Shown: positions 1 through 64,000 of the stretch, in pieces | Position numbering within the stretch: position 1 is the stretch's first letter | Layout: each line of letters starts with the position of its first letter | NCBI GenBank assembly: GCA_963920765.1 | Contig: OY987243.1 | Coordinates: 29,077,060-29,141,059 of the forward strand | DNA: 64,000 bases | Origin: Ulota crispa | Taxonomy: Eukaryota > Streptophyta > Bryopsida > Orthotrichales > Orthotrichaceae | Direction: 5' to 3' | The notes under the pieces: model-generated | Database searches by the model: none | What the model was told of the DNA's origin: nothing | The model's input: the letters and a program-made list of their open reading frames with translations, nothing else | Made by a program: the position numbers and the translations under genes

Positions 1-2
1 GG

Positions 3-86
3 ACTCTTAAGAGCTGCAAGATGCTTGCTCAGAGTCCCAGTATGTTCACGATTGTATTAAAAGCTCATTCATATAGACGAACTTAG
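3..86 (+). CDS. possible 3'-terminal exon of a gene entering from the left edge
   Basis: A reading frame is open from base 3 to a TAG at 84-86 (27 residues, ending HSYRRT). Base composition is more mixed than in the AT-rich intergenic DNA further right, and an AATAAAA motif follows near 368. This would fit the last codons and 3' UTR of a plus-strand gene whose body lies outside the window. I do not recognise the peptide. The frame is short enough to be chance. Confidence 0.2.
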   Translation, partial: TLKSCKMLAQSPSMFTIVLKAHSYRRT

Positions 87-3000
87 ATGAACCTGGCTGC
101 CGTTCATCTTCGTAACTTGTGAGAGACTTTGAAATAAGCTCCAACTTCCTTAAATTGGAGCCTCCAGAGGTTTAGACAGTATACTTGCATGGCTGTGAAC
201 CACAGCCATGACACTGCAGCTGCCTGCACTTACTTTCCAATAATAAATATTTGTGCTCGTTTCCATCTCCAAGCTGGTGTCCATTGTCTTTCTTATGCTT
301 ACTACTACTAACGGATCATACAATAGGATGATTGTGCATGCTGTCAAATTGTTCTCATGTTTATGCAAATAAAATAGCAAGTTTCCATAAAATTAGCACT
401 ACTCTTAGTCGCACGTCTGGATTCTGTAACCGCATATATATATATATATACCAGTTGTTGCACATGTAGAGATTTGTAAGCTTCAATGTTCCAACCCTGG
501 TACTCTGAAACCCGCCATTTTCACGAACATGACCACAATTGCTTGATTCTATGATCTCTATTCCTGCTTGAGCTTTTGCGTTAATGCTAAAGAATTTCTC
601 AGAGAGTATTGATTTTTCTCTATATTTTCAAAAATGCGTTCATCCAGTATGTTGTCAGTGTACACCAACCGTATTCTTCTTGCACCGTCGTGACGTATAC
701 GCACTCCAAGCTCTCGCGATCAGTGAATGTGCTGCTGAAATGGCTGAAGACCAGACACAGCGGTAATGCGATAAAATTGTATCCTATCGAGAGCGAGATC
801 GAATGATCAGTCCATATATCTCTTCCATTGATTCCTGTACGTCTTCACTCTTTTCATGCTAATTTAAACTAAGCCTGGAGAACTAGGGAAAGAAATGATT
901 GTGTCAAACGTTGCAGCTTTGTGCTCACCGCTCTAAGGTCAACTGCGTCAGGAAGGCTGGTACCAAAAAGAATCGAGAGAGAACCTGGCTGCACGGTGCT
1001 GTTTTATTGTTGCCCAGGATGTACGCAATTGTTTTGTGTATCGTCGTTATTGCTATGGAGTAGGGCCTACAACCGGTACTATACCGCGCGTAAGAGGACG
1101 TACGTACTTACTATACGTGAACATTTGTTTAACTAAAAAATTCAAAAAAATTCAAATTAGAGTTGAGGCGGGAGTTGAGAAGGACAATTGGCGGGAACAA
1201 GGAGGTTTGCCCGCATATAGTGTTGGATCTGCCTAAGCCTGTGCAGCTTAATATGTTGTTGCTTGTTTGTGTAGAAGAGATGTTCGTAGAGTACTTCGAG
1301 CTGCTTAAGATCGAGTTTTCTAATTTGAGAGGTGTGTGTTGCATTGCTGGTCTTCTGTCCCTTGCACGCCGACCCGACCACTTCAACGGCTCCCGAGGTT
1401 CAAGCTTAATATTCCAAGAGTAAAAGACGAAGGACGCTACAGTGGCTTCGAATTTCGGTTAGAGGAGCACGAAGCGCCTGGAGAGCCAATTAAAGCATCT
1501 GCATCAATTGTTTGTACTGGTACGACCTGTAGCTATGCCGCAGATTGAAACAGTGTCGTCAGTAGTAGCTTCTGATGCAAGTAAAGTTAAATGTGATACC
1601 AGCGATAGCATCCTTGATTATCTCGGTAACGCAGCTATAATTAATGATCTGAGCGTCATTAAAGGGAATGAATCTTGTGGCTACAGAATAGCACAGTGTG
1701 CGGGGATTTTGAGCTCCTTCGGCAAAAAGTGTATTTCATACTATAAATATATTTTTTTAAAGATTTTTGATCGGTTTTTAGCCTGAAGTTTATAAATTGC
1801 AAACGGTTTTTACTCAATCGGTTAACAATAAACTAGCGGTCGGTTCTTCCCGGACCTTGAGATACACCGGCTATTCGCTATATACTTACACTAAAATCAG
1901 AAATTTTCAGACGATAAGTTTAGATTTCAATCGGTTTTTTGCACATTTCGTTCGGCTGACTTTCTGTTGTTTTCGGCTCTGTCGGTTCATTGGTCCTGAT
2001 GCTAACCTACTATACTTGGAATCGCAAAATATGGTTTCGACTTTCGTGGTTTCTCTGTTGAACGATACCGGATAAGCTGTGTGTGTCCCTGACAAGTGTG
2101 ACAACAGCCAATCTCCATGCGCTTTAAATACTGCTTTCTGTGACTCAATCGGGTGCTCATGAAGCCACCGGCAAGTGCAGAGTGTACAGCATTCGCTTAA
2201 CTTACAGCGCAGGAAAAGTAGTAAGGACATCGAGCCAAGCATTTGCAGACCCGTGGCGCGCACTGCTACAACTCCGACAAAGACGACTTCAAGCTCACGG
2301 TCCTTCAGGTGCAGACGTCGTCTCTTTCTGTTTAATTATCAGGTAATCAACATGCAGGCTCTTGTTTAACCTTATCTCTATCATCACTCTTAATCTCATG
2401 CGGAGCTAGGGCAATCATAAGACAACAAAGGCTTTCTGACTTGCGATTTTGCTTCAAGAAGAGAGTCAAAGAACATCGTACCTGTCTCTTGTCAATAGCC
2501 GCATCTGGTGAGCTCAACCTGTCTTTTTCAAAATTCAAACCCTCGAGCTAACCAAAAACTACGTGGATCTTCATATTTTACGAAACATTTTTCTCCTTAT
2601 TTCATGCTCTAACGCTCTATCGACATGTTGAAAAGCTCACAGCAAACTCTCATCAATTTTCTTGTAAGGATTTGCATATTAATGAACCCTGTGTACTAAC
2701 AGGGAAATGTGACAGAGGGAAAAATCAGAGAAGAAATAGACAGAAAGGTTTAACTGCTCACAGGGAAATGTGAAGAATTCCTGAAACTGAATTAACAAAA
2801 GTTTGCTGTGGATCTGTTTAGGCTGGACGGGAATTGCTTGCACTACGAGCTTGTTCCGGAAGCAGAAGAGTCATCATCGACCGGTCACAGTAAGTTGTCT
2901 TTCCTGGCTGGCCGCTTTCATTGTCAAGTGGAGAGGTACATCATCTTGATCGTGATTGTCAAACCCTAGCTAGCACGACGTTCGTACATAAATGCATATT

Positions 3001-3587
3001 GCGGTTTTCTCGAGAAGGAATTGTTTCTGTTTCGTTGTCGTGTGACCGATCGAGAGCGGGTGAAGACCTTTGATGAGTTTGATCGTTTTGTGCATAATCG
3101 TCTTGAATGGAGGGACGTACTCCCATGTGCACCAAGCCTCTGACGGATAGCGCCCCGCTCGAGTGCCTGCTGCATGCTCATCATCATCTTCTGTCTGTCT
3201 GCGTGCATCTCTTCAATTCCCTTCCAACCTGGCTGTTAATGGTTCACAGCTGGTTGATTTGTGTGTGAGTTCTTACGTTCGTCATGATCCTGACGTCCTG
3301 AGACAGTGAGTGAACTCATGGCTAGCTCCTCGCCTTCTCAGAATGGTTTTGATGAGTCTCCATCGAATCCGAAGTCTTTAAGTGTAGGACTGCGCAAAAC
3401 CCTGCTTGCATTGTTTGCCTGGACGGCTGGACCCTGCCCCAGAGTGGCATAGTCCCATACCTGCAGCAGTGAGGGCGCCTGTCCCTTCGATTCTCTCCTC
3501 CCTATTTTTCTCATATTTAGGTCAACTGCCCAGACATATTTCTGACTTGAGGGTACGGTGGGGCAGTGATCCCAAATATGATTTTCA
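87..3587. other. unassigned region with scattered exon-like ORFs
   Basis: No gene could be assembled. Several plus-strand stretches look coding-like but match no family I know: about 1396-1545 (contains GFEFRLEEHEAPGEP), 2175-2310 (contains NLQRRKSSKDIEPS) and 2822-2890 (contains LDGNCLHYELVPEAEE, followed by a TAAGT-type donor-like sequence). A short (AT)n tract lies at about 434-450. Bases 1767-2000 share a repeat with the glyoxal oxidase intron near 39870-39990. The region could hold degenerate gene fragments or poorly conserved exons. Confidence 0.35.
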
Positions 3588-3893
3588 TCAGTGTTTTTTT
3601 TTTTTTTTTTTTTGTGGCGATTTGGAGCAGGAAAGCACCAATTTTTTTGACTGGCTACAAGCTTATAGAAAAAAAAACATGATTATTTGGATGAAATTGT
3701 CAAAAAAAACTTCAAATAAACAAAAATCTTCGATGAAATCGCAAAATTGTGGATGAAAACTAAATTATAGATTATGTGCTAATGTGATATTTTCTATCCA
3801 ATATTTGGAGGAATGTTGAAATTTGGAGCACCACTATAACATTTCAAATCGCCAGTTTGGCACTTATTAAAAAATGAAAAAAAAAACCTAGCT
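3588..3893 (+). mobile_element. degenerate copy of the CAGGGC hAT-like MITE family
   Basis: The right two thirds resemble the better-preserved copies at 8061-8357 and 8861-9153. Shared features are a GATGAAAT motif, GTGATATTTTCTATCCAA, GAATGTTGAAATTTG and CACCACTATAACATTT. The right end reads AAAAAACCTAG, as in the 8861-9153 copy. The left end is a long poly-T run with no clear target duplication. Confidence 0.55.
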
Positions 3894-5989
3894 CAAGTGG
3901 CCGAAACACTGCTAAACAAGTAAAAAGCTAAAGTTTTCGAATTGAACACTGTAAAGTTCAAAAGTTTTTTTTAGCGGCATAAATTTTTTTGGTTGCAGAT
4001 CACTGCCGTGGGGTCATCAGTTCATCACCAGCAATGTTCGTGAAGAACCGGCATTTACTGTCAACAGATTGAAATTGCAAAAAGACTGGTAGAGTTAAAA
4101 ACCACCGGCTAAAAATCTGGTCAGATTTTGCAATAAATTATGTGTAGTGGCATGACATTATAACCAACAATTATTGGGTCAAACAAGAAATACTAAGGCA
4201 CAACACTTATAGTCATATACTCATTTGCTCAAAAGTAATTCCACCATCAAGCAGGATAAATTTTAAGTTTTATCTTGGTGAACTCAAATTTTTGATAACT
4301 TTTTTTTAAACAAAGATTTGGGCTAACCACTTGGATTGGGAGTTGTTGGTTATAAGTGTCATGCACTGTATAGTACATTACATTACAAATATAGGAAATA
4401 TCTGTTGCAATCTAATGAAAAATCGGTGTTAATGTGAAATGCTAGATTTTAGCTGCTGAAACTAAAATTTCTCCTCAAATGCTCATCACAATTGTTATGT
4501 AGGCATAGGGTTGATATTGTTGTTGTGTGGAGATTCAGCATTAAAAGAACACTTTGTACATATAGTGCAAGACAGCAAGACATTGTAAAGCAACAAAGAC
4601 CTAACAACCATATTAGCTATTTATTGTACTCCTCAATAAGTTGAAACTATTAGTAACTTTAGTCAAGAAGGTCTTAAGATAAAAGTTACAAAAACATATT
4701 GGAGTTTTAGTTTGCCAAAACAAAAATTATAGACATTCAAAATCTTTTACTGTTTGATCTTTTTGACCAAAAAGTTGTTGGTTTATGGTAGCTTGTAATA
4801 GACAAGGTTGATAACAATCATGTTGTAATTGAATGATCAATAGAGTAACAATTGATTGAAAATCAGTTGTCCTCCTAATGTACACAAGAAGATTTAAGAA
4901 ATTTGAAGATACATTAATGGTATAATTGTTTTAAAGGATTTTAATTCATAAAAATCCTTGAATATTACTTTCATAAAATTGATGTATTCAACACGTTCTC
5001 TGTCTTGCAATATCAAGCCCATTGAAAATTTTGTCTTCCAATGATTGGTCCACTGGATTCATGATTTTTTTAGTAGTTTTGACTTTTGAGTAGGTTGTCC
5101 TGAGGCTTATTGAACTCGTTTTTAGGTTGCAATGAGCACATACAATGTTTGTTGATGTTTGTGTTGATAAGAATATTGTACTCTTGTGAATGATATTTTT
5201 TACATTATGATCAACAAAATTAGAATAATAAAACACTTAAGTGCCAATTTTTTGCAAGATATGTAATTTCCAAAGAACCTATTATTGAAAAATAGAGGGA
5301 GTACGTTATGTCATCAAAATACAGTATAAATTTTATATGTCATAGAATTTGCAAGGACCATAAGTCCATAACTAATAACAAATAAAGAAGACAAAGGGAG
5401 AGGCCATGTTGAATTTGTTTAAACATTGGGATATCTTCTAATTTTTGTCAACACACTTGGAGACTTCTTGATGTTTTACCTAACTATAGGAAAATCTCAT
5501 GAAGTTTCACCTTATTTTTTCTTGTTTTATATATTTTTGTTCAAATAATTAAGAAATCTTCTTACCTTTTGCATAGTCAATAATCATATTTATAATTTTA
5601 TATGCATAGATCTTGGTTACAGTTGACTATTATATTAAAAATGAAACAAGTAGTGATGAATCATTAAGAAGTGTATGAAATCAAGTTTTAATGTGCCAAA
5701 AATATACCTATAAAGTATAGAAAGGCATAGATTCCAAATATATAACTCTTATTTTATTGGTAGAAAATAGCAACATTAAACTGCATTGAGTTTCGTTTGA
5801 CAGAAATTGTATTATTGAAATTTCTGCATAGAATATTTGGATTTTCTCCTTTGGTTCTTACAAAAAATTAAGAGAGTTGCTCTGAACTTTTTTTTATAAA
5901 AAATATAAAAACTTTGTTAAGACTTATTGATAAAGTATTTCTGTGATTCCCACGTAAGTCCCAAATCGACTTCATTTACACTCTCCTTT
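3894..5989. other. gene-free AT-rich DNA
   Basis: No conserved coding segment, tRNA or intact element was recognised. A minus-strand open stretch at 4988-5236 (82 codons) has no family resemblance that I can see and is probably chance or old transposon debris. Confidence 0.4.
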
Positions 5990-6944
5990 TTAAAACCCTA
6001 AATGACCAAGTCCTTTTTTCTTTGAAAATCACTGAAAACTGTCACTTTTGGGGGAATGAGTATTAATGCAGGAAAAAAAGTTTTTTTGGAAATTCAACTG
6101 TAAGATCTTGCCCTAGACTGTGGGAGGTACTTGTGGAAAAAAATTCAGCTCATTCTAGAAGTAGAGGAGTGAGATATTGACATTTGAAGTGAAAAAAAAA
6201 GTTTTTTCCCTTGCTGCTCAAAAATTTCAGAAGCCTTTGACGGCTCTTATATCAAAAAAATTGCTCGCAAAGTTGAGGTTTATTTTTCCCATGTAGAAGA
6301 CCAAATTAGGTAAATGTGGGAGAATTTTCAAATGAAACGGAGGTGTGGATCATACTTTGTAAAATCCTGCAATGCCGTAATGCCATGAAATTTGCATATA
6401 CACATGGCAAGATTGGAGGATTTAAGTAAAATTGAGAAATATGAATTACTTTGATCCAAATGGTGAAAACCAAGGAATCTTGGTCTACTACAACTTGGGA
6501 AAAAAAAAAGGTCAAAAAAAAAAACACAAAGAGCTCAAAAAAGGAAAGCAACAAATTTTATAAGTGGCAAAAAGAATGGAGGTTTGGGAGTCCCATGTCT
6601 ACCCGCAAACTAAAACTTCTCATAACTTTCATCTCATCAATCAAAATTGAATGATTCAAAGATTCCCACATTTGTATAAATCTAAAGAACCAGTTTCAGA
6701 TTTTTATTTTAAAAAACTGCAATTTTGAATTTTTTTGGGCTGCCCAATCTTTGCCTTTTTCATAAATTCATGCATAACTTCTTCAGTAAATGTGAGAATG
6801 AAGAAAAAGTTAAATGCCCTCGTAGATCTTTGAGTTGCCCACCTTCAATAAAAGTTTCAAAAAATCACAAAAAGTAGATTAGCTATAGGTACATGCCTGA
6901 AATCCATTTGTCCCTGATGGGACAGTTGGTCCCTTTGAGGTTAA
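5990..6944. mobile_element. TTAA-flanked TIR element, family A copy 1
   Basis: The left end is TTAA followed by AACCCTAAATGACC. The right end is GGTCCCTTTGAGG followed by TTAA (6941-6944). Internal sequence matches the copies at 50917-51840 and 61743-62685 along its length: CACTTTTGGGGGAATGAG, GTTGAGGTTTATTTTTCCC, CATGTAGAAGACCAA and ATAACTTTCATCTCAT. No transposase ORF is present, so it is non-autonomous. The short open frames inside it are shadows. Confidence 0.7.
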
Positions 6945-8052
6945 TAAAATATTCTACTATATATAATTAATTAAAGCCATATTCAAATTTAAGATGAGTT
7001 TTTTTTTTTCCTTTTTTTATATCCCGATTTTATATTGAATTCCTACATTAGTTGTTACTAGAATTTTATATAGAATGCATCTTAATACATTCGGATTGTT
7101 CCATAAAAGAATGGAGCCCAAAAGTTTGTTGTTGAAGAAAGTGGAGTCTCACTTTTGCCAATATCACTATTTCCCCTTCTTCTAGGTTGTTGCCTATGAT
7201 AAGATACAACGCAATAATTGTGCAATTGTTACTTATAACAAAAGCATAATGAGATATTTGCTAAATTATTGTCTATGACAAAGACATAATGCAATGTTTG
7301 TGAAGCATGGACTCCATCTTCCTGAAAACAAACTCTCAGGCCCCACTCCCACTAAACTAACAAATCCATTTGTTATTGCCATGATTCAAAATGTTTATTC
7401 TGGAGTGTCTAAGAATAATTGCAAATAAAAAAACACAAACAGAATCTAAAAGCACTGGAAAGTTTCAAAATCCCACTAGTTGAAAGGTTTCATTTGATAA
7501 TTCCCGGCTATTGGGGTCACGTGGAATAACCTCATTTTTTTGCTTGGAACGGGGAATACATTCTGGGAATATACATTTGCTTGACCCATTCTCTCACAAG
7601 TTCCACAAAAGTATCTAAAAAACAATTTTGGGAACTCACGTCCAAAACAAAAACAAACTCTCCTTACAAAAACGCATGGTGCATAAAAAAAAATTGGAAA
7701 GACCTCAAAGCAACTCAAATACGTCCGTACATACGATCGCAAAGGGCTTTATTGACGTTCCAGGGTTAAATGTGCCAGTGTAAATGGACACTCAAACTGC
7801 AGGTTTCACAAAAGAGTCCATTTTCCAAATTTCACTTTTGTTGTATTTGGTCACTAATCCAGTGAGCCAAGTGCTCAAGGTCATGCAACACCAAAATAAA
7901 CCAGCACTTTGTAAAAAAGCAAGTAGCAACCTCTACTTCTTTGAGTAAAAATATGTTTTTTAGATTTTTACTCTCAAATTTTTTTGCTTCGTTGAAGAGT
8001 GACTATTTGTAATCTTCACAAACCAATATCTCCAACCTTCTGCTCTTGAATG
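6945..8052. other. gene-free region with repeat debris
   Basis: No supported gene. A sequence ending ACGTTCCAGGGTTAA at about 7752-7766, preceded by CAAAGGGCTTT, matches the right terminus of the TTAA family also seen at 32140-32183 and 31030-31055. The other end of this copy was not identified. The open frames at 7476-7769 lie over this repeat. Confidence 0.45.
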
Positions 8053-8060
8053 GTGGACAG

Positions 8061-8357
8061 CAGGGCCTTTTTTTTTGGCTTTTTGGTGCCAGATTGCACC
8101 CAAAATAAATCTGGCTAAAAAACATTAAAAAAAATGCCATAAAACTTGAATGATTTCACCACTAGTCTTCAATTTTTTTTAAAAAAATTGGATGAAATCT
8201 CCAAATTGTGGATGAAAACCAAATATTAGACATATAGTATGTACTAATGTGATATTTTCTATCCAACATGTGGATGAATGTTGAAATTTGCAGCACCACT
8301 ATAACATTTTAAATAGCCACCTTCACACTTCTTAAAATATGAAAAAAAGAAGCCCTG
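8061..8357 (+). mobile_element. hAT-like MITE with perfect 8-bp target duplication
   Basis: The 297-bp element begins CAGGGCC and ends AGCCCTG. It is flanked on both sides by GTGGACAG (8053-8060 and 8358-8365). Eight-base target duplications with CAGGG termini are characteristic of the hAT superfamily. No coding capacity. It shares its body, in opposite orientation, with 8861-9153. Confidence 0.85.
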
Positions 8358-8365
8358 GTGGACAG

Positions 8366-8852
8366 GTTAGTTTTTATTAAAAAAATGCACAGAACCTTGA
8401 GCAAAGTGGTTAGCCCCCAATGTTTCTAAAAGTACCATTTACTTCTGGGGGCATATTCCCAAGCCATGCAAAGTACCACCAAAATGACCAGACATACTTG
8501 GACAGTACTGTACTGGCTGGATTTCTCTGATCTCCCATGTTTTTTGTAACATAGAATAGAATGCATAGAATTTTCCATCCACCAGCCAGTTATGAGTGGG
8601 GTATATTAATGCACGGTGCCTTCCTGCTCTGCTAGCTCTCTCTCTAAGTTACCGGTAGTCAGTCCATAGTCTCTATACTCTACCCAAGTAACCCAACCAC
8701 TCCCAAACATGATGACTCTCATCCATCTATTCATCACCATCATCATCATTAGTCCAGTCCGGAACATTACTAGCACGCATGGACAACTCCTTTATGGAAC
8801 TTGTCCATGCTGCCCGTACGCCTTGCTGACTTCCTCGTAGCCATGCAAGACC
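8366..8852. other. spacer between two inverted hAT-like MITEs
   Basis: About 490 bp of more mixed composition, including CT-rich and CAT-rich simple stretches (CATCACCATCATCATCATTA near 8730-8750). No gene recognised. Confidence 0.4.
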
Positions 8853-8860
8853 CTTCCATC

Positions 8861-9153
8861 CAGGGCTTTTTTTTTTCATTTTTTTAAGAAGTGTGAAGGT
8901 GGCGATTTAAAATGTTATAGTGGTGCTCCAAATTTCAACATTCATCCACGTATTGGATAGAAAATATCACATTAGTACGTATTACATGTCTGTAATTTGG
9001 TTTTCATCCACAATTTGGTGATTTCATCCAATTAAAAAAAAATAAAGCCTTGTGGGGATTTCATTCAATTTTTTTGGCATTTTTTTTAAAGGTTTTATAG
9101 CCAGAATTTTTTTGGGGTGCAATTTGGCACCAAAAAGCAACAAAAAAACCTAG
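8861..9153 (-). mobile_element. hAT-like MITE, inverted second copy
   Basis: It begins CAGGGCTTTTT and ends AAAAAACCTAG. It is flanked by CTTCCATC (8853-8860) and CTTCCATT (9154-9161), a 7-of-8 match. Internally it is the reverse complement of 8061-8357 (GTTATAGTGGTGC, CCACAATTTGG, GGTGCAATTTGGCACC). It is non-coding. Confidence 0.8.
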
Positions 9154-9173
9154 CTTCCATTCCTCCTACCTAA

Positions 9174-9935
9174 TTAACCCCTGAGCGCCCATGCCATTCT
9201 TACCAAAATCAAGGTTTTGTGAGACCTACAACTTTGATGCATTGTATCTTAGTCAATTGGATAATTCACAAAAAGTTACCATTGAAAACAATGGAACACC
9301 TACTTAGAAAACAACTTGCAAATTTTGGGAACAATTGACCGTGCAAGATGGGAGATTATAACACTTGATCAAACAACATGTGATGGCAAAATCTCATTTT
9401 TTGGTAAGTAGTCGCTATTTGATGATTTTTACAACATTTTATAAGCCCTGGATTCATCTTAAATTTTGTGAGCAGCAAGATCCAATTTGAATGCACACAC
9501 ATGTAAATTATTGAAGATTGCACTTTGTTTTATGTCAAGTTTTAGGGCTTCACATTACTATTGCACGGAAAACAATGACCAGCACAATTGGTGACAGTTT
9601 CCATAATAAGGGTTTAGAACATGCTTGAACCCTTGCTAACAAATTTCTAGCTACCACAGATCACACACAAAGAAGCTTGCAAGGGATGTTGATTGGTTAC
9701 AACCTGCTAAACGTTGCTTGCCACCATGCCCTATATGGTGTTTCACCCAACCAAATCTCTTGCAGCACTTGTATAACATTTGGCTTTCCTTGCCATTACT
9801 CCATTAGCACGGACAACTTGAATGCGTCCATAATTGTAGTTTATAGCAAGTTCAAAAAATTAGATCCAATGCCTCAAACAAGCCTTTGAAATCATGGAGC
9901 AATAAGATCCTATTGCTAGGGCGCTCAAGGATTAA
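9174..9935. mobile_element. TTAA-flanked TIR element, family S
   Basis: The left end is TTAA then CCCCTGAGCGCCC. The right end is GGGCGCTCAAGGA then TTAA (9932-9935). The two termini are inverted repeats of about 13 bp with one or two mismatches. It is about 754 bp between the TTAA sites. A 70-codon plus-strand frame inside shows no transposase motifs. Confidence 0.7.
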
Positions 9936-10450
9936 GGTGGAAGTACCCATACCCAATACCTTAAGCGATTTTGCAACAAACTACAAAGAGTTCAAGGCAA
10001 CAAATATTTTTCTTGTGTAGGAAGATAAGAAATATTGGGATTGCAAATTTTTCATAGTTTTATTTGCAAAACTAAAATTATCATAAAAGTTGGGAGTCAA
10101 AAAGTATTTTGAACCCATTGTCAACCTCTAGACTCATGCAATTTTGATGAAAGCCAAACAACTTTCCGCTCATTAATTCCTACTTCACTTTGGGATATGT
10201 GGCATGACTTCAATGTCTCCAACTTTGAAAAGGACAAAAGAAAGTATTCCAAAGCACCTATCCTTGCTAGGATTGGAAATAACACATCTATTGGTTGGGT
10301 ATGGGGTGTTGTTGGCTTTGGATGCTTTCACCTTAGAGCATCTCTACCATTGTTTGCCACACCTGATGTGCTCAAAAGTTTTCATCTATTTTTGAAAGGG
10401 CCCTTCATACTCCTTGATCATTACTCATGCTATTCAAAAAGGTAGCCTTG
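9936..10450 (+). repeat. dispersed repeat family D, copy 1
   Basis: This stretch is the inverted homologue of about 30195-30690 in the RBX1 intron. Both carry GATTTTGCAACAAACTA-like, GGATTGCAAATTTTTCAT-like and CCTTGAAAAGGACAAAAG-like segments and the phrase GGTTGGGTATGGGGTGTTG. Frames in the two copies give similar peptides, but they are broken and unassigned. Confidence 0.6.
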
Positions 10451-10606
10451 TACTTCAATGTGCCTCTTAAATAATCATTTGACTATTCATCAAGGGGAGT
10501 ATAAGATAAAGCTCACCAAACTTAGAATGAAGTGTTTTGAAGGGCCATTGCTAAGAATATCCTCAAACCCAACAAGTATATCAACTTTGTAACAACACTC
10601 TCTGTG

Positions 10607-10862
10607 GACAATGCTATTTTATGTGTGTAAAAAATGAGCCTATGAGTGGTGAGCCAAGTTTTGGTGAGCAAGAATCAATCTTGAGCTCAAAATCAATGAA
10701 ATAACTATAAAAAATTTAAGTTTTTCAAAAGATAGAAATTTAAAATGCACAATTATAGGGCTTGATGTACACGGTTATAGGTGAAATTGAGTATTTTGAC
10801 AAAAAAATATAGGCTCACAGTTTACGGTTCATAGATCCCCACTTACAATACAACATTCCTTT
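10607..10862 (+). mobile_element. MITE family G, copy 1
   Basis: The ends are ATGCTATTTTATG and CAATACAACATTCC, imperfect inverted repeats. The body matches 44818-45106 and, inverted, 62793-63030 (AAAATGCACAATTA, GTGAGCCAAG, AGGCTCACAG). No clear target duplication at this copy. Confidence 0.6.
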
Positions 10863-11292
10863 GCTATTGAAGCCTTTACTATTCCAACTGTTGGTTTTCA
10901 TATCCAATTCCATAAGAATTCAAAAGATACATAACAATTTGGACTAGATGTCAATTCCATTTATTTTTTAACCCTTGAAATGCTCTACAATGATGTGGCA
11001 AGTGCCCACCAATTATGAATGCTATTTCTAAAAGTTGCAAAAGTCAACGTTGCATGCTGACTTCATGAAAATTGCAACTAGCATGGAACCTAACAGCGTG
11101 TTTCAGAATCTTCTCACAATTTAGGTTATCTAAAAATATGAGTACATTTGATGAGGTTGTTTTTTGCCTACCAGGATGCATCATGTATTTATAATCACTT
11201 CTAAAAAATGAGATAAATAATGGATTTTTTGATTCTACAAAGTGTTATTTTTATGATTAAGCTTAGCAAACAAAAATCATCCCCTTTGGCAT
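10863..11292. other. gene-free AT-rich DNA
   Basis: Nothing recognised. A TTAACCCTTGAAATGCTC terminus-like sequence at about 10970 has no partner end that I could find. Confidence 0.4.
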
Positions 11293-12207
11293 TTAACCCT
11301 TTAAAGACCACACACATTTTCACAAAATCCACTAGAAACCAGGGTAATAAACTTGGATGTGTGATTGAATCAAATATGGACCTGATTTCAATAATCCAAC
11401 TGTACAAATGGGAACTACACCTTGTTTACTATAAAGTATCAAAATTTCAACTAGATTTACCATTGGAGTTGAAATATTATAATGATTGAGTGAGTTGTAG
11501 GTGGAAAATCTCTAGTTTTTGTGCTTGTGTGGTTTTGGATGTTACTACTTCATACAAGATTTGTTTAAGAAGAGCCTTATATTTCTAAAAACTAGAGTTT
11601 CTCAACTTTCCAATGAGACCAAATTCACACAAAATGGATAAAAATAGCAATCACAAGGTATAGCTAAGTGGACAAAAAGGATAAAAAATCCCACTTTGTT
11701 TGCTACCCAAAAACAATTTTATTAGAAATTTGATAAATGCTATGGAAAATCCAATCACTGAATATAATAAAGAATTGGCCTTAAATGTAGGACAAGAAAT
11801 TTTTACTATGAAATGATAGCACCATTTCAATAGATCTTCAGATATTACAATTATACTACTACCGTATAGAAAAACAATACAAGTGTATTTCTTGAGGAAT
11901 TTGAAAATTTGTAGGATTGCACAATTGAAATTTGACATTCTTCTTGGATGTTTGATGTATTGTGTTGTTGCTTTGATCCATCTTTGACCAAATATGAGTA
12001 CATATTTTGAGGCCATGCCATATAAACATCATTATTTATCAAATCACATGCTTGATTTTATTGTTTTTTTATTTGGTTGGATGCAAAATTCTTGTGAGCA
12101 CAAGCGTTCTTCGAGATCGGTTTCCAAATTATTGAACAATTTTACTCTACAAGCCAAAAACTACTCTCCCGAACCAAAATATGGTTCGGTGGTCTCTAAA
12201 GGGTTAA
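11293..12207. mobile_element. TTAA-flanked TIR element, family P
   Basis: The left end is TTAACCCTTTAAAGACCAC. The right end reads GTGGTCTCTAAAGGGTTAA. After reverse complementing, the 19-bp ends differ at one base. A subterminal hairpin (CCGAACC...GGTTCGG) lies at about 12169-12190. Open frames inside (11651-12016 minus, 121 codons) show no transposase signature, so it is taken as non-autonomous. Confidence 0.8.
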
Positions 12208-14361
12208 GAGCTAAGGAAAATTTATTGGAAAATTACTTTAAAAGGTCTAGCTCCCCAAAAGTGCAAATCAGCTGGTAAAGGGTCGCTCACCTTACTGACA
12301 GGATCACAGGCCCTGTGGCCTGTACCCGTGTCAAAATGCACAGAAACCAGGTAAATCTGAAGAGCAAAGACTGGTGGCCTGCCAAGCAAATGTTTTGGGG
12401 AATGGGGGGAGGGGATGCAGTGATGCACATGGCTGCTCTTGCCCAAGGAATTCTGATGCACAGGGGCTTTCAATGCCATGGAATCCTCTCATTGAAATGC
12501 ACTCTATGACGGATTTCGCTAAAACTCACGTGGCACTTAATGACTCTGACATCTTGTTTTTTAGCCAAGGTAAAAACAGGTTCGCAATTTTACAAATAAT
12601 AGTAAAAACAAATCTGCTCTTATTTTGGAATTAGTCATTTTGATTCCCTTTTGAAGTTCCTAAACAAAATCCAGGTTTTTGAGTCCATATACAAATGCGA
12701 AGTTCTCAAACTCAATCTCCTCATGGTGAATTCCTAAACTTGTACATATATTGGCATGTGAAAAAAAAAACTTTCTCATCTTAACTTGACAAATAAGGTG
12801 TCATAGTTGTACATAGCTACAAATTTAGTAGTACAATAGAACTCCTCTAAACTGATATGGTTGGGATCCCAAGAACTAGATTAATTTAAGTAAGTTATTA
12901 GTTAATTTTGTGGAAGTGTAAGTGAATTGCCCTTGAGGTTAGTGCCGGGATAGCATCAAGGAGCATTATTATTGTTGAATTAATTATTTTGGTTTATGAT
13001 TAATGTATGATTTGACATTGATATTTGTGTTATACATTAGATTATAGAGGATATCAGTTAAGAGGATATTGGTTTAGAAAAGTTCTACTATACCCAGACC
13101 TCAAGTCATTCAAACATTGTTGATAGTCATCATTATCATTATTGTTATTGTTAATTTTTTTAAAGATTTTTGTTATTGTACCTTTTTGGTTAGTTGGTAA
13201 TTCCAAACATGTTAGTAATTTTCAATATATAACTTGATTGATTTGGCACATGAAGCCTCATGTTTCATCCATGGCTATTGTCTCTACCATGGCTTCCAAA
13301 ACGTTCTTATTGAACCACGAATAAAATAAAAATTGATTGGAGCAAGTGATAATTCAATTTGGACAATAGGAGAAATAAAAACAACCAACACAATAAACAA
13401 ATCTCGGAAGGCTTTAGAATGGGGTGCTTTTTTCTAAACTAATGCTATGAAAATAAATATCTCATGTTTTGTACCTTGATGAAAACAACACAAAAAATTG
13501 TGTCATGATTTTTATCTTTAAAAGAAGCTATAGCTTCAAAGGGCCATTTTATCTTCAAAGGAAGCCTTAGCCTCAAAGGGCCATTTTCATACTTTTGACC
13601 ATGATTTTTGCAGAAAAGCGAAAAATTAATCTTCAACCTCATCTTCCAAATATCATTTGTGATAAAAGTAGATATTTAAAAGTGCAACTTAAACTTCTTC
13701 TCAACGCATATACCTCAAATAAATCTCAAGTCATCAATATTGGGTTTAGCCTTCTAAAGTGTAAGCTTCAGTTACTCAAGTGAACCAAACTGGTGTACCA
13801 ATAAGGATGCTTTCCAAAATGCAATCCTTAACAGCTTGCAAGGACATAAATACATGACAAAAGTTTAAGCAATGTTAACAAATGTTCAACAACTGAATAA
13901 TGTCTTTTGTTCTATCCTACGCACCAATGCCAACAAATGCTAAATACAAAACTTATCAGATGTTTCATATCTTTCAATCCATCCTATCTATGTACAATCA
14001 AATGCATCATTTTTCAATATACCAAAAATGACACACATACCAATGTTAATGTTGCAATGGTACACATTTGGGGTATCTTAAATTTAGAAACCCCTCGAAG
14101 ATAAAAGGTATCCTTATTCAATTCAAACATAAAGTTCCAATCTCACAAGGATTTTGATTTTTAACATCTTGGACCTATACCAACACAACACTTAGTTTGG
14201 GGATTTTTTGAGGTTTGTTGTAAATAAGTGTTGTGCGTACTATGAGTACCCACAACCTAAAAAACACAAAGAATGCCAATATGATGAGCAATAATGCAAA
14301 CATATCTAAGGATGATGGAAGCTAGTGTTAGTTTTTTTTAGGGGTTTCCTTCTAAAACCAA
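12208..14361. other. gene-free region
   Basis: No supported gene or complete element. A slightly GC-richer patch at 12290-12480 has overlapping open frames on both strands but no recognisable product. The rest is AT-rich. Confidence 0.4.
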
Positions 14362-15111
14362 TCAAAATTGAAACGGTTGGGGTCTTGGCCTTCTTTTAGG
14401 GTTGATGCCAAACAATCGGCACAAAAGGGCTTTTAAACCTATAGGGTGCTTTGCGGAGATTTTCCTTGGAACAGGAACCGGCTCGGAGAAGTTGAGTGAC
14501 GAATTCTCAGAATCGGAGCATTCCTGAGGATCCTGAGCATTCAAGGCCCCGGACATGTTTGGCCTTCGGGACGTTTTTAGGGTTAGGGTTTTGCTTTTCG
14601 ATGGAGTTTTGTTCACAATTCGTCGAGTCTGAGTCCGCTGCTTGAACTTGCATGTTTTGACAAGTTTCAGAGGTTTGAATTTTTTGGAGGATTTTGCAGG
14701 TCTACCCCTTTCAGCTTTGCGTTTCAGGTTCAGGGTTTTGCGTGGCTTCTTGAGTTCACATTTCTTAATGAGTTTGAATCTGTGGACGGAGGGTTTAGGG
14801 TTTAAGTCACACAGCTTGTCGATTCGCTTCTTGGATTCATTCGTTGCGCGTTTGTATCTTTTCGCAGGTTTTTGTTCACTCCTCTTACCAGAGATCACGA
14901 TGCGCTTCTTCGATTCATACGCCACACGTTTGTAGCTTTTAGCAGGTTTCTGTGGTTTTGGTTCACACGTCTTACCGGAGATTACGATGCGCTTCGTTAA
15001 TTTGCTTGACTTGTTCTGCTTGTTGCTTTTGCGCTGAGGCTTGCTGTTCTTTGCAGCAATTGCAGGCTTTTCAATGCTTTGGCCAGGTAATTTCACTGTA
15101 CTTGCAACCAA
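14362..15111 (-). CDS. lysine-rich basic protein or exon, function unknown
   Basis: An open frame of about 249 codons on the minus strand is strongly rich in Lys and Arg. It ends RRPRPQPFQF at a stop at 14362-14364. It contains imperfect internal repeats built around KKRIVISGK followed by a KPAK.YKR segment. An acidic patch (DPQECSDSENSS) sits near the C-terminal third. The upstream boundary has no ATG in frame: it opens at a TTG codon just before TACAG, so the true start may be a splice acceptor near 15095-15098, with 5' exons elsewhere. Composition would suit a nuclear or nucleic-acid-binding protein, which is only inference. Base composition is higher in GC than the flanks, which favours real coding. 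I do not recognise the family. Confidence 0.45.
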   Translation of the reverse strand: MVASTVKLPGQSIEKPAIAAKNSKPQRKSNKQNKSSKLTKRIVISGKTCEPKPQKPAKSYKRVAYESKKRIVISGKRSEQKPAKRYKRATNESKKRIDKLCDLNPKPSVHRFKLIKKCELKKPRKTLNLKRKAERGRPAKSSKKFKPLKLVKTCKFKQRTQTRRIVNKTPSKSKTLTLKTSRRPNMSGALNAQDPQECSDSENSSLNFSEPVPVPRKISAKHPIGLKALLCRLFGINPKRRPRPQPFQF

Positions 15112-16111
15112 ATAAAAATTATGTAAACATGTTCAAATTATTGACAAAAAGGAACCATAAGACTTCAGTGCTTCTATGAGACAAAGACGAAGTTTGTACA
15201 ATTTCACATACCGAAGGAAAAAAGTTTCCAAGTTTATATGCATGAAATAAGGAAGGAACACCCATAATCGCCACTTTTAGTATTGAGCAAATAGGTTTAA
15301 CCTTTAAGATGATATTAATGCATTAAAGATGTAATCTTATTTGAATATCGAATGCAAAAGTTATGAAGATTCAAACTCTTAGTTGTTATATGACCTTGAA
15401 CCTACACTTGACCCCCACTAGAAATCCCAGGTAATTGCATCAAGAAGATATACCGACATTCCCAGAACTCTTTTTTAAGTAGCAGAAGTTCACATTGTAT
15501 CTACTATTCAATGAAACAGCTTCATCCTCTGGCGAGTTTGTACTGTCCCCCAAATCCAGCATGCGAATTACATGACCAGTTCATATGCAAATTCGGAATG
15601 CAATCAACGTTCATACACAGTAATTCGTAATGGTAGCATTCAAACAACGAAGGGAAGATTGCTTGAGCCATGAAAAGGCCAAGACAAAGAATTGATGAAA
15701 ACTTTACATACTCAAAGAGTCATGACATGAAAAAAAAACTCACTAGAAATCCACAGGAGAACTCAATGCATACTCATCCTCCTTGTAAACGGGAAGCTCT
15801 GGGAAGTAGGAAACAAACAAACAATCCAACCCCAGGAAAACACTTCAGAAAGGTGGCCAAGTTCGAGAGACGAAGAGCATTTATTCAATACAGTTTACTC
15901 TTCATATAATAAACCCATTTTAGGAATGGATGAAAATGAATGTACTCAAGATCAACACGAGAATCTCCCTCAAATACCAGAGAAAATGGTCGACCATGCG
16001 AACCTCGTTGAGCTACGACAAGTCTTACAATTTCGCTAAAGAATAAAAAACTAAGAGATGAAGATGTAAACGGACGAAAAAGCTCTCCAATCTCGTGTTA
16101 TTCAACAGTGC
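15112..16111. other. spacer between lysine-rich ORF and OTU gene
   Basis: This could hold 5' exons of the 14362-15111 ORF and the 3' UTR of the OTU gene ending at 16112. No conserved segment was recognised. The 79-codon plus-strand frame at 15670-15909 is not convincing. Confidence 0.35.
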
Positions 16112-19100
16112 CTAGAAAAGTCGCCAGGACCTCTTCTGTTTTTGTTGCTGTGGGTTTTGTTGCTGTGAGTAAACATAGGAGTAGATATCTGACGGTTCAA
16201 GGACAAATAGAACTGTAAGAATCAGACATGCTGTAAATGACATCCAGGTCTTCCCCAGAAGAGACGGTTTGGATGTGGAAAATTTTGAAAAATAAATAAA
16301 TGAGAGACATATCAGTGAGGAGTAGTGATGTAATTGCTCACCGCCAATAGGATAGATCGAGTTGTAGTGGACTTCAGCCCAGAAGCTTAGATAGATTTCT
16401 GCAATTGCGACATAAGCAAAGAGACACTAGGTAAGAGATACCATTGGGTATTCTGAACTCAATACAAAGAGGTTCAGAACTATGCAATCAGCGGCTTTGG
16501 GCACCATCGACGTAGCCCCAATTAGTCAACTAGAATGTTAAAACCCATTACCTAGTTGGAAGAAAACTAGCCCGTTGTGTGCCCGCACTTGGCTGGTGTA
16601 GGCAAATTTAGTAACTCAAACAATGATATGAAAACAATGGATTTATTTGTCTAAACTGAAGAAGTTGAGTTAACTGATGGAAACGAATGTAAATCCACGT
16701 GCTAGTGGTTAGCAGGAATTAGCACCAATTTCCGGACTCACTCTAGTTTGGCAGTGCGAAAACTGTTGCTAATTCTTGTTAGCTCAAGCCGCTACTTGGT
16801 TAGTTCGAGCGGGACCAAACTTAGCTACTTATAACAGAAGAGAGCGTAATTTAGAAATTAATGGTAGGATGTAAAGACCTCTCAAAGACTTCTGCTCTGC
16901 GGGAACAATCTCAACAACGTCGGTGTCCCTGAAAGAGGTGATTAGAGAGATCCTCACGCCAAACTGCACCCAACACCACTCTGCAGCTTGAGTATCCCAT
17001 TCAGGAAGAACTACATCAAAGACACTTATTTTCAAAATTCCATGTCAGGCCATGGAACTCCACAAACCTTGTTTTCAGAACAAAGTTAACGAGAAGGCGG
17101 ATAAGACATAAGATAGGGACAGAATGGGTACATGGTCAGAAGCTGCTTGCAGAGTTACGTGGTCACCCCACTCACTGTTCCTGCAATAGCCAATATAGCA
17201 GGTCAGCATTCTTCTTCCACCCATGGGAGTCAGATTCTTAGTTAAATATGAGCTAATTTAACTGTGAAAGGAACTTAACTATGAATGGAATTTCACTCAT
17301 ACAAAGTGGCCTTTGAACTATTAGAAGGGTAGGTCAATATGAAGTGTTTGAACACAACATGGAAGAAAAAGGTTTAGAAGGGGTTTTTATAATTTTCTCT
17401 TCCACGACTGATGTGAAGAGTAAAGTGAACAAAAAATAGAGGTTAAAAGTTTCTCTTAAGATTCTCAAATCCAATCACTACACATGCACCAGCACAGGCA
17501 GCTCCCCTCATTCTTGAAATACTTTTTGCTAGTAGAGTTCACATTCAAAGAACAGTTGAGTGAGGACTAACATCTACCATGACATCACTTCTCACAATAT
17601 ATGCCAACATGAAGCAGGAACATCAAAGAGCAGCAGACCTACTTCGCCATGTTCTTCAAATATTCTGCGTACTTCATGGGCACGTAGTTTGCATATACTG
17701 CCGGGTTTGCCTTGAGCTGTTCAAAGTCCCATACAATAGTTACATATAATTAAGGCTTCTTACATGATAAAAATTAATGATCAGAGGAAATGACCACGGC
17801 TCCAACCCCCAAGAACTACTTGAATATGGAGATCCCACAAAATAGACAAAAGTGCATGTTGCTATGGACATCATAAATAACTCGTGAGGTATCAAAAACA
17901 TTATACCTGCTTCACGACCACCTTCCTCACATGCTTGTGATGCTCAGGAGTGCGATATAGTTGATCTGAAAGAGCACGAAACTGTCACAGGGAGAGAACG
18001 AAAAAAAACATCAGGCCAGATATGATCCCGAAAAAAGTACAAGTTTTCACATAAATCATCCACTTTCACTTCGAAGTACGATATAACTTCCTTTCAGTGA
18101 ACTAACAAATCATTTAAATTCACTAATTCTATAGATGGATATGGCCTTGGGGAATAGGGAACAAGTACCTGACAATTTCCATCACCTTTAATCTTCTGCT
18201 CAGTCAACCCGTACATTAGCAGCCTGTAGACATGCAGCAACATGGCACATAATTAGAGTCGTCTCTTCACCACTTTGACAAGACCAATCCACATCTCCAA
18301 AGCATACGCTCAGGGATCTTTCTTTGCTTGATTAGTAAAGAGAAATAGAAAATCACCTATCCGCAAGCCGTTGGTGGTCAGCAGAAGCGTCCTCGAAAGT
18401 TGGAAACAGCTGATTTGTTCGTGGAACATGCTGCATGTATAGAAACATGGAAAAATAAATCCAAGAAGAAAAATCCCATCAAAAAGTCTATTCAGAAGTT
18501 CAAACCATGAATACTTTGAATCATAACATCTTCACTCCGCTGCAATCTACTTATATAATTGAATTCGATCAACTTTTGAAGCTTGGTCCTCTACTTTTTA
18601 ACTGATCAACTTTTGAAGCTCGGTCCTCCACCCGATTGGCTGAGGACAAGTTTTGTGTAAAAATAGGGTAGAGCACAAGCTTGACTAAAGTAAAATTTGG
18701 ATGCCCACTTAAAAATAGAGATAGGGTAGAGTACAAGTTTAACCAAAGTAAAGTACAAGTTAACCACAGGAAGCATGAGGAGATGGCATGGGGGAATAGG
18801 GATTATATGGGGGGCATGGGGTCATGGGGGGGCATAATCCTTACCGACGGGCTATATACTAGTAAGTTATAACATTCTTTACCAATACAACTGGAGTTCC
18901 TTCTGATATCTGACACATATGGGACTATAAATGCAAAAAGAAACACATGCCAAGCTCTCTTCCAAGATTCCTTCGAAATACAAGCAAACCAATATATTAG
19001 TTAGCACACGGAAGTAACAAAAACTTAACTTGTATAGATATTTTAACCAGTATTTTAAAACTGTTCATAGGATTGCCAATGTTGATTAAGACTTTGTTAG

Positions 19101-20582
19101 CGTTTTACATTCACAACACCCATTTTCATTCATTTTCATTCATTTTCATCAGTTCTTCCAGAAATGCTATTCAATTTCGATTTTACTATCCCTGCGGGTT
19201 TAGAGGTTAACTCTTATCCCTATATGCTTAACGCTAGCGGAAGTATAAAAAATGTCAACCACTTAGCACGTAACTTCTCATCTATGTTATTTGAAGTGAA
19301 AAAACATAACTAATATAGATGATTTAACTTATGATGCGGTACCGTTATAAAGGTTCAACTGTGCCTTCCCTTTCAAGCGTCCATCAAGGTATAATTGAGG
19401 TAAGGTTGCAAATCTAGGCATAAGTGCAAGCATATTTGGTCCTCCGTAGTTTTAAGCTAGGGACATTTCAAACCTGGTAAAGAATGTTATGAAAAAGATA
19501 CACACCTTCATAGATTCCAGCTTCGTAAGCCGGTTGGCTACTTCTTTGTCCACGTGTTGATAATCTTCCGAAAGTGCTAATGCAATTTGTCTATCATCCT
19601 CATCGAACGAATAGGGGTCTTGGGAGCTTGAGGTCGTTGATACTGTCGACAATGATCCTGCCCCTGGTCTATCCATGTCTTCGTTGGAGCTCACCCAGTT
19701 GTAAACACTTACGTGTCCATGAGTAGTAGTATCCCCTACTGAAGCCGAAGTGGTCGCTTGAGCACCTCTTTCAGTTCGGTCTACGCTCCCTCCCCCGTAA
19801 CTGCTATTAGCTATCGAAGTTCCAGGTTTTTCAGCCCAGGTCTGAACGAGAACCGACTCCTGGAACAAAAACCAAATCAGCACCGCAATACCAAAGTGGT
19901 CTTACTATTCCTGGTTCAAATATTTAGGGGCCAATCAGAGGACAACTGCGAGAGGAACAAAAAACAAAAATCAAACCTTTTCTTCGCAAGCCTGACCAGC
20001 AGCTTCAGCGGCAGCTAGTTTTTGGAACTCCTCATGCAGCGCCAGAGCAATCACGGCGTCATTAGCAGTATTGGGTGGTACCAAGGGTGGTGATTCTGGA
20101 TGTAGGAAAGGGGTGCGTACTCTTTTAGCCAGCGGTTCGCCAAATTCGTCTACCGGTATAATGTCACTGCTTCTAATTTCCACACTTGGTATTTCAATTC
20201 TTGGTTGAAGAACCTCGCTAACTGGTCCGATGATGTCACTGCTTCCGATGGCCACCCTCCTATCTACTTTAGGTTGAGTTATTACTTGGTTTACTGGTTG
20301 AATGTCACTGCTTCCGATCTCCACCCTCCTTTCTACTTTGGGTGGAATTATGACTTGGTTTGCTGGTTGGATGTCACTGCTTCCGATCTCCACCCTCCTT
20401 TCTACTTTGGGTGGAATTATGACTTGGTTTGCTGGTTGGATGTCACTGCTTCTTCTATTCTCGACGTTGTGGGACACTTCATGCACTGTAGGTTTAAGGT
20501 CACCCCTTCCTGCATCATTTGCAAGATACCCGCTGCCTTCAAGCTCATGAAGACCCCAGCGTACAATGTTATTTGTCACCAT
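16112..20582 (-). CDS. OTU-domain cysteine deubiquitinase (plant OTU9-OTU12-like)
   Basis: Ten exons read in frame with GT-AG junctions: 20582-19977, 19859-19506, 18430-18357, 18223-18169, 17981-17907, 17716-17643, 17180-17132, 16963-16879, 16398-16342 and 16212-16112. They give 509 aa. An in-frame TAG lies four codons upstream of the chosen ATG. The C-terminal third is a complete OTU domain: GDGNCQFRALSDQLYRTPEH carries the catalytic Asp359/Cys362 region, and FWAEVHYNS carries His468. The family's basic aromatic tail appears as KRSWRLF at the stop. OTU enzymes cleave ubiquitin chains or conjugates. The N-terminal 200 residues are low-similarity and carry five SSDI repeats of about 23 aa, plus the VRWGL motif near the start. 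Two donors are weak (GTTTGA, GTCTTT), but phases match. Introns hold repeat insertions. The assignment of the domain is secure; the last junction is the least certain. Confidence 0.9.
18604..18800 (+). repeat. dispersed repeat family H in an OTU intron
   Basis: AAAATAGGGTAGAG, ACAAGTTT and AAAGTAAAATTTGGATG recur at 22697-22860 in the same orientation, and partly inverted at about 23165-23235. It lies within the OTU intron between 18431 and 19505. Confidence 0.6.
19112..19152 (+). repeat. short tandem CATTTTCATT repeat
   Basis: Three near-perfect copies of a 10-bp unit in the same OTU intron. A simple minisatellite. Confidence 0.7.
20161..20508 (-). repeat. coding 69-bp tandem repeats in OTU exon 1
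   Basis: The string ATGTCACTGC recurs at 20161, 20233, 20302, 20371 and 20440, that is, spacing 72 and then 69 three times. The two central units are essentially identical over their length and the outer ones diverge. In protein they encode SSDIQPANQVIIPPKVERRV-type units. Spacing divisible by three keeps the frame. Confidence 0.9.
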
Positions 20583-22460
20583 CTTGCGGTCCTAGCTGCT
20601 GATGTTCCTTACACTTCCCTACCAGCGCCTTAGCAACCTTCTCACTAGCCCAATTTATGCAACTAATAAGTAATGCAGTGATTACTACAAGAGCAATACT
20701 AAAAAAAGACAATGCTCAAAGAGTATGATGAATTTATTGAATCCTGTAAAAATTTCCTGGCTTTCCCAATCCTCGTTGCCCCTCCACGCTCCGATCATAA
20801 ATAATTCTAAATTGCAAACCTTCCACCTATCATGACCATCTAACTGTGAAACTCTTCTCACAGTCAATGCAAAAACCTCATCATCGTGCTTGCACAGATG
20901 CCTGATACCTGCTCCAACATATCAAACCCTAGAGAAGTGAAACAACGAGCCCGCATGATTTCACTCAAACCCTAGGTTTCATTGCACGAAAGTCTTAAAA
21001 ACCTTCATTGGTAAGCAAAATAGAATTACACAAAACACCCAAACCCTGACCCTATGTATTTTCATCACAAAAGTAAAATCTGAACCCTAGGTAAGGTAAT
21101 AAATTTAAAAGTATGCGGTGCTGCTCACACCAAAACCAAAATCAACAGCACCAATCTGAAATACGACATAGCTCAAGAGGCTTGACATGAAGTAATAATA
21201 TCTAAATTACCAGCAATGCCTGAATTCTCTGTCCAATTCAGATCAAACTATGCTTTGTTTCATAAAAACTTCAATCTGGATGTGTAACTTGCCATAGCAC
21301 AAGCATTCATCTCTGATCTAAGAAGCAGAGAATTAGATTAAAAAATCCTTCTATTTTCGGAATACGGCAGTGATGATCTCAATTTTCTATTCTCCCATCC
21401 CACAACATCTCATAACCACTCGGATGATGCAATACGGTCTACAAGATCGCAAAACTGCCTCACAAAGAACAATAGGCTTGCTTACTCCTTCGATTAATGC
21501 CACGAAAACGTCGAATACAATCCACGTTTCACAAGCGATCCAAAAACAATTCGGTTCGTTAGTGCTCAAGGAGCTCAATTAAATTAGGGCTAGATCAGGA
21601 GCTCCATAGAATCAGAACGGAAAAAAAAAAGGACCAGATAAAGAAAAAGCTTACTCCTTCGATTAATGCCACGAAAACGTCGAATACAATCAAGTTTCTT
21701 CCGTTTCACAAGCGATCCAAAACAATTTGATTCCTTAGTGCTCAAGGAGCTCAATTAAATTAGGGCTAAATCAGGATCAGAACGGAAAAAAAGGACCAGA
21801 TAAGAAAAACCTCGAGGAAAACACATATTAATCATCGAAGCACCAAAAGATGTCTTTAAACCTTAAATTGAAATTCAAGGCGCAAGTTCAGTTTTTCAAA
21901 GGGGCAGACATATTACCAGTTACGGCAGGCTCGTCACGATCGTCGTCGAACTGCTACCATCGCCAATCCAACCGCGCTAAAATTGAGAGAAAACCAAAAT
22001 CCGAATCACAATAGCGCTTATCTCAGAATCGACTGATGATTTTCCACAACCGAGAATACTGATCGTGCCGGCAGAAAACCTAACGAAGAGACTGTTAAGA
22101 AAACGAAACGACAGCTTAAAGCAAACGACTCATCAGTTTCTAAGCCCGTAATGAGGCGTTTATAATACAATTAAAAAGGAAAACGTGTAAGCCGCGCCAA
22201 TCAATTGGCGACGACGAGGATGACGAAGACGATCAAACGTGTGAAATAACTGGAAGAGGAATCCGCAACAGCAGATCAAACTTTCACCATGGACGCGCTT
22301 TGTCTGAAGCAAATACAAACAACCTTCTGCCTCGGGGAAGAGGGAAGAGGTCGGCCGCAGTGGTGCCCGGGTGATAACCAGGTGGCGGAGTATCGGGCTG
22401 GTATGAGAATTAGATGAATGAAAGATGGTGAAGACCTACGAAACGGATGAACTTCCACCT
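20583..22460 (-). promoter_or_regulatory. upstream region / probable 5' UTR and promoter of the OTU gene
   Basis: No other coding segment was found. Composition becomes GC-richer at 21930-22450, the most likely core promoter and transcription start region. If so, a non-coding first exon and a 5'-UTR intron would lie between there and the ATG at 20582. No TATA box was confirmed. Confidence 0.35.
21478..21806. repeat. direct duplication of about 165 bp upstream of the OTU gene
   Basis: CTTACTCCTTCGATTAATGC occurs at about 21481 and again about 170 bp later. The homology continues through ACGAAAACGTCGAATACAAT, CACAAGCGATCCAAAA, AGTGCTCAAGGAGCTCAATT and GGACCAGATAA. Small indels separate the copies. 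Confidence 0.85.
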
Positions 22461-22696
22461 CGTCCTGCGACCCTATCCAGAATCTACCTTAAATCAGGCT
22501 GTTTGTTGGATGTTTGTTTGTTGGATGTTTGTTTGTCACATTGAGATCTCCTGGACTGTGTATACCCCTATTGCATGCTTGGAATCATTGGAAAGTTCTT
22601 GGCAAGGAGGGGTGCATGGGTTTGGTTTTGTGGCATTTGGGCCAACAATGAGAAAGTTATTGCATTTTGAAGTATTTTATGGAATAAAATTTTGAA

Positions 22697-23235
22697 AAGT
22701 ACTGATTGGCCAAAGACAAGTTTTGTGTAAAAATAGGGTAGAGTACAAGTTTAACTAAAGTAAAATTTGGATGTCTACTTAAAAATATATTACAAGTTTA
22801 GCTAAAGTAAACTACAAGTTTAATTGCGGGTGGCATGAGGAGATGGCACGGAGGGTGATATTTGAGCCAATGGCATAGGACCACACTAATATGAACTAAA
22901 AATAAGATGATGGCGCCATTTTATGAGAGGCAGTAGATATACACACCATGTACATCTTTAGCAAGAAATCTACAAAAACCAAAAATATATATTAAAAGAT
23001 CAGGCTCTTCCAAGTAATTGAATCTCAAGATTCTTGAAATCAACATATTATAGAATTACTCGTTTACATACCTGTTGTACCAACGGAGGCAACAAAAATA
23101 TCCTTGCAATAAGCAAATTGTGTAATATATCCAAAATGTCCATTTATAAGTTTTGTACATTTACTTTTGCCCCAAATTTTATACTTTGGTTAAACTTGTA
23201 CCCTACTCTATTTTTAAGTATTTACTTGTTAAACT
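22697..23235. repeat. family H repeat with inverted distal end
   Basis: The left part (22697-22860) matches the OTU intron repeat at 18604-18800. TACTTTGGTTAAACTTGTAC followed by CCTACTCTATTTTTAAG at about 23187-23225 is the inverted match of its start, so the whole may be one element with long imperfect inverted ends. Confidence 0.5.
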
Positions 23236-23372
23236 ATTGTTTACTTGTTTAGTGTTACATGCATGGAATGAGACTCGTAGTTGCACCAAAACTCTCTCTT
23301 TTTCATCCGATATGAGATTCTTTTAAGGAATGACTAGGGAAATAGTCCCAGTTAACTGGGGTAAACTACTAG

Positions 23373-23507
23373 AAAATTGCATTCCACTTAACAAAAAATG
23401 TGAAGTTGATTGGGTTCAATTCTCCATTTCCAACGTAAAATTACATTGGAAATAGAAAACTCAACACAGTCAACTTCACATTTTTTGTTAAGTGGAATGC
23501 AATTTTT
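23373..23507. mobile_element. foldback (hairpin) element
   Basis: The left arm AAAATTGCATTCCACTTAAC, continuing through AAAAAATGTGAAGTTGA, is repeated as its reverse complement at about 23467-23507. A second inner stem (TCCATTTCCAA / TTGGAAATAGA) brings the loop down to a few bases. A short perfect palindrome CCCAGTTAACTGGG lies just to the left at 23348-23361. Confidence 0.8.
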
Positions 23508-23534
23508 TGGCCATTTTCTTCTTGTGGTTGCTAC

Positions 23535-23875
23535 GTGGACACCCCTTGTAGCCCAACCTATTAAAAGTTGAGATTATTATTATGTTGAAATATGAAATAA
23601 AATCAAAACAAAAGTTCAACATACATTTACGTCTACAAGCGTTGCAAACATGCAATAAATATGTATCATTTGTGACATGGTCAAGAGTTAAACCAATTGC
23701 TCCCTTCATTTATAAGTTTAATTCTTGACCATGTCACAAATGAAACACATTTATTGTATGTTTGCAACGCTTGTAGACGCAAATGTGCGTTGAAATATTG
23801 TTTTGATTTTATTACATATTTCAACATAAGAACAATCTCAAATTTAATAAGTTGGGCTATAGGGGGTGTCTCCAT
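23535..23875. mobile_element. 340-bp foldback element with arms of about 165 bp
   Basis: The left arm starts GTGGACACCCCTTGTAGCCC. The right arm ends GGGCTATAGGGGGTGTCTCC. Complementarity continues through TGTTGAAATATG, GTCTACAAGCGTTGCAAACA and TTTGTGACATGGTCAAG to a loop near 23700. No coding capacity: the open frames here mirror each other on the two arms. Confidence 0.85.
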
Positions 23876-23893
23876 AGTCATTCCCTTCTTTTA

Positions 23894-24256
23894 TACTCCC
23901 TCTATCCCAAAATGATCTTCCTGTTGACCTTTATTTAGTGTCCCAAAATGATCTTTTTTGTTGGAGGAGAAAGGGAGCTACTGACACTTGCACATAGTCC
24001 AAAAGTATGGGCATGCTAACCAATCCCATGCCATCAAGTGAGTGACCACTGGTGCTCTTCAAAAACGCCTCAAAAATTCAATTTTCAAGCATTTTGAAAT
24101 CACACTTTGAAAACTAATTTGAAACTCAAAATTTCATAACAATAGGAGGACATCAACTCTATTCATAGGTCAAAAAAAGTTTGGAAAATGGTTCTTTATG
24201 AGCTTAATATATAACATTTTGTGTAACAAGAAAATCATTTTGGGACAGAGGGAGTA
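23894..24256. mobile_element. Stowaway/mariner-like MITE with TA target duplication
   Basis: The ends are TA then CTCCCTCTATCCCAAAATGA, and TCATTTTGGGACAGAGGGAG then TA. After reverse complementing, the termini differ at one base over 20. CTCCCTC termini with a TA duplication are typical of plant Stowaway MITEs of the Tc1/mariner group. It lies about 150 bp upstream of the PRPP synthetase ATG candidate, where it could affect the promoter (inference). Confidence 0.88.
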
Positions 24257-24408
24257 TATATTAAGTTAGATTAGATACACGTGCTTTCCTGGATGAAAAT
24301 ATATCTCCGCATCTGTTTCGTTGATGAGATACGCGGATGAATTTCATCCACTCTTCCGCTTCGTAACTAAAGCGGAGGAGAAAGCTTTGTAGTGCAACTC
24401 AAGCAGTC

Positions 24409-27400
24409 ATGGCGATGGCGTCGCAGGCGAGAGTGGGCCATGGCCGACAACAATGGCTGTTCTCGCACACACGCACAGCTTCGGTGTCTTCGTCGCGGAC
24501 GAGTTTAGGGCGTGCAATCGGTTTCGGAGAGAAGAATTGGAAAAAATGGCGCCAAGCAATCTCCTTACCGGCACGTTCTTTTGCATTCTATCATGCTGTT
24601 TGCGTGTGCCACTTTTTATTTGGTATCTTTCGCATAGCGAAACTGAAGCACTATTTTTTAATTTCCCAACTCATCACAGGATTCAGTGAGTGCTTCAACT
24701 TTGACAGCAGTGGCATTTCGTGCCGTTGTGAGCTAGTTCGAGCGAATCTTCAAATCGTTTGTCGAAGTGTGGAGTTTTGATTTGGCCTTGCTTTGTTTTG
24801 ATGCGATAACTTTAGTTGCGGAATGTTTAATTTATTTTCGCCCTTTTTATGTGGATTCTTACAATCACCAAAATAAAATCGCGTCAGAGAGGTGAAGTAT
24901 TGGAAAAGTAGATCCTGGACTCATTTGCAAAACAATGAGAGCGGGATATTCATTTAAGGAGATAAAGGCCGATTGGAGATCTGATAATTCAAACTAGTTG
25001 TCGTGGGATTTTTAATGCCGGCACGTTCTTTTGCATACTATCATGCTGTTTGAGTGTGCCTCTTTTTATTTTGGTATCTTTCGCATAAGGAAACCGACGC
25101 ACTATTTTTTTATTTTCCAACTCATCACAAGATTCAGTGAGTGCTTAAATTTTGACAGCAGTGGCATGCATTTCGTGCCGTCGTAAGCTAGTTCGAGCGA
25201 ATCTTTAAATTGTCTATCGAAGTGTGGAGTTTTGATTTGGACGTACTCTGAGTATTTTCCTTGCTTTGTTTTGATGCGACGACTTTAGTTCCGGAATATT
25301 TTAATTGATTTTCCCTCTTTTTATGTGGAATCTTACAATCACCAGAATAAAATCGCTTCAGAGAGGTGAAATATTGGAAAAGTAGATCCAGGACTCGTGT
25401 GCAAGACAACGAGAGCGGGAGAGGAGACAAAGGTCGATTGGAGATCTGATAATTCAAATTAATTGTCGTCGGATTTTCTAATAGGAATTGCGTCGGTTAA
25501 TCTACCAGATGTCTGGTCGAAAATATTTTTCTTTACTCCAGTCGGACTACGAACAGTCGTGGAACCTTTGAATCTACATGGTTGACATTCGGATATGCAG
25601 TGTGTCTTCTTTAGCTTTCTTAGAAACCAGCGGGATTTACTCAGATAGCTGACTTAAATATGATTTTAAATATCTCATATATGTCCTATTTTGTGTTTCG
25701 TTGAGGTTTAAGATTTTGTTTCAGCAACGGTATAATTCCCTTAGCATTTGGCTTGCCGACATTTTGGCGAATTTATGCTGGATCTGTGTAGTGCTACTCA
25801 CTGGAAATGAATTTAGGTCGCATGTTTGCTGGACGCTGCTTTCGACTTACAAGTCCGTTCCTGTGGATTTGTCGTCTTGAATTATAATTATATTTGATGT
25901 TGTCTTGATACGATTTTCCTTGGCTCTATTGAAAGAATAAGTATCTCTACTACTCTTCTGAGCATCATACTAAAACTGGAAGGTTCATATGAATCATTTG
26001 AAGTGAAGAGCTCTATCAAAATTCTTTATTTGATACACTGGATTTGTTGCAGTGCAAGATTGGAAGAGTAAATTACATTCGTATCTATAAGGCTTTGACT
26101 GAAATAGTGGACTGGTCTACTGGTTGCAGAAATGTACACTTGCGGATCCTCGTGTGTATGGGAATGGAAAACTTATATTGCCTGTAATGCCATCGCAAAA
26201 CGGGAATACCAAGGCTGGATCCAAAACTTTGAGGGATACAGTACTTCCAGATACGCGTTCAGAGAATCGTCTTAAAATTTTCTCCGGCACTGCAAACGAG
26301 TCTCTCTCCCAGGTATGCGCAGTTTGGCTCCTATGGCATAAATCATGGTGAAAGCAGCAACTGTCATTGCATTACACGAGTCTTTGTTTCTAAAATGCAC
26401 ATGTGTGGTTCTTTTGCAGGAGATCGCATACTATATGGGTCTTGATTTGGGAAAAATTACTATAAAACGCTTTGCAGATGGTGAAATCTATGTACAGCTG
26501 CAAGAAAGTGTTCGTGGTTGTGACGTATTTCTCGTGCAACCGACGTGCCCACCTGCAAATGAGAATCTGATGGAGCTCCTTATTATGATAGATGCATGCC
26601 GCAGGGCGTCTGCCAAGAACATAACAGCTGTATTGCCATACTTTGGCTATGCCCGAGCTGATCGCAAAGTGAGTGCCATATCACAGTATAGTGCTGTTTA
26701 GTGTTTGCGGCGCTTGAATTTAGGGCAAAACTACGACAGGGAAAAACAATCAGTAAAGGTTGGGAGGTAGATGCTGATTGCGATAGGCTGAACAAGCCGT
26801 GTATCATCTTTGTTTCACTTCCATGATTCGCCTGTCGAAGTATCACTGTTGTTAGGCACGAATGATGCTTAGCAGGAGATAGATTATGCTGTGTTCTTAT
26901 TCAGCTTCTCATGGGAAAGACCTGTTCTGGTTTACAGACTCAAGGACGAGAGTCTATTGCTGCTAAGCTGGTCGCAAATTTAATCACTGAGGCTGGGGCG
27001 AATAGAGTGCTGGCTTGTGATCTTCACTCAGGCCAGTCAATGGGCTATTTTGACATATCCGTTGATCATGTTCATGGTCAGGTGAGTACTACATTCAGGT
27101 TTTTCCTAATGCAACACGCCTAGACTGTGCACGCTGGCGAATTGATGCGTTCGATTCTGTAGGACTTGATTTGATTAATCCTGGCATTGTGCAGCCTGTA
27201 ATACTTGACTATCTGGCGAGTAAGATGATATCGTCAAACGATTTGGTGGTCGTTTCACCCGATGTTGGGGGAGTTGCTCGTGCCCGTGCATTTGCTAAAA
27301 AATTGTCGGATGCCCCACTAGCTATTGTGGACAAACGAAGACAAGGACACAATGTATCAGAGGTAAATTGGCATCAGGATCTAGACCAACATTTATCTGT

Positions 27401-29238
27401 ACATCTCCTGTGTAGGAATTCATTCATGAACTCCCGTTCTTCTGGTTCTAGTGTTCCAACTATTAGTGATATCCCTTTGCACCAATGCAGTGACGTCAAC
27501 CACTTCTGTTCGTGTAACAGAATGTACTGACATGATCGGAGAGTTGATTTATTGCACCTTGGCAGGTGATGAACCTCATTGGAGATGTCAAGGGAAAGGT
27601 GGCAGTAATGGTTGATGATATGATTGATACTGCCGGTGAGCTTTCTCTCTGTAGTCTGTCGGCATTCATTGTTCAGTCGTTAATTCTACCCGTGAGAAGC
27701 GCGTTGGATTTTCTATTAGGGAACGTGTCTTGATATTACCGATCACCAAACTATTATATCATCACCGGAGTTAAAAGTTCTTTCGCATTTTAAAAAGCGT
27801 AACACATGACACATGATATTAACTATCCTTCTGGTAGATTCTTAGATCCCATTGAAAGAACAGGTGTCTATGACGAGGTGTGCTTCAACCGAATGTTCTG
27901 CTTGCTGAAGCAGTTTTGCCCGTGCTGACAAGTTGTTTGTGCATTTTCCAGGTACCATCTATAATGGTGCAGCCCTTCTTCATGCAGAAGGAGCTCGTGA
28001 AGTGTATGCTTGCTGTACGCATGCCGTTTTCAGGTAGGTTCTGCATTAAATCTAGGGGAAATTACAAATAGGGGCATGAAAATGAAAAATATTACAGATA
28101 GGGGCATAGTTTCAAATTATAATTTGTAAATTTTTGTAATTTTTTTTGGTGCAGACATTGGTTGGTTTAGATTTTAGATACATCACAATGATCACATTAA
28201 ACGCCGATGAACTTTCAAAAAATTTAAAAGTTTCTCCAAAAATTGTCATCCCCTTTATTGAAACTTCTTTGTTTAGGCTTGATTTGGAGAGGCATTTAAG
28301 TTTTTGAAAGTTAATTAACATCAAATATGATGTATCTAGATCAACCAATGTCCAAACCAAAAAAAATTACAAAAATTTATAAAATTATTTTGAAACTGTG
28401 CCCTATTTGTAATTATTTTGAAACTGTGCCCCTACCTGTAATATTTTTCATTTTAATGCCCTTATTTGTAATTTCTCTTAAATTTGTCCCGATGCTCTTT
28501 GTCGCGCCTTAAGGTAGTCGGCTCATAAACTGTGCACCTTCTTAAATGTACCTTTCACGTACATGTTGTTTTTCACAGTTTTCAGTAATGTATAGGCCGT
28601 GTACATTTAAGAAGGTGCACCGTTTTAGAGCCCTATGACTTTCCACTTCAAAATTTCATAATTAATTTCACAAAGCTCCAAAAAATTTGAAACAAGTTGG
28701 GTTAGATGTCAATTCCTCTTGTCTTTCAAGGAAAATTTACTGAAAAATATTTCAGAAAGTTTCACCTCCCAAAATTCAGTTTCAGCCCTTAGATGCCCGG
28801 TTCTTGAGCCTCCTACCTTACCTTGTTTTGTTCTGCCTCGTTCTATGTTTCCTCTCTCGCTAGCTTCTGCCCCGACGCCGAACGGTACAACGGCAATATG
28901 GTTGCTTAATGTTCAATTATCCTCCTTTTCTGTGTCCTCTTGACGTCGTCCCTTGTGATTGCAGTCCACCTGCTTTAGAGAGGCTTTCAGGAGGATTGTT
29001 TCATGAAGTCATCACCACCAACACAATACCGTTGCGAGAAGAACAATACTTTCCACAGCTGACTGTACTATCTGTCGCCAATCTCCTGGGAGAAACGATT
29101 TGGCGAGTGCACGAGGAAGGCTCCGTGAGTAGCATGCTAACCCACTGCACATCTAACATATTTGCCGTCGTATCTTCAGTTTTTGACTGCTTAGACCCTA
29201 GGTCATCAGTCGCCTTCACTCGTGTAAACGCTGAGTAA
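24409..29238 (+). CDS. PRS: ribose-phosphate pyrophosphokinase (PRPP synthetase), chloroplast-type
   Basis: It makes PRPP from ribose 5-phosphate and ATP for nucleotide, His and Trp synthesis. Seven exons join in frame: 26130-26312, 26420-26668, 26938-27081, 27195-27362, 27566-27635, 27952-28033 and 28965-29238 (389 aa). Landmarks in order are [30 protein letters not shown], the dinucleotide/ATP flexible region [18 protein letters not shown], the metal site [12 protein letters not shown], and the PRPP loop [11 protein letters not shown]. Near the end, [15 protein letters not shown] is the conserved plant C-terminus. The first exon is probably at 24409, where ATGGCGATGGCG opens a Ser/Arg-rich, transit-peptide-like stretch. 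A phase-0 donor at TCG/GTGTCT near 24484 would join exon 2, but this is uncertain. The reading frame runs about 32 residues past the usual end (SVSSML). Intron 7 carries two repeat elements. Confidence 0.92.
24567..25480 (+). repeat. direct tandem duplication of about 450-467 bp in the PRS 5' intron
   Basis: GCCGGCACGTTCTTTTGCAT recurs 449 bp later. Homology runs through TATCATGCTGTTTG, CCAACTCATCACA, GATTCAGTGAGTGCTT and GGAGATCTGATAATTCAAA, where the offset has grown to about 467. The two units differ by scattered substitutions and small indels. Confidence 0.85.
25485..26129 (+). other. remainder of the PRS 5' intron
   Basis: Non-coding sequence between the duplication and exon 2. It ends in a good acceptor (TACTGGTTGCAG). 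No repeat family recognised. Confidence 0.5.
28055..28477 (+). mobile_element. Mutator-like MITE, family B copy 1, in PRS intron 7
   Basis: The terminal inverted repeats are long (about 50-60 bp): GGGGAAATTACAAATAGGGG at the left, and its reverse complement with ATTTTCATTTTAATGCCC at the right. Flanks TTAAATCTA and TTAAATTTG are a degraded 9-bp duplication (7 of 9). It is homologous to 32195-32629. Confidence 0.8.
28508..28825. mobile_element. TIR element family U, copy 1, in PRS intron 7
   Basis: The ends AAGGTAGTCGGCTCATAAAC and GTTCTTGAGCCTCCTACCTT are imperfect inverted repeats. It contains a perfect 20-bp hairpin pair (28532-28551 and 28601-28620). The body from CTATGACTTTCCACTTC onwards matches 50618-50800. 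Confidence 0.65.
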
Positions 29239-29891
29239 TATGCTGGCGTCAAATTTTGTAGGACTTTTCTGTTTCTAATATCAACGCTTGACTTTTTCCC
29301 AGGCTAAACCCCAGAAATATTCAAGCCTTGCATGATTCCAATTTGAGGTGGCCAGGACCTCGTTGACTACCTCGTCACGGAATAAACCGCTACGAAGATC
29401 CGCAAGTGCTAGATACAGAGACACTAGTTTTGGCATAGCTTCGATGTACACAATTTTGTAATATAGATTGGTTTTGTATTATAGAATACACAGAAATTGA
29501 TGATTTGGCACAAGCCATGCTTTTTGGAAGTTGATTGGTAATAGTTTTATGTAACAGAAAAGAGATTGAAAAGGAGGATAGAAACTCCCTCTGCTCCAGA
29601 CAGGTACTGTAATAGGAAAAACATCGTTGAAGAACACTATTGTCATTCAAACTTGTGAGTGCATTCATTGTAACTTGCTACAGGGCTCAAGTACTAAATT
29701 TAGGATCCCCTTTCACCATCCCTACTCTCCTGGGGGTATTTTGTTTCCAGTCTACAGAACTCTAAAACAATCTGAAAACATTTCTTTATCTACCCTGAAA
29801 ATTTGTACATGCAGGAACAGTCACTGAAATATTTCCGTAACGTGCTAGTCCGTGACGTCCTGACCAACTGAAACCCGAAACGAAAGACTTC
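29239..29891. other. convergent 3' intergenic spacer between PRS and RBX1
   Basis: About 650 bp holding the 3' UTRs of two converging genes. No coding segment. AATAAACC at about 29383 may be a polyadenylation signal for PRS. Confidence 0.5.
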
Positions 29892-31659
<1,768 letters not shown>

Positions 31660-31968
31660 CGTTGTAACCGCTGCTGCTACAGTTGCTGCTACAATTGTTG
31701 CTCCTGGTGCATGTGTTGCTGTGTCTTGCAATCGTTGTGACCTGAGGTTTCGGGAGCGATGAACGCCCTTGTGCGAAGGAAGACGAGAGACGGAAGAAGA
31801 AGCGGGAATACTTGCGAAACCCTAGAATGGAGTCAGTGTCGACATTTGTACAGACATTTGTTCTGAAGAAGAAGAAAAAGCAAATGTCGACGTCGTGTGC
31901 AAGTTTGAATTTCACGAGGATGGAAGCTCTTGGGAAGCAACGTCAGGTAAAAGGCCTGGTAAAAGGGG
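31660..31968 (-). promoter_or_regulatory. upstream region of RBX1
   Basis: A GC-richer 300-bp stretch upstream of the ATG at 31659, extending to a TTAA element that starts at 31969. It would contain the promoter and 5' UTR. No TATA box confirmed. Confidence 0.4.
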
Positions 31969-32183
31969 TTAACCCTTGAAGGGCCCTTGGGCTTTGGAGA
32001 TACGGTACCAAATACGGTCACATACACTATTCAGAAGTTTGAATTAGCTGGAAGTTAAGTGATATAGTTGTATGATGATAAGTGCATAAAAAAATTTGGA
32101 AAATCCTTGGAATAGCCCAAATATGTTTGTATACACAACCGTACATACGGCCACAAAGGGCTTTCAGGACGTTTAGGGGTTAA
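31969..32183. mobile_element. TTAA-flanked short element, family M
   Basis: The left end is TTAACCCTTGAAGGGCCC. The right end is CAGGACGTTTAGGGGTTAA. Inverted similarity of the ends is only partial (CCCYT.AA then GCCC), so this is a candidate. It directly abuts the 9-bp duplication of the next element. Confidence 0.5.
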
Positions 32184-32194
32184 AAAAGTTTATT

Positions 32195-32629
32195 GGGGAA
32201 ATTACAAATAGGGGCATAAAAATGAAAAATATTACAAATAGGGGCATAGTTTCAAAATAATTACAAATAGGGACGCAATTTTAAAACAATTTGTAATTTT
32301 TTGTAATTTTGTTTGGTTTGGACATTGGTTGATTTAGACATATCACATTAAACGTTAGCTAACTTACAAAAACATTGAGGTATTTCTAAAATTTGCCATC
32401 CCTTTTACTAAAATTTCTTTATTTAGGCTTAATTTGGAGAGCCCTTTAAGTTTTTTGGAAGTCAACTAACATGTAATGTGATATGTCTAAATCAACCAAT
32501 GTCCAAACCAAAAAAAATTACAAATTCTTACAAATAATTTTGAAATTGCACCCCTATTTGTAATTATTTTGAAATTGTGCCTCTATTTATAATATTTTTC
32601 ATTTTCATGCCCCTACTTGTAATTTCCAA
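32195..32629 (+). mobile_element. Mutator-like MITE, family B copy 2, perfect 9-bp duplication
   Basis: It begins GGGGAAATTACAAATAGGGG and ends with the inverted counterpart. It is flanked by AAGTTTATT at 32186-32194 and at 32630-32638. A 9-bp target duplication with long inverted termini suggests a MULE-derived MITE. It is homologous throughout to 28055-28477. Confidence 0.88.
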
Positions 32630-32694
32630 AAGTTTATTTGTTCCTTAACCCTAATTTCCTCATGTTTTGTTTTAAAATTTTGTAAAGCATGTTA

Positions 32695-32930
32695 TTAACC
32701 CCTATATGTCAGGAGGGCATAGTAGATATGTTGCCGTATATTTGGCATTTGCTACCAATAAGAAATTTGTTACTTGGGATCTCATATAGCTCACTAGAAC
32801 CGCGTTTATCTATATTTCAATTTCTTCGTTGATCTCAAATGTAGTAGAGATGTGGATTCATTCCAAATACAAGAAAAATATCTCGTATTAAATTGGTCGC
32901 AAAGAGCTTTTAATGATGTTTAAGGATTAA
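32695..32930 (+). mobile_element. TTAA-flanked element, family N
   Basis: The ends are TTAACCCCTATATGTC and GATGTTTAAGGATTAA, imperfect inverted repeats. The body recurs at 30880-31055 and, inverted, at about 33180-33398. Confidence 0.65.
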
Positions 32931-33179
32931 TCCCTAAAGGATATTGTTGTATTGTATACACTCTCCTGTGTTGTATACGGATGGGATGTTTAGGTAGCAC
33001 ATAAATTCCATTAGAGCTCTAAATTTTAAGCCAATGCATAAACATACTACTAATCAACTAGGATTTTTTGGGGAATTTTTGACATTTGTCGTAAAGTCAT
33101 TTCTTCAAGTACTAAATGGTCCTTGTGTGAAGACACCCAACACTTTTGGTAGGCAGCATCCTTTAGCATTTTCAAAACA

Positions 33180-33398
33180 ACCAACCGATCGTCAGAAGCA
33201 CCAGTATAATACAATGTATTTTTCTTGTATTTGGAATGCATCCACACCTTTACTACATTTGAGATCAACAAAGAAATTATAATAGAGATCAATGCGGTTC
33301 TAATGAGCTAGTCAAGATCCCAAATTAAAACTTTTTGTTGGTAGCAAATGCGAGTTATACAGCACTAGACATACTATGTCCTATGGTCAGTTGGTCTT
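33180..33398 (-). repeat. inverted partial copy of family N
   Basis: TTTTTCTTGTATTTGGAATG, CCACACCTTTACTACATTTG and GTTGGTAGCAAATGC are reverse complements of segments in 32720-32930. It runs up to the TTAA of the next element at 33399. Confidence 0.6.
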
Positions 33399-34051
33399 TT
33401 AACCCCTCAAGGCCCAAGGGGACCAAAACTGTCCCTCCTTGTTTGTAATTTGGGATGCCTAAATTTTCTTCATGATTAATTACAATGATTTTTTTTTTTA
33501 AAGTTCTTGTTGAAGTCTTGTTTTAGTAGCAAAAGTCTAATTTTGAAAATGACTTATTATGATTTTTCTATTTAAGATTTTATGCAAGGGTGTCCATTGC
33601 AAATCTTCACTTTCTAGTGTTGAGAGCTCTTGAAAATGAGCCTAAAGTACATTAGAACTTGGAGAATCAATCACATTAGAAACTTAATTTAAAAAGTTGT
33701 AGAATAGATTTTAAGAAGCTGTAAATTGATTAGGGTTACACATGTTGTACTTTACATACTCATATTATTTTGGTATCCTCAATTTTAAATTTGAGATGTG
33801 AAAAGATGATTGAAAGATCTCAAATCACTTTCACAATTTTAACACCCTCTTGATCAAATGTTATAATCTTTCAATCTATAAGTGATATTGTTGTGTTTTC
33901 TTTTCCTATGCGATCTTTAACATATCTAGCTTGAATTTGTATGGTTACAATTTTAAAAAATTTGATGCAACTTATCAAAATGTTGACATTTTATTCATCC
34001 AAGAACAGATTCTAAGATACTCAGGAAAGTGCATAGGCCTTGAGGGGTTAA
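33399..34051 (+). mobile_element. TTAA-flanked element L (left half of an inverted pair)
   Basis: The ends TTAACCCCTCAAGGCC and GGCCTTGAGGGGTTAA are perfect inverted repeats including the TTAA. It is 645 bp inside. It is homologous in inverse orientation to 34048-34948, sharing the central TTAA at 34048-34051. Confidence 0.85.
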
Positions 34052-34948
34052 CCCCAAAACGACCTTGGAGATTCCAGAGCTTCTAGGAATTTTCTCTAAT
34101 TTGAAGAAAAAGCTAGCATTTTGATAAGTTGTATCAATTCTTTTTGAATTGTAACTGTATGAAATCAAACTAGACATGTTAGAGATCACATTAGAAAAAA
34201 AAACACATTAATATCTCTTATGGATTGAAAGATTATAATGTTTGATCTTGAGCATGTTAAAACTGTGAAAGTGATTTGAAGTCTTTCAATCTTCTTTTCA
34301 CATGTCAAATTTAAAAAGTTGGTCACCACAAAAATATGAGGTTAAAGGGCCTAACATGCATAACCCCAACCAATTTATGACTTCTCAAAATCTAGTCTAC
34401 AATTTTTTTAAATGAGTTTCTAATGTGATTTTTTCTTAAAGATTTAGTGTATTTGAGGCTCATTCCCAAGAGCTCTCAACACAAAGGTAAGAGGCTCTAA
34501 TTGCGATATGGCTCTAGGAACAAGAGTCGTTTTAGATGACATATCTATGATTGTCATTGAAGAGTTAGGTAGGCTTAGCAAATTGCTAAACCTACCTAAC
34601 TCATCAATGACAGTCATAGATATGTCATCTAAAATGATTCTCGTTCCTAGAGCCAAACACAATTAGAGTCATAACGCAATTAGAGCCTCTTACCTTACAT
34701 AAAGTCAAGATTGCAATGAACATCCACGCACTAAATCTTGAATAGAAAAATCATAATTAATCATTTGCAAAATCATATTGTTGAATTTAAAACTAAACTT
34801 CAAAATCAGATTGTTGAATTTAAAACCAAACTTCAAAAATAATTTTTCAAAAAAATAAACTACTAAAAATAATAATTTGGTAAGGCTTTATTTAATTTCA
34901 AAAATTGGTTGAGGACACATTTTATCCTCAATGTCATTTTGGGGTTAA
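34048..34948 (-). mobile_element. TTAA-flanked element R (right half of an inverted pair)
   Basis: The ends are TTAACCCCAAAACGAC and GTCATTTTGGGGTTAA. Without the nested palindrome at 34484-34696 its length is close to that of element L. Segments such as AACTTATCAAAATG, GAGAGCTCTTG and AATAGAAAAATCATAAT occur in L in the opposite strand. Confidence 0.85.
34484..34696. mobile_element. nested 213-bp near-perfect palindrome
   Basis: The left arm starts AAGGTAAGAGGCTCTAATTG. The right arm ends with its reverse complement. Long matching runs include GGCTCTAGGAAC, TTTTAGATGACATATCTATG, TGTCATTGA and GAGTTAGGTAGG. The loop is a few bases near 34580. It is flanked by ACA on both sides, a possible 3-bp target duplication. 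It interrupts element R exactly where element L is continuous. Confidence 0.9.
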
Positions 34949-36795
34949 GGGTTAAAGTAATTTGTAAGACTAAAGGTATTCATAGTGTGGCACTGCCAAT
35001 GCTTTAGTGGTGTTTATTGCTTGGATTGTTGTTTTGAGGTAGGGGTGGACTTATGTTCTGTAGTTTACATATCTTATCCCACTTGTTTTTTTCATTTTAG
35101 TGTTATGTTTTACCTTTGTAATGAAGATTTTTTTTATTTGTGTAAAAAAATTTGAGATTTAACAAATTTAATTACACTCGACAAATAGCAATAATAATAC
35201 TGTAGATGTGCATCCATTTGTAAGTATTTTGAAATTGAGTTTGTTAATGATGAATGCGACTGTTTAGAATGATGTTTAAAATACAAATTATTTAAAGTTT
35301 TGGAATTTATACATATTATCATTGCGACCAAAATGGTATGTGTTCTCTAATACTTTCAATATAACGTCATATTAGGTAAATTGGGAAAAACATAGGTACC
35401 ATTTTGTACTCCACCTCAATTCAAAATAGTCACCTCAAACTAGATTTAAAAGTATCAGATTCAATATGAGCCACTAAGATTTTTTCCCTCACAAATTCCT
35501 CTTCTCAAGTGAAGGCACATGTACTGAAAAAAATGCTGGAGCTTGGTCTAGGGTGATTGCCCCAAACCTTCAAAAGTCCCAAAATGAATGTTTTGACCCA
35601 AATTACTTGATATGACCCTTATATAAACATGTACAATAATTTCTTTGCATGTCAAAGAATGTTTTGTATTTATCAGTTGTCAAGGTGAGTTAAGCAGCAT
35701 TTATTTCATGAATATAAGCCTTACATCATGTTGAAAGAGCTCTAAACCTTTACCATATAATGTGGACATAAATGTGTACATAATCTATATTTTGTAGTAC
35801 ATGTAGTTTACCCAATTATCATTGGGCCTTAAACAAAAAAGCAAGAAAAAAATAGTCATAATATATCAAATGACATGGTTATGGTCTCATCTGAAAGATA
35901 ATCTAGTCAAGGTTTTGTATCAAGTTCCAAAATCCTAAATGAGTGAAGTATGAGTTAGTTATCAAGATTTCAATGAGGTAAGGCCAAGGTTACGCACAAA
36001 TTTGATATTGCCCTATTATCACTTCATTTTCACTTCCTTAGAGGTTTTAGTTGTCATACATGATAGTATTTTGTCATTTTCATCTTTGAACTTCTTCTTC
36101 TTCTTTTCCTTGACCTCTGTGGTCATCCATAAGTGCTAACTTAGTTGACATTTTTCATTTGTTTTTGGTATTTTGCAATTGACATTGCTATAGCTAAGAT
36201 GTAGGGGCAATAAATTGTATATCTAAGTAAGGTCTTCATAGCTAATATGCTATATCTTTTGCAAATTTTGATCAAATGGAACAAAAATTGCACTGCTAGT
36301 AGAGGACTCTAAAGGTCTTTCTTACCATACTTGTAAACTTGGATTTGAAACAACCCTAAAAGATATGATTTTTTGAAGATAGAGAAGTGATAATAGGAGC
36401 GGAGTGATATTAGGGTAAACTACCTGTATAGACTTCCTCAAAATCTTAAATATACTTGTATATTTAATACATTCTCACTTCATTTTAGATGACTTTTAAA
36501 ATAATTTGTATGTCTCTTTGAAACCTTTTGAATATACTTATGCATCATGTATAAATTATTGAATGAATTCTACTACCTTTTAATATATCAATGAGCATGT
36601 TGGTGCCTCTTATAAGAATTTCAAGTTGTATGGTTGTATAATATAAAAGGAAAACTGAGATAAGCCACAATCTTGCCAATAGAAGTAATATAAGATTCTA
36701 GGTGAACTTTTACTCTATATTTAAAAAAGTTGTACGTCAATAACAACAATGCAATAAGCTTAAATCCCCTTCCCCCAACCTTCATAGTGCACTTC
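34949..36795. other. gene-free region with a degraded TIR element
   Basis: No coding segment recognised. Bases 35375-35580 are related, in inverse orientation in part, to the TIR element at 45594-45842 (AAATTGGGAAAAA, GTATCAGATTCAATATGAGC, CCACTAAGATTTTTTCCCTC). A CTTCTTCTTCTT microsatellite lies near 36090. Confidence 0.45.
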
Positions 36796-38660
36796 TAATT
36801 ACTATGTTTTGATGTGTCACTAATTGCACCTTGATAAAAATTACTCAAAGAAGCTATAACTGATCATATTTATCCAAATGGGCAAGGGGGGAGAGATCCA
36901 CCTTCAAGGCAGTTGCAAGTTGCAACGAAATATCTATAAAATTAGCTCACAACGCTAAAAAGACTATTAAACATGCCGCAATTTGATCTAGCACTCTATT
37001 ATTCTCATTTCTCATAGCAATAAAAAAATCCAATGTGTCACAAATTGCAACTTAATTAACATTGTGCACATACGCAATGACTGATAATATTGTCCAAAAA
37101 GATAAGGGGAGAGAAATTCAATTTTAAAACAATTGTTCCCAAAGTGTTTATAAAATTAGCTCACACTGCCCAAAACATGATCAAGCGTACCAAACTTTAA
37201 TATAGCATTGTGTTATTCTCATTTCTCATAGCAATAAAAAATTGTGGTGGAAGTATAGGTAATGGAAGAGAAATTCAAATTTTAAAGCAATCATTAGAAG
37301 AAAAAATGTCCGCAATGATATGTTCAAATTGACTAAATGTGGCTAAATTTATAAAAAAAAATGTCCAAAATGACAAAAAATGACTAAATTGACAAATCCA
37401 AATTGACAAAAATTGTCCAAATTGACATTATTCCCTTACAATTAATTGTTCCCAAAGTATTTATAAAATTAGCTCACAATGCTAAAAGCAGTATCAAGCA
37501 TGCCAAGTTTTAATCTAACACTCTATTATTCACATTTCTTGTAGCAATAAAGAAATCCAATGTGCCACAAATTACAACTTAGTTAGCATCGTGTAAACAC
37601 TGAATGACTGATAATATTGTCCAACAAGATAAAGGGCGAGAAATTTAATTTTAAAGCGATTGTTATCAAAGTGTTTATAAAATCAGTTCACAATGCTGAA
37701 AGCATTATCAAGCATGCCGAATTTTAATCTAGCACTCTAGTTTTCTCATTTCTCATAGCAATAAAAAAATCCAACGTGTCACATATTGCATCATGGAAAC
37801 ACGCAGTGACTGATAATATTTGTCCAAAAAGGCAACGGGAACTCAAACTTTAAAGTAATTGTTCCTCGAATTGTTCCCATATTATTTATAAAATTAGCTC
37901 ACAATGCTAAAAAGCATTATCAAGCATGCCAAAATTTAACCTAGCACTCTGTTATTCTCATCTCTCATAGCAATGAAAAAATCTAACGCGTCACAAATTG
38001 CTTCATGTAAACACACAATGGCTGATAATATTTGTCCAAAAAGGTAAGGGGGACAAAAATTTAATTTTAAAGCAATTGTTGCCAAAGTGTTTATAAAATC
38101 AGCTCACAATGCTAAAATCATTATCAAGCATGCCAAATTTTAACCTAGCACTCTATTATTCACATTTCTCATAGCAATAAAAAAATCCAATGTGTCACAA
38201 ATTGCAGTTTAGTTAGCATCGTGCAAACAGGCAATGACTAATAACATTTATCCAATAAGACTATGGAAGAGAAATTCAATTTTAAAGCAATTGTTCCCAA
38301 AGTATTTATAAAAATAGCTCACAGTGCTAAAAAGCATTGTCAATCATGCCAAGTTTGAATCTAGCACTCTATTATTCTCATTTCTCATAGCAACAAAAAA
38401 AATCCATCTAGCACTTTATTATTCTCATTTCTCCTATCAATAAATGAAATCTAATGTGTCACAAATTGCATCATGCAAACACGCAATGATTTATAATATT
38501 TGTCCAAAAAGGTAACGGGAACAGAAATTCAAATTTTTAAGCAATTATTCCCAAATTGTTTATAAAATCAGCTCTCAGAAAAACATTATCAAGCATGCCG
38601 AATTTTAACCTAGCACTCAATTATTCTCATCTCTCATAGCAATAAAAAAATCGTGGTAGA
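36796..38660. repeat. satellite-like tandem array, unit about 210-216 bp, about eight copies
   Basis: Each unit carries AAAATTAGCTCACAATGCTA, TATCAAGCATGCC, CTAGCACTCTATTATTC and TCATAGCAATAAAAAAATCC, then a GCAATGACTGATAATAT segment. The CATAGCAATAAAAAA landmark recurs near 37014, 37224, 37540, 37756, 37968, 38172, 38388 and 38638. The larger gaps contain a small insertion (about 37300-37430) and a local duplication near 38400. Copies are diverged, so the array is old. Confidence 0.88.
37300..37430 (-). repeat. TGTCCAAATTGACA-rich insertion inside the satellite
   Basis: Short repeated words (GTCCAAATTGACA, AAATGACTAAATTGACAAA) interrupt one array unit. Nearly the same word set, reverse complemented, occurs in the copia element at about 54147-54290. 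Confidence 0.6.
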
Positions 38661-38710
38661 AGTAAGTTATTGCTATATTTCGAACCTTGGTGCTCCAATG
38701 GGAGCTCTCC

Positions 38711-38730
38711 CTAAGCGTAATTACGCTTAG
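38711..38730. repeat. perfect 20-bp palindrome just past the GLOX stop codon
   Basis: CTAAGCGTAATTACGCTTAG is its own reverse complement. It lies 36 bp beyond the stop codon of the glyoxal oxidase gene, inside its expected 3' UTR. Confidence 0.8.
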
Positions 38731-38766
38731 TAAGAGGTAATTAACCTTAGTTAGTACTAACTTAGC

Positions 38767-41700
38767 TTAACCCTCACTAATCCTCACCCACACGGCCTGC
38801 CCCGGCACGCCCGCCTGCACTGCGAAGAGCATGTACCAGCTCGGCGGAGCCACCGTCGCGCTCCTCGGAGCCGTCGCCCAGGTCGCATACGCCCAGCTCG
38901 GAGTCGACCACGGCGTCGTCGTCGCCAGCCTCGCCATGCGCTGCCCTTGCGAGTATGAGTGCGTGGAGAACGGCGAGCTCACCAAGTTCATCTCGAATTC
39001 CCCCTTGAGTCGATACGCTTTGAACACCACCAGGAACGTGGACCCGTACGTGATCGTCGTCGTGGACAGTCTCCGAATCGATGGCCGCAAACTATCGTAG
39101 CTGCGAGCGCCACGCAATTCTTACGGTCAGAAACAAAATCGCTTGCAATTCGATGAAGAAATGTGTAATAACGAACATCCAATCGCAAATGTCGCATTTA
39201 TTAGGGCAGAAGAAAACAAACATCTTAACCACCAATGCTTAATGCCTGCAATAGCGAGAATTTTAGATTAACTTACGAGAAATTGATTGAAGAAGGTTAG
39301 TGTATGTTCGGGGAGAGGATTTCTGATGAGAAGAGACAGAGTTTAGTGAATCTAGGGTCTCAGGATTTGTGAAAACTGGTGATGGACACGAATTACAAGG
39401 CTTCGGTTAACCTCTGAAGCTGCATGAATACTTTAAACGACCTGATAGTTTTTTTGAATGCGAGAAAATATATCGGGAGGAGGTTGGTGAGGTTACGTTA
39501 TAATCAAATTTGACAAGTTTTTGGAATCCATGAGTAGAATAGAATAGAGTTATGGAAATTGAACTAATGTAGGAGGCTCTAATCTGGATTAGGCATTTTG
39601 AACTGACCATGTAGGGTCACAAAAACAGAGCACAGAGGTTATTAAATGGGTCACATTTTTTATGTTTAGAAATTGTACTTGTGTATGCATTATTTTAGGA
39701 ACTTTAAAGAGTGACATGAGTCATATGAATCATTGTTGTGTGTGTTTATTGGTCATAACCAGTGTGTAGGGAGATTTTGAGCTTTTTCAACTAAAAGCCT
39801 ACATTTCTCAATTTCAGTAAGTTTTTTCAGTGGATGCACATGCTATTCTCCATATATTTACACTGGAAATTTTCCAAAAACTTAGTCGGTTTTTAGCTTA
39901 TTTATTTAAATTTCAGTCGGTTATTTGCACATTTCATTTGGTTGACTTTCTATTGTTTTTCAGCTCTCCCCGTTCATTGGTCATAATTGTGTTTAGATTT
40001 GTCTTTCAGTAAAATATAGATACATGTCATACTAAAATAAATGAAAACTTATTCTCAATCATGATTTGAGTATTAGAATATGGAATGGGTGCTTGAGAGT
40101 ATGGAATGGGTGCTTGCTTGCATGCTTTTAAGAGCCTTATTGGAATATTTTTGGCTTTGTAATGGTTGATTTTAGGACTCATGTACTCCATTTACAAACC
40201 GCCTTTGCATCATGAATGCTATCACCTATAATCAAGAATAGCTACCTATGCACCTTTTGCTTTGATAAGTTGTAGTTAATTCATACTAACTCAAAAAATT
40301 TCAAATCAAATGACCACAGAACTGTCTCTACCACAAATATTTCCATTTTACCAAGTTGCCCTGATTTTTCCACAGAAGCGCACCGCTAAGATGGTCCATT
40401 CACGAGCCTCCTACCTTATGTGAAAATTTTGAATGAGTTTCTCGAGGTCTAAGCAACAGAGGAGTGAAGATTTAGCGGTGTCAGGGTTAGAGACTTACAC
40501 GGAATCGAGATATGGCGGAGAGAAGGCCTCGACGCGCAGCTCAGTAGGAAATTCGCCCGTGAATGTATAAAACTGGTGCGTGTTGCTGCCGGCGATGAGA
40601 ACACGTCCATCTGAGAGGAGATTGGCGGTGGAGTGGTACATCCTTGGGATAGTCGAAGCGGCGAGCGTTCGGAATCTCGACGCTGCATTCCGAGTATCAT
40701 AAAGAACGGGGTGGAGCGCAGGCGCCGAGGCTTTCCCCCATCCCTGACATCCATTCCTGGCGCCATTGATAAGCAGCACATCGGCAGTCGGCAGAATGAG
40801 CATGTCTCCCATGGTGCGCCGCAAGGGCATCGTCTCCATGATCCAATGCGCATCCTCAGCCGTGGCAACGATTCTGCCGCAGTTATTCGACGCCGGCAAC
40901 GTCGAGCCGTCACTTTGCTGCGCCGCTCCGTACTGCGCTCCACCGCACACGAGCACCTCCGCCACGTTGAAATCGTTCGCATGATCCAACGGGAGCATCA
41001 CCGACGATCCAGCCGACGGATAATTCCGGGGCTCATTCGGAATTCTCGGGTATCGCTTTTGAATCTTGTTGTTTTTGTAGTCCAGTAGAATGGAGTCCCG
41101 GTTTGCGAAGATGAAGAGGTTCCCGTCCGGGAGCAGATGCACGAACGGGTACAGGTTGTCTGTTTGGTCGTCTTGCACGTCTTGTAAGAAGCTCAATGCA
41201 AAAGCTCCTTCGGTATTGGTTCGCTTTGGTACGAATTCGTAGGTGAACACGTTTCGTCCGCCGACGACGATCTGGCGTCCGTCTGGGAGCAGCTGGTTGG
41301 TGGCGTACCAACGACCGTCCGCAAGCTGCTCGGATTGGGACTCCTCCCAGTCGCAGGACTGGTATGTTGGACACGGGTCCAGGCGGCGAATCTTGTACAA
41401 GCCTTCGTTGTCGCCCCCTGTTTGTATCATGGAGCCGTTGGCGATGAACTGCCCGCTGCTGCACCAGGTGTTGGAGTGGATTGTCAATGGCCGGACGTCT
41501 CTGTTGCTTGGGTCCAGCATCACGGAATGCGCACTGCAGTCGTGCTTCAGCACCCGGTCGTTTGAATTGTCCCTGCAGTATCCGTTGGTGAAGTTGATCT
41601 CTGATGCGCCGATGTTGGTCTGGTCCAGCATGATCACCGTGTCGTAGTGCGTCACCGCTGTGTGCATGGATGCGATTCCTGCGTCTCCCACCAGGAGCGT

Positions 41701-41805
41701 CCATTGTCCTGCAGGTGCTTCTGCTGCATCCACCAAGCATGACGTCAACATCACCAGTGCCACATTGAACATGAATGACAAGCGAGCCCCATGAGGTACC
41801 TCCAT
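38767..41805 (-). CDS. GLOX: glyoxal-oxidase-like radical copper oxidase, secreted
   Basis: Family members oxidise aldehydes or alcohols and release H2O2, often in the cell wall. Two exons, 41805-40499 and 39100-38767, join at GT/C with a GTAAG donor and a TCGCAG acceptor. They give 546 aa, the usual family length. Residues 8-28 are a hydrophobic signal peptide. The N-terminal Kelch-like propeller is followed by the C-terminal Ig-like domain in exon 2. All five active-site residues are visible: Cys115 (NTWCSSG) and Tyr167 (GRWYAT) form the expected Cys-Tyr cofactor, with Tyr390-His391 (RMYHS) and His483 (FSTHSYS) as copper ligands. The stop in the intron (TAA within the donor) would truncate an unspliced product at 436 aa. 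Exons are much richer in GC than the surrounding DNA. Assignment is firm; the substrate is unknown. Confidence 0.94.
39870..39990 (+). repeat. dispersed repeat in the GLOX intron
   Basis: GCACATTTC.TT.GG.TGACTTTCT.TTGTTTT, with CGGTTCATTGGTC-like words, matches about 1900-2000 at the left of the window. The family was not identified. Confidence 0.55.
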
Positions 41806-42192
41806 TCTCGAACTAATGTAATAAATTTTTTACCCAGGACTAGGTACTATTTGCCAGGGATTGCGTAGCTACATGAGAAGTTATGTCTTTGAATAAACCC
41901 AAAGATTGCAGCAATGTAAAGGGCATGAGAAGTTATAATCCAATGCCTCATGAATTGTCAGGCTCTTTTGCAGTTTTGGCTCTTTTGCATGCCGGCGACG
42001 AATTCAATGTGATTCTATTGAATGGCAGAGCTGAGCTGATGCGCAAGAGTAGAATGGAGAAGCTTTGGGAATTTGAGCAGCTGTGGGAATGGAGACTGTC
42101 GTCAGCTGCAGAGTGATCGCGTTCTGAGAACTAGCATGTTGCCAACTGCAGTACGAAGCACTGGGACTGCGGTATGAACCGGTGTGGGTCGC

Positions 42193-42202
42193 TTTTATAA
42201 AT
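42193..42202 (-). promoter_or_regulatory. candidate TATA box for GLOX
   Basis: TTTATAAAAG on the minus strand, about 390 bp before the GLOX ATG. It fits a plant TATA box with a 5' UTR of roughly 350 nt, but no start site can be confirmed from sequence. Confidence 0.3.
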
Positions 42203-42204
42203 CC

Positions 42205-44444
42205 TTCATTGGCAGTTTGAACATTTTCTTCTGTAAGAGTAGTGCAGTCAGTGCATCTCATGCATTTCAGTTATAATGTCAGATGCAGGATTTTTTTGCA
42301 GTCTGATGTGTGCATGAGTAACTTTCTGCAGTTGACCCTGGGTCTCTCTGGTTCTGGTTCAAGCAAATGCGCGTAAAAATTAGACTGCGAGACTTGCTGA
42401 ATTTGCGCGACCCTCCCTTTGCCTTAACCAGCAGTATTAAATTTTCCAACGACGTTGAACTGTCTGTTGTGTGCGAATGTCTAAGGCCCCGTTCAGACTA
42501 GCGACTGGACAAAATTTGAAGGATTAGTTTTGTCCATTGTGTTCACATTTAGGGTTTGTCTAGTGCTTCAGCGTACCATGTCACCAGCCAATATAGTCAT
42601 GTCATCAAGCAAGATAGATATTGAAGTTTTGGGGCTTGCTATGAGGGTGGTTCCAAATTTGTTGGTAGATGAATACTCTTACTTTGTAGCAACTTTCTTC
42701 TTCAACACTCTTGAATGACGTGGAAGTGCTTTGGTGGATGAAAGACCAGGTGGGGTGCCACTTTTCTTGTTTCATCCAATCACTAGTTTGTGAACCAAGC
42801 CTTAAGGTAATAGCACCCATACATGAGCAGTCCCCAAAGCTGAGCCCTACTTTTGAGGTGTTCACCACTCCCTGTGAACCTAAAGTGGAGCAATGAATGC
42901 CACTTGCACAAGAAATTCTTGCCACATGTCAATTACTAAGTTGCTGTGAGATGGTCGGGATTGGGACCGTCAAGCACATGTATAGGAACACATCACAATA
43001 GTTTCAAGGTTAGTCTAGAGTTGCTAATAGGGATTGTATGAGCTGCAATTTTGCCCTTTAATATAAAATAATCTACAATATTTTTTTCCACAAAAATTAT
43101 GTTCCATGATAGCTTGTTGAAATGAAAGCCCTACTGATTTTTTCGTTGAATTTTTCAAGACTTTGAAGTACCCTAAACCCTTAAACGCTCAAATATGGGT
43201 GCTTTACTTTAACCATTGTGTGCCTAACTCAAAATTTGGTTTAGGTAGACCTACTCACACTCACAAGCTTGTGGTTTTTACAAAACTGAGATAACTCATG
43301 TGAGACCAATTATCATCACTAGGAACCCAAGTATCCCACTCCTTGCCACCCTTGTACCACCCTACCTTAGTTCTAATACATCATACTAGCAAGACCCAAG
43401 ACCCTATTTTCTAATACCTATAGATAGTATGTTGTTTGTGGGGTGCTCAAGGGTTAACTCTTATGAGCACCTCCAATGGAATTGGATTTTGAAGGCGCCA
43501 AATAGATCCTTTTGTGGATCCATGTTTATTGAAGGTTTTATTTTCTTGTAGTTATCACAACTGTGTGGGAGATACAGCAACCGACATCAATGAAAAGTAC
43601 TATGTGTCAATGTTGCAACTGTTGAGCAGTATTGATCAAAGTTTGAAGAATTGCCCAAAACAATAGGCAAAGTACCATAACAAAAACACAATACTTCATA
43701 ATCTTGAAAGTTAGGAAGCGAGTCCTAGACTGAAAAAATGCCAGATAATTAGAGGGCTCTTTTCACCTCCCATTAGCATTCCAAAAATTTTGAGTGCCAC
43801 AATGTCCAAAGTGTGGACCACCATGAGATGGATGAAGTACATCCAAATATGCTTACAAAGCAAATTTTTGTAGTTCATGTATGTCTGATATTATCATTGA
43901 TTGCTTGATGCGAGGCCTTGAATTGAATCATGATAGGATACAAGAAACAAAAAACTTGCAAAAATGTACATCTTTGTTTTTTGGAAACTTCTTAGGTTAC
44001 AGGTCGTTTTTGCCTCAAAAGCCCAAGATCTACATGCTACCCCTCCCTGCACTCTTACGGATGAAAGGACAACCACTGAGCAATTTTTTTGCCCTAATCT
44101 CAAGAAACAAAACATGTGCTTAAGTGCTGCTGAAATCTTAAAACTCCTTCCACAAAGGTCAAAAAATGAAACAACTACAGTCAAATGCGTTCTTCTAAAA
44201 AATCACTTGACGTACCCAGCACCTTCAAAAAGGGGATCAATGTTTGGAAGGAAGCTGCAAAGACATCCACCATTGGTTTGGACTGCAATTCTTAGATCAT
44301 CTTCTTCAGTGGGTTAGCTCAAACACCCCGTAATAATTCCACTTTGCTAATCATATGGTACAACTACCCTTGGTTGCTCCATTGTCGGGAAGAGAAAAAG
44401 AGAGGCACCTCTCTAAAATATTTCACTCCAGGCCTTGTGGCGTT
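42205..44444. other. gene-free region with repeat family E
   Basis: Sequence from about 42640 to 43270 recurs inverted at about 49020-49450. Shared pieces include CAATTGACATGTGG-type, GGTCCCAATCCCAACC-type and CCCTTAAACGCTC-type segments. A terminus GTGCTCAAGGGTTAA at about 43446 resembles the TTAA group. Frames at 43881-44317 give no recognisable product. Confidence 0.45.
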
Positions 44445-47400
44445 TCAATCGATGAGAGTGTTGATTGTCATTATACCTACAGCTGCTGCAACATGCCAGG
44501 CAGCATGAATGTAGGGAGCGTCTGGGTACATGTCATCCGCAACGAACAACGCCCCTCCAGCCAGCGAGGTTACTGCGTGCAAAGCGTGCGCCCCTCGAAG
44601 CTTTGGATTCTTAATCACCTTCTTCGCAAATGTGGCCTACACAAAACATGTGAATAGATTAGAAGTGCAAATAAGACAAGCATGGCTATGTGGCACTCTA
44701 TTCATGAATTTGCTAAGGATAGAAATAACAGACGCAAACTAGAGTATGGTGGGAAATCCACCGTTAACTTTTTGTACTTCTTTAGGCAGCATAAAACAAG
44801 CAATGCCAGTTTGAACCAAGACGACGCTATTTTGTGAGCACAAAACAGAAAGCCAGAAGATAACATTATTTTGTAAGCCTAAAACGGAGAGCCATAAGCA
44901 GTGAGCCAAGATTTTGTGAGCGGGAATTGATTCGAAGTTTAAAATCAATGAAAAGACTAAAAAAAAGCAAGTTTTGCAAGAGATAAGAATATAAAATGCA
45001 CAATTACAAGGCCCTATGTACAGAGTTTTAGGTGAAATTCAATATTCTGAAAAAAATAATCTAAGCTCACAGCTCATGAATCCTTGCTCACAATATAGCA
45101 TTCCTTGTTTGAACCACTAATGAGCCTTACTCATTAGTTTGATAAAAAAAGCTCTGGGGTTGATCCTCTTTCAGTGCCCCATACTGTATAAATAAATGCA
45201 AAGAAGATAGATGTGAAACATTGGTTATAGTGTGCATAAGAGCATATTCAATGGCTACAATGTTTGACCAATCTATACAAATGGTGAATATACTAATATA
45301 AATACACCCAATTGCGACCCTAACTCAAAAGTGACACCTATTTTTGCGTGACATGCACATGATCTGAGCATGAATACCTAGAGTTGCATTCAAGTGCACT
45401 AATAACTGGCACTTTGAGAACTCGAAGATTATTCATATGGTGTCTCAAAGTTACATGCTAAGATGCATTGGTGTTGTCTTCAATTGCTAGCAAGATCAGA
45501 GAGACATTTAGACAACGTAATGAAAACTCGAATGCTTATTTGATCACTTTTAGGAAAACATGGCTTATGTAGCTAACACGGACCTTACCGAATAACGCGA
45601 TATTCGTTAATTTGGGAAAAATGGTAAATTTTGGGACTTTCAGGAACTGAGTCAGGAAGTTTGAGGTGATCACCTCAAACCGACACGTGCCCTCACCTGA
45701 GAGGAGGCATTTGAGAGGGAAAAAATCTTAGTGGCTCAGATTGAATCTGATACCTTCGAATCTGGTTTTAAAGTAACTTTTTGGGTTTCAGGGGAAAACA
45801 AAGTGGGACCCCTGTTTTTCCCAAATTAACGAATATCGCGTTGAATAGCCAATAGAGTATGATATTCCAATTAGAGTTTAGTACCATGAACCTGCACGAG
45901 GTGAAAATATTACCTCCGCAAGTGCTGTGTGTATGGCAGTGACAAGGAGAGGCTGGAATGGCAGCATCATGATTGAGGCAAGCATCAAAGCCCTAGGATG
46001 CTTGTAGTCCTGCTGCACAGCTGCCGACATGCACTGCCACCACAGAATGTGTTTACACTTCATCACTTTGAATAAAGAGGTCCTGGACTTGAGTTTCCAG
46101 TATTCCGGTTAATATAAAGGGAAAATTTCATGGATACCCGTGAAGTTTGCCATATTTTCATAGATACCCCAGCTTTTTCAGAAATTTCACAAATACCCTT
46201 GGACCAAAATTTTCAGATGTTCTTTTTGTTGTGCATGTCACTTTCTTCTCCCTTTGTGCGCACACTACCTCTTATTTTGTTATGCATGCGCACAAAGGAA
46301 GAAGGGAAGTGGCATGCACAACAAAAAAACATCTGAAAATTTTAGTGCAAGGGTACTTGTGAAATTTCGGATAAAACAGGGGCATCTATGAAAATATGGC
46401 AAACTTCACGGGTATCCATGAAATTTTCCCTAATATAAACTACTCAATTGCAAACGCATAGAACTTGCCATATGACGTGCACTCCACGCATTTCCCAGAT
46501 CAGACGAAGCTTTAAGTAGTCTAGGGAGCTTTTTCATGATTGACTGGTCACCGACATTTTGCACGCAAACGGGAAAAAGGGTCACTTAATTCTACAGCCC
46601 TCCGTTGTACTCTCAATTTTTTTACTAGTTGAGTTTTCTGCTTAGGCAGATCAGGGATCGCCACCCCTTATCACCCCCCATGGGGGGCTTTAGTCAATTG
46701 CAATCGCATACTGTTTATAATTCAACTGTACGTGAGCTGCTCTATTAAAATGACTGCTATAACGAAAGTGAGAGAGGAGAGAGTAAGTACAAATAGGAGG
46801 TTTTACCACAGTCGAGGTGGCAATCATCGCATAATCCCCCCATCGTGTACCTTTCCGAGCCTCTCCACGGGACGTGTGATACAAGGTTGAAGCCATGCCC
46901 ACCCCAATCAATGAATTGGAATACATTGTAGTGGAGAGACTCTTCCTGCAAAAGATCGAAGGTACTCAATTCACTGAAAGGATATGAATTAATGGACGGC
47001 ATTAGGGACCACTTATGAGACACAACACAGACGTAATATTCCATCTACATGTAAAAGTAAACTTCCTCTTTACTTGTTGATAATCTTGCTCATCAGGTTT
47101 AATCCTAAAAGTGCCAAACAAAAATACAAAACCCACTTTGAAGAGTGATACGTGTCTTCTTTCATAGCATAGTCTTCATTTTAAAATTTATTGGTGTATT
47201 TTATTACTTTCCGAATGCTTTATTTCAAACTCATATAGATATGAAAGAACTTTTGGCCATTTGCGCACGTAGGGGTTAAATAGATCGAAATTCATGAAAA
47301 ATTGCGCTTTTGACAAGCACGAGCAGGGTAAACATCATTCTTGAGTGGGTTGGTACTTTGCACCATTGAAGCAAGAAAACAGAAATCAACGTTTCCTTAC

Positions 47401-47611
47401 CATTTCTTCAAAAAGGTCATTAAGGGTATGCTCAAGAATGTTAGAAATGAAAAGAAATACATGTTTAGCAGAAATGAGGAGTCTGATCATTTGGACAAGA
47501 TTTAAGAGCAGTGGAAAATTACTGAAACGTACCGAGGGACTCGGAGGCCAATGAGGACGAAAGGAACGGAAGTGGCAACATTGACAAGAGTCTCGAACAC
47601 GGTATTATCTC
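44445..47611 (-). CDS. multi-pass membrane protein with CREST-superfamily motifs (3' portion)
   Basis: Four exons join in frame: 47611-47533, 46945-46807, 46033-45914 and 44636-44445, ending TGA. They give about 175 aa with five or six hydrophobic spans. The visible motifs match the CREST hydrolase superfamily (alkaline ceramidase, PAQR, Per1): S-x3-H (ASTLYH), an Asp in the next span (RWGDYAMIAT), and a C-terminal H-x3-H (YIHAAWH) near an FVADD loop. These residues bind a metal ion in characterised members. The N-terminal exon is unresolved: the first firm exon enters in phase 1, and no upstream exon was found with the right phase. All three introns carry mobile elements. Substrate and compartment cannot be told. 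Family placement is inference from motifs; the exon chain itself is well supported by phase and residue character. Confidence 0.75.
44818..45106 (+). mobile_element. MITE family G, copy 2, perfect 9-bp duplication, in an intron
   Basis: GTTTGAACC flanks it at 44809-44817 and 45107-45115. The ends AAGACGACGCTATTTTGTG and CAATATAGCATTCCTT are inverted repeats with mismatches. The 9-bp duplication suggests a Mutator-like origin. The body matches 10607-10862 and 62793-63030. Confidence 0.82.
45594..45842. mobile_element. TIR element, 28-bp near-perfect ends, in the same intron
   Basis: AACGCGATATTCGTTAATTT, followed by GGGAAAAA at the left, is present as its exact reverse complement at the right end. 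No clear target duplication. A degraded relative is at 35375-35580. Confidence 0.75.
46119..46430. mobile_element. 312-bp foldback element with perfect 9-bp duplication, in an intron
   Basis: Both sides are flanked by TAATATAAA (46110-46118, 46431-46439). The arms are about 150 bp: GGGAAAATTTCATGGATACC at the left end is exactly mirrored at the right end. Complementarity continues through GTGAAGTTTGCCATATTTTC, AAAATTTTCAGATGTT and TTTGTTGTGCATG to a centre near 46265. Target length suggests a Mutator-like foldback. Confidence 0.9.
47099..47279. mobile_element. TTAA-flanked short element, family T, in an intron
   Basis: The ends TTTAATCCTAAAAGTGCCAAA and TTTGCGCACGTAGGGGTTAAA are imperfect inverted repeats. 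About 173 bp lie between the TTAA sites. It sits in the intron between the first two firm exons of the CREST-like gene. Confidence 0.6.
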
Positions 47612-47867
47612 CTGAAACCAAAGTGGACAAGGATCAGGAATTTATAATGAGGTTCTGTCCTGTCTCCTATTGCAAAGCAGCACAAGGTTGGTGCAGATGA
47701 CCAGCGATCTTTACAGCATCAATGTCCAACCAAATTACAGAAAATCTTGGTATATATGAAAACCAACAACAAAAAAACTCATTTTGGTGAGTTGTTTATG
47801 GGACACGCAAGCAATAACCAAAATGGCACTGAAGACTTTCTTCTCAAAGTTTGAGAGAAACGTTAGT

Positions 47868-48301
47868 TCAGATAACTCGCCTTCTTTCCCAGAGTAAACT
47901 GTTCGCATCCACGACGGTCTCTCTTTCCAGGTCTTCTTGCAAAACCGATGTATGCGTTGAATTTTTAGGACTTGGCCATCCTTGGATCCAGTATCTCTGC
48001 AAATATAAAAAAGAGGGTCATCTTCCAGTCCCAGCAACATCTAAAGGCTACACAAATAAAATAAAAAAAGTCCAATGGCTTATTTGATAGAAAAGCTTAC
48101 GACAAGGCGACGGTCTCTTCTGCTGAAAATTGGTAGGTCTGTTCTACATACTGGCTGCCTAGCTCTTCAACTCCATAGAGAGGCTTTGGATTTCGTTTTG
48201 ACTGGCTCCATGAGACCATCTTAAGATTCCCAATCCCCCTTTTCTCCTTGCAGTTCTGAAGCTGAAGGTGATGTTGATAGTATACGTTACACCCTCCTTG
48301 C
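47868..48301 (-). CDS. two coding exons of an unidentified gene, 3' end
   Basis: Exon 48301-48101 (contains GGCNVYYQHHLQLQNCKEK and NPKPLYGVEELGSQY) has good acceptor and donor signals and ends in phase 2. The next exon starts at an AG/AG acceptor. With the second AG (47994) it reads YWIQGWPSP, then LERETVVDANSLLWERRRVI, and stops at 47868. With the first AG (47996) it reads a different frame that stays open past 47740. The first reading looks more protein-like. It may be a gene of its own just upstream of the CREST-like gene, or a 5' part of it joined through a junction I could not find. A possible 5' exon is 50011-49951 (donor CTCTG/GTAAAC), but its phase does not fit directly. I do not recognise the protein. 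Confidence 0.5.
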
Positions 48302-49950
48302 CTGCACAATTATAAAGATATATCATCAGATGGCTCATATAGCTACTGTATGAAAAACGAAAAATCTCAAAGGGCTAATTTATATTATGAGGACCCGAAG
48401 GATGAAGCCCGGCACACTATAAATATTTTCCTCCAGCTCGGAAGATAAAGATACCCAGTCCCAATGTCATGGGCTCTTCAAAGACACTCAGGGGCAGTTC
48501 AGTGTCCCACGTGTCCCAGTTCAATGCCAGATTCCAAGGGCAAAAAGAAATACTAACAAAATGTTTCAATCTCTAATTATTATAATTTTTGGTAAGAACG
48601 GCTCCCAAGTTAGGTTTCTGATATGGCTACCCCTTATTCTTGGAGCAAAGGCACACGTTGAGCGTGGAGACAAAATTTTCAGAAAGCGATGTCATGTATA
48701 TAGACATTTAAAAGTGAATCAGGACTTGGGACATCATGTGAAACAACATGTTGTAATTTCCTCCTCTTAGCTAATCAAAGTTCAAGAATTCAGTGGACTT
48801 GGGACATAATGTGAACTGCCCCTCATACCCTACAACCCTTACGGAGGTTGTGATAGCAGCTAGGCAATGTAGATCATGGCTTAGGATCTTGTAAGTTGAT
48901 CTAGTTGACCTCTCCATTTTTATAAACACTAAAAGATCTTCCATACTACTACTCTCTCACGAGCGATCCCAAATGTGCTTCTCATAATTAGCCCAAGTGG
49001 CTAAAAACACTGCCAAATGTGCTATAACGTCCAATTTAACACTGTCCCATCTGAGTTAGTAATTAAGGTAGACAAACCCATACCCGAGCGTTTAAGGGTT
49101 TGGGGTACCTCGGGGTCTCGGAAAATTCAGGAAAAAAATCCGCAGGGTTAGCCTTTCAACAGGTTATCATGGAAAGTCATTTTTGAGGAAAAAAGTATTA
49201 TAGAATACTTTATATTGAAGGGCAAAGTTACAGCTCATAGGACCAAAATTGCTTTAATGTGTTCCTATGATGGAAGTTGAAGGTCCCAATCCCAACCTTT
49301 CCAAACTACCTTAGCAATTGACATGTGGTAAGATTTGCTTGTGCAAGTAGTGTTCATTGCTCCACTCTGGGTTCAAGAGTGTATGGTGAACTGCGGAATT
49401 AAAAGCCGCTCGGGAATGAGTATGTCTACCTTACACCAAAAACCTGGTAGGAGTTTTCTAAAATTTAGCCACGCTTGTGAACACTCTGTCTGATCTTAAA
49501 GTTCAAAAACCATATACATGAATATTTTCTGAATGCTACCGGTATTTGAAATCTTTTCTTAATTAAATTATTTAACTAGGCAGGTCCGATGTCCCCACCC
49601 CTGATACACCCTTTCAGGGGCTTAACCAAATGCTACCTGATTCATACATCCACGTAAAACTTCATAGGAATTGCTTCTATCAACGTATATTCCATTAAGC
49701 CGTCCACAGCCTGAACTATCGTAGTTCGACTAAGTAAATCGAAATTCTGAATTATAAAGCAAGATTACGCCAAGAAGGAAAGCTAGGGTTTCCACGTCCT
49801 CTGCACCGAAAGAAACTACACTATCGGCAAAGCTGTACAAGTAACGACGTAGAGAAAAAACAAAGGAAAACAAATCAAAACCAGAACACAATAACCTCAA
49901 AGAAAACCTTGCAAACCAAATTTTCAAAAAAGGAAATAGAGGTGGTTTAC
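48302..49950. other. probable intron or spacer with repeat family E
   Basis: Bases 49020-49450 are the inverted match of the repeat at about 42640-43270. A short GC-rich segment at 49570-49650 (CCCCACCCCTGATACACCC) resembles 46640-46700 in the CREST-like gene. No coding exon recognised. Confidence 0.4.
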
Positions 49951-50086
49951 CAGAGGCTTCAGAAACAGCACCTTCATGCTCGTTGCGCTTGCCACAAGCA
50001 AACCGAGTCACCCTAAAATATAGCCGTTCACGTGATTCACCGCCTTGTTAGAATTCGTTTGAAAACAGTTCGCAATCCTTGGATTC

Positions 50087-50224
50087 ATGACGGAGCTGTC
50101 TGAGTTCTTTCGTTTTTCTTATTCGATCCACAGCAGCTCTGATCAGTTGCAGCTCACTCAATCCATAGCCAACTCTGCTGCCATTGCTCTTCTACTAATA
50201 AGCAAAATTTGTGACGCTCGGTAG
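50087..50224 (+). CDS. short plus-strand ORF, possible first exon
   Basis: ATG to TAG gives 45 residues (starts MTELSEFFRFSYS; contains QLQLTQSIANSAAIA), with a donor-like CTCG/GTAGAAG at 50220. Residue make-up is more protein-like than chance frames here. Nothing recognisable follows it downstream, where a CT-rich microsatellite and transposons begin. It may be a truncated gene. Confidence 0.25.
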   Translation: MTELSEFFRFSYSIHSSSDQLQLTQSIANSAAIALLLISKICDAR

Positions 50225-50304
50225 AAGACAGTCCATGGAAAAATTTGCTGGGAGAGTGAGCATGAGTGGTTCTCTCGCAGCCACTGCACACACCGGTAGA
50301 TAAT

Positions 50305-50415
50305 TTTTCTTTTTCTTTTTGTATTTTCTTTCTCTTTTTCTTTTTCTTTTTCTTTTTTCTTTTTCTTTTTCTTTTTGTATTTTCTTTTTCTTTTTCTTTT
50401 TATCTTTACTGTTTT
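50305..50415. repeat. (CTTTTT)n-type microsatellite
   Basis: An imperfect pyrimidine tract with CTTTTT and CTTTTTCT units, broken twice by GTATTTTCTTT. It creates long Lys-rich frames on the minus strand that are not genes. Confidence 0.85.
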
Positions 50416-50491
50416 CTTTATCTTCTTCTTTGAACACATATTATTGGCTGTCGAGGAGTAATTAGATTGATCCTACTTCAACATTACACTA

Positions 50492-50823
50492 ACAAGGTAG
50501 TCTGCTCATATTCCGCTCATGCTCTAAAATCGTTCACTTCCCCAAATATACTTTTCTGATACATGTCTTATTCATAGTCTTTCAACAATGTACATGAGAC
50601 AAACATTTGAGAGGTGTGTGGTTTTAGAGCACCTATGACTTTTCCACTTCAAAATTTCATAATTAATTCCACAAAGTTCCATAAAATATGAAAACACTTA
50701 GGATAGATGCCAATTCCTCTTGTCTTTCAAGGATTATTTACTAAAAATTATTTCAAAAAGTTTCACCTCCCCAAAATTCAATTTCAACCCTTAGATGAAC
50801 AGTTTACAAGCACACTACCTTAA
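50492..50823. mobile_element. TIR element family U, copy 2
   Basis: The ends AAGGTAGTCTGCTCATATTC and AAGCACACTACCTT are inverted. The body (CTATGACTTTTCCACTTC, AATTCCTCTTGTCTTTCAAG) matches the copy in PRS intron 7. Confidence 0.6.
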
Positions 50824-50916
50824 TGATGTTTAGTGTTATGTTACTGGTAGTTTTACTTGAACTTTCATAACATTAATTCTAAATTTAAAATAGTTTGCAT
50901 GTCAACGCGTTATTCA

Positions 50917-51840
50917 TTAATCCCCAAAGGACCAAGCCATTTTTTCAGTGAAAAAGACTGAAAACTGCCACTTTTGGGGGAATGAGAGGAATAGTATTTT
51001 CTTTTTTTAATAAATCCAAGTAGGATCTTGCTCTAGACAGCATGAGGTACTTGGGAAAAAAAATTGAGCTTATTCTAAATGACAAGGACTGAGATTTTTA
51101 CAAATGAAGTGAAGAAAAAAGTTTTTTTTCATATTGCTTAAATTTCAAACGCCGTTGACCACTCCTATATCAAAAAAATTGCTCTACGCAAAGTTGAGGT
51201 TTTTTTTCCCATGTAGAAGACCAAGTTAGGTATGTGTGGGAGAATTTTCAAATCAATTGGAACTATATAGCACATGGGAACAATAAGTAAAAAGAAGTAG
51301 AGAATGGGTCAAAACACTAACTTGTTAAGAATTTAGTTATTGAAATGAAAAATGCAAATCGCAACGGTGATAATGTTGTAATAAACAATCTACTTCCTTT
51401 GGTTTAGTTTTTTTTTCCAAAATATTGAAAATTAAGTAAAATAAAGGACTTCAAAGTTTATTTTAGAGTAGAGAATCTAGAACTGCCTGCTAACAAAAAC
51501 TCCTTATAACTTTCATGTCATTGATTGAAATTGAATGATTCAAAGCTTCTCATGTATGAAAAAATCTAAAGAACCAATTTCAAAATTTTATTTTAAAAAT
51601 ATATAATTTTTAAGAAGTTTTTGGGCTGCCCGAATGGACAACCCTCCCCAAAATTTCAGAAAAACATGCATAACTTCTTCAATAAATTTTGGAATGAAGA
51701 ATTGTTTTGATGCCCATGCAAATCTTTGAATTCCCCACCTTCAATATAAGTTTTAGAAAATCACACAAATTAGTTTACCCATAGGTACATGACCAAACCC
51801 CAAACGGTCCTTGAAGGGACAACGGGCCTTTAGGGGTTAA
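50917..51840. mobile_element. TTAA-flanked TIR element, family A copy 2
   Basis: The ends are TTAATCCCCAAAGGACC and GGCCTTTAGGGGTTAA. About 916 bp lie inside, homologous throughout to 61743-62685 and 5990-6944. It lies next to the truncated end of the copia element. Confidence 0.82.
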
Positions 51841-54144
51841 ATTGGGAAAAAGTGACATTTTGGGACTTTTGGATTTTATGTTTTTTTAAAAGTGTTCAAT
51901 GAATATAAAGCCCATATAAAGATTTCAGAAGTAAGCAAACTAAATTAGGAGCCAATTGAATTTCTAATGTAAATAATTTTAAATAAGTTTCCAGTCCTTC
52001 AAGGTGCCTTCAGGTATATTTATGTAAATTTCTTCTTGTAGGTTGCCATTGAGAAAGGTTGTTTAGCTTGTTTTCACATCTAATTGATGGATTTCTAAAT
52101 TATATTGGGTAGCTATTGCTAATAATGATTTGACAAAGTTAAGTTTAACAACCAAAAAAAATATTTCTATATAGTCTAATCTTTTTATTTGAATAAAACC
52201 CATAGTCACTAATCTAGCTTTATAATTACCTATACTACCATCATAATGGGTTTTGATTTTGAAAATCCATTTACAACTTATTGGTATTTGTTTTGGGGGA
52301 AGTGGTATTAATCTCCATGTTTTTTTTTTTTTAATAATGAATTGAAGCATGCATAAATAGCAACTTGCCATTCTTTAGCATCTTTTCTCACCAAAGCTTC
52401 TTGAAGTGTATTTGAGCTTGTAAGGGAATAAATGCTACATTAGCTTGATGTTTTCTTTGATGATAAGGACAAGGTCTTTTAAGTGGAGGTTTACCTTGAA
52501 TTGACTCAATCAATCGTCTTGGTGGCTAAATTGTTTTGGAAAATTGAGAAAAAGTTGGAGAAGACTTTGATTAATTGTTAATATGGGAGGTTACTTCTGG
52601 CTCTTCATGAGGTAAATCTTGTCTTGGACTTTCTAATGAAAGTTGTGAATATACTTCATTTAAATCATCATGAGAAGGTGAATTAAATGGACTTTAAGTA
52701 TTTATTAAACTACTTTGGTTTGGTAGATTTTGTTGATTTGGTTATACATCTAGTTGATTTGGTTGATTTGGTTGATTTGGTTGGTTGATTATGGGAAATA
52801 GTAGGATATTTAAATAGATTAAAATTTATCAGGTCTTGTTTGTCTTCTTGTATAGCAATGTTTTGGTCAAAATAAAAAAAATCATTAAACAAAACATCTC
52901 TAGATATCAAAAACTTTTGATTAGAAGTATTTAATAGGCAATAGACTTTGGATTCTTCACTATAGCCAAGAAATACTGCTTCAATACAATGTGGATCCAA
53001 CTTTTGTGTTGTCTCTTTGGGAATTAATTAAAACTTGTGTCTTACTCCCAAAAAAAATTTAGATAAAATAAGTTAGGTTGTCATCCAAATTGTAATCCAA
53101 AAGATGTCTTATAGTCTAAGTTGCTTTTATAAGATTCCTATTTTTAAAGTAATTTGCAATTATAATTGCTTCACCTCAAAATGCTTTGGGTAATTTAGCA
53201 TGTGTTCACATTGCTAAAATTGCCCCTACTAAAGTTTTGTTTTTCCTTTCAGAAACACCATTTTTTGTAGCGTGTAGGCTATTGTAAATTCCTTTTTAAA
53301 CTCTTCTTGGGAATAAAATGTATCAAAGTCCTTAGAAGTATATTCCCCTTCACAACTAGACTTTTTGATTTTAATTTTATGGTTTGTTTGTTTATTTTCC
53401 TACAATTTTTTTATAATGTATAAACTTGTCAAGGGCTTCAAATTTTTGTCGCATGAGATGAACATAGCAATATTTAGATAAGTTGTTAATAAATGTAATG
53501 AAATATTAGAAACCTGCATGTGTCTTTATTTCCATAAGACTACATATTTTTGAATGTACAAGTCATTTTAAGATTGCTTTCTTTGTATTATTTGCTTTCA
53601 AGGCAAGGTTTACAAAAAAATGGTTCTTAATATTGAAAATTTGTCAATTCTTTTTTATATTAATTGAATTTGTTTTAACCTTTGCAAATTGATATGACAT
53701 AGTATAAGATGTCATAATTCAGCTTTATTCAACTTTGTAGTTGTTGGTAGAGCAATTATTTATTGATTAGGAATGACTACATTACCAAATTTATACAAAT
53801 TATTATATAAGTTGCATTTGGCAATTACGTGTCCTAGTTTATTGAACAATACCAAAGACCCCAACTGTTTATTTGAATTTCTCCCCTGACTTCATCTAAT
53901 TGTTTAGTTGAAAATAAACTCTTGGCAAGTCCTGGGATGCAAAGTACATCATGTATGATACGCCACATACCATTTAAAAGTTTTATTGTGACATTATCTT
54001 GTCCTTGAATTTGATAAGATGTTGTGTCATCTCCTAGATAAACAACTTGTTGATTTTTATATTGTTCATAATTAGTGAATCCGTCTCTTTCATGACACAT
54101 GTGTTGTGTAGCTCTTGAATCAACATGCCATCACTACAAGGGAG

Positions 54145-54295
54145 TAGTGTCAATTTGGATGTTTTTTTCAATTAGGTTGCTTGGATTTGGACACTTTTTG
54201 TCAATTTGGACATGTTTTTGTCAAATTTTTGTCAATTTGGACATTTTAGTCAATTCATGAGTAACATTGCAGACATTTTTTATTATAGTGCATGT
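54145..54295 (+). repeat. TGTCAATTTGGACA-rich insertion within the copia element
   Basis: It lies between the zinc-knuckle part of gag and the protease motif. Its repeated words (TTTTTGTCAATTTGGACA) are the reverse complement of those in the satellite insertion at 37300-37430. Confidence 0.6.
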
Positions 54296-54723
54296 AGATA
54301 TAGATTATTCCTTTATTGTCAAAGCCACCACATATAATCTATGTGGTATTGTAACAATATTTGTTTGTTTAGTTTTTCTTTTAGCAATTATTTTGATTCA
54401 ACAGTTTTTAATAACATATCTCAATTTTTTGCAATAAAAAAACTTTTTAATAGTGTTTGAATCAATTTTTTCAAAATGTTTATAGTTTGTTTCACTTTTT
54501 GAATTTGAAAACTTGTTAATTTTTTTACTAAAACAAGGCTTTTTGCATTTATTAAAATATTTCTTACTTACATAAAGAGCTAATTTACCTTTTGATGTAA
54601 AGCTTATGTCTTTCATCAAAGTTTTTTCTTGTATCAAATCGTTGATTAGTGTTTGAATAGTAATGTCTTATTGTCTTCTATAGGAACAAATGAATGTTGT
54701 GTAACTTAGAGGTAAGCTTCTCA

Positions 54724-55623
54724 TTAACCCCTAAAGGACCAAAGTCCCCTTGGGGGACTTTTGGGATTTTGGGTAGGCTTGTGTAACCTCAATTTTTTAC
54801 ATGATTTTTTGAAACCTTTAATGAGTATGTAGGAATGTATAAGGTTTGTGGGATGCAAAAAATCATGTGATTATGTCACATGGTTTACAAGTTATGGGAT
54901 TTTTTTTGGCCAAAAGCAGTTTGAGGGGCAGCTTGGACAAGGGAGAAAATATTGACTTTGGAGGGAGTAAAGCAAGGAGGGGTTGCCACATGTTGCTCTG
55001 GTAGCCCCCATTACTTTGTCATTGGCCCCTTTCATTTCCAATTAGGGGATCAGAAATGGCTTTGGGAGCTTCTAAATTTTAGAGATTTTGAGGTTTTTAA
55101 TTATTATTTTTTTGACATTTGAAGTACATATTTATCTTCAAACACACGGTTTAGATTTTCCATATCTAAAACCATGTGGTGAGAAACTTCACTCAAAAAT
55201 GTCATAGTGTATTTGCAAAACTTATCATATAGTGGCATTGTAATAATTTTGAGGATGAGTTTAGGGTCTTTGATTGCCTTGAAAATTGGTGTACAAAGGT
55301 CTAACTTGATTACCTATAAGATAAAATTACAACTTCAAGGTCTGTAGTGCAAAAAAATATCAGCAAATGGTGGTCAAAGCCATGTGAAATTTTCGGGCAC
55401 CATGGGAAAAATAAAAACTTTTTCCTTGAGATGCTCATAACTTTCAATCCGTATGGTCAAATGTCACGAAATTTTCAGTGATTCTTTTTCTACAAGTGCA
55501 TTACAAGATCCCATGGTTGGATTTCCAAGAACATCATTTTGTTGAAATTTTTGATGAACGCAACAATAGAGGCACTTTTGATTGGTTTTTGGCAAAAAAT
55601 GGGCTTGGTAGCTTAGGGGTTCA
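54724..55623. mobile_element. TTAA-flanked TIR element nested in copia gag
   Basis: The left end is TTAACCCCTAAAGGACC. The right end is AGCTTAGGGG then TTCA, one base from TTAA. About 892 bp. It splits the gag region. If the element and one TTAA are disregarded, the two gag halves meet in one frame across a conserved SLP.SY box, which dates its insertion after the copia element. Confidence 0.85.
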
Positions 55624-56100
55624 GGTAAGAATTGCTTCATTGTCTTGGAGAGTTAATCTAGCTTCTAGTAGTTGTTGAATGCACAATTTAAATTTATGAA
55701 CATATTTTATAATACTTTCATTTTCTTTCATATTGAGAGTATGTAACAAATCTTTAAGATGCATTTTTGTAATCACATCAAACACACTTGCTAATGATGT
55801 CCATGCTTGATGTGTTGTGGAATAGAATTTTAACAGATGTTGCAAAAGAATGAGGATTTGCAATTTGCTGCTTCTCTGACAATCATTTGGTACCAAAGGT
55901 GCAATATGTTTTATACTTTGAATAATGATGCAACACTTGCAGCAAATCCATGTAAAGTAAAGCTTTGTGAGACTTAACGATTGTTTGTACAATAGCTTTG
56001 CATTTTTAATTGAATTGTTTTTGTTGATGTCAAGCTTATTAAGGTTGCAAATCAAACCATAAATTCTAGCAAACTTGCTTACATCACAATTCAAGATCCC

Positions 56101-59100
56101 TTATTTTTTTGATGCTTTGTTTTTAATGTAATATAACATTTTTAGGACAAAAGCTACAATAAAACTTTACAATTTTTTTTCAAAACATGTCATTACATTT
56201 CCTAATACTTTTCACCATATTCTAAAAAACTTCTGAGCATGCTTGGCACAAGCATACAAGCTCATCATATTCAAATTTGAGTTTTTCATTGATTTAAAAG
56301 AACTTACGGGAAAATCCTCTATTGATTTCATAATCCAAGAAAATGTGCAATGAAATAGTTCAAATTTTAAATATGCTAGCTAACACACTCTATACAAACC
56401 AGTGTACTCATACAACTTCAATTTTATAGAAATTGCAAAAAATGGAATCATAACCCTAGAGCAAGAATCTTCCAACTCAACTCTGTGCTCTAGAGCATAC
56501 ATGTTGCTCCAAGGGTCCACTACAAAAGAGCGGTGTGAGAAATTTTTGTCTAATGTTTCAATTATCTTCACCAAACGACATAACAAGAACTGCAGTAGCA
56601 AAAGGGAAGATTCAAAGACGATGACAACAAATGCAAAATAAGTAGTAAATGTGTACTTGCACAATGCATATATCGTCCGCAACACACTTCAAAGCTCCAA
56701 GGTTTGTTCTCCTTGCAAGTTCACTCATTTTATTTGCATTGTTTGTTTTTTTAGTTTGTATCTTCTTCAAAAAATTTGCATTTTGAAAGCTCAGTTTCAA
56801 GAATAAGATTGAGATATTTTAGAAGAAGTTATTGTTGATCATCATTGAGTTTTGAGTTTTGTGCATTTCACCTTATACGTTGTCAAAATTTTGTTGTCAC
56901 TATCTACAGTCAGGAAATCAGGTTTTGTTTCCATGTTTTATAGAATCTCACAAGCAACTTGTAAATCCAAAAATTGACCGCTTGAAGGCAACAGAACTAA
57001 AACCAATTTACCTCTATTTGCAAATGAGCCTTGCCCTCTGAATGCTTGGAATCAGTTGGATTAGATGAGGGTTGATAATGAAAGGGTGCTCGGAAGGCAT
57101 TGCTTCTTGTTGGCTTCACAAATGTCCTCTCGCAAGCACAAAAATTTGAATACCAATGTCAAAGCAATTGAGAGTGAGAAACCTAGTTACCAAAGCATTG
57201 TTGGGATTTGAATTATAAATTGCAAATTGCTTTAGAAATTTTTACAAAGACCTACTTAAGCCTTGGTTGCTATTGTTGGCATTCTTAAGTGGAATTGCTT
57301 ATTGTTTAGGTTTTGTGTAGGATTGCAAAAAGTTTCTGTGATGAAGAATTGACTTAAGGCACCGCTTCACAACTACCATTTTTGTCAAATTGCAATGCCA
57401 ATAGACTGTTAGTACACTCTTGGAATCTTCTTTCTTCCTCCAACATAGTGTAGAAATATGACTTGCATATAAAAAACACACATTTTAAAGGCAAATGGCA
57501 ATCTTAAATCATTGCTAAAATAAATTTAGTGTTATATTATATTCTTTGCTCTTGGGCAGCAACAATAATTGATTCTACTTTTGCAATGCCTCCCCGCACT
57601 TTGTGAATTTTTTTTTCTATTGTTATTTCAAAGGCAGATTTTCTTTGTGAAGAGCACTGATTTTAAAATAGCAAATTTGGGGCTACTATTGCAAAGCACA
57701 TAGCAACTACAACACAGTGAAACCTCTATAGCATAAGTATTAAAATAATATATTTTTTGTGTGACCGTCCACTGCACTTGATGGTCATATAGGCCTTGCT
57801 AACAATCTCCATGTAAGGTAAGAGCGCATATTTGTATGTACAACCATTACATGAGACTCTAGATGTCCATACACTCTAAAAATACACTCAACATATTTCC
57901 TAACCTGATGCTACAAGAATAAAGGCCGCCAAGTGAGGACGAGCCTTCATACATTTAAAACTCTAACTTTAGTTAATGTTATAGTTTAAGGCATTTACAC
58001 CTCAAATTTGATTTTAATCTTATTTAAAATTTAAAAAAAAAAAACCTTTTAACTCTAATTATATATATCGCAATAGTTAAAAGAATTCATTAAACATAAT
58101 TTTGCCTAATTTTGAGGATAGCAATCGTGACAAACCAAAGCCGTCTTAAGATGCAAGTTAAAATAGTTGCATACAAATAGCAAATTTAAATATGGTCACA
58201 AAGGCTTTAATTGGATGCTATGATTTTTTTCTAAACTTCTTAATACATTTGAATAAATAAATAAAAATCAAAGCTATTGTTTTTTTAAATTTATTAATCG
58301 AGTTGGTACATAGCGTATTATTAGCTCCAAACTTTATGTACACAAATAAATCTAAAAGTTCTAAAGACAATTGCAAATAGATTGTAGATTCTTTTCTAAA
58401 ACAATGTCAATCTATGGAATAAATTTGTACTTTGTACACAAAGAGGCAGTTTTGTTTCACAATAGAGATTTTGTAATCAAATCTCAAAATTAATGATTGG
58501 TTTCCTTGGAAAAGTTAAAACATTATTTTCATCCATCTTTTGAAAAAAACAATTGAAAGACTTTTCATTGTTCAATGGTTTGTTGTCTTAAGTTTTGCTC
58601 CAATTGCTATCCAATCAATCAATCAATCTTTAATGGGTCTTTTCCTCTTTACAATGATAACTTCCAATGATTTTCCTTTACAACCACTGCACGCAATTGC
58701 ATGTCAATCTTTTCCGATTGATTCTCTTCACAATATGCTACTCCATTTCCAAACTTTCCTTTGGTTGATATTATTTCTCCAATTTGATTTTATTTACAAT
58801 CTCAGTTCAGCAATTTCTAATTTTCAATTGCTATAAACATATAAACATAATCAAATCCCAAAATAATTTTCTTTTACAATGTTCCTCTATTTGATCCCAA
58901 TTAATATATTTTTAATTTCATTTATCTTATCATTGTAGTTTTCTTATTTAAGTATCTCTTTATCATTACTTCTTATACGATTGGTATTAATAATTACATG
59001 TAGATTCTTCCCAATTGATCATTTTCATATAACATTCATACTAGATTCACTATTTTAATTCAATAATATTTTAATTGATAACTTTATAATCTCACTCATA

Positions 59101-60232
59101 TGCAATCATTGTTCTACACTTTTGATTGCAATTTATTCTACAAATTACACACACATGATCATAAACAATTGCACAACACACTGCTGACATCAAGATTAAT
59201 GTATTCCACAATTGATGTTCTTAACCAATAATATTTTTCTTTTTCTTTTTCTTTCTATCACACATAAAACAAAACATGAATACACAAGTTTTTTTTTTCC
59301 AATTGGATAAAGCTCTTACCACTTGCTAGCAGAGACTGTACACTTATTGGAATATTATTCTTTATATATATGATGCCTACATAATTGTAATTACCTATTG
59401 GCTATAGTTTCTGTTCTCAATTAATAATTGTTTGGTATCAACTACCTATATTAATTTCAATTGGTAAAAGTAGTTATATAACAACAAAATTTATAATCAA
59501 TATTTATTGAGATATAATATTTAACTTCAGCAATGTAATGTTCACAAAAAAACAACATAATCAAACGCAACAATCTACAAATATTCGCAATATCATTTTA
59601 TTGTTTCAACAAAGAAGATTGGCTTATAATTTTAAAAAAGCTAATTGGAATATAAACAATACATTATTTATCTTTGTTGCAAAAACTATTTCAATTTAGT
59701 TTGTTAAATAAAAGTTTTACAAAAAAAAATTGATGAAACTCATTTTGCTGTCAATATTAACAATAGTTGCACTTTAAGATTTTAATAGACATTATTTAAA
59801 TATGTTGAAATAATTTCAATTGGAGATTTTGTTACTATAATTATAAAAATCTTAAAAAGATGTTGAGTCATAATAATAGCTTTTATAAAAAAATTCACAA
59901 ATGCAAATAATAATTATTCTATTAGAAGGCTTGACAATGACATTTGAAGTGATTCATGAAAAAGAATCAAAATATTGAATGAATCAAATACATTCTTTTT
60001 AATACTTTGAAAAGCCTCAAGCATTTCAAGTTGATATGCAACAACAAACTAAAACAATTTGAGTTAATAATTTTGCTAATCATAATACTCTTTTAAAACT
60101 GAAAGTTGTGTTAATTAAAAAACAATTTTTTTGAAGTATATGTTTCCTTGCTTATTTCATATTTTTCAACTTATTGACATGTTTATAATTTCAAAAATAA
60201 AATATACTTGGACCAAACAATGAAAAGCAAAT
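56101..60232. other. gene-free, very AT-rich DNA
   Basis: No recognisable coding segment, RNA gene or complete element. Open frames at 56380-57041 and 58540-58836 are low-complexity. The left part may include the missing 5' end of the copia element, but no LTR or primer-binding site was found. Confidence 0.45.
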
Positions 60233-60673
60233 TCATTCAAAATAATCAAAATCAACATGCCAGTTTTGAAATGTTAAGATCACACTAAGAATTTCTTTAT
60301 TGTAAATATCATAGTTTTTTTCTACCAACGACATTTTCAAACTTCTATACGTACATGGATGTAAATAGCCATTCTCTCCATACTGTGAAAGGATTGCACA
60401 TATGGCCATATCAAAAGTATCATTTTCAACTACAAAGGGCTTTTCAAAATTGGGATGGAGTAATACTGGTGCCCAAATAAATTTGGACTGAAGATCTTTG
60501 AATGTCATGTTTGCCTGAGGCGTCCATATGAATGGCTGATTTTTCTGCGTTAATGCTATGAGAGGCATTGCCACCTTTGAGTAATCACAAATAAACCGGC
60601 AATAGAAATTTGTGAATCCAAGGAAAGATTCAGTTTCCTTGATTGAGTTTGATAGAATATTCAAGGAGGTCAC
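60233..60673 (-). pseudogene. Ty3/gypsy retrotransposon fragment (RT end and RNase H)
   Basis: An open stretch of 146 codons contains FLGFTNFYCRFICDYSK and PLIALTQKNQPFIWTP from the end of a gypsy reverse transcriptase. FVVENDTFDMAICAILSQ and NYDIYNKEIL follow, from the RNase H domain. No other gypsy domain or LTR lies nearby, so it is a truncated relic even though this piece is open. Confidence 0.88.
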
Positions 60674-61742
60674 TCAATGTATTCTTTAGAAACCTCGTGC
60701 AATCAAGTAAATTTTCCACCCCCTATTAACTTTTCAATAAATTTTGATTTAGCTCCAAATTTTTGGATGTTCTCACTAAATCATTATACCTTTTATGTGA
60801 AAAAATTTGAATTCAAATGAATTAAACAAGATATCCAAGAGTGCAATTGAAAATTGTACTAAAATGGTTGAATTCTCATTTCAAATATTTATCAAAAATG
60901 CATTTGGAGGACAATTGCATCCAACTTTGGTATACAAAAACAATAATCAAGCCTTCATTCATTGGCAACTAAAAAACATTTTTAAAAATATTTCTTAACA
61001 TATAATATATGGAGTCACAAAAATTCTAGCTATATAGTATATTTGTTTTCTTCCAAAATTTGTAATTTAGATTTTTTTTTTTTAATCCACAATCTAAACT
61101 TTTAATATAGAAAAACACACTATAAATTTCTCAAACTATTTTATTGATTTTTTACAATATAAGATAGGGGTCAAAGATATTGATTACATGTGTATTTGAA
61201 AAAACAAGAAGTACATCCTCATAAGAGAATACTGATTGTAATAATGGTTAATGGTCTAGTAAGTTTACTAGCTTTCATATAAAAAATATTCAATTAGCTA
61301 TTGATAGTATTGAAGATATTAATAAATAAGAAGATTGCAATAATATGTCTTATGCTAGAAATGATATAATCCATTGCGACATGACATTGGGTGTTGATGG
61401 CTCATGGAGTTTAAACTAATGATTTTCACATCTTCAAAAAATGGTTACAAAGCATAAATTATGTGTTGATGGGCAAAATGTGGTTCAATATTCTAGGCCA
61501 ATTTTGATATGAGATTATTTTTTTGAATTGCATATAAATATGAAATTTTATAAATCATGTTTTTCATTAATAAGTTTGTAATGCATTTTGTGACACAAAT
61601 TGTTTCTTTGCATACTTAATTTTTTCAACAAATACTTTCATATAAGGTGTTTATAAATTTAATCAAACTATGCTTTTGTAAAAACAACTTTTTTTTAGTT
61701 TCTTTTTCTTCTTTATGAAAATGCAATTTCAATTTGCAATGA
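60674..61742. other. gene-free AT-rich DNA
   Basis: Nothing recognised beyond short low-complexity tracts. Confidence 0.45.
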
Positions 61743-62685
61743 TTAACCCCTAGAGGCCCAAGCCCTTTCTTCTAGTGCAAGTCACTCAGTGTTAATTGCC
61801 TCTTTGGGGGGAATGAGTAGAAAAGTAGGAAATTAAGTTTGTTTTGCAAATCCAACCGTAGGATCTTGCATGAGACCAAAAGAGTTACTTGTGGAAACAA
61901 AATCAGCTCATTCTAAATGGAGAAGAAGGAGATATTTACATTTGAGGTGAAGGGAAAAGATTTTTTCCTTGTTGCTAGTAAATTTCAGAAGCCTTTGACC
62001 ACTCTTACTTGAAAAGAATTACTCTACACAAAGTTGAGGTTTATTTTTTCCATGTAGAAGACCAAGTTAGGTATGTGTGGGAGAATTTTCAAATCAATTG
62101 GAACTATACAACACATGGGGGAAAATAGTAAGTAAAAAGAAGTAGAGAATGAATCAAATCACTAAATTGTTAAGAATTTAATTATTAAAATGAAAAATGC
62201 AAATCCCAATGGTTATAATGTTGTGATAAACAATCTACATCCTTAGGTTTAGTTTTTTTTCCAGAATACTGAAAATTGTGGAAAATAAAGGACTTCAAAG
62301 TAAATTTTAGAGTAGAAAATCCATAACTGCCCACAAACTAAAACATCTCATAACTTTCATCTCATTGATTGAAGTTGAATGATTCAAAGCTTCCCATATA
62401 TGAAAATAATCTAAACAACCAATTTCATAGTTCTATTTTTAGAAAATACAAATTTTAAAGAAGTTCTTGGGCTGCTCGGATTGCCCTCCCTCCCCCGAGT
62501 TGTAGAAATTCTTGCATAACTTCTTTGTCGAATGGTAGAATGAAAAAAAAAAGATTCCCAAATAGGTCTTGGAATTTCCTACCTTCAATAAAAGTTCAAA
62601 AAAATCACAAAAACTAGATTAGCTATAGGTACATGCCCAAAATCCATTTGTCCCCCAGGGGGACAGCTAGGCCTTTAGGGGTTAA
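61743..62685. mobile_element. TTAA-flanked TIR element, family A copy 3
   Basis: The ends are TTAACCCCTAGAGGCCCAAG and CTAGGCCTTTAGGGGTTAA, with intact TTAA on both sides. 935 bp. The best-preserved family A copy. No transposase coding. Confidence 0.88.
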
Positions 62686-62792
62686 TAGATTTTACTTTAT
62701 GAAACATTGTACTTGCATTTGTTACTTAATTTAATATCAAATTATAAATTTAGATTTAGATTTTTTTATTGTGGCCAAATGAACTAATGGGG

Positions 62793-63030
62793 AATGCTAT
62801 TTCATGAGCAGGAATGCGTGAGCCGTGAGCCGTGAGCAAAGATTTTTTTTCAAAATACTCAATTTCATTTATAATTGTGTACATAGGGCCTTATAATTAT
62901 ACATTTTAAACCTTTATCTTCTAACAAATTTAAAAAAAAAAAAAAATTCCATTGATTTTGAGATCAAATTTGATTCTTGCTCATCAAATCTTGGCTCACC
63001 ATTCTACGCTCACAAAATAGTGTTGTCCTT
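62793..63030 (-). mobile_element. MITE family G, copy 3
   Basis: The ends are GGAATGCTATTTCATG and CACAAAATAGTGTTGTCC. The body is inverted relative to the other two copies (TAATTATACATTTTAAA, CTTGGCTCACCATT). It contains a long poly-A run. No convincing target duplication. Confidence 0.6.
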
Positions 63031-64000
63031 GATTAATAATGTTGGTGATATTAATAAGATTATTGACATTTAATATTAGGATTTGTAATTAATGTTGCTA
63101 ACATCAAATATCATTATAAGTATATAGATTATTGCTTTGGAAAAAATCCCATTAGGGGTGGAAGTTTTTTGTTTCCCCATTAAACTAATTGATTAATTGT
63201 TTAACAACCAGGGTTGTCAAACTAATGAAAATCAATTTTTACTTGACTGCCTTGTTATTAATTGATTAAGCTTAAGTTGCACATATTGGATTGTTGACAA
63301 GTGTTGAATCATAAACCTCATGGAACTCAAAGCAAGTCTAACAAGCCTATTCAGCTCTTGTTGTTATGTGGAGGTAGTTGAAGAACAAATTGATTCAATA
63401 AGAACATATTTTTGAAATTAAAAGAAGTTACACAAAAAAATTCAATTTGAGCAAGACTTTAATAAAAGTAATACTTTTTTTGCCTTAGAATGAGTTTTGT
63501 CTTATTAGTGCAAGGGTGTGGCATACCTCACACCCTTGTTTTCTAAATAGGGTTGTGCCATAACCTTTTGTTGCTTTTAACAATAACAATTTGGTGGCGT
63601 AGGTCCCTATTGTGACATCCTTCTCACAATCTTTGGTTGAAATACATGATTGTGAAGTCTCTTCTAAATTTTGACCACTTGAGTCAAATTATTTGAGATA
63701 ACATTTAAGCGTTTTAGCCCACTCGATTTCTCTAAAGTAGTGTAAACTACCTTATTGATGCACCTTGCAAATTTTCTTGTTCTTGAATTAGAATGTGTTA
63801 GTGTTGTCAATCTAGGAAGTAACAATTATTTATTTGTAGTGTGTAGGAAGTTACAACTACATAAACCCTTAACACTTCAAAAAAAAATTGGAAGTTGATG
63901 AACGGTTACAAAATAAATTTCTTATCATTAATTTTAGAACAATATAGATATTAAGGAACTACCATGAGCATGTAGCAAAAAATAATGAATTGAAAATGAG
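63031..64000. other. gene-free AT-rich DNA to the right edge
   Basis: No gene, RNA or element recognised. Confidence 0.45.

Follow-up and report, generated by a model that had tools for sequence, protein, structure and literature searches.

The window, meaning the whole 64,000-base stretch of Ulota crispa DNA that was analyzed, contains TTAA at 482 positions. The first-pass annotation had listed 11 intervals in it as elements bounded by TTAA with CCC termini. When the ends were read directly, TTAA together with CCC, CCT, or TCC-type tips was present at both ends of 9 of the 11 intervals. Overall the claim stood for 9 of the 11; it was not supported for 47099-47279 as an element or for the right boundary of 32695-32930. 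When the window was scanned blind, 13 TTAA end pairs matching at 9 or more of 14 bases were detected, 7 of which were listed intervals and 6 other or cross pairings. Over 100 dinucleotide shuffles, used as a control, the average was 1.5 end pairs and the highest count 5; the reversed window yielded 3. Genome copies were sought with 40 candidates scored per query, the query copy itself included, and the supported elements were confirmed as genome-wide repeats with TTAA and CCC or CCT termini that form several distinct families, as the annotation had proposed.

The piggyBac-type element at 9174-9935, with ends CCCCTGAGCGCCC, was searched without flanks and had at least 39 other copies at 84 to 87% among the 40 candidates scored; 18 of the 39 were full length, and 18 stopped at 719-731. 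The element at 11293-12207, also piggyBac-type, has ends CCCTTTAAAGACC and a right-end palindrome that 0 of 200 shuffles matched. Searched with flanks, it likewise had at least 39 other copies (40 candidates scored), with boundaries exactly equal in 19 of the 39 and no more than 2 bases off in 31. Two piggyBac-type elements belong to the CCCCTAAAGGCC group. For the one at 61743-62685, at least 39 other copies at 87 to 90% were found (40 candidates scored), 26 of the 39 spanning 1-943, and homology to its relative L034 stops at -2 and 943; for the other, at 50917-51840, a relative at 83% (L057) is homologous up to stops at 1 and 927. The neighboring piggyBac-type elements 33399-34051 and 34048-34948 have a TTAA in common, the right one of the former. 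The former had at least 36 single copies at 90 to 93% (40 candidates scored), ending exactly at 1 and 653 in 24 of the 36, a search that tests the right boundary only because the query started at the left end. The latter is in part an inverted relative of it, at 77%, and a nested foldback, about 0.2 kb long and located at about 34483-34700, splits its sequence.

The remaining intervals were less regular. The piggyBac-type non-autonomous element at 5990-6944 has an eroded left tip (TTAAAACCCT) and, at its right end, a palindrome centered about 28 from the TTAA start; homology to its relative L050 (82%) stops at 4 and 956. In the piggyBac-type element at 54724-55623, the right terminal repeat is there, with TTCA in place of TTAA. 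The short TTAA-bounded element at 31969-32183 is of uncertain superfamily; it has relatives in L037 and L036 at 72 to 74%, with homology stopping at -4 and 216 and at -1 and 215, respectively. For 32695-32930 the left end is plausible, and the right boundary is doubtful because homology to the relative in L052 extends as far as position 469; its positions 20-203 are repeated inverted at 33200-33382. The interval at 47099-47279 was unsupported as a repeated element, with no relative among the window and the fetched genomic loci and with two ends unlike each other.

The TTAA preference expected of genome-wide copies was borne out. The exact 16-mer CCCCTAAAGGCCCAAG occurs 1,727 times in the genome (control, 0), and 1,448 of these occurrences (84%) directly follow TTAA. 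At paralogous empty sites a single 4-bp site was present, and the alignments ran ungapped over 204 of 204 bp at 93% and at 89%; in the best of them TCAG stands at the four bases, and TGAA flanks the element itself on the left. Among abutting copies, four pairs overlap by 4 bp and have one TTAA in common. At these paralogous sites, TTAA therefore behaves as a target duplication. It is scarcely conceivable that the ends are chance occurrences in AT-rich DNA, or that TTAA is a part of the element rather than its target duplication. Single end-like sites are indeed no commoner in the window than in shuffles (56, against a mean of 53.7 and an SD of 6.7), but the genome holds 45,509 occurrences of the generic end pattern against 328 in the reversed control, and another genome end count gave 14,651 against 1; the copy boundaries and the one target site at empty sites and between abutting copies also speak against both versions as far as the main families are concerned. 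Scaled up from the window, the elements suggest, very roughly, a share of about 8% of the genome.

Spread of the copies through duplication of chromosome segments, instead of transposition, is extremely unlikely. The copies are 7 to 16% diverged, stops are present in 110 of the 120 listed transposase matches (see below), and the pair at 33399-34948 was found again, whole or in part, at 3 other places, all of which would fit such an origin. When 300-base flanks were included in the query, however, homology to other genomic loci ended at the tips or a few bases from them for the elements beginning at 5990, 11293, 31969, 50917, and 61743, and empty sites exist.

A genome search with DDE_Tnp_1_7, the piggyBac transposase family, in which 116 of 528 candidates were scored, gave at least 120 matches over the cut-off in the 274.8-Mb genome (best E value, 1.3e-73) and no matches in 14 control genomes. 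None of these listed matches, at that depth of scoring, lies in the window, in agreement with the annotation, which had seen no transposase there. The gene copies are mostly decayed. One open frame of 476 amino acids matches insect piggyBac (6x67, 4e-20) and, more weakly, Myotis lucifugus piggyBat (9c0f, 6e-17). By motif scan, 10 of 25 distinct loci have all three catalytic aspartates, D268, D346, and D447, each of them within an open stretch, whereas the remaining 15 lack or have altered aspartates, L009 having N at the third; a putative C-terminal cysteine-rich motif resembling C-x2-C-x7-C-x2-C-x5-C-x3-C-x4-H, with some positions relaxed, was recognized in 13 of the 25.

Putative autonomous parents with DDE_Tnp_1_7 and matching ends, which the annotation had called for, were found at 6 of 20 fetched loci, where TTAA-CCC end pairs matching at 10 to 13 of 14 bases flank the transposase on both sides; these six full elements measure 5.0 to 5.7 kb. 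At the other 14 fetched loci there was no convincing end pair, and L017, L012, L018, and L020, whose end pairs match at 8 to 9 of 14, were not counted as full elements. The window ends were compared with two sets, one of 22 ends that included these four loci and a stricter one confined to the six full elements. Of the window's 22 ends, 16 resembled ends of the six at p ≤ 0.05, the best at 26, 25, 21, and 21 of 32; the other 6, both ends of 5990-6944 included, were no closer to them than shuffles. The left end of 33399-34051 matches the transposase element L016 at 26 of 32 bases, and the right end of 34048-34948 matches the left ends of the transposase elements L021 and L023 at 25 of 32. Even 47099-47279 has one end that resembles those of the six (p = 0.02). 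Sharing of ends with autonomous elements is clear in 33399-34051 and in 34048-34948, moderate in 61743-62685, and weak in 5990-6944. For the CCCCTAAAGGCC group, which is the commonest, the best end match adjoins the transposase of L017, and L017 is a candidate parent only, because its own two ends pair weakly (8 of 14). Positions 555-904 of 54724-55623 also match L017 (67%) on the downstream side of the transposase, as far as the right end of L017.

All six full elements carry a left-end palindrome with its axis at base 25 from the tip, comprising 41 of 48 pairs over the six and equaled by 0 of 20,000 shuffles (maximum 25). Their right ends, as far in as bp 106, have no palindrome axis in common (24 of 48 at best). 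Of the 11 window intervals, 5 had a significant palindrome near the right spacing, 3 had one that could be seen but did not reach significance, and 3 had none; in 19 other short copies the palindrome was weak. TTAA is also the target of the superfamilies Kolobok and Sola3, and its duplication by itself is not diagnostic of a superfamily. It is very unlikely, nevertheless, that one of these superfamilies includes part of the TTAA-bounded elements, the short ones in particular: the intervals 31969-32183 and 32695-32930 would suit that assignment, no palindrome having been found at the ends of either, whereas the end pairs enclose DDE_Tnp_1_7 transposases at the six loci, and the CCC...GNCC tips and palindrome spacing are as in piggyBac.

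It is therefore highly probable that the short elements are non-autonomous piggyBac members mobilized in trans by the transposases of the 5.0- to 5.7-kb piggyBac elements in the same genome. They are short, numerous, and free of transposase and have ends in common with autonomous elements, as MITEs do. The observed basis consists of repeats with TTAA boundaries, transposases within like ends, a one-ended palindrome at fixed spacing, single target sites, and very high copy number, from which we infer the biochemistry, the mobilization in trans, and the pairing of transposases with short families. If insect and bat piggyBac are a guide, the first ~16 bp (CCC...GNCC) would be contacted by the core of the transposase, and the left-end palindrome centered on base 25 by a dimer of its cysteine-rich C-terminal domain; the element would then be excised and inserted at TTAA, which would become the flanking duplication. 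The annotation's reading that a TTAA-targeting piggyBac-type transposase spread several families in this genome thus appears well founded, at the level of sequence, because both the TTAA preference and a DDE_Tnp_1_7 parent came out in its favor.

Insect piggyBac is about 2.5 kb long. The U. crispa elements, at 5.0 to 5.7 kb and with an extra conserved upstream segment, differ in this from piggyBac of Trichoplusia ni. In the available text on the latter (6x67, 6x68; PMC7351741), the DDE_Tnp_1_7 catalytic domain with three aspartates, the C-terminal cysteine-rich domain, the TTAA target, and the CCC tips are alike, and the left end is reported to carry a palindrome at bp 17-33, with its axis near bp 25, that is bound by the cysteine-rich domain. 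The same palindrome is described farther in at the insect right end (PMC7351741), unlike the right ends in U. crispa. That the palindrome stands at one end only, and at the base where the insect element has it, suggests an asymmetry of the ends that is both old and general. M. lucifugus piggyBat, as far as the text consulted describes it (9c0f; PMC11707139), is alike in superfamily, in TTAA, and in having a palindrome reported at the left end but not at the right, and differs in its three left-end motif repeats. The piggyBac-type MITEs of corals, Helicoverpa, and the ciliate Blepharisma are, in the portions of those reports available, likewise short, TTAA-bounded, non-coding, and piggyBac-linked; in U. 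crispa the host is a land plant, and there are tens of thousands of ends.

The annotation's remark that piggyBac is rarely reported in land plants fits the searchable literature, in which it is listed by name, turns up as traces in repeat annotation, or serves as a tool for transgenesis; it needs narrowing to the extent that reviews, in the parts available, list piggyBac among plant superfamilies and one abstract describes it as isolated from plants. Most work on piggyBac, and most of its use, has treated it as a transposon of animals. The PsaA of the genome examined here is closest to entries from the moss Physcomitrium. A moss genome loaded with piggyBac shows that the superfamily is able to thrive in a land plant. 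Such a genome also provides plant-adapted TTAA transposases and ends and raises the question of algal inheritance versus horizontal acquisition.

At many transposase loci, a conserved segment of ~88 residues lies 1.5 to 3 kb upstream of the catalytic domain, and the transposases with it are only about 28 to 36% alike. Compared with Pfam and PDB, the segment gave nothing convincing (best PDB E value, 0.31; best Pfam E value, 0.035, below the cut-off). We give even chances to the view that piggyBac, at ~8% of the DNA, is a major component in this moss lineage and owes this to many old and diverged subfamilies of transposase that have an undescribed N-terminal domain in common, possibly an accessory DNA- or host-binding module.

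In the window itself, a foldback repeat is situated between 31969-32183 and 32695-32930. Two unlisted TTAA ends whose partners were not found lie at 31050-31053 (TTAACCCTTAAACGTC on the minus strand) and 7766-7769 (TTAACCCTGGAACGTC on the minus strand), the latter matching the right end of 31969-32183 over 45 bp at 80%.

The DDE_Tnp_1_7 search of the assembly (274.8 Mb, 157 contigs) listed at least 120 matches, all above the curated cut-off, with 116 of 528 candidates scored; none was found in 14 control genomes. At least one stop was present in 110 of the 120 listed matches. A 476-aa open frame matched insect piggyBac 6x67 (4e-20) and piggyBat 9c0f (6e-17), and nine transposase frames showed 28 to 61% identity to one among them. 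In a motif scan of 25 distinct loci (28 minus three duplicate places), all three catalytic aspartates were found in 10 and the cysteine-rich motif, with some positions relaxed, in 13. The first-pass annotation had named the finding of such a transposase within matching ends as a test of its piggyBac-like reading, and this was borne out: in 6 of 20 transposase loci sampled outside the window (L015, L016, L021, L022, L023, and L027), TTAA end pairs matching at 10 to 13 of 14 bases flank the transposase, giving full elements of 5,027 to 5,746 bp. The other 14 had no convincing end pair. The sequences point to piggyBac as the parent of the short elements in the window.

The ends of the six full elements also look like piggyBac ends. 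Their left ends, upstream of the transposase, share a palindrome centered on base 25, counted from the tip, in which 41 of 48 possible pairs are present. None of 20,000 shuffles reached this value (the highest count was 25), nor did any of 3,000 when the axis was left free. The right ends had no palindrome at base 25 and no comparable common axis up to bp 106 (best, 24/48). As described in the available part of one report, the insect piggyBac palindrome bound by the cysteine-rich domain lies at bp 17 to 33, its center near bp 25 coinciding with the left-end axis found here (PMC7351741); piggyBat, from a similarly partial source, has a palindrome on the left end and none on the right (PMC11707139), like the six full elements. 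Among weaker candidates, left-end pairs numbered 6 of 8 in L012 and L018, 4 in L020, and 3 in L017. Near the base-25 spacing, a palindrome was significant (p ≤ 0.05) in 5 of the 11 window intervals, visible but not significant in 3, and absent in 3. It was weak in 19 other short copies, since the mean was 4.26 of 8 pairs at the base-25 axis versus up to 4.1 at other axes.

Upstream of the catalytic domain, a possible extra N-terminal segment of ∼88 residues is found repeatedly, with 16 open-frame matches at 14 loci in a profile search, 13 of them among the 20 transposase loci. Pfam gave nothing above cut-off for it, and PDB nothing convincing. When one copy served as the query, 37 genome matches were obtained, two being pieces of one place; in 19 of the 37 a listed transposase match lay 1.5 to 3.0 kb downstream, always on the same strand (about 0.1 expected by chance), and the remaining 18 may adjoin unscored transposases or be orphans.

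Within the window, which spans C2:29077060-29141059, direct inspection of each end upheld the TTAA with a CCC/CCT/TCC-type tip on both sides in 9 of the 11 intervals originally proposed; the right side of 54724-55623 reads TTCA instead of TTAA, and the left tip of 5990-6944 is eroded. A blind scan found 13 end pairs matching at ≥9 of 14 bases, 7 being proposed intervals and 6 other or cross pairings, versus a mean of 1.5 (maximum, 5) in 100 dinucleotide shuffles and 3 in the reversed window. Single end-like sites were no more numerous than in shuffles, and the evidence therefore rests on end pairing and genome copies. Five TTAAYCTAGCACTCTATTATTC-like copies at 37510-38605, spaced about 200 to 215 bp bar one longer gap, are a repeat array mimicking TTAA ends.

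The six full elements provide 12 ends for comparison, which 16 of the 22 window ends matched better than did shuffles (p ≤ 0.05). Among the best matches was the left end at 33399 with L016 left (26/32); the right end of the 34048 element matched L023 left (25/32, a score also seen with L021 left in the larger panel below) and its left end L023 right (21/32), while the left end at 61743 matched L015 right (21/32). Neither end of 5990-6944 beat shuffles. Against a larger panel of 22 ends, three from the window matched the right end next to the L017 transposase (22 to 25 of 32), and the last ∼345 bp of 54724-55623 are common with it (67%, E 1.7e-16). No further TTAA end lies between that transposase and the right end, which could belong to a neighboring short copy, as L017's own end pair is weak.

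In genome DNA searches, 40 candidates were scored per query, window copy included. For 61743-62685 (8,781 first-look candidates), 39 other copies were found at 87 to 90%, 26 spanning positions 1 to 943. For 33399-34051, 36 single copies were found at 90 to 93%, 24 ending exactly at 1 and 653, of which only 653 tests a boundary because the query started at the left end. The 11293-12207 query, with flanks, gave 39 others (37 at 89 to 92%, 2 at 84 to 85%), the proposed boundaries being exact in 19 and at most 2 bases off in 31. The 9174-9935 query, without flanks, gave 39 others at 84 to 87%, 18 full-length and 18 ending at 719 to 731. When intervals with 300 bases on each side were compared with the window and the sampled loci, homology ended at or a few bases from the element ends for 5990-6944 and 11293-12207 with L050 (82% and 86%), 31969-32183 with L037 and L036 (72 to 74%), 50917-51840 with L057 (83%), and 61743-62685 with L034 (86%). 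The right boundary of 32695-32930 appears doubtful, because its L052 relative extends to position 469; its L047 relative ends nearby. No relative of 47099-47279 was found in this set.

A TTAA preference of the flanks, also set as a test at first pass, held genome-wide: TTAA precedes 1,448 of 1,727 occurrences of CCCCTAAAGGCCCAAG (reversed control, 0). In 23 inspected loci, after 7 of 30 with the motif in opposite orientation were left out, the preceding bases were TTAA in 20, TGAA in 2, and TTAT in 1, or TTAA in 17 of 20 distinct elements (three were counted twice). To look for empty sites, the two flanks of each of 36 elements were fused at a single TTAA, and the window and sampled loci were searched with the product. 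Those of a 749-bp element in L046 matched L022 over 204/204 bp, ungapped, at 93%; the four bases there are TCAG, and TGAA stands to the left of the element itself, so that a single 4-bp site is demonstrated but the letters it first had are not. Joined flanks in L051 matched the other foldback arm of that locus (204 bp ungapped, 89%, one TTAA), and those in L034 aligned to the window at 78%, a 3-base gap adjoining TTAA. An L047 match (68%, gapped) was set aside as too weak. Four neighboring-copy pairs from the 11293-12207 search overlap by exactly 4 bp, one TTAA in common; in one (C5), the match of the partner starts 8 bases in from that partner's end, at a point that also reads TTAA. Window elements 33399-34051 and 34048-34948 likewise have one TTAA in common. 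TTAA is the target of these elements.

The end TTAACCCCTNAAGGNC occurs 14,651 times in the genome (control, 1) and the generic end TTAACCCYNNRNNGNC 45,509 times (control, 328); in the window there are 15 generic ends, a density 1.4 times that of the genome. The 11 intervals, doubtful ones included, make up 11.8% of the window, which scales from this one window to a rough ∼8% of the genome. Among the open-access papers listed on bryophytes, green algae, land plants, and plant MITEs, titles and abstract openings contained no bryophyte piggyBac elements; a moss genome paper with "piggybacking" uses the word in another sense. In the portions available, PiggyBac figures with the MITE superfamilies of angiosperms in one MITE review (PMC10004981), a plant transposon review names piggyBac and its tool use (PMC10794571), an animal survey states isolation from insects, fungi, and plants (PMC10813416), tables give 1,230 PiggyBac hits (122 kb) for C-Fern (PMC6890710) and one of 75 bp for Stipa (PMC8319324), and a land-plant review counts six TIR superfamilies without the word piggyBac (PMC9033089). 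The transposon is of a known kind; its host and abundance are unusual, and the accessory segment is possibly new.

Other repeats lie among the elements. A ∼0.2-kb foldback insertion with arms GGTAAGAGGCTCTAATTGCG sits at 34483-34700 inside 34048-34948, and the parts flanking it are contiguous at C2:27050632-27051937. The 33399-34948 pair recurs, whole or in part and mostly at 83 to 85%, there and at C1:26823281-26824363 and C3:8344717-8345671, hence either composites moving together or segment duplication. A high-copy foldback of about 433 bp at 32189-32627 (∼81% self-complementary; 7,119 first-look candidates) sits between two short TTAA intervals, with related copies near 28055-28475. An open frame of 436 aa at 40495-41805 (−) presumably resembles plant glyoxal/galactose oxidase.

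The psaA and psaB genes lie on one 112.5-kb chloroplast contig. Among the best 60 of 171 matches, PsaA was closest to PDB 6l35, 7ksq, 7kux, 7xqp, and 8htu (1,642 bits), followed by 9lut (1,610) and then ≤1,572; 6l35 and its companions come from the moss Physcomitrium patens, and the host is therefore probably a moss. Outside that contig lie 46 of 48 PsaA/PsaB matches, fragments in chromosomes C1 to C10 that are probably nuclear insertions of chloroplast DNA.
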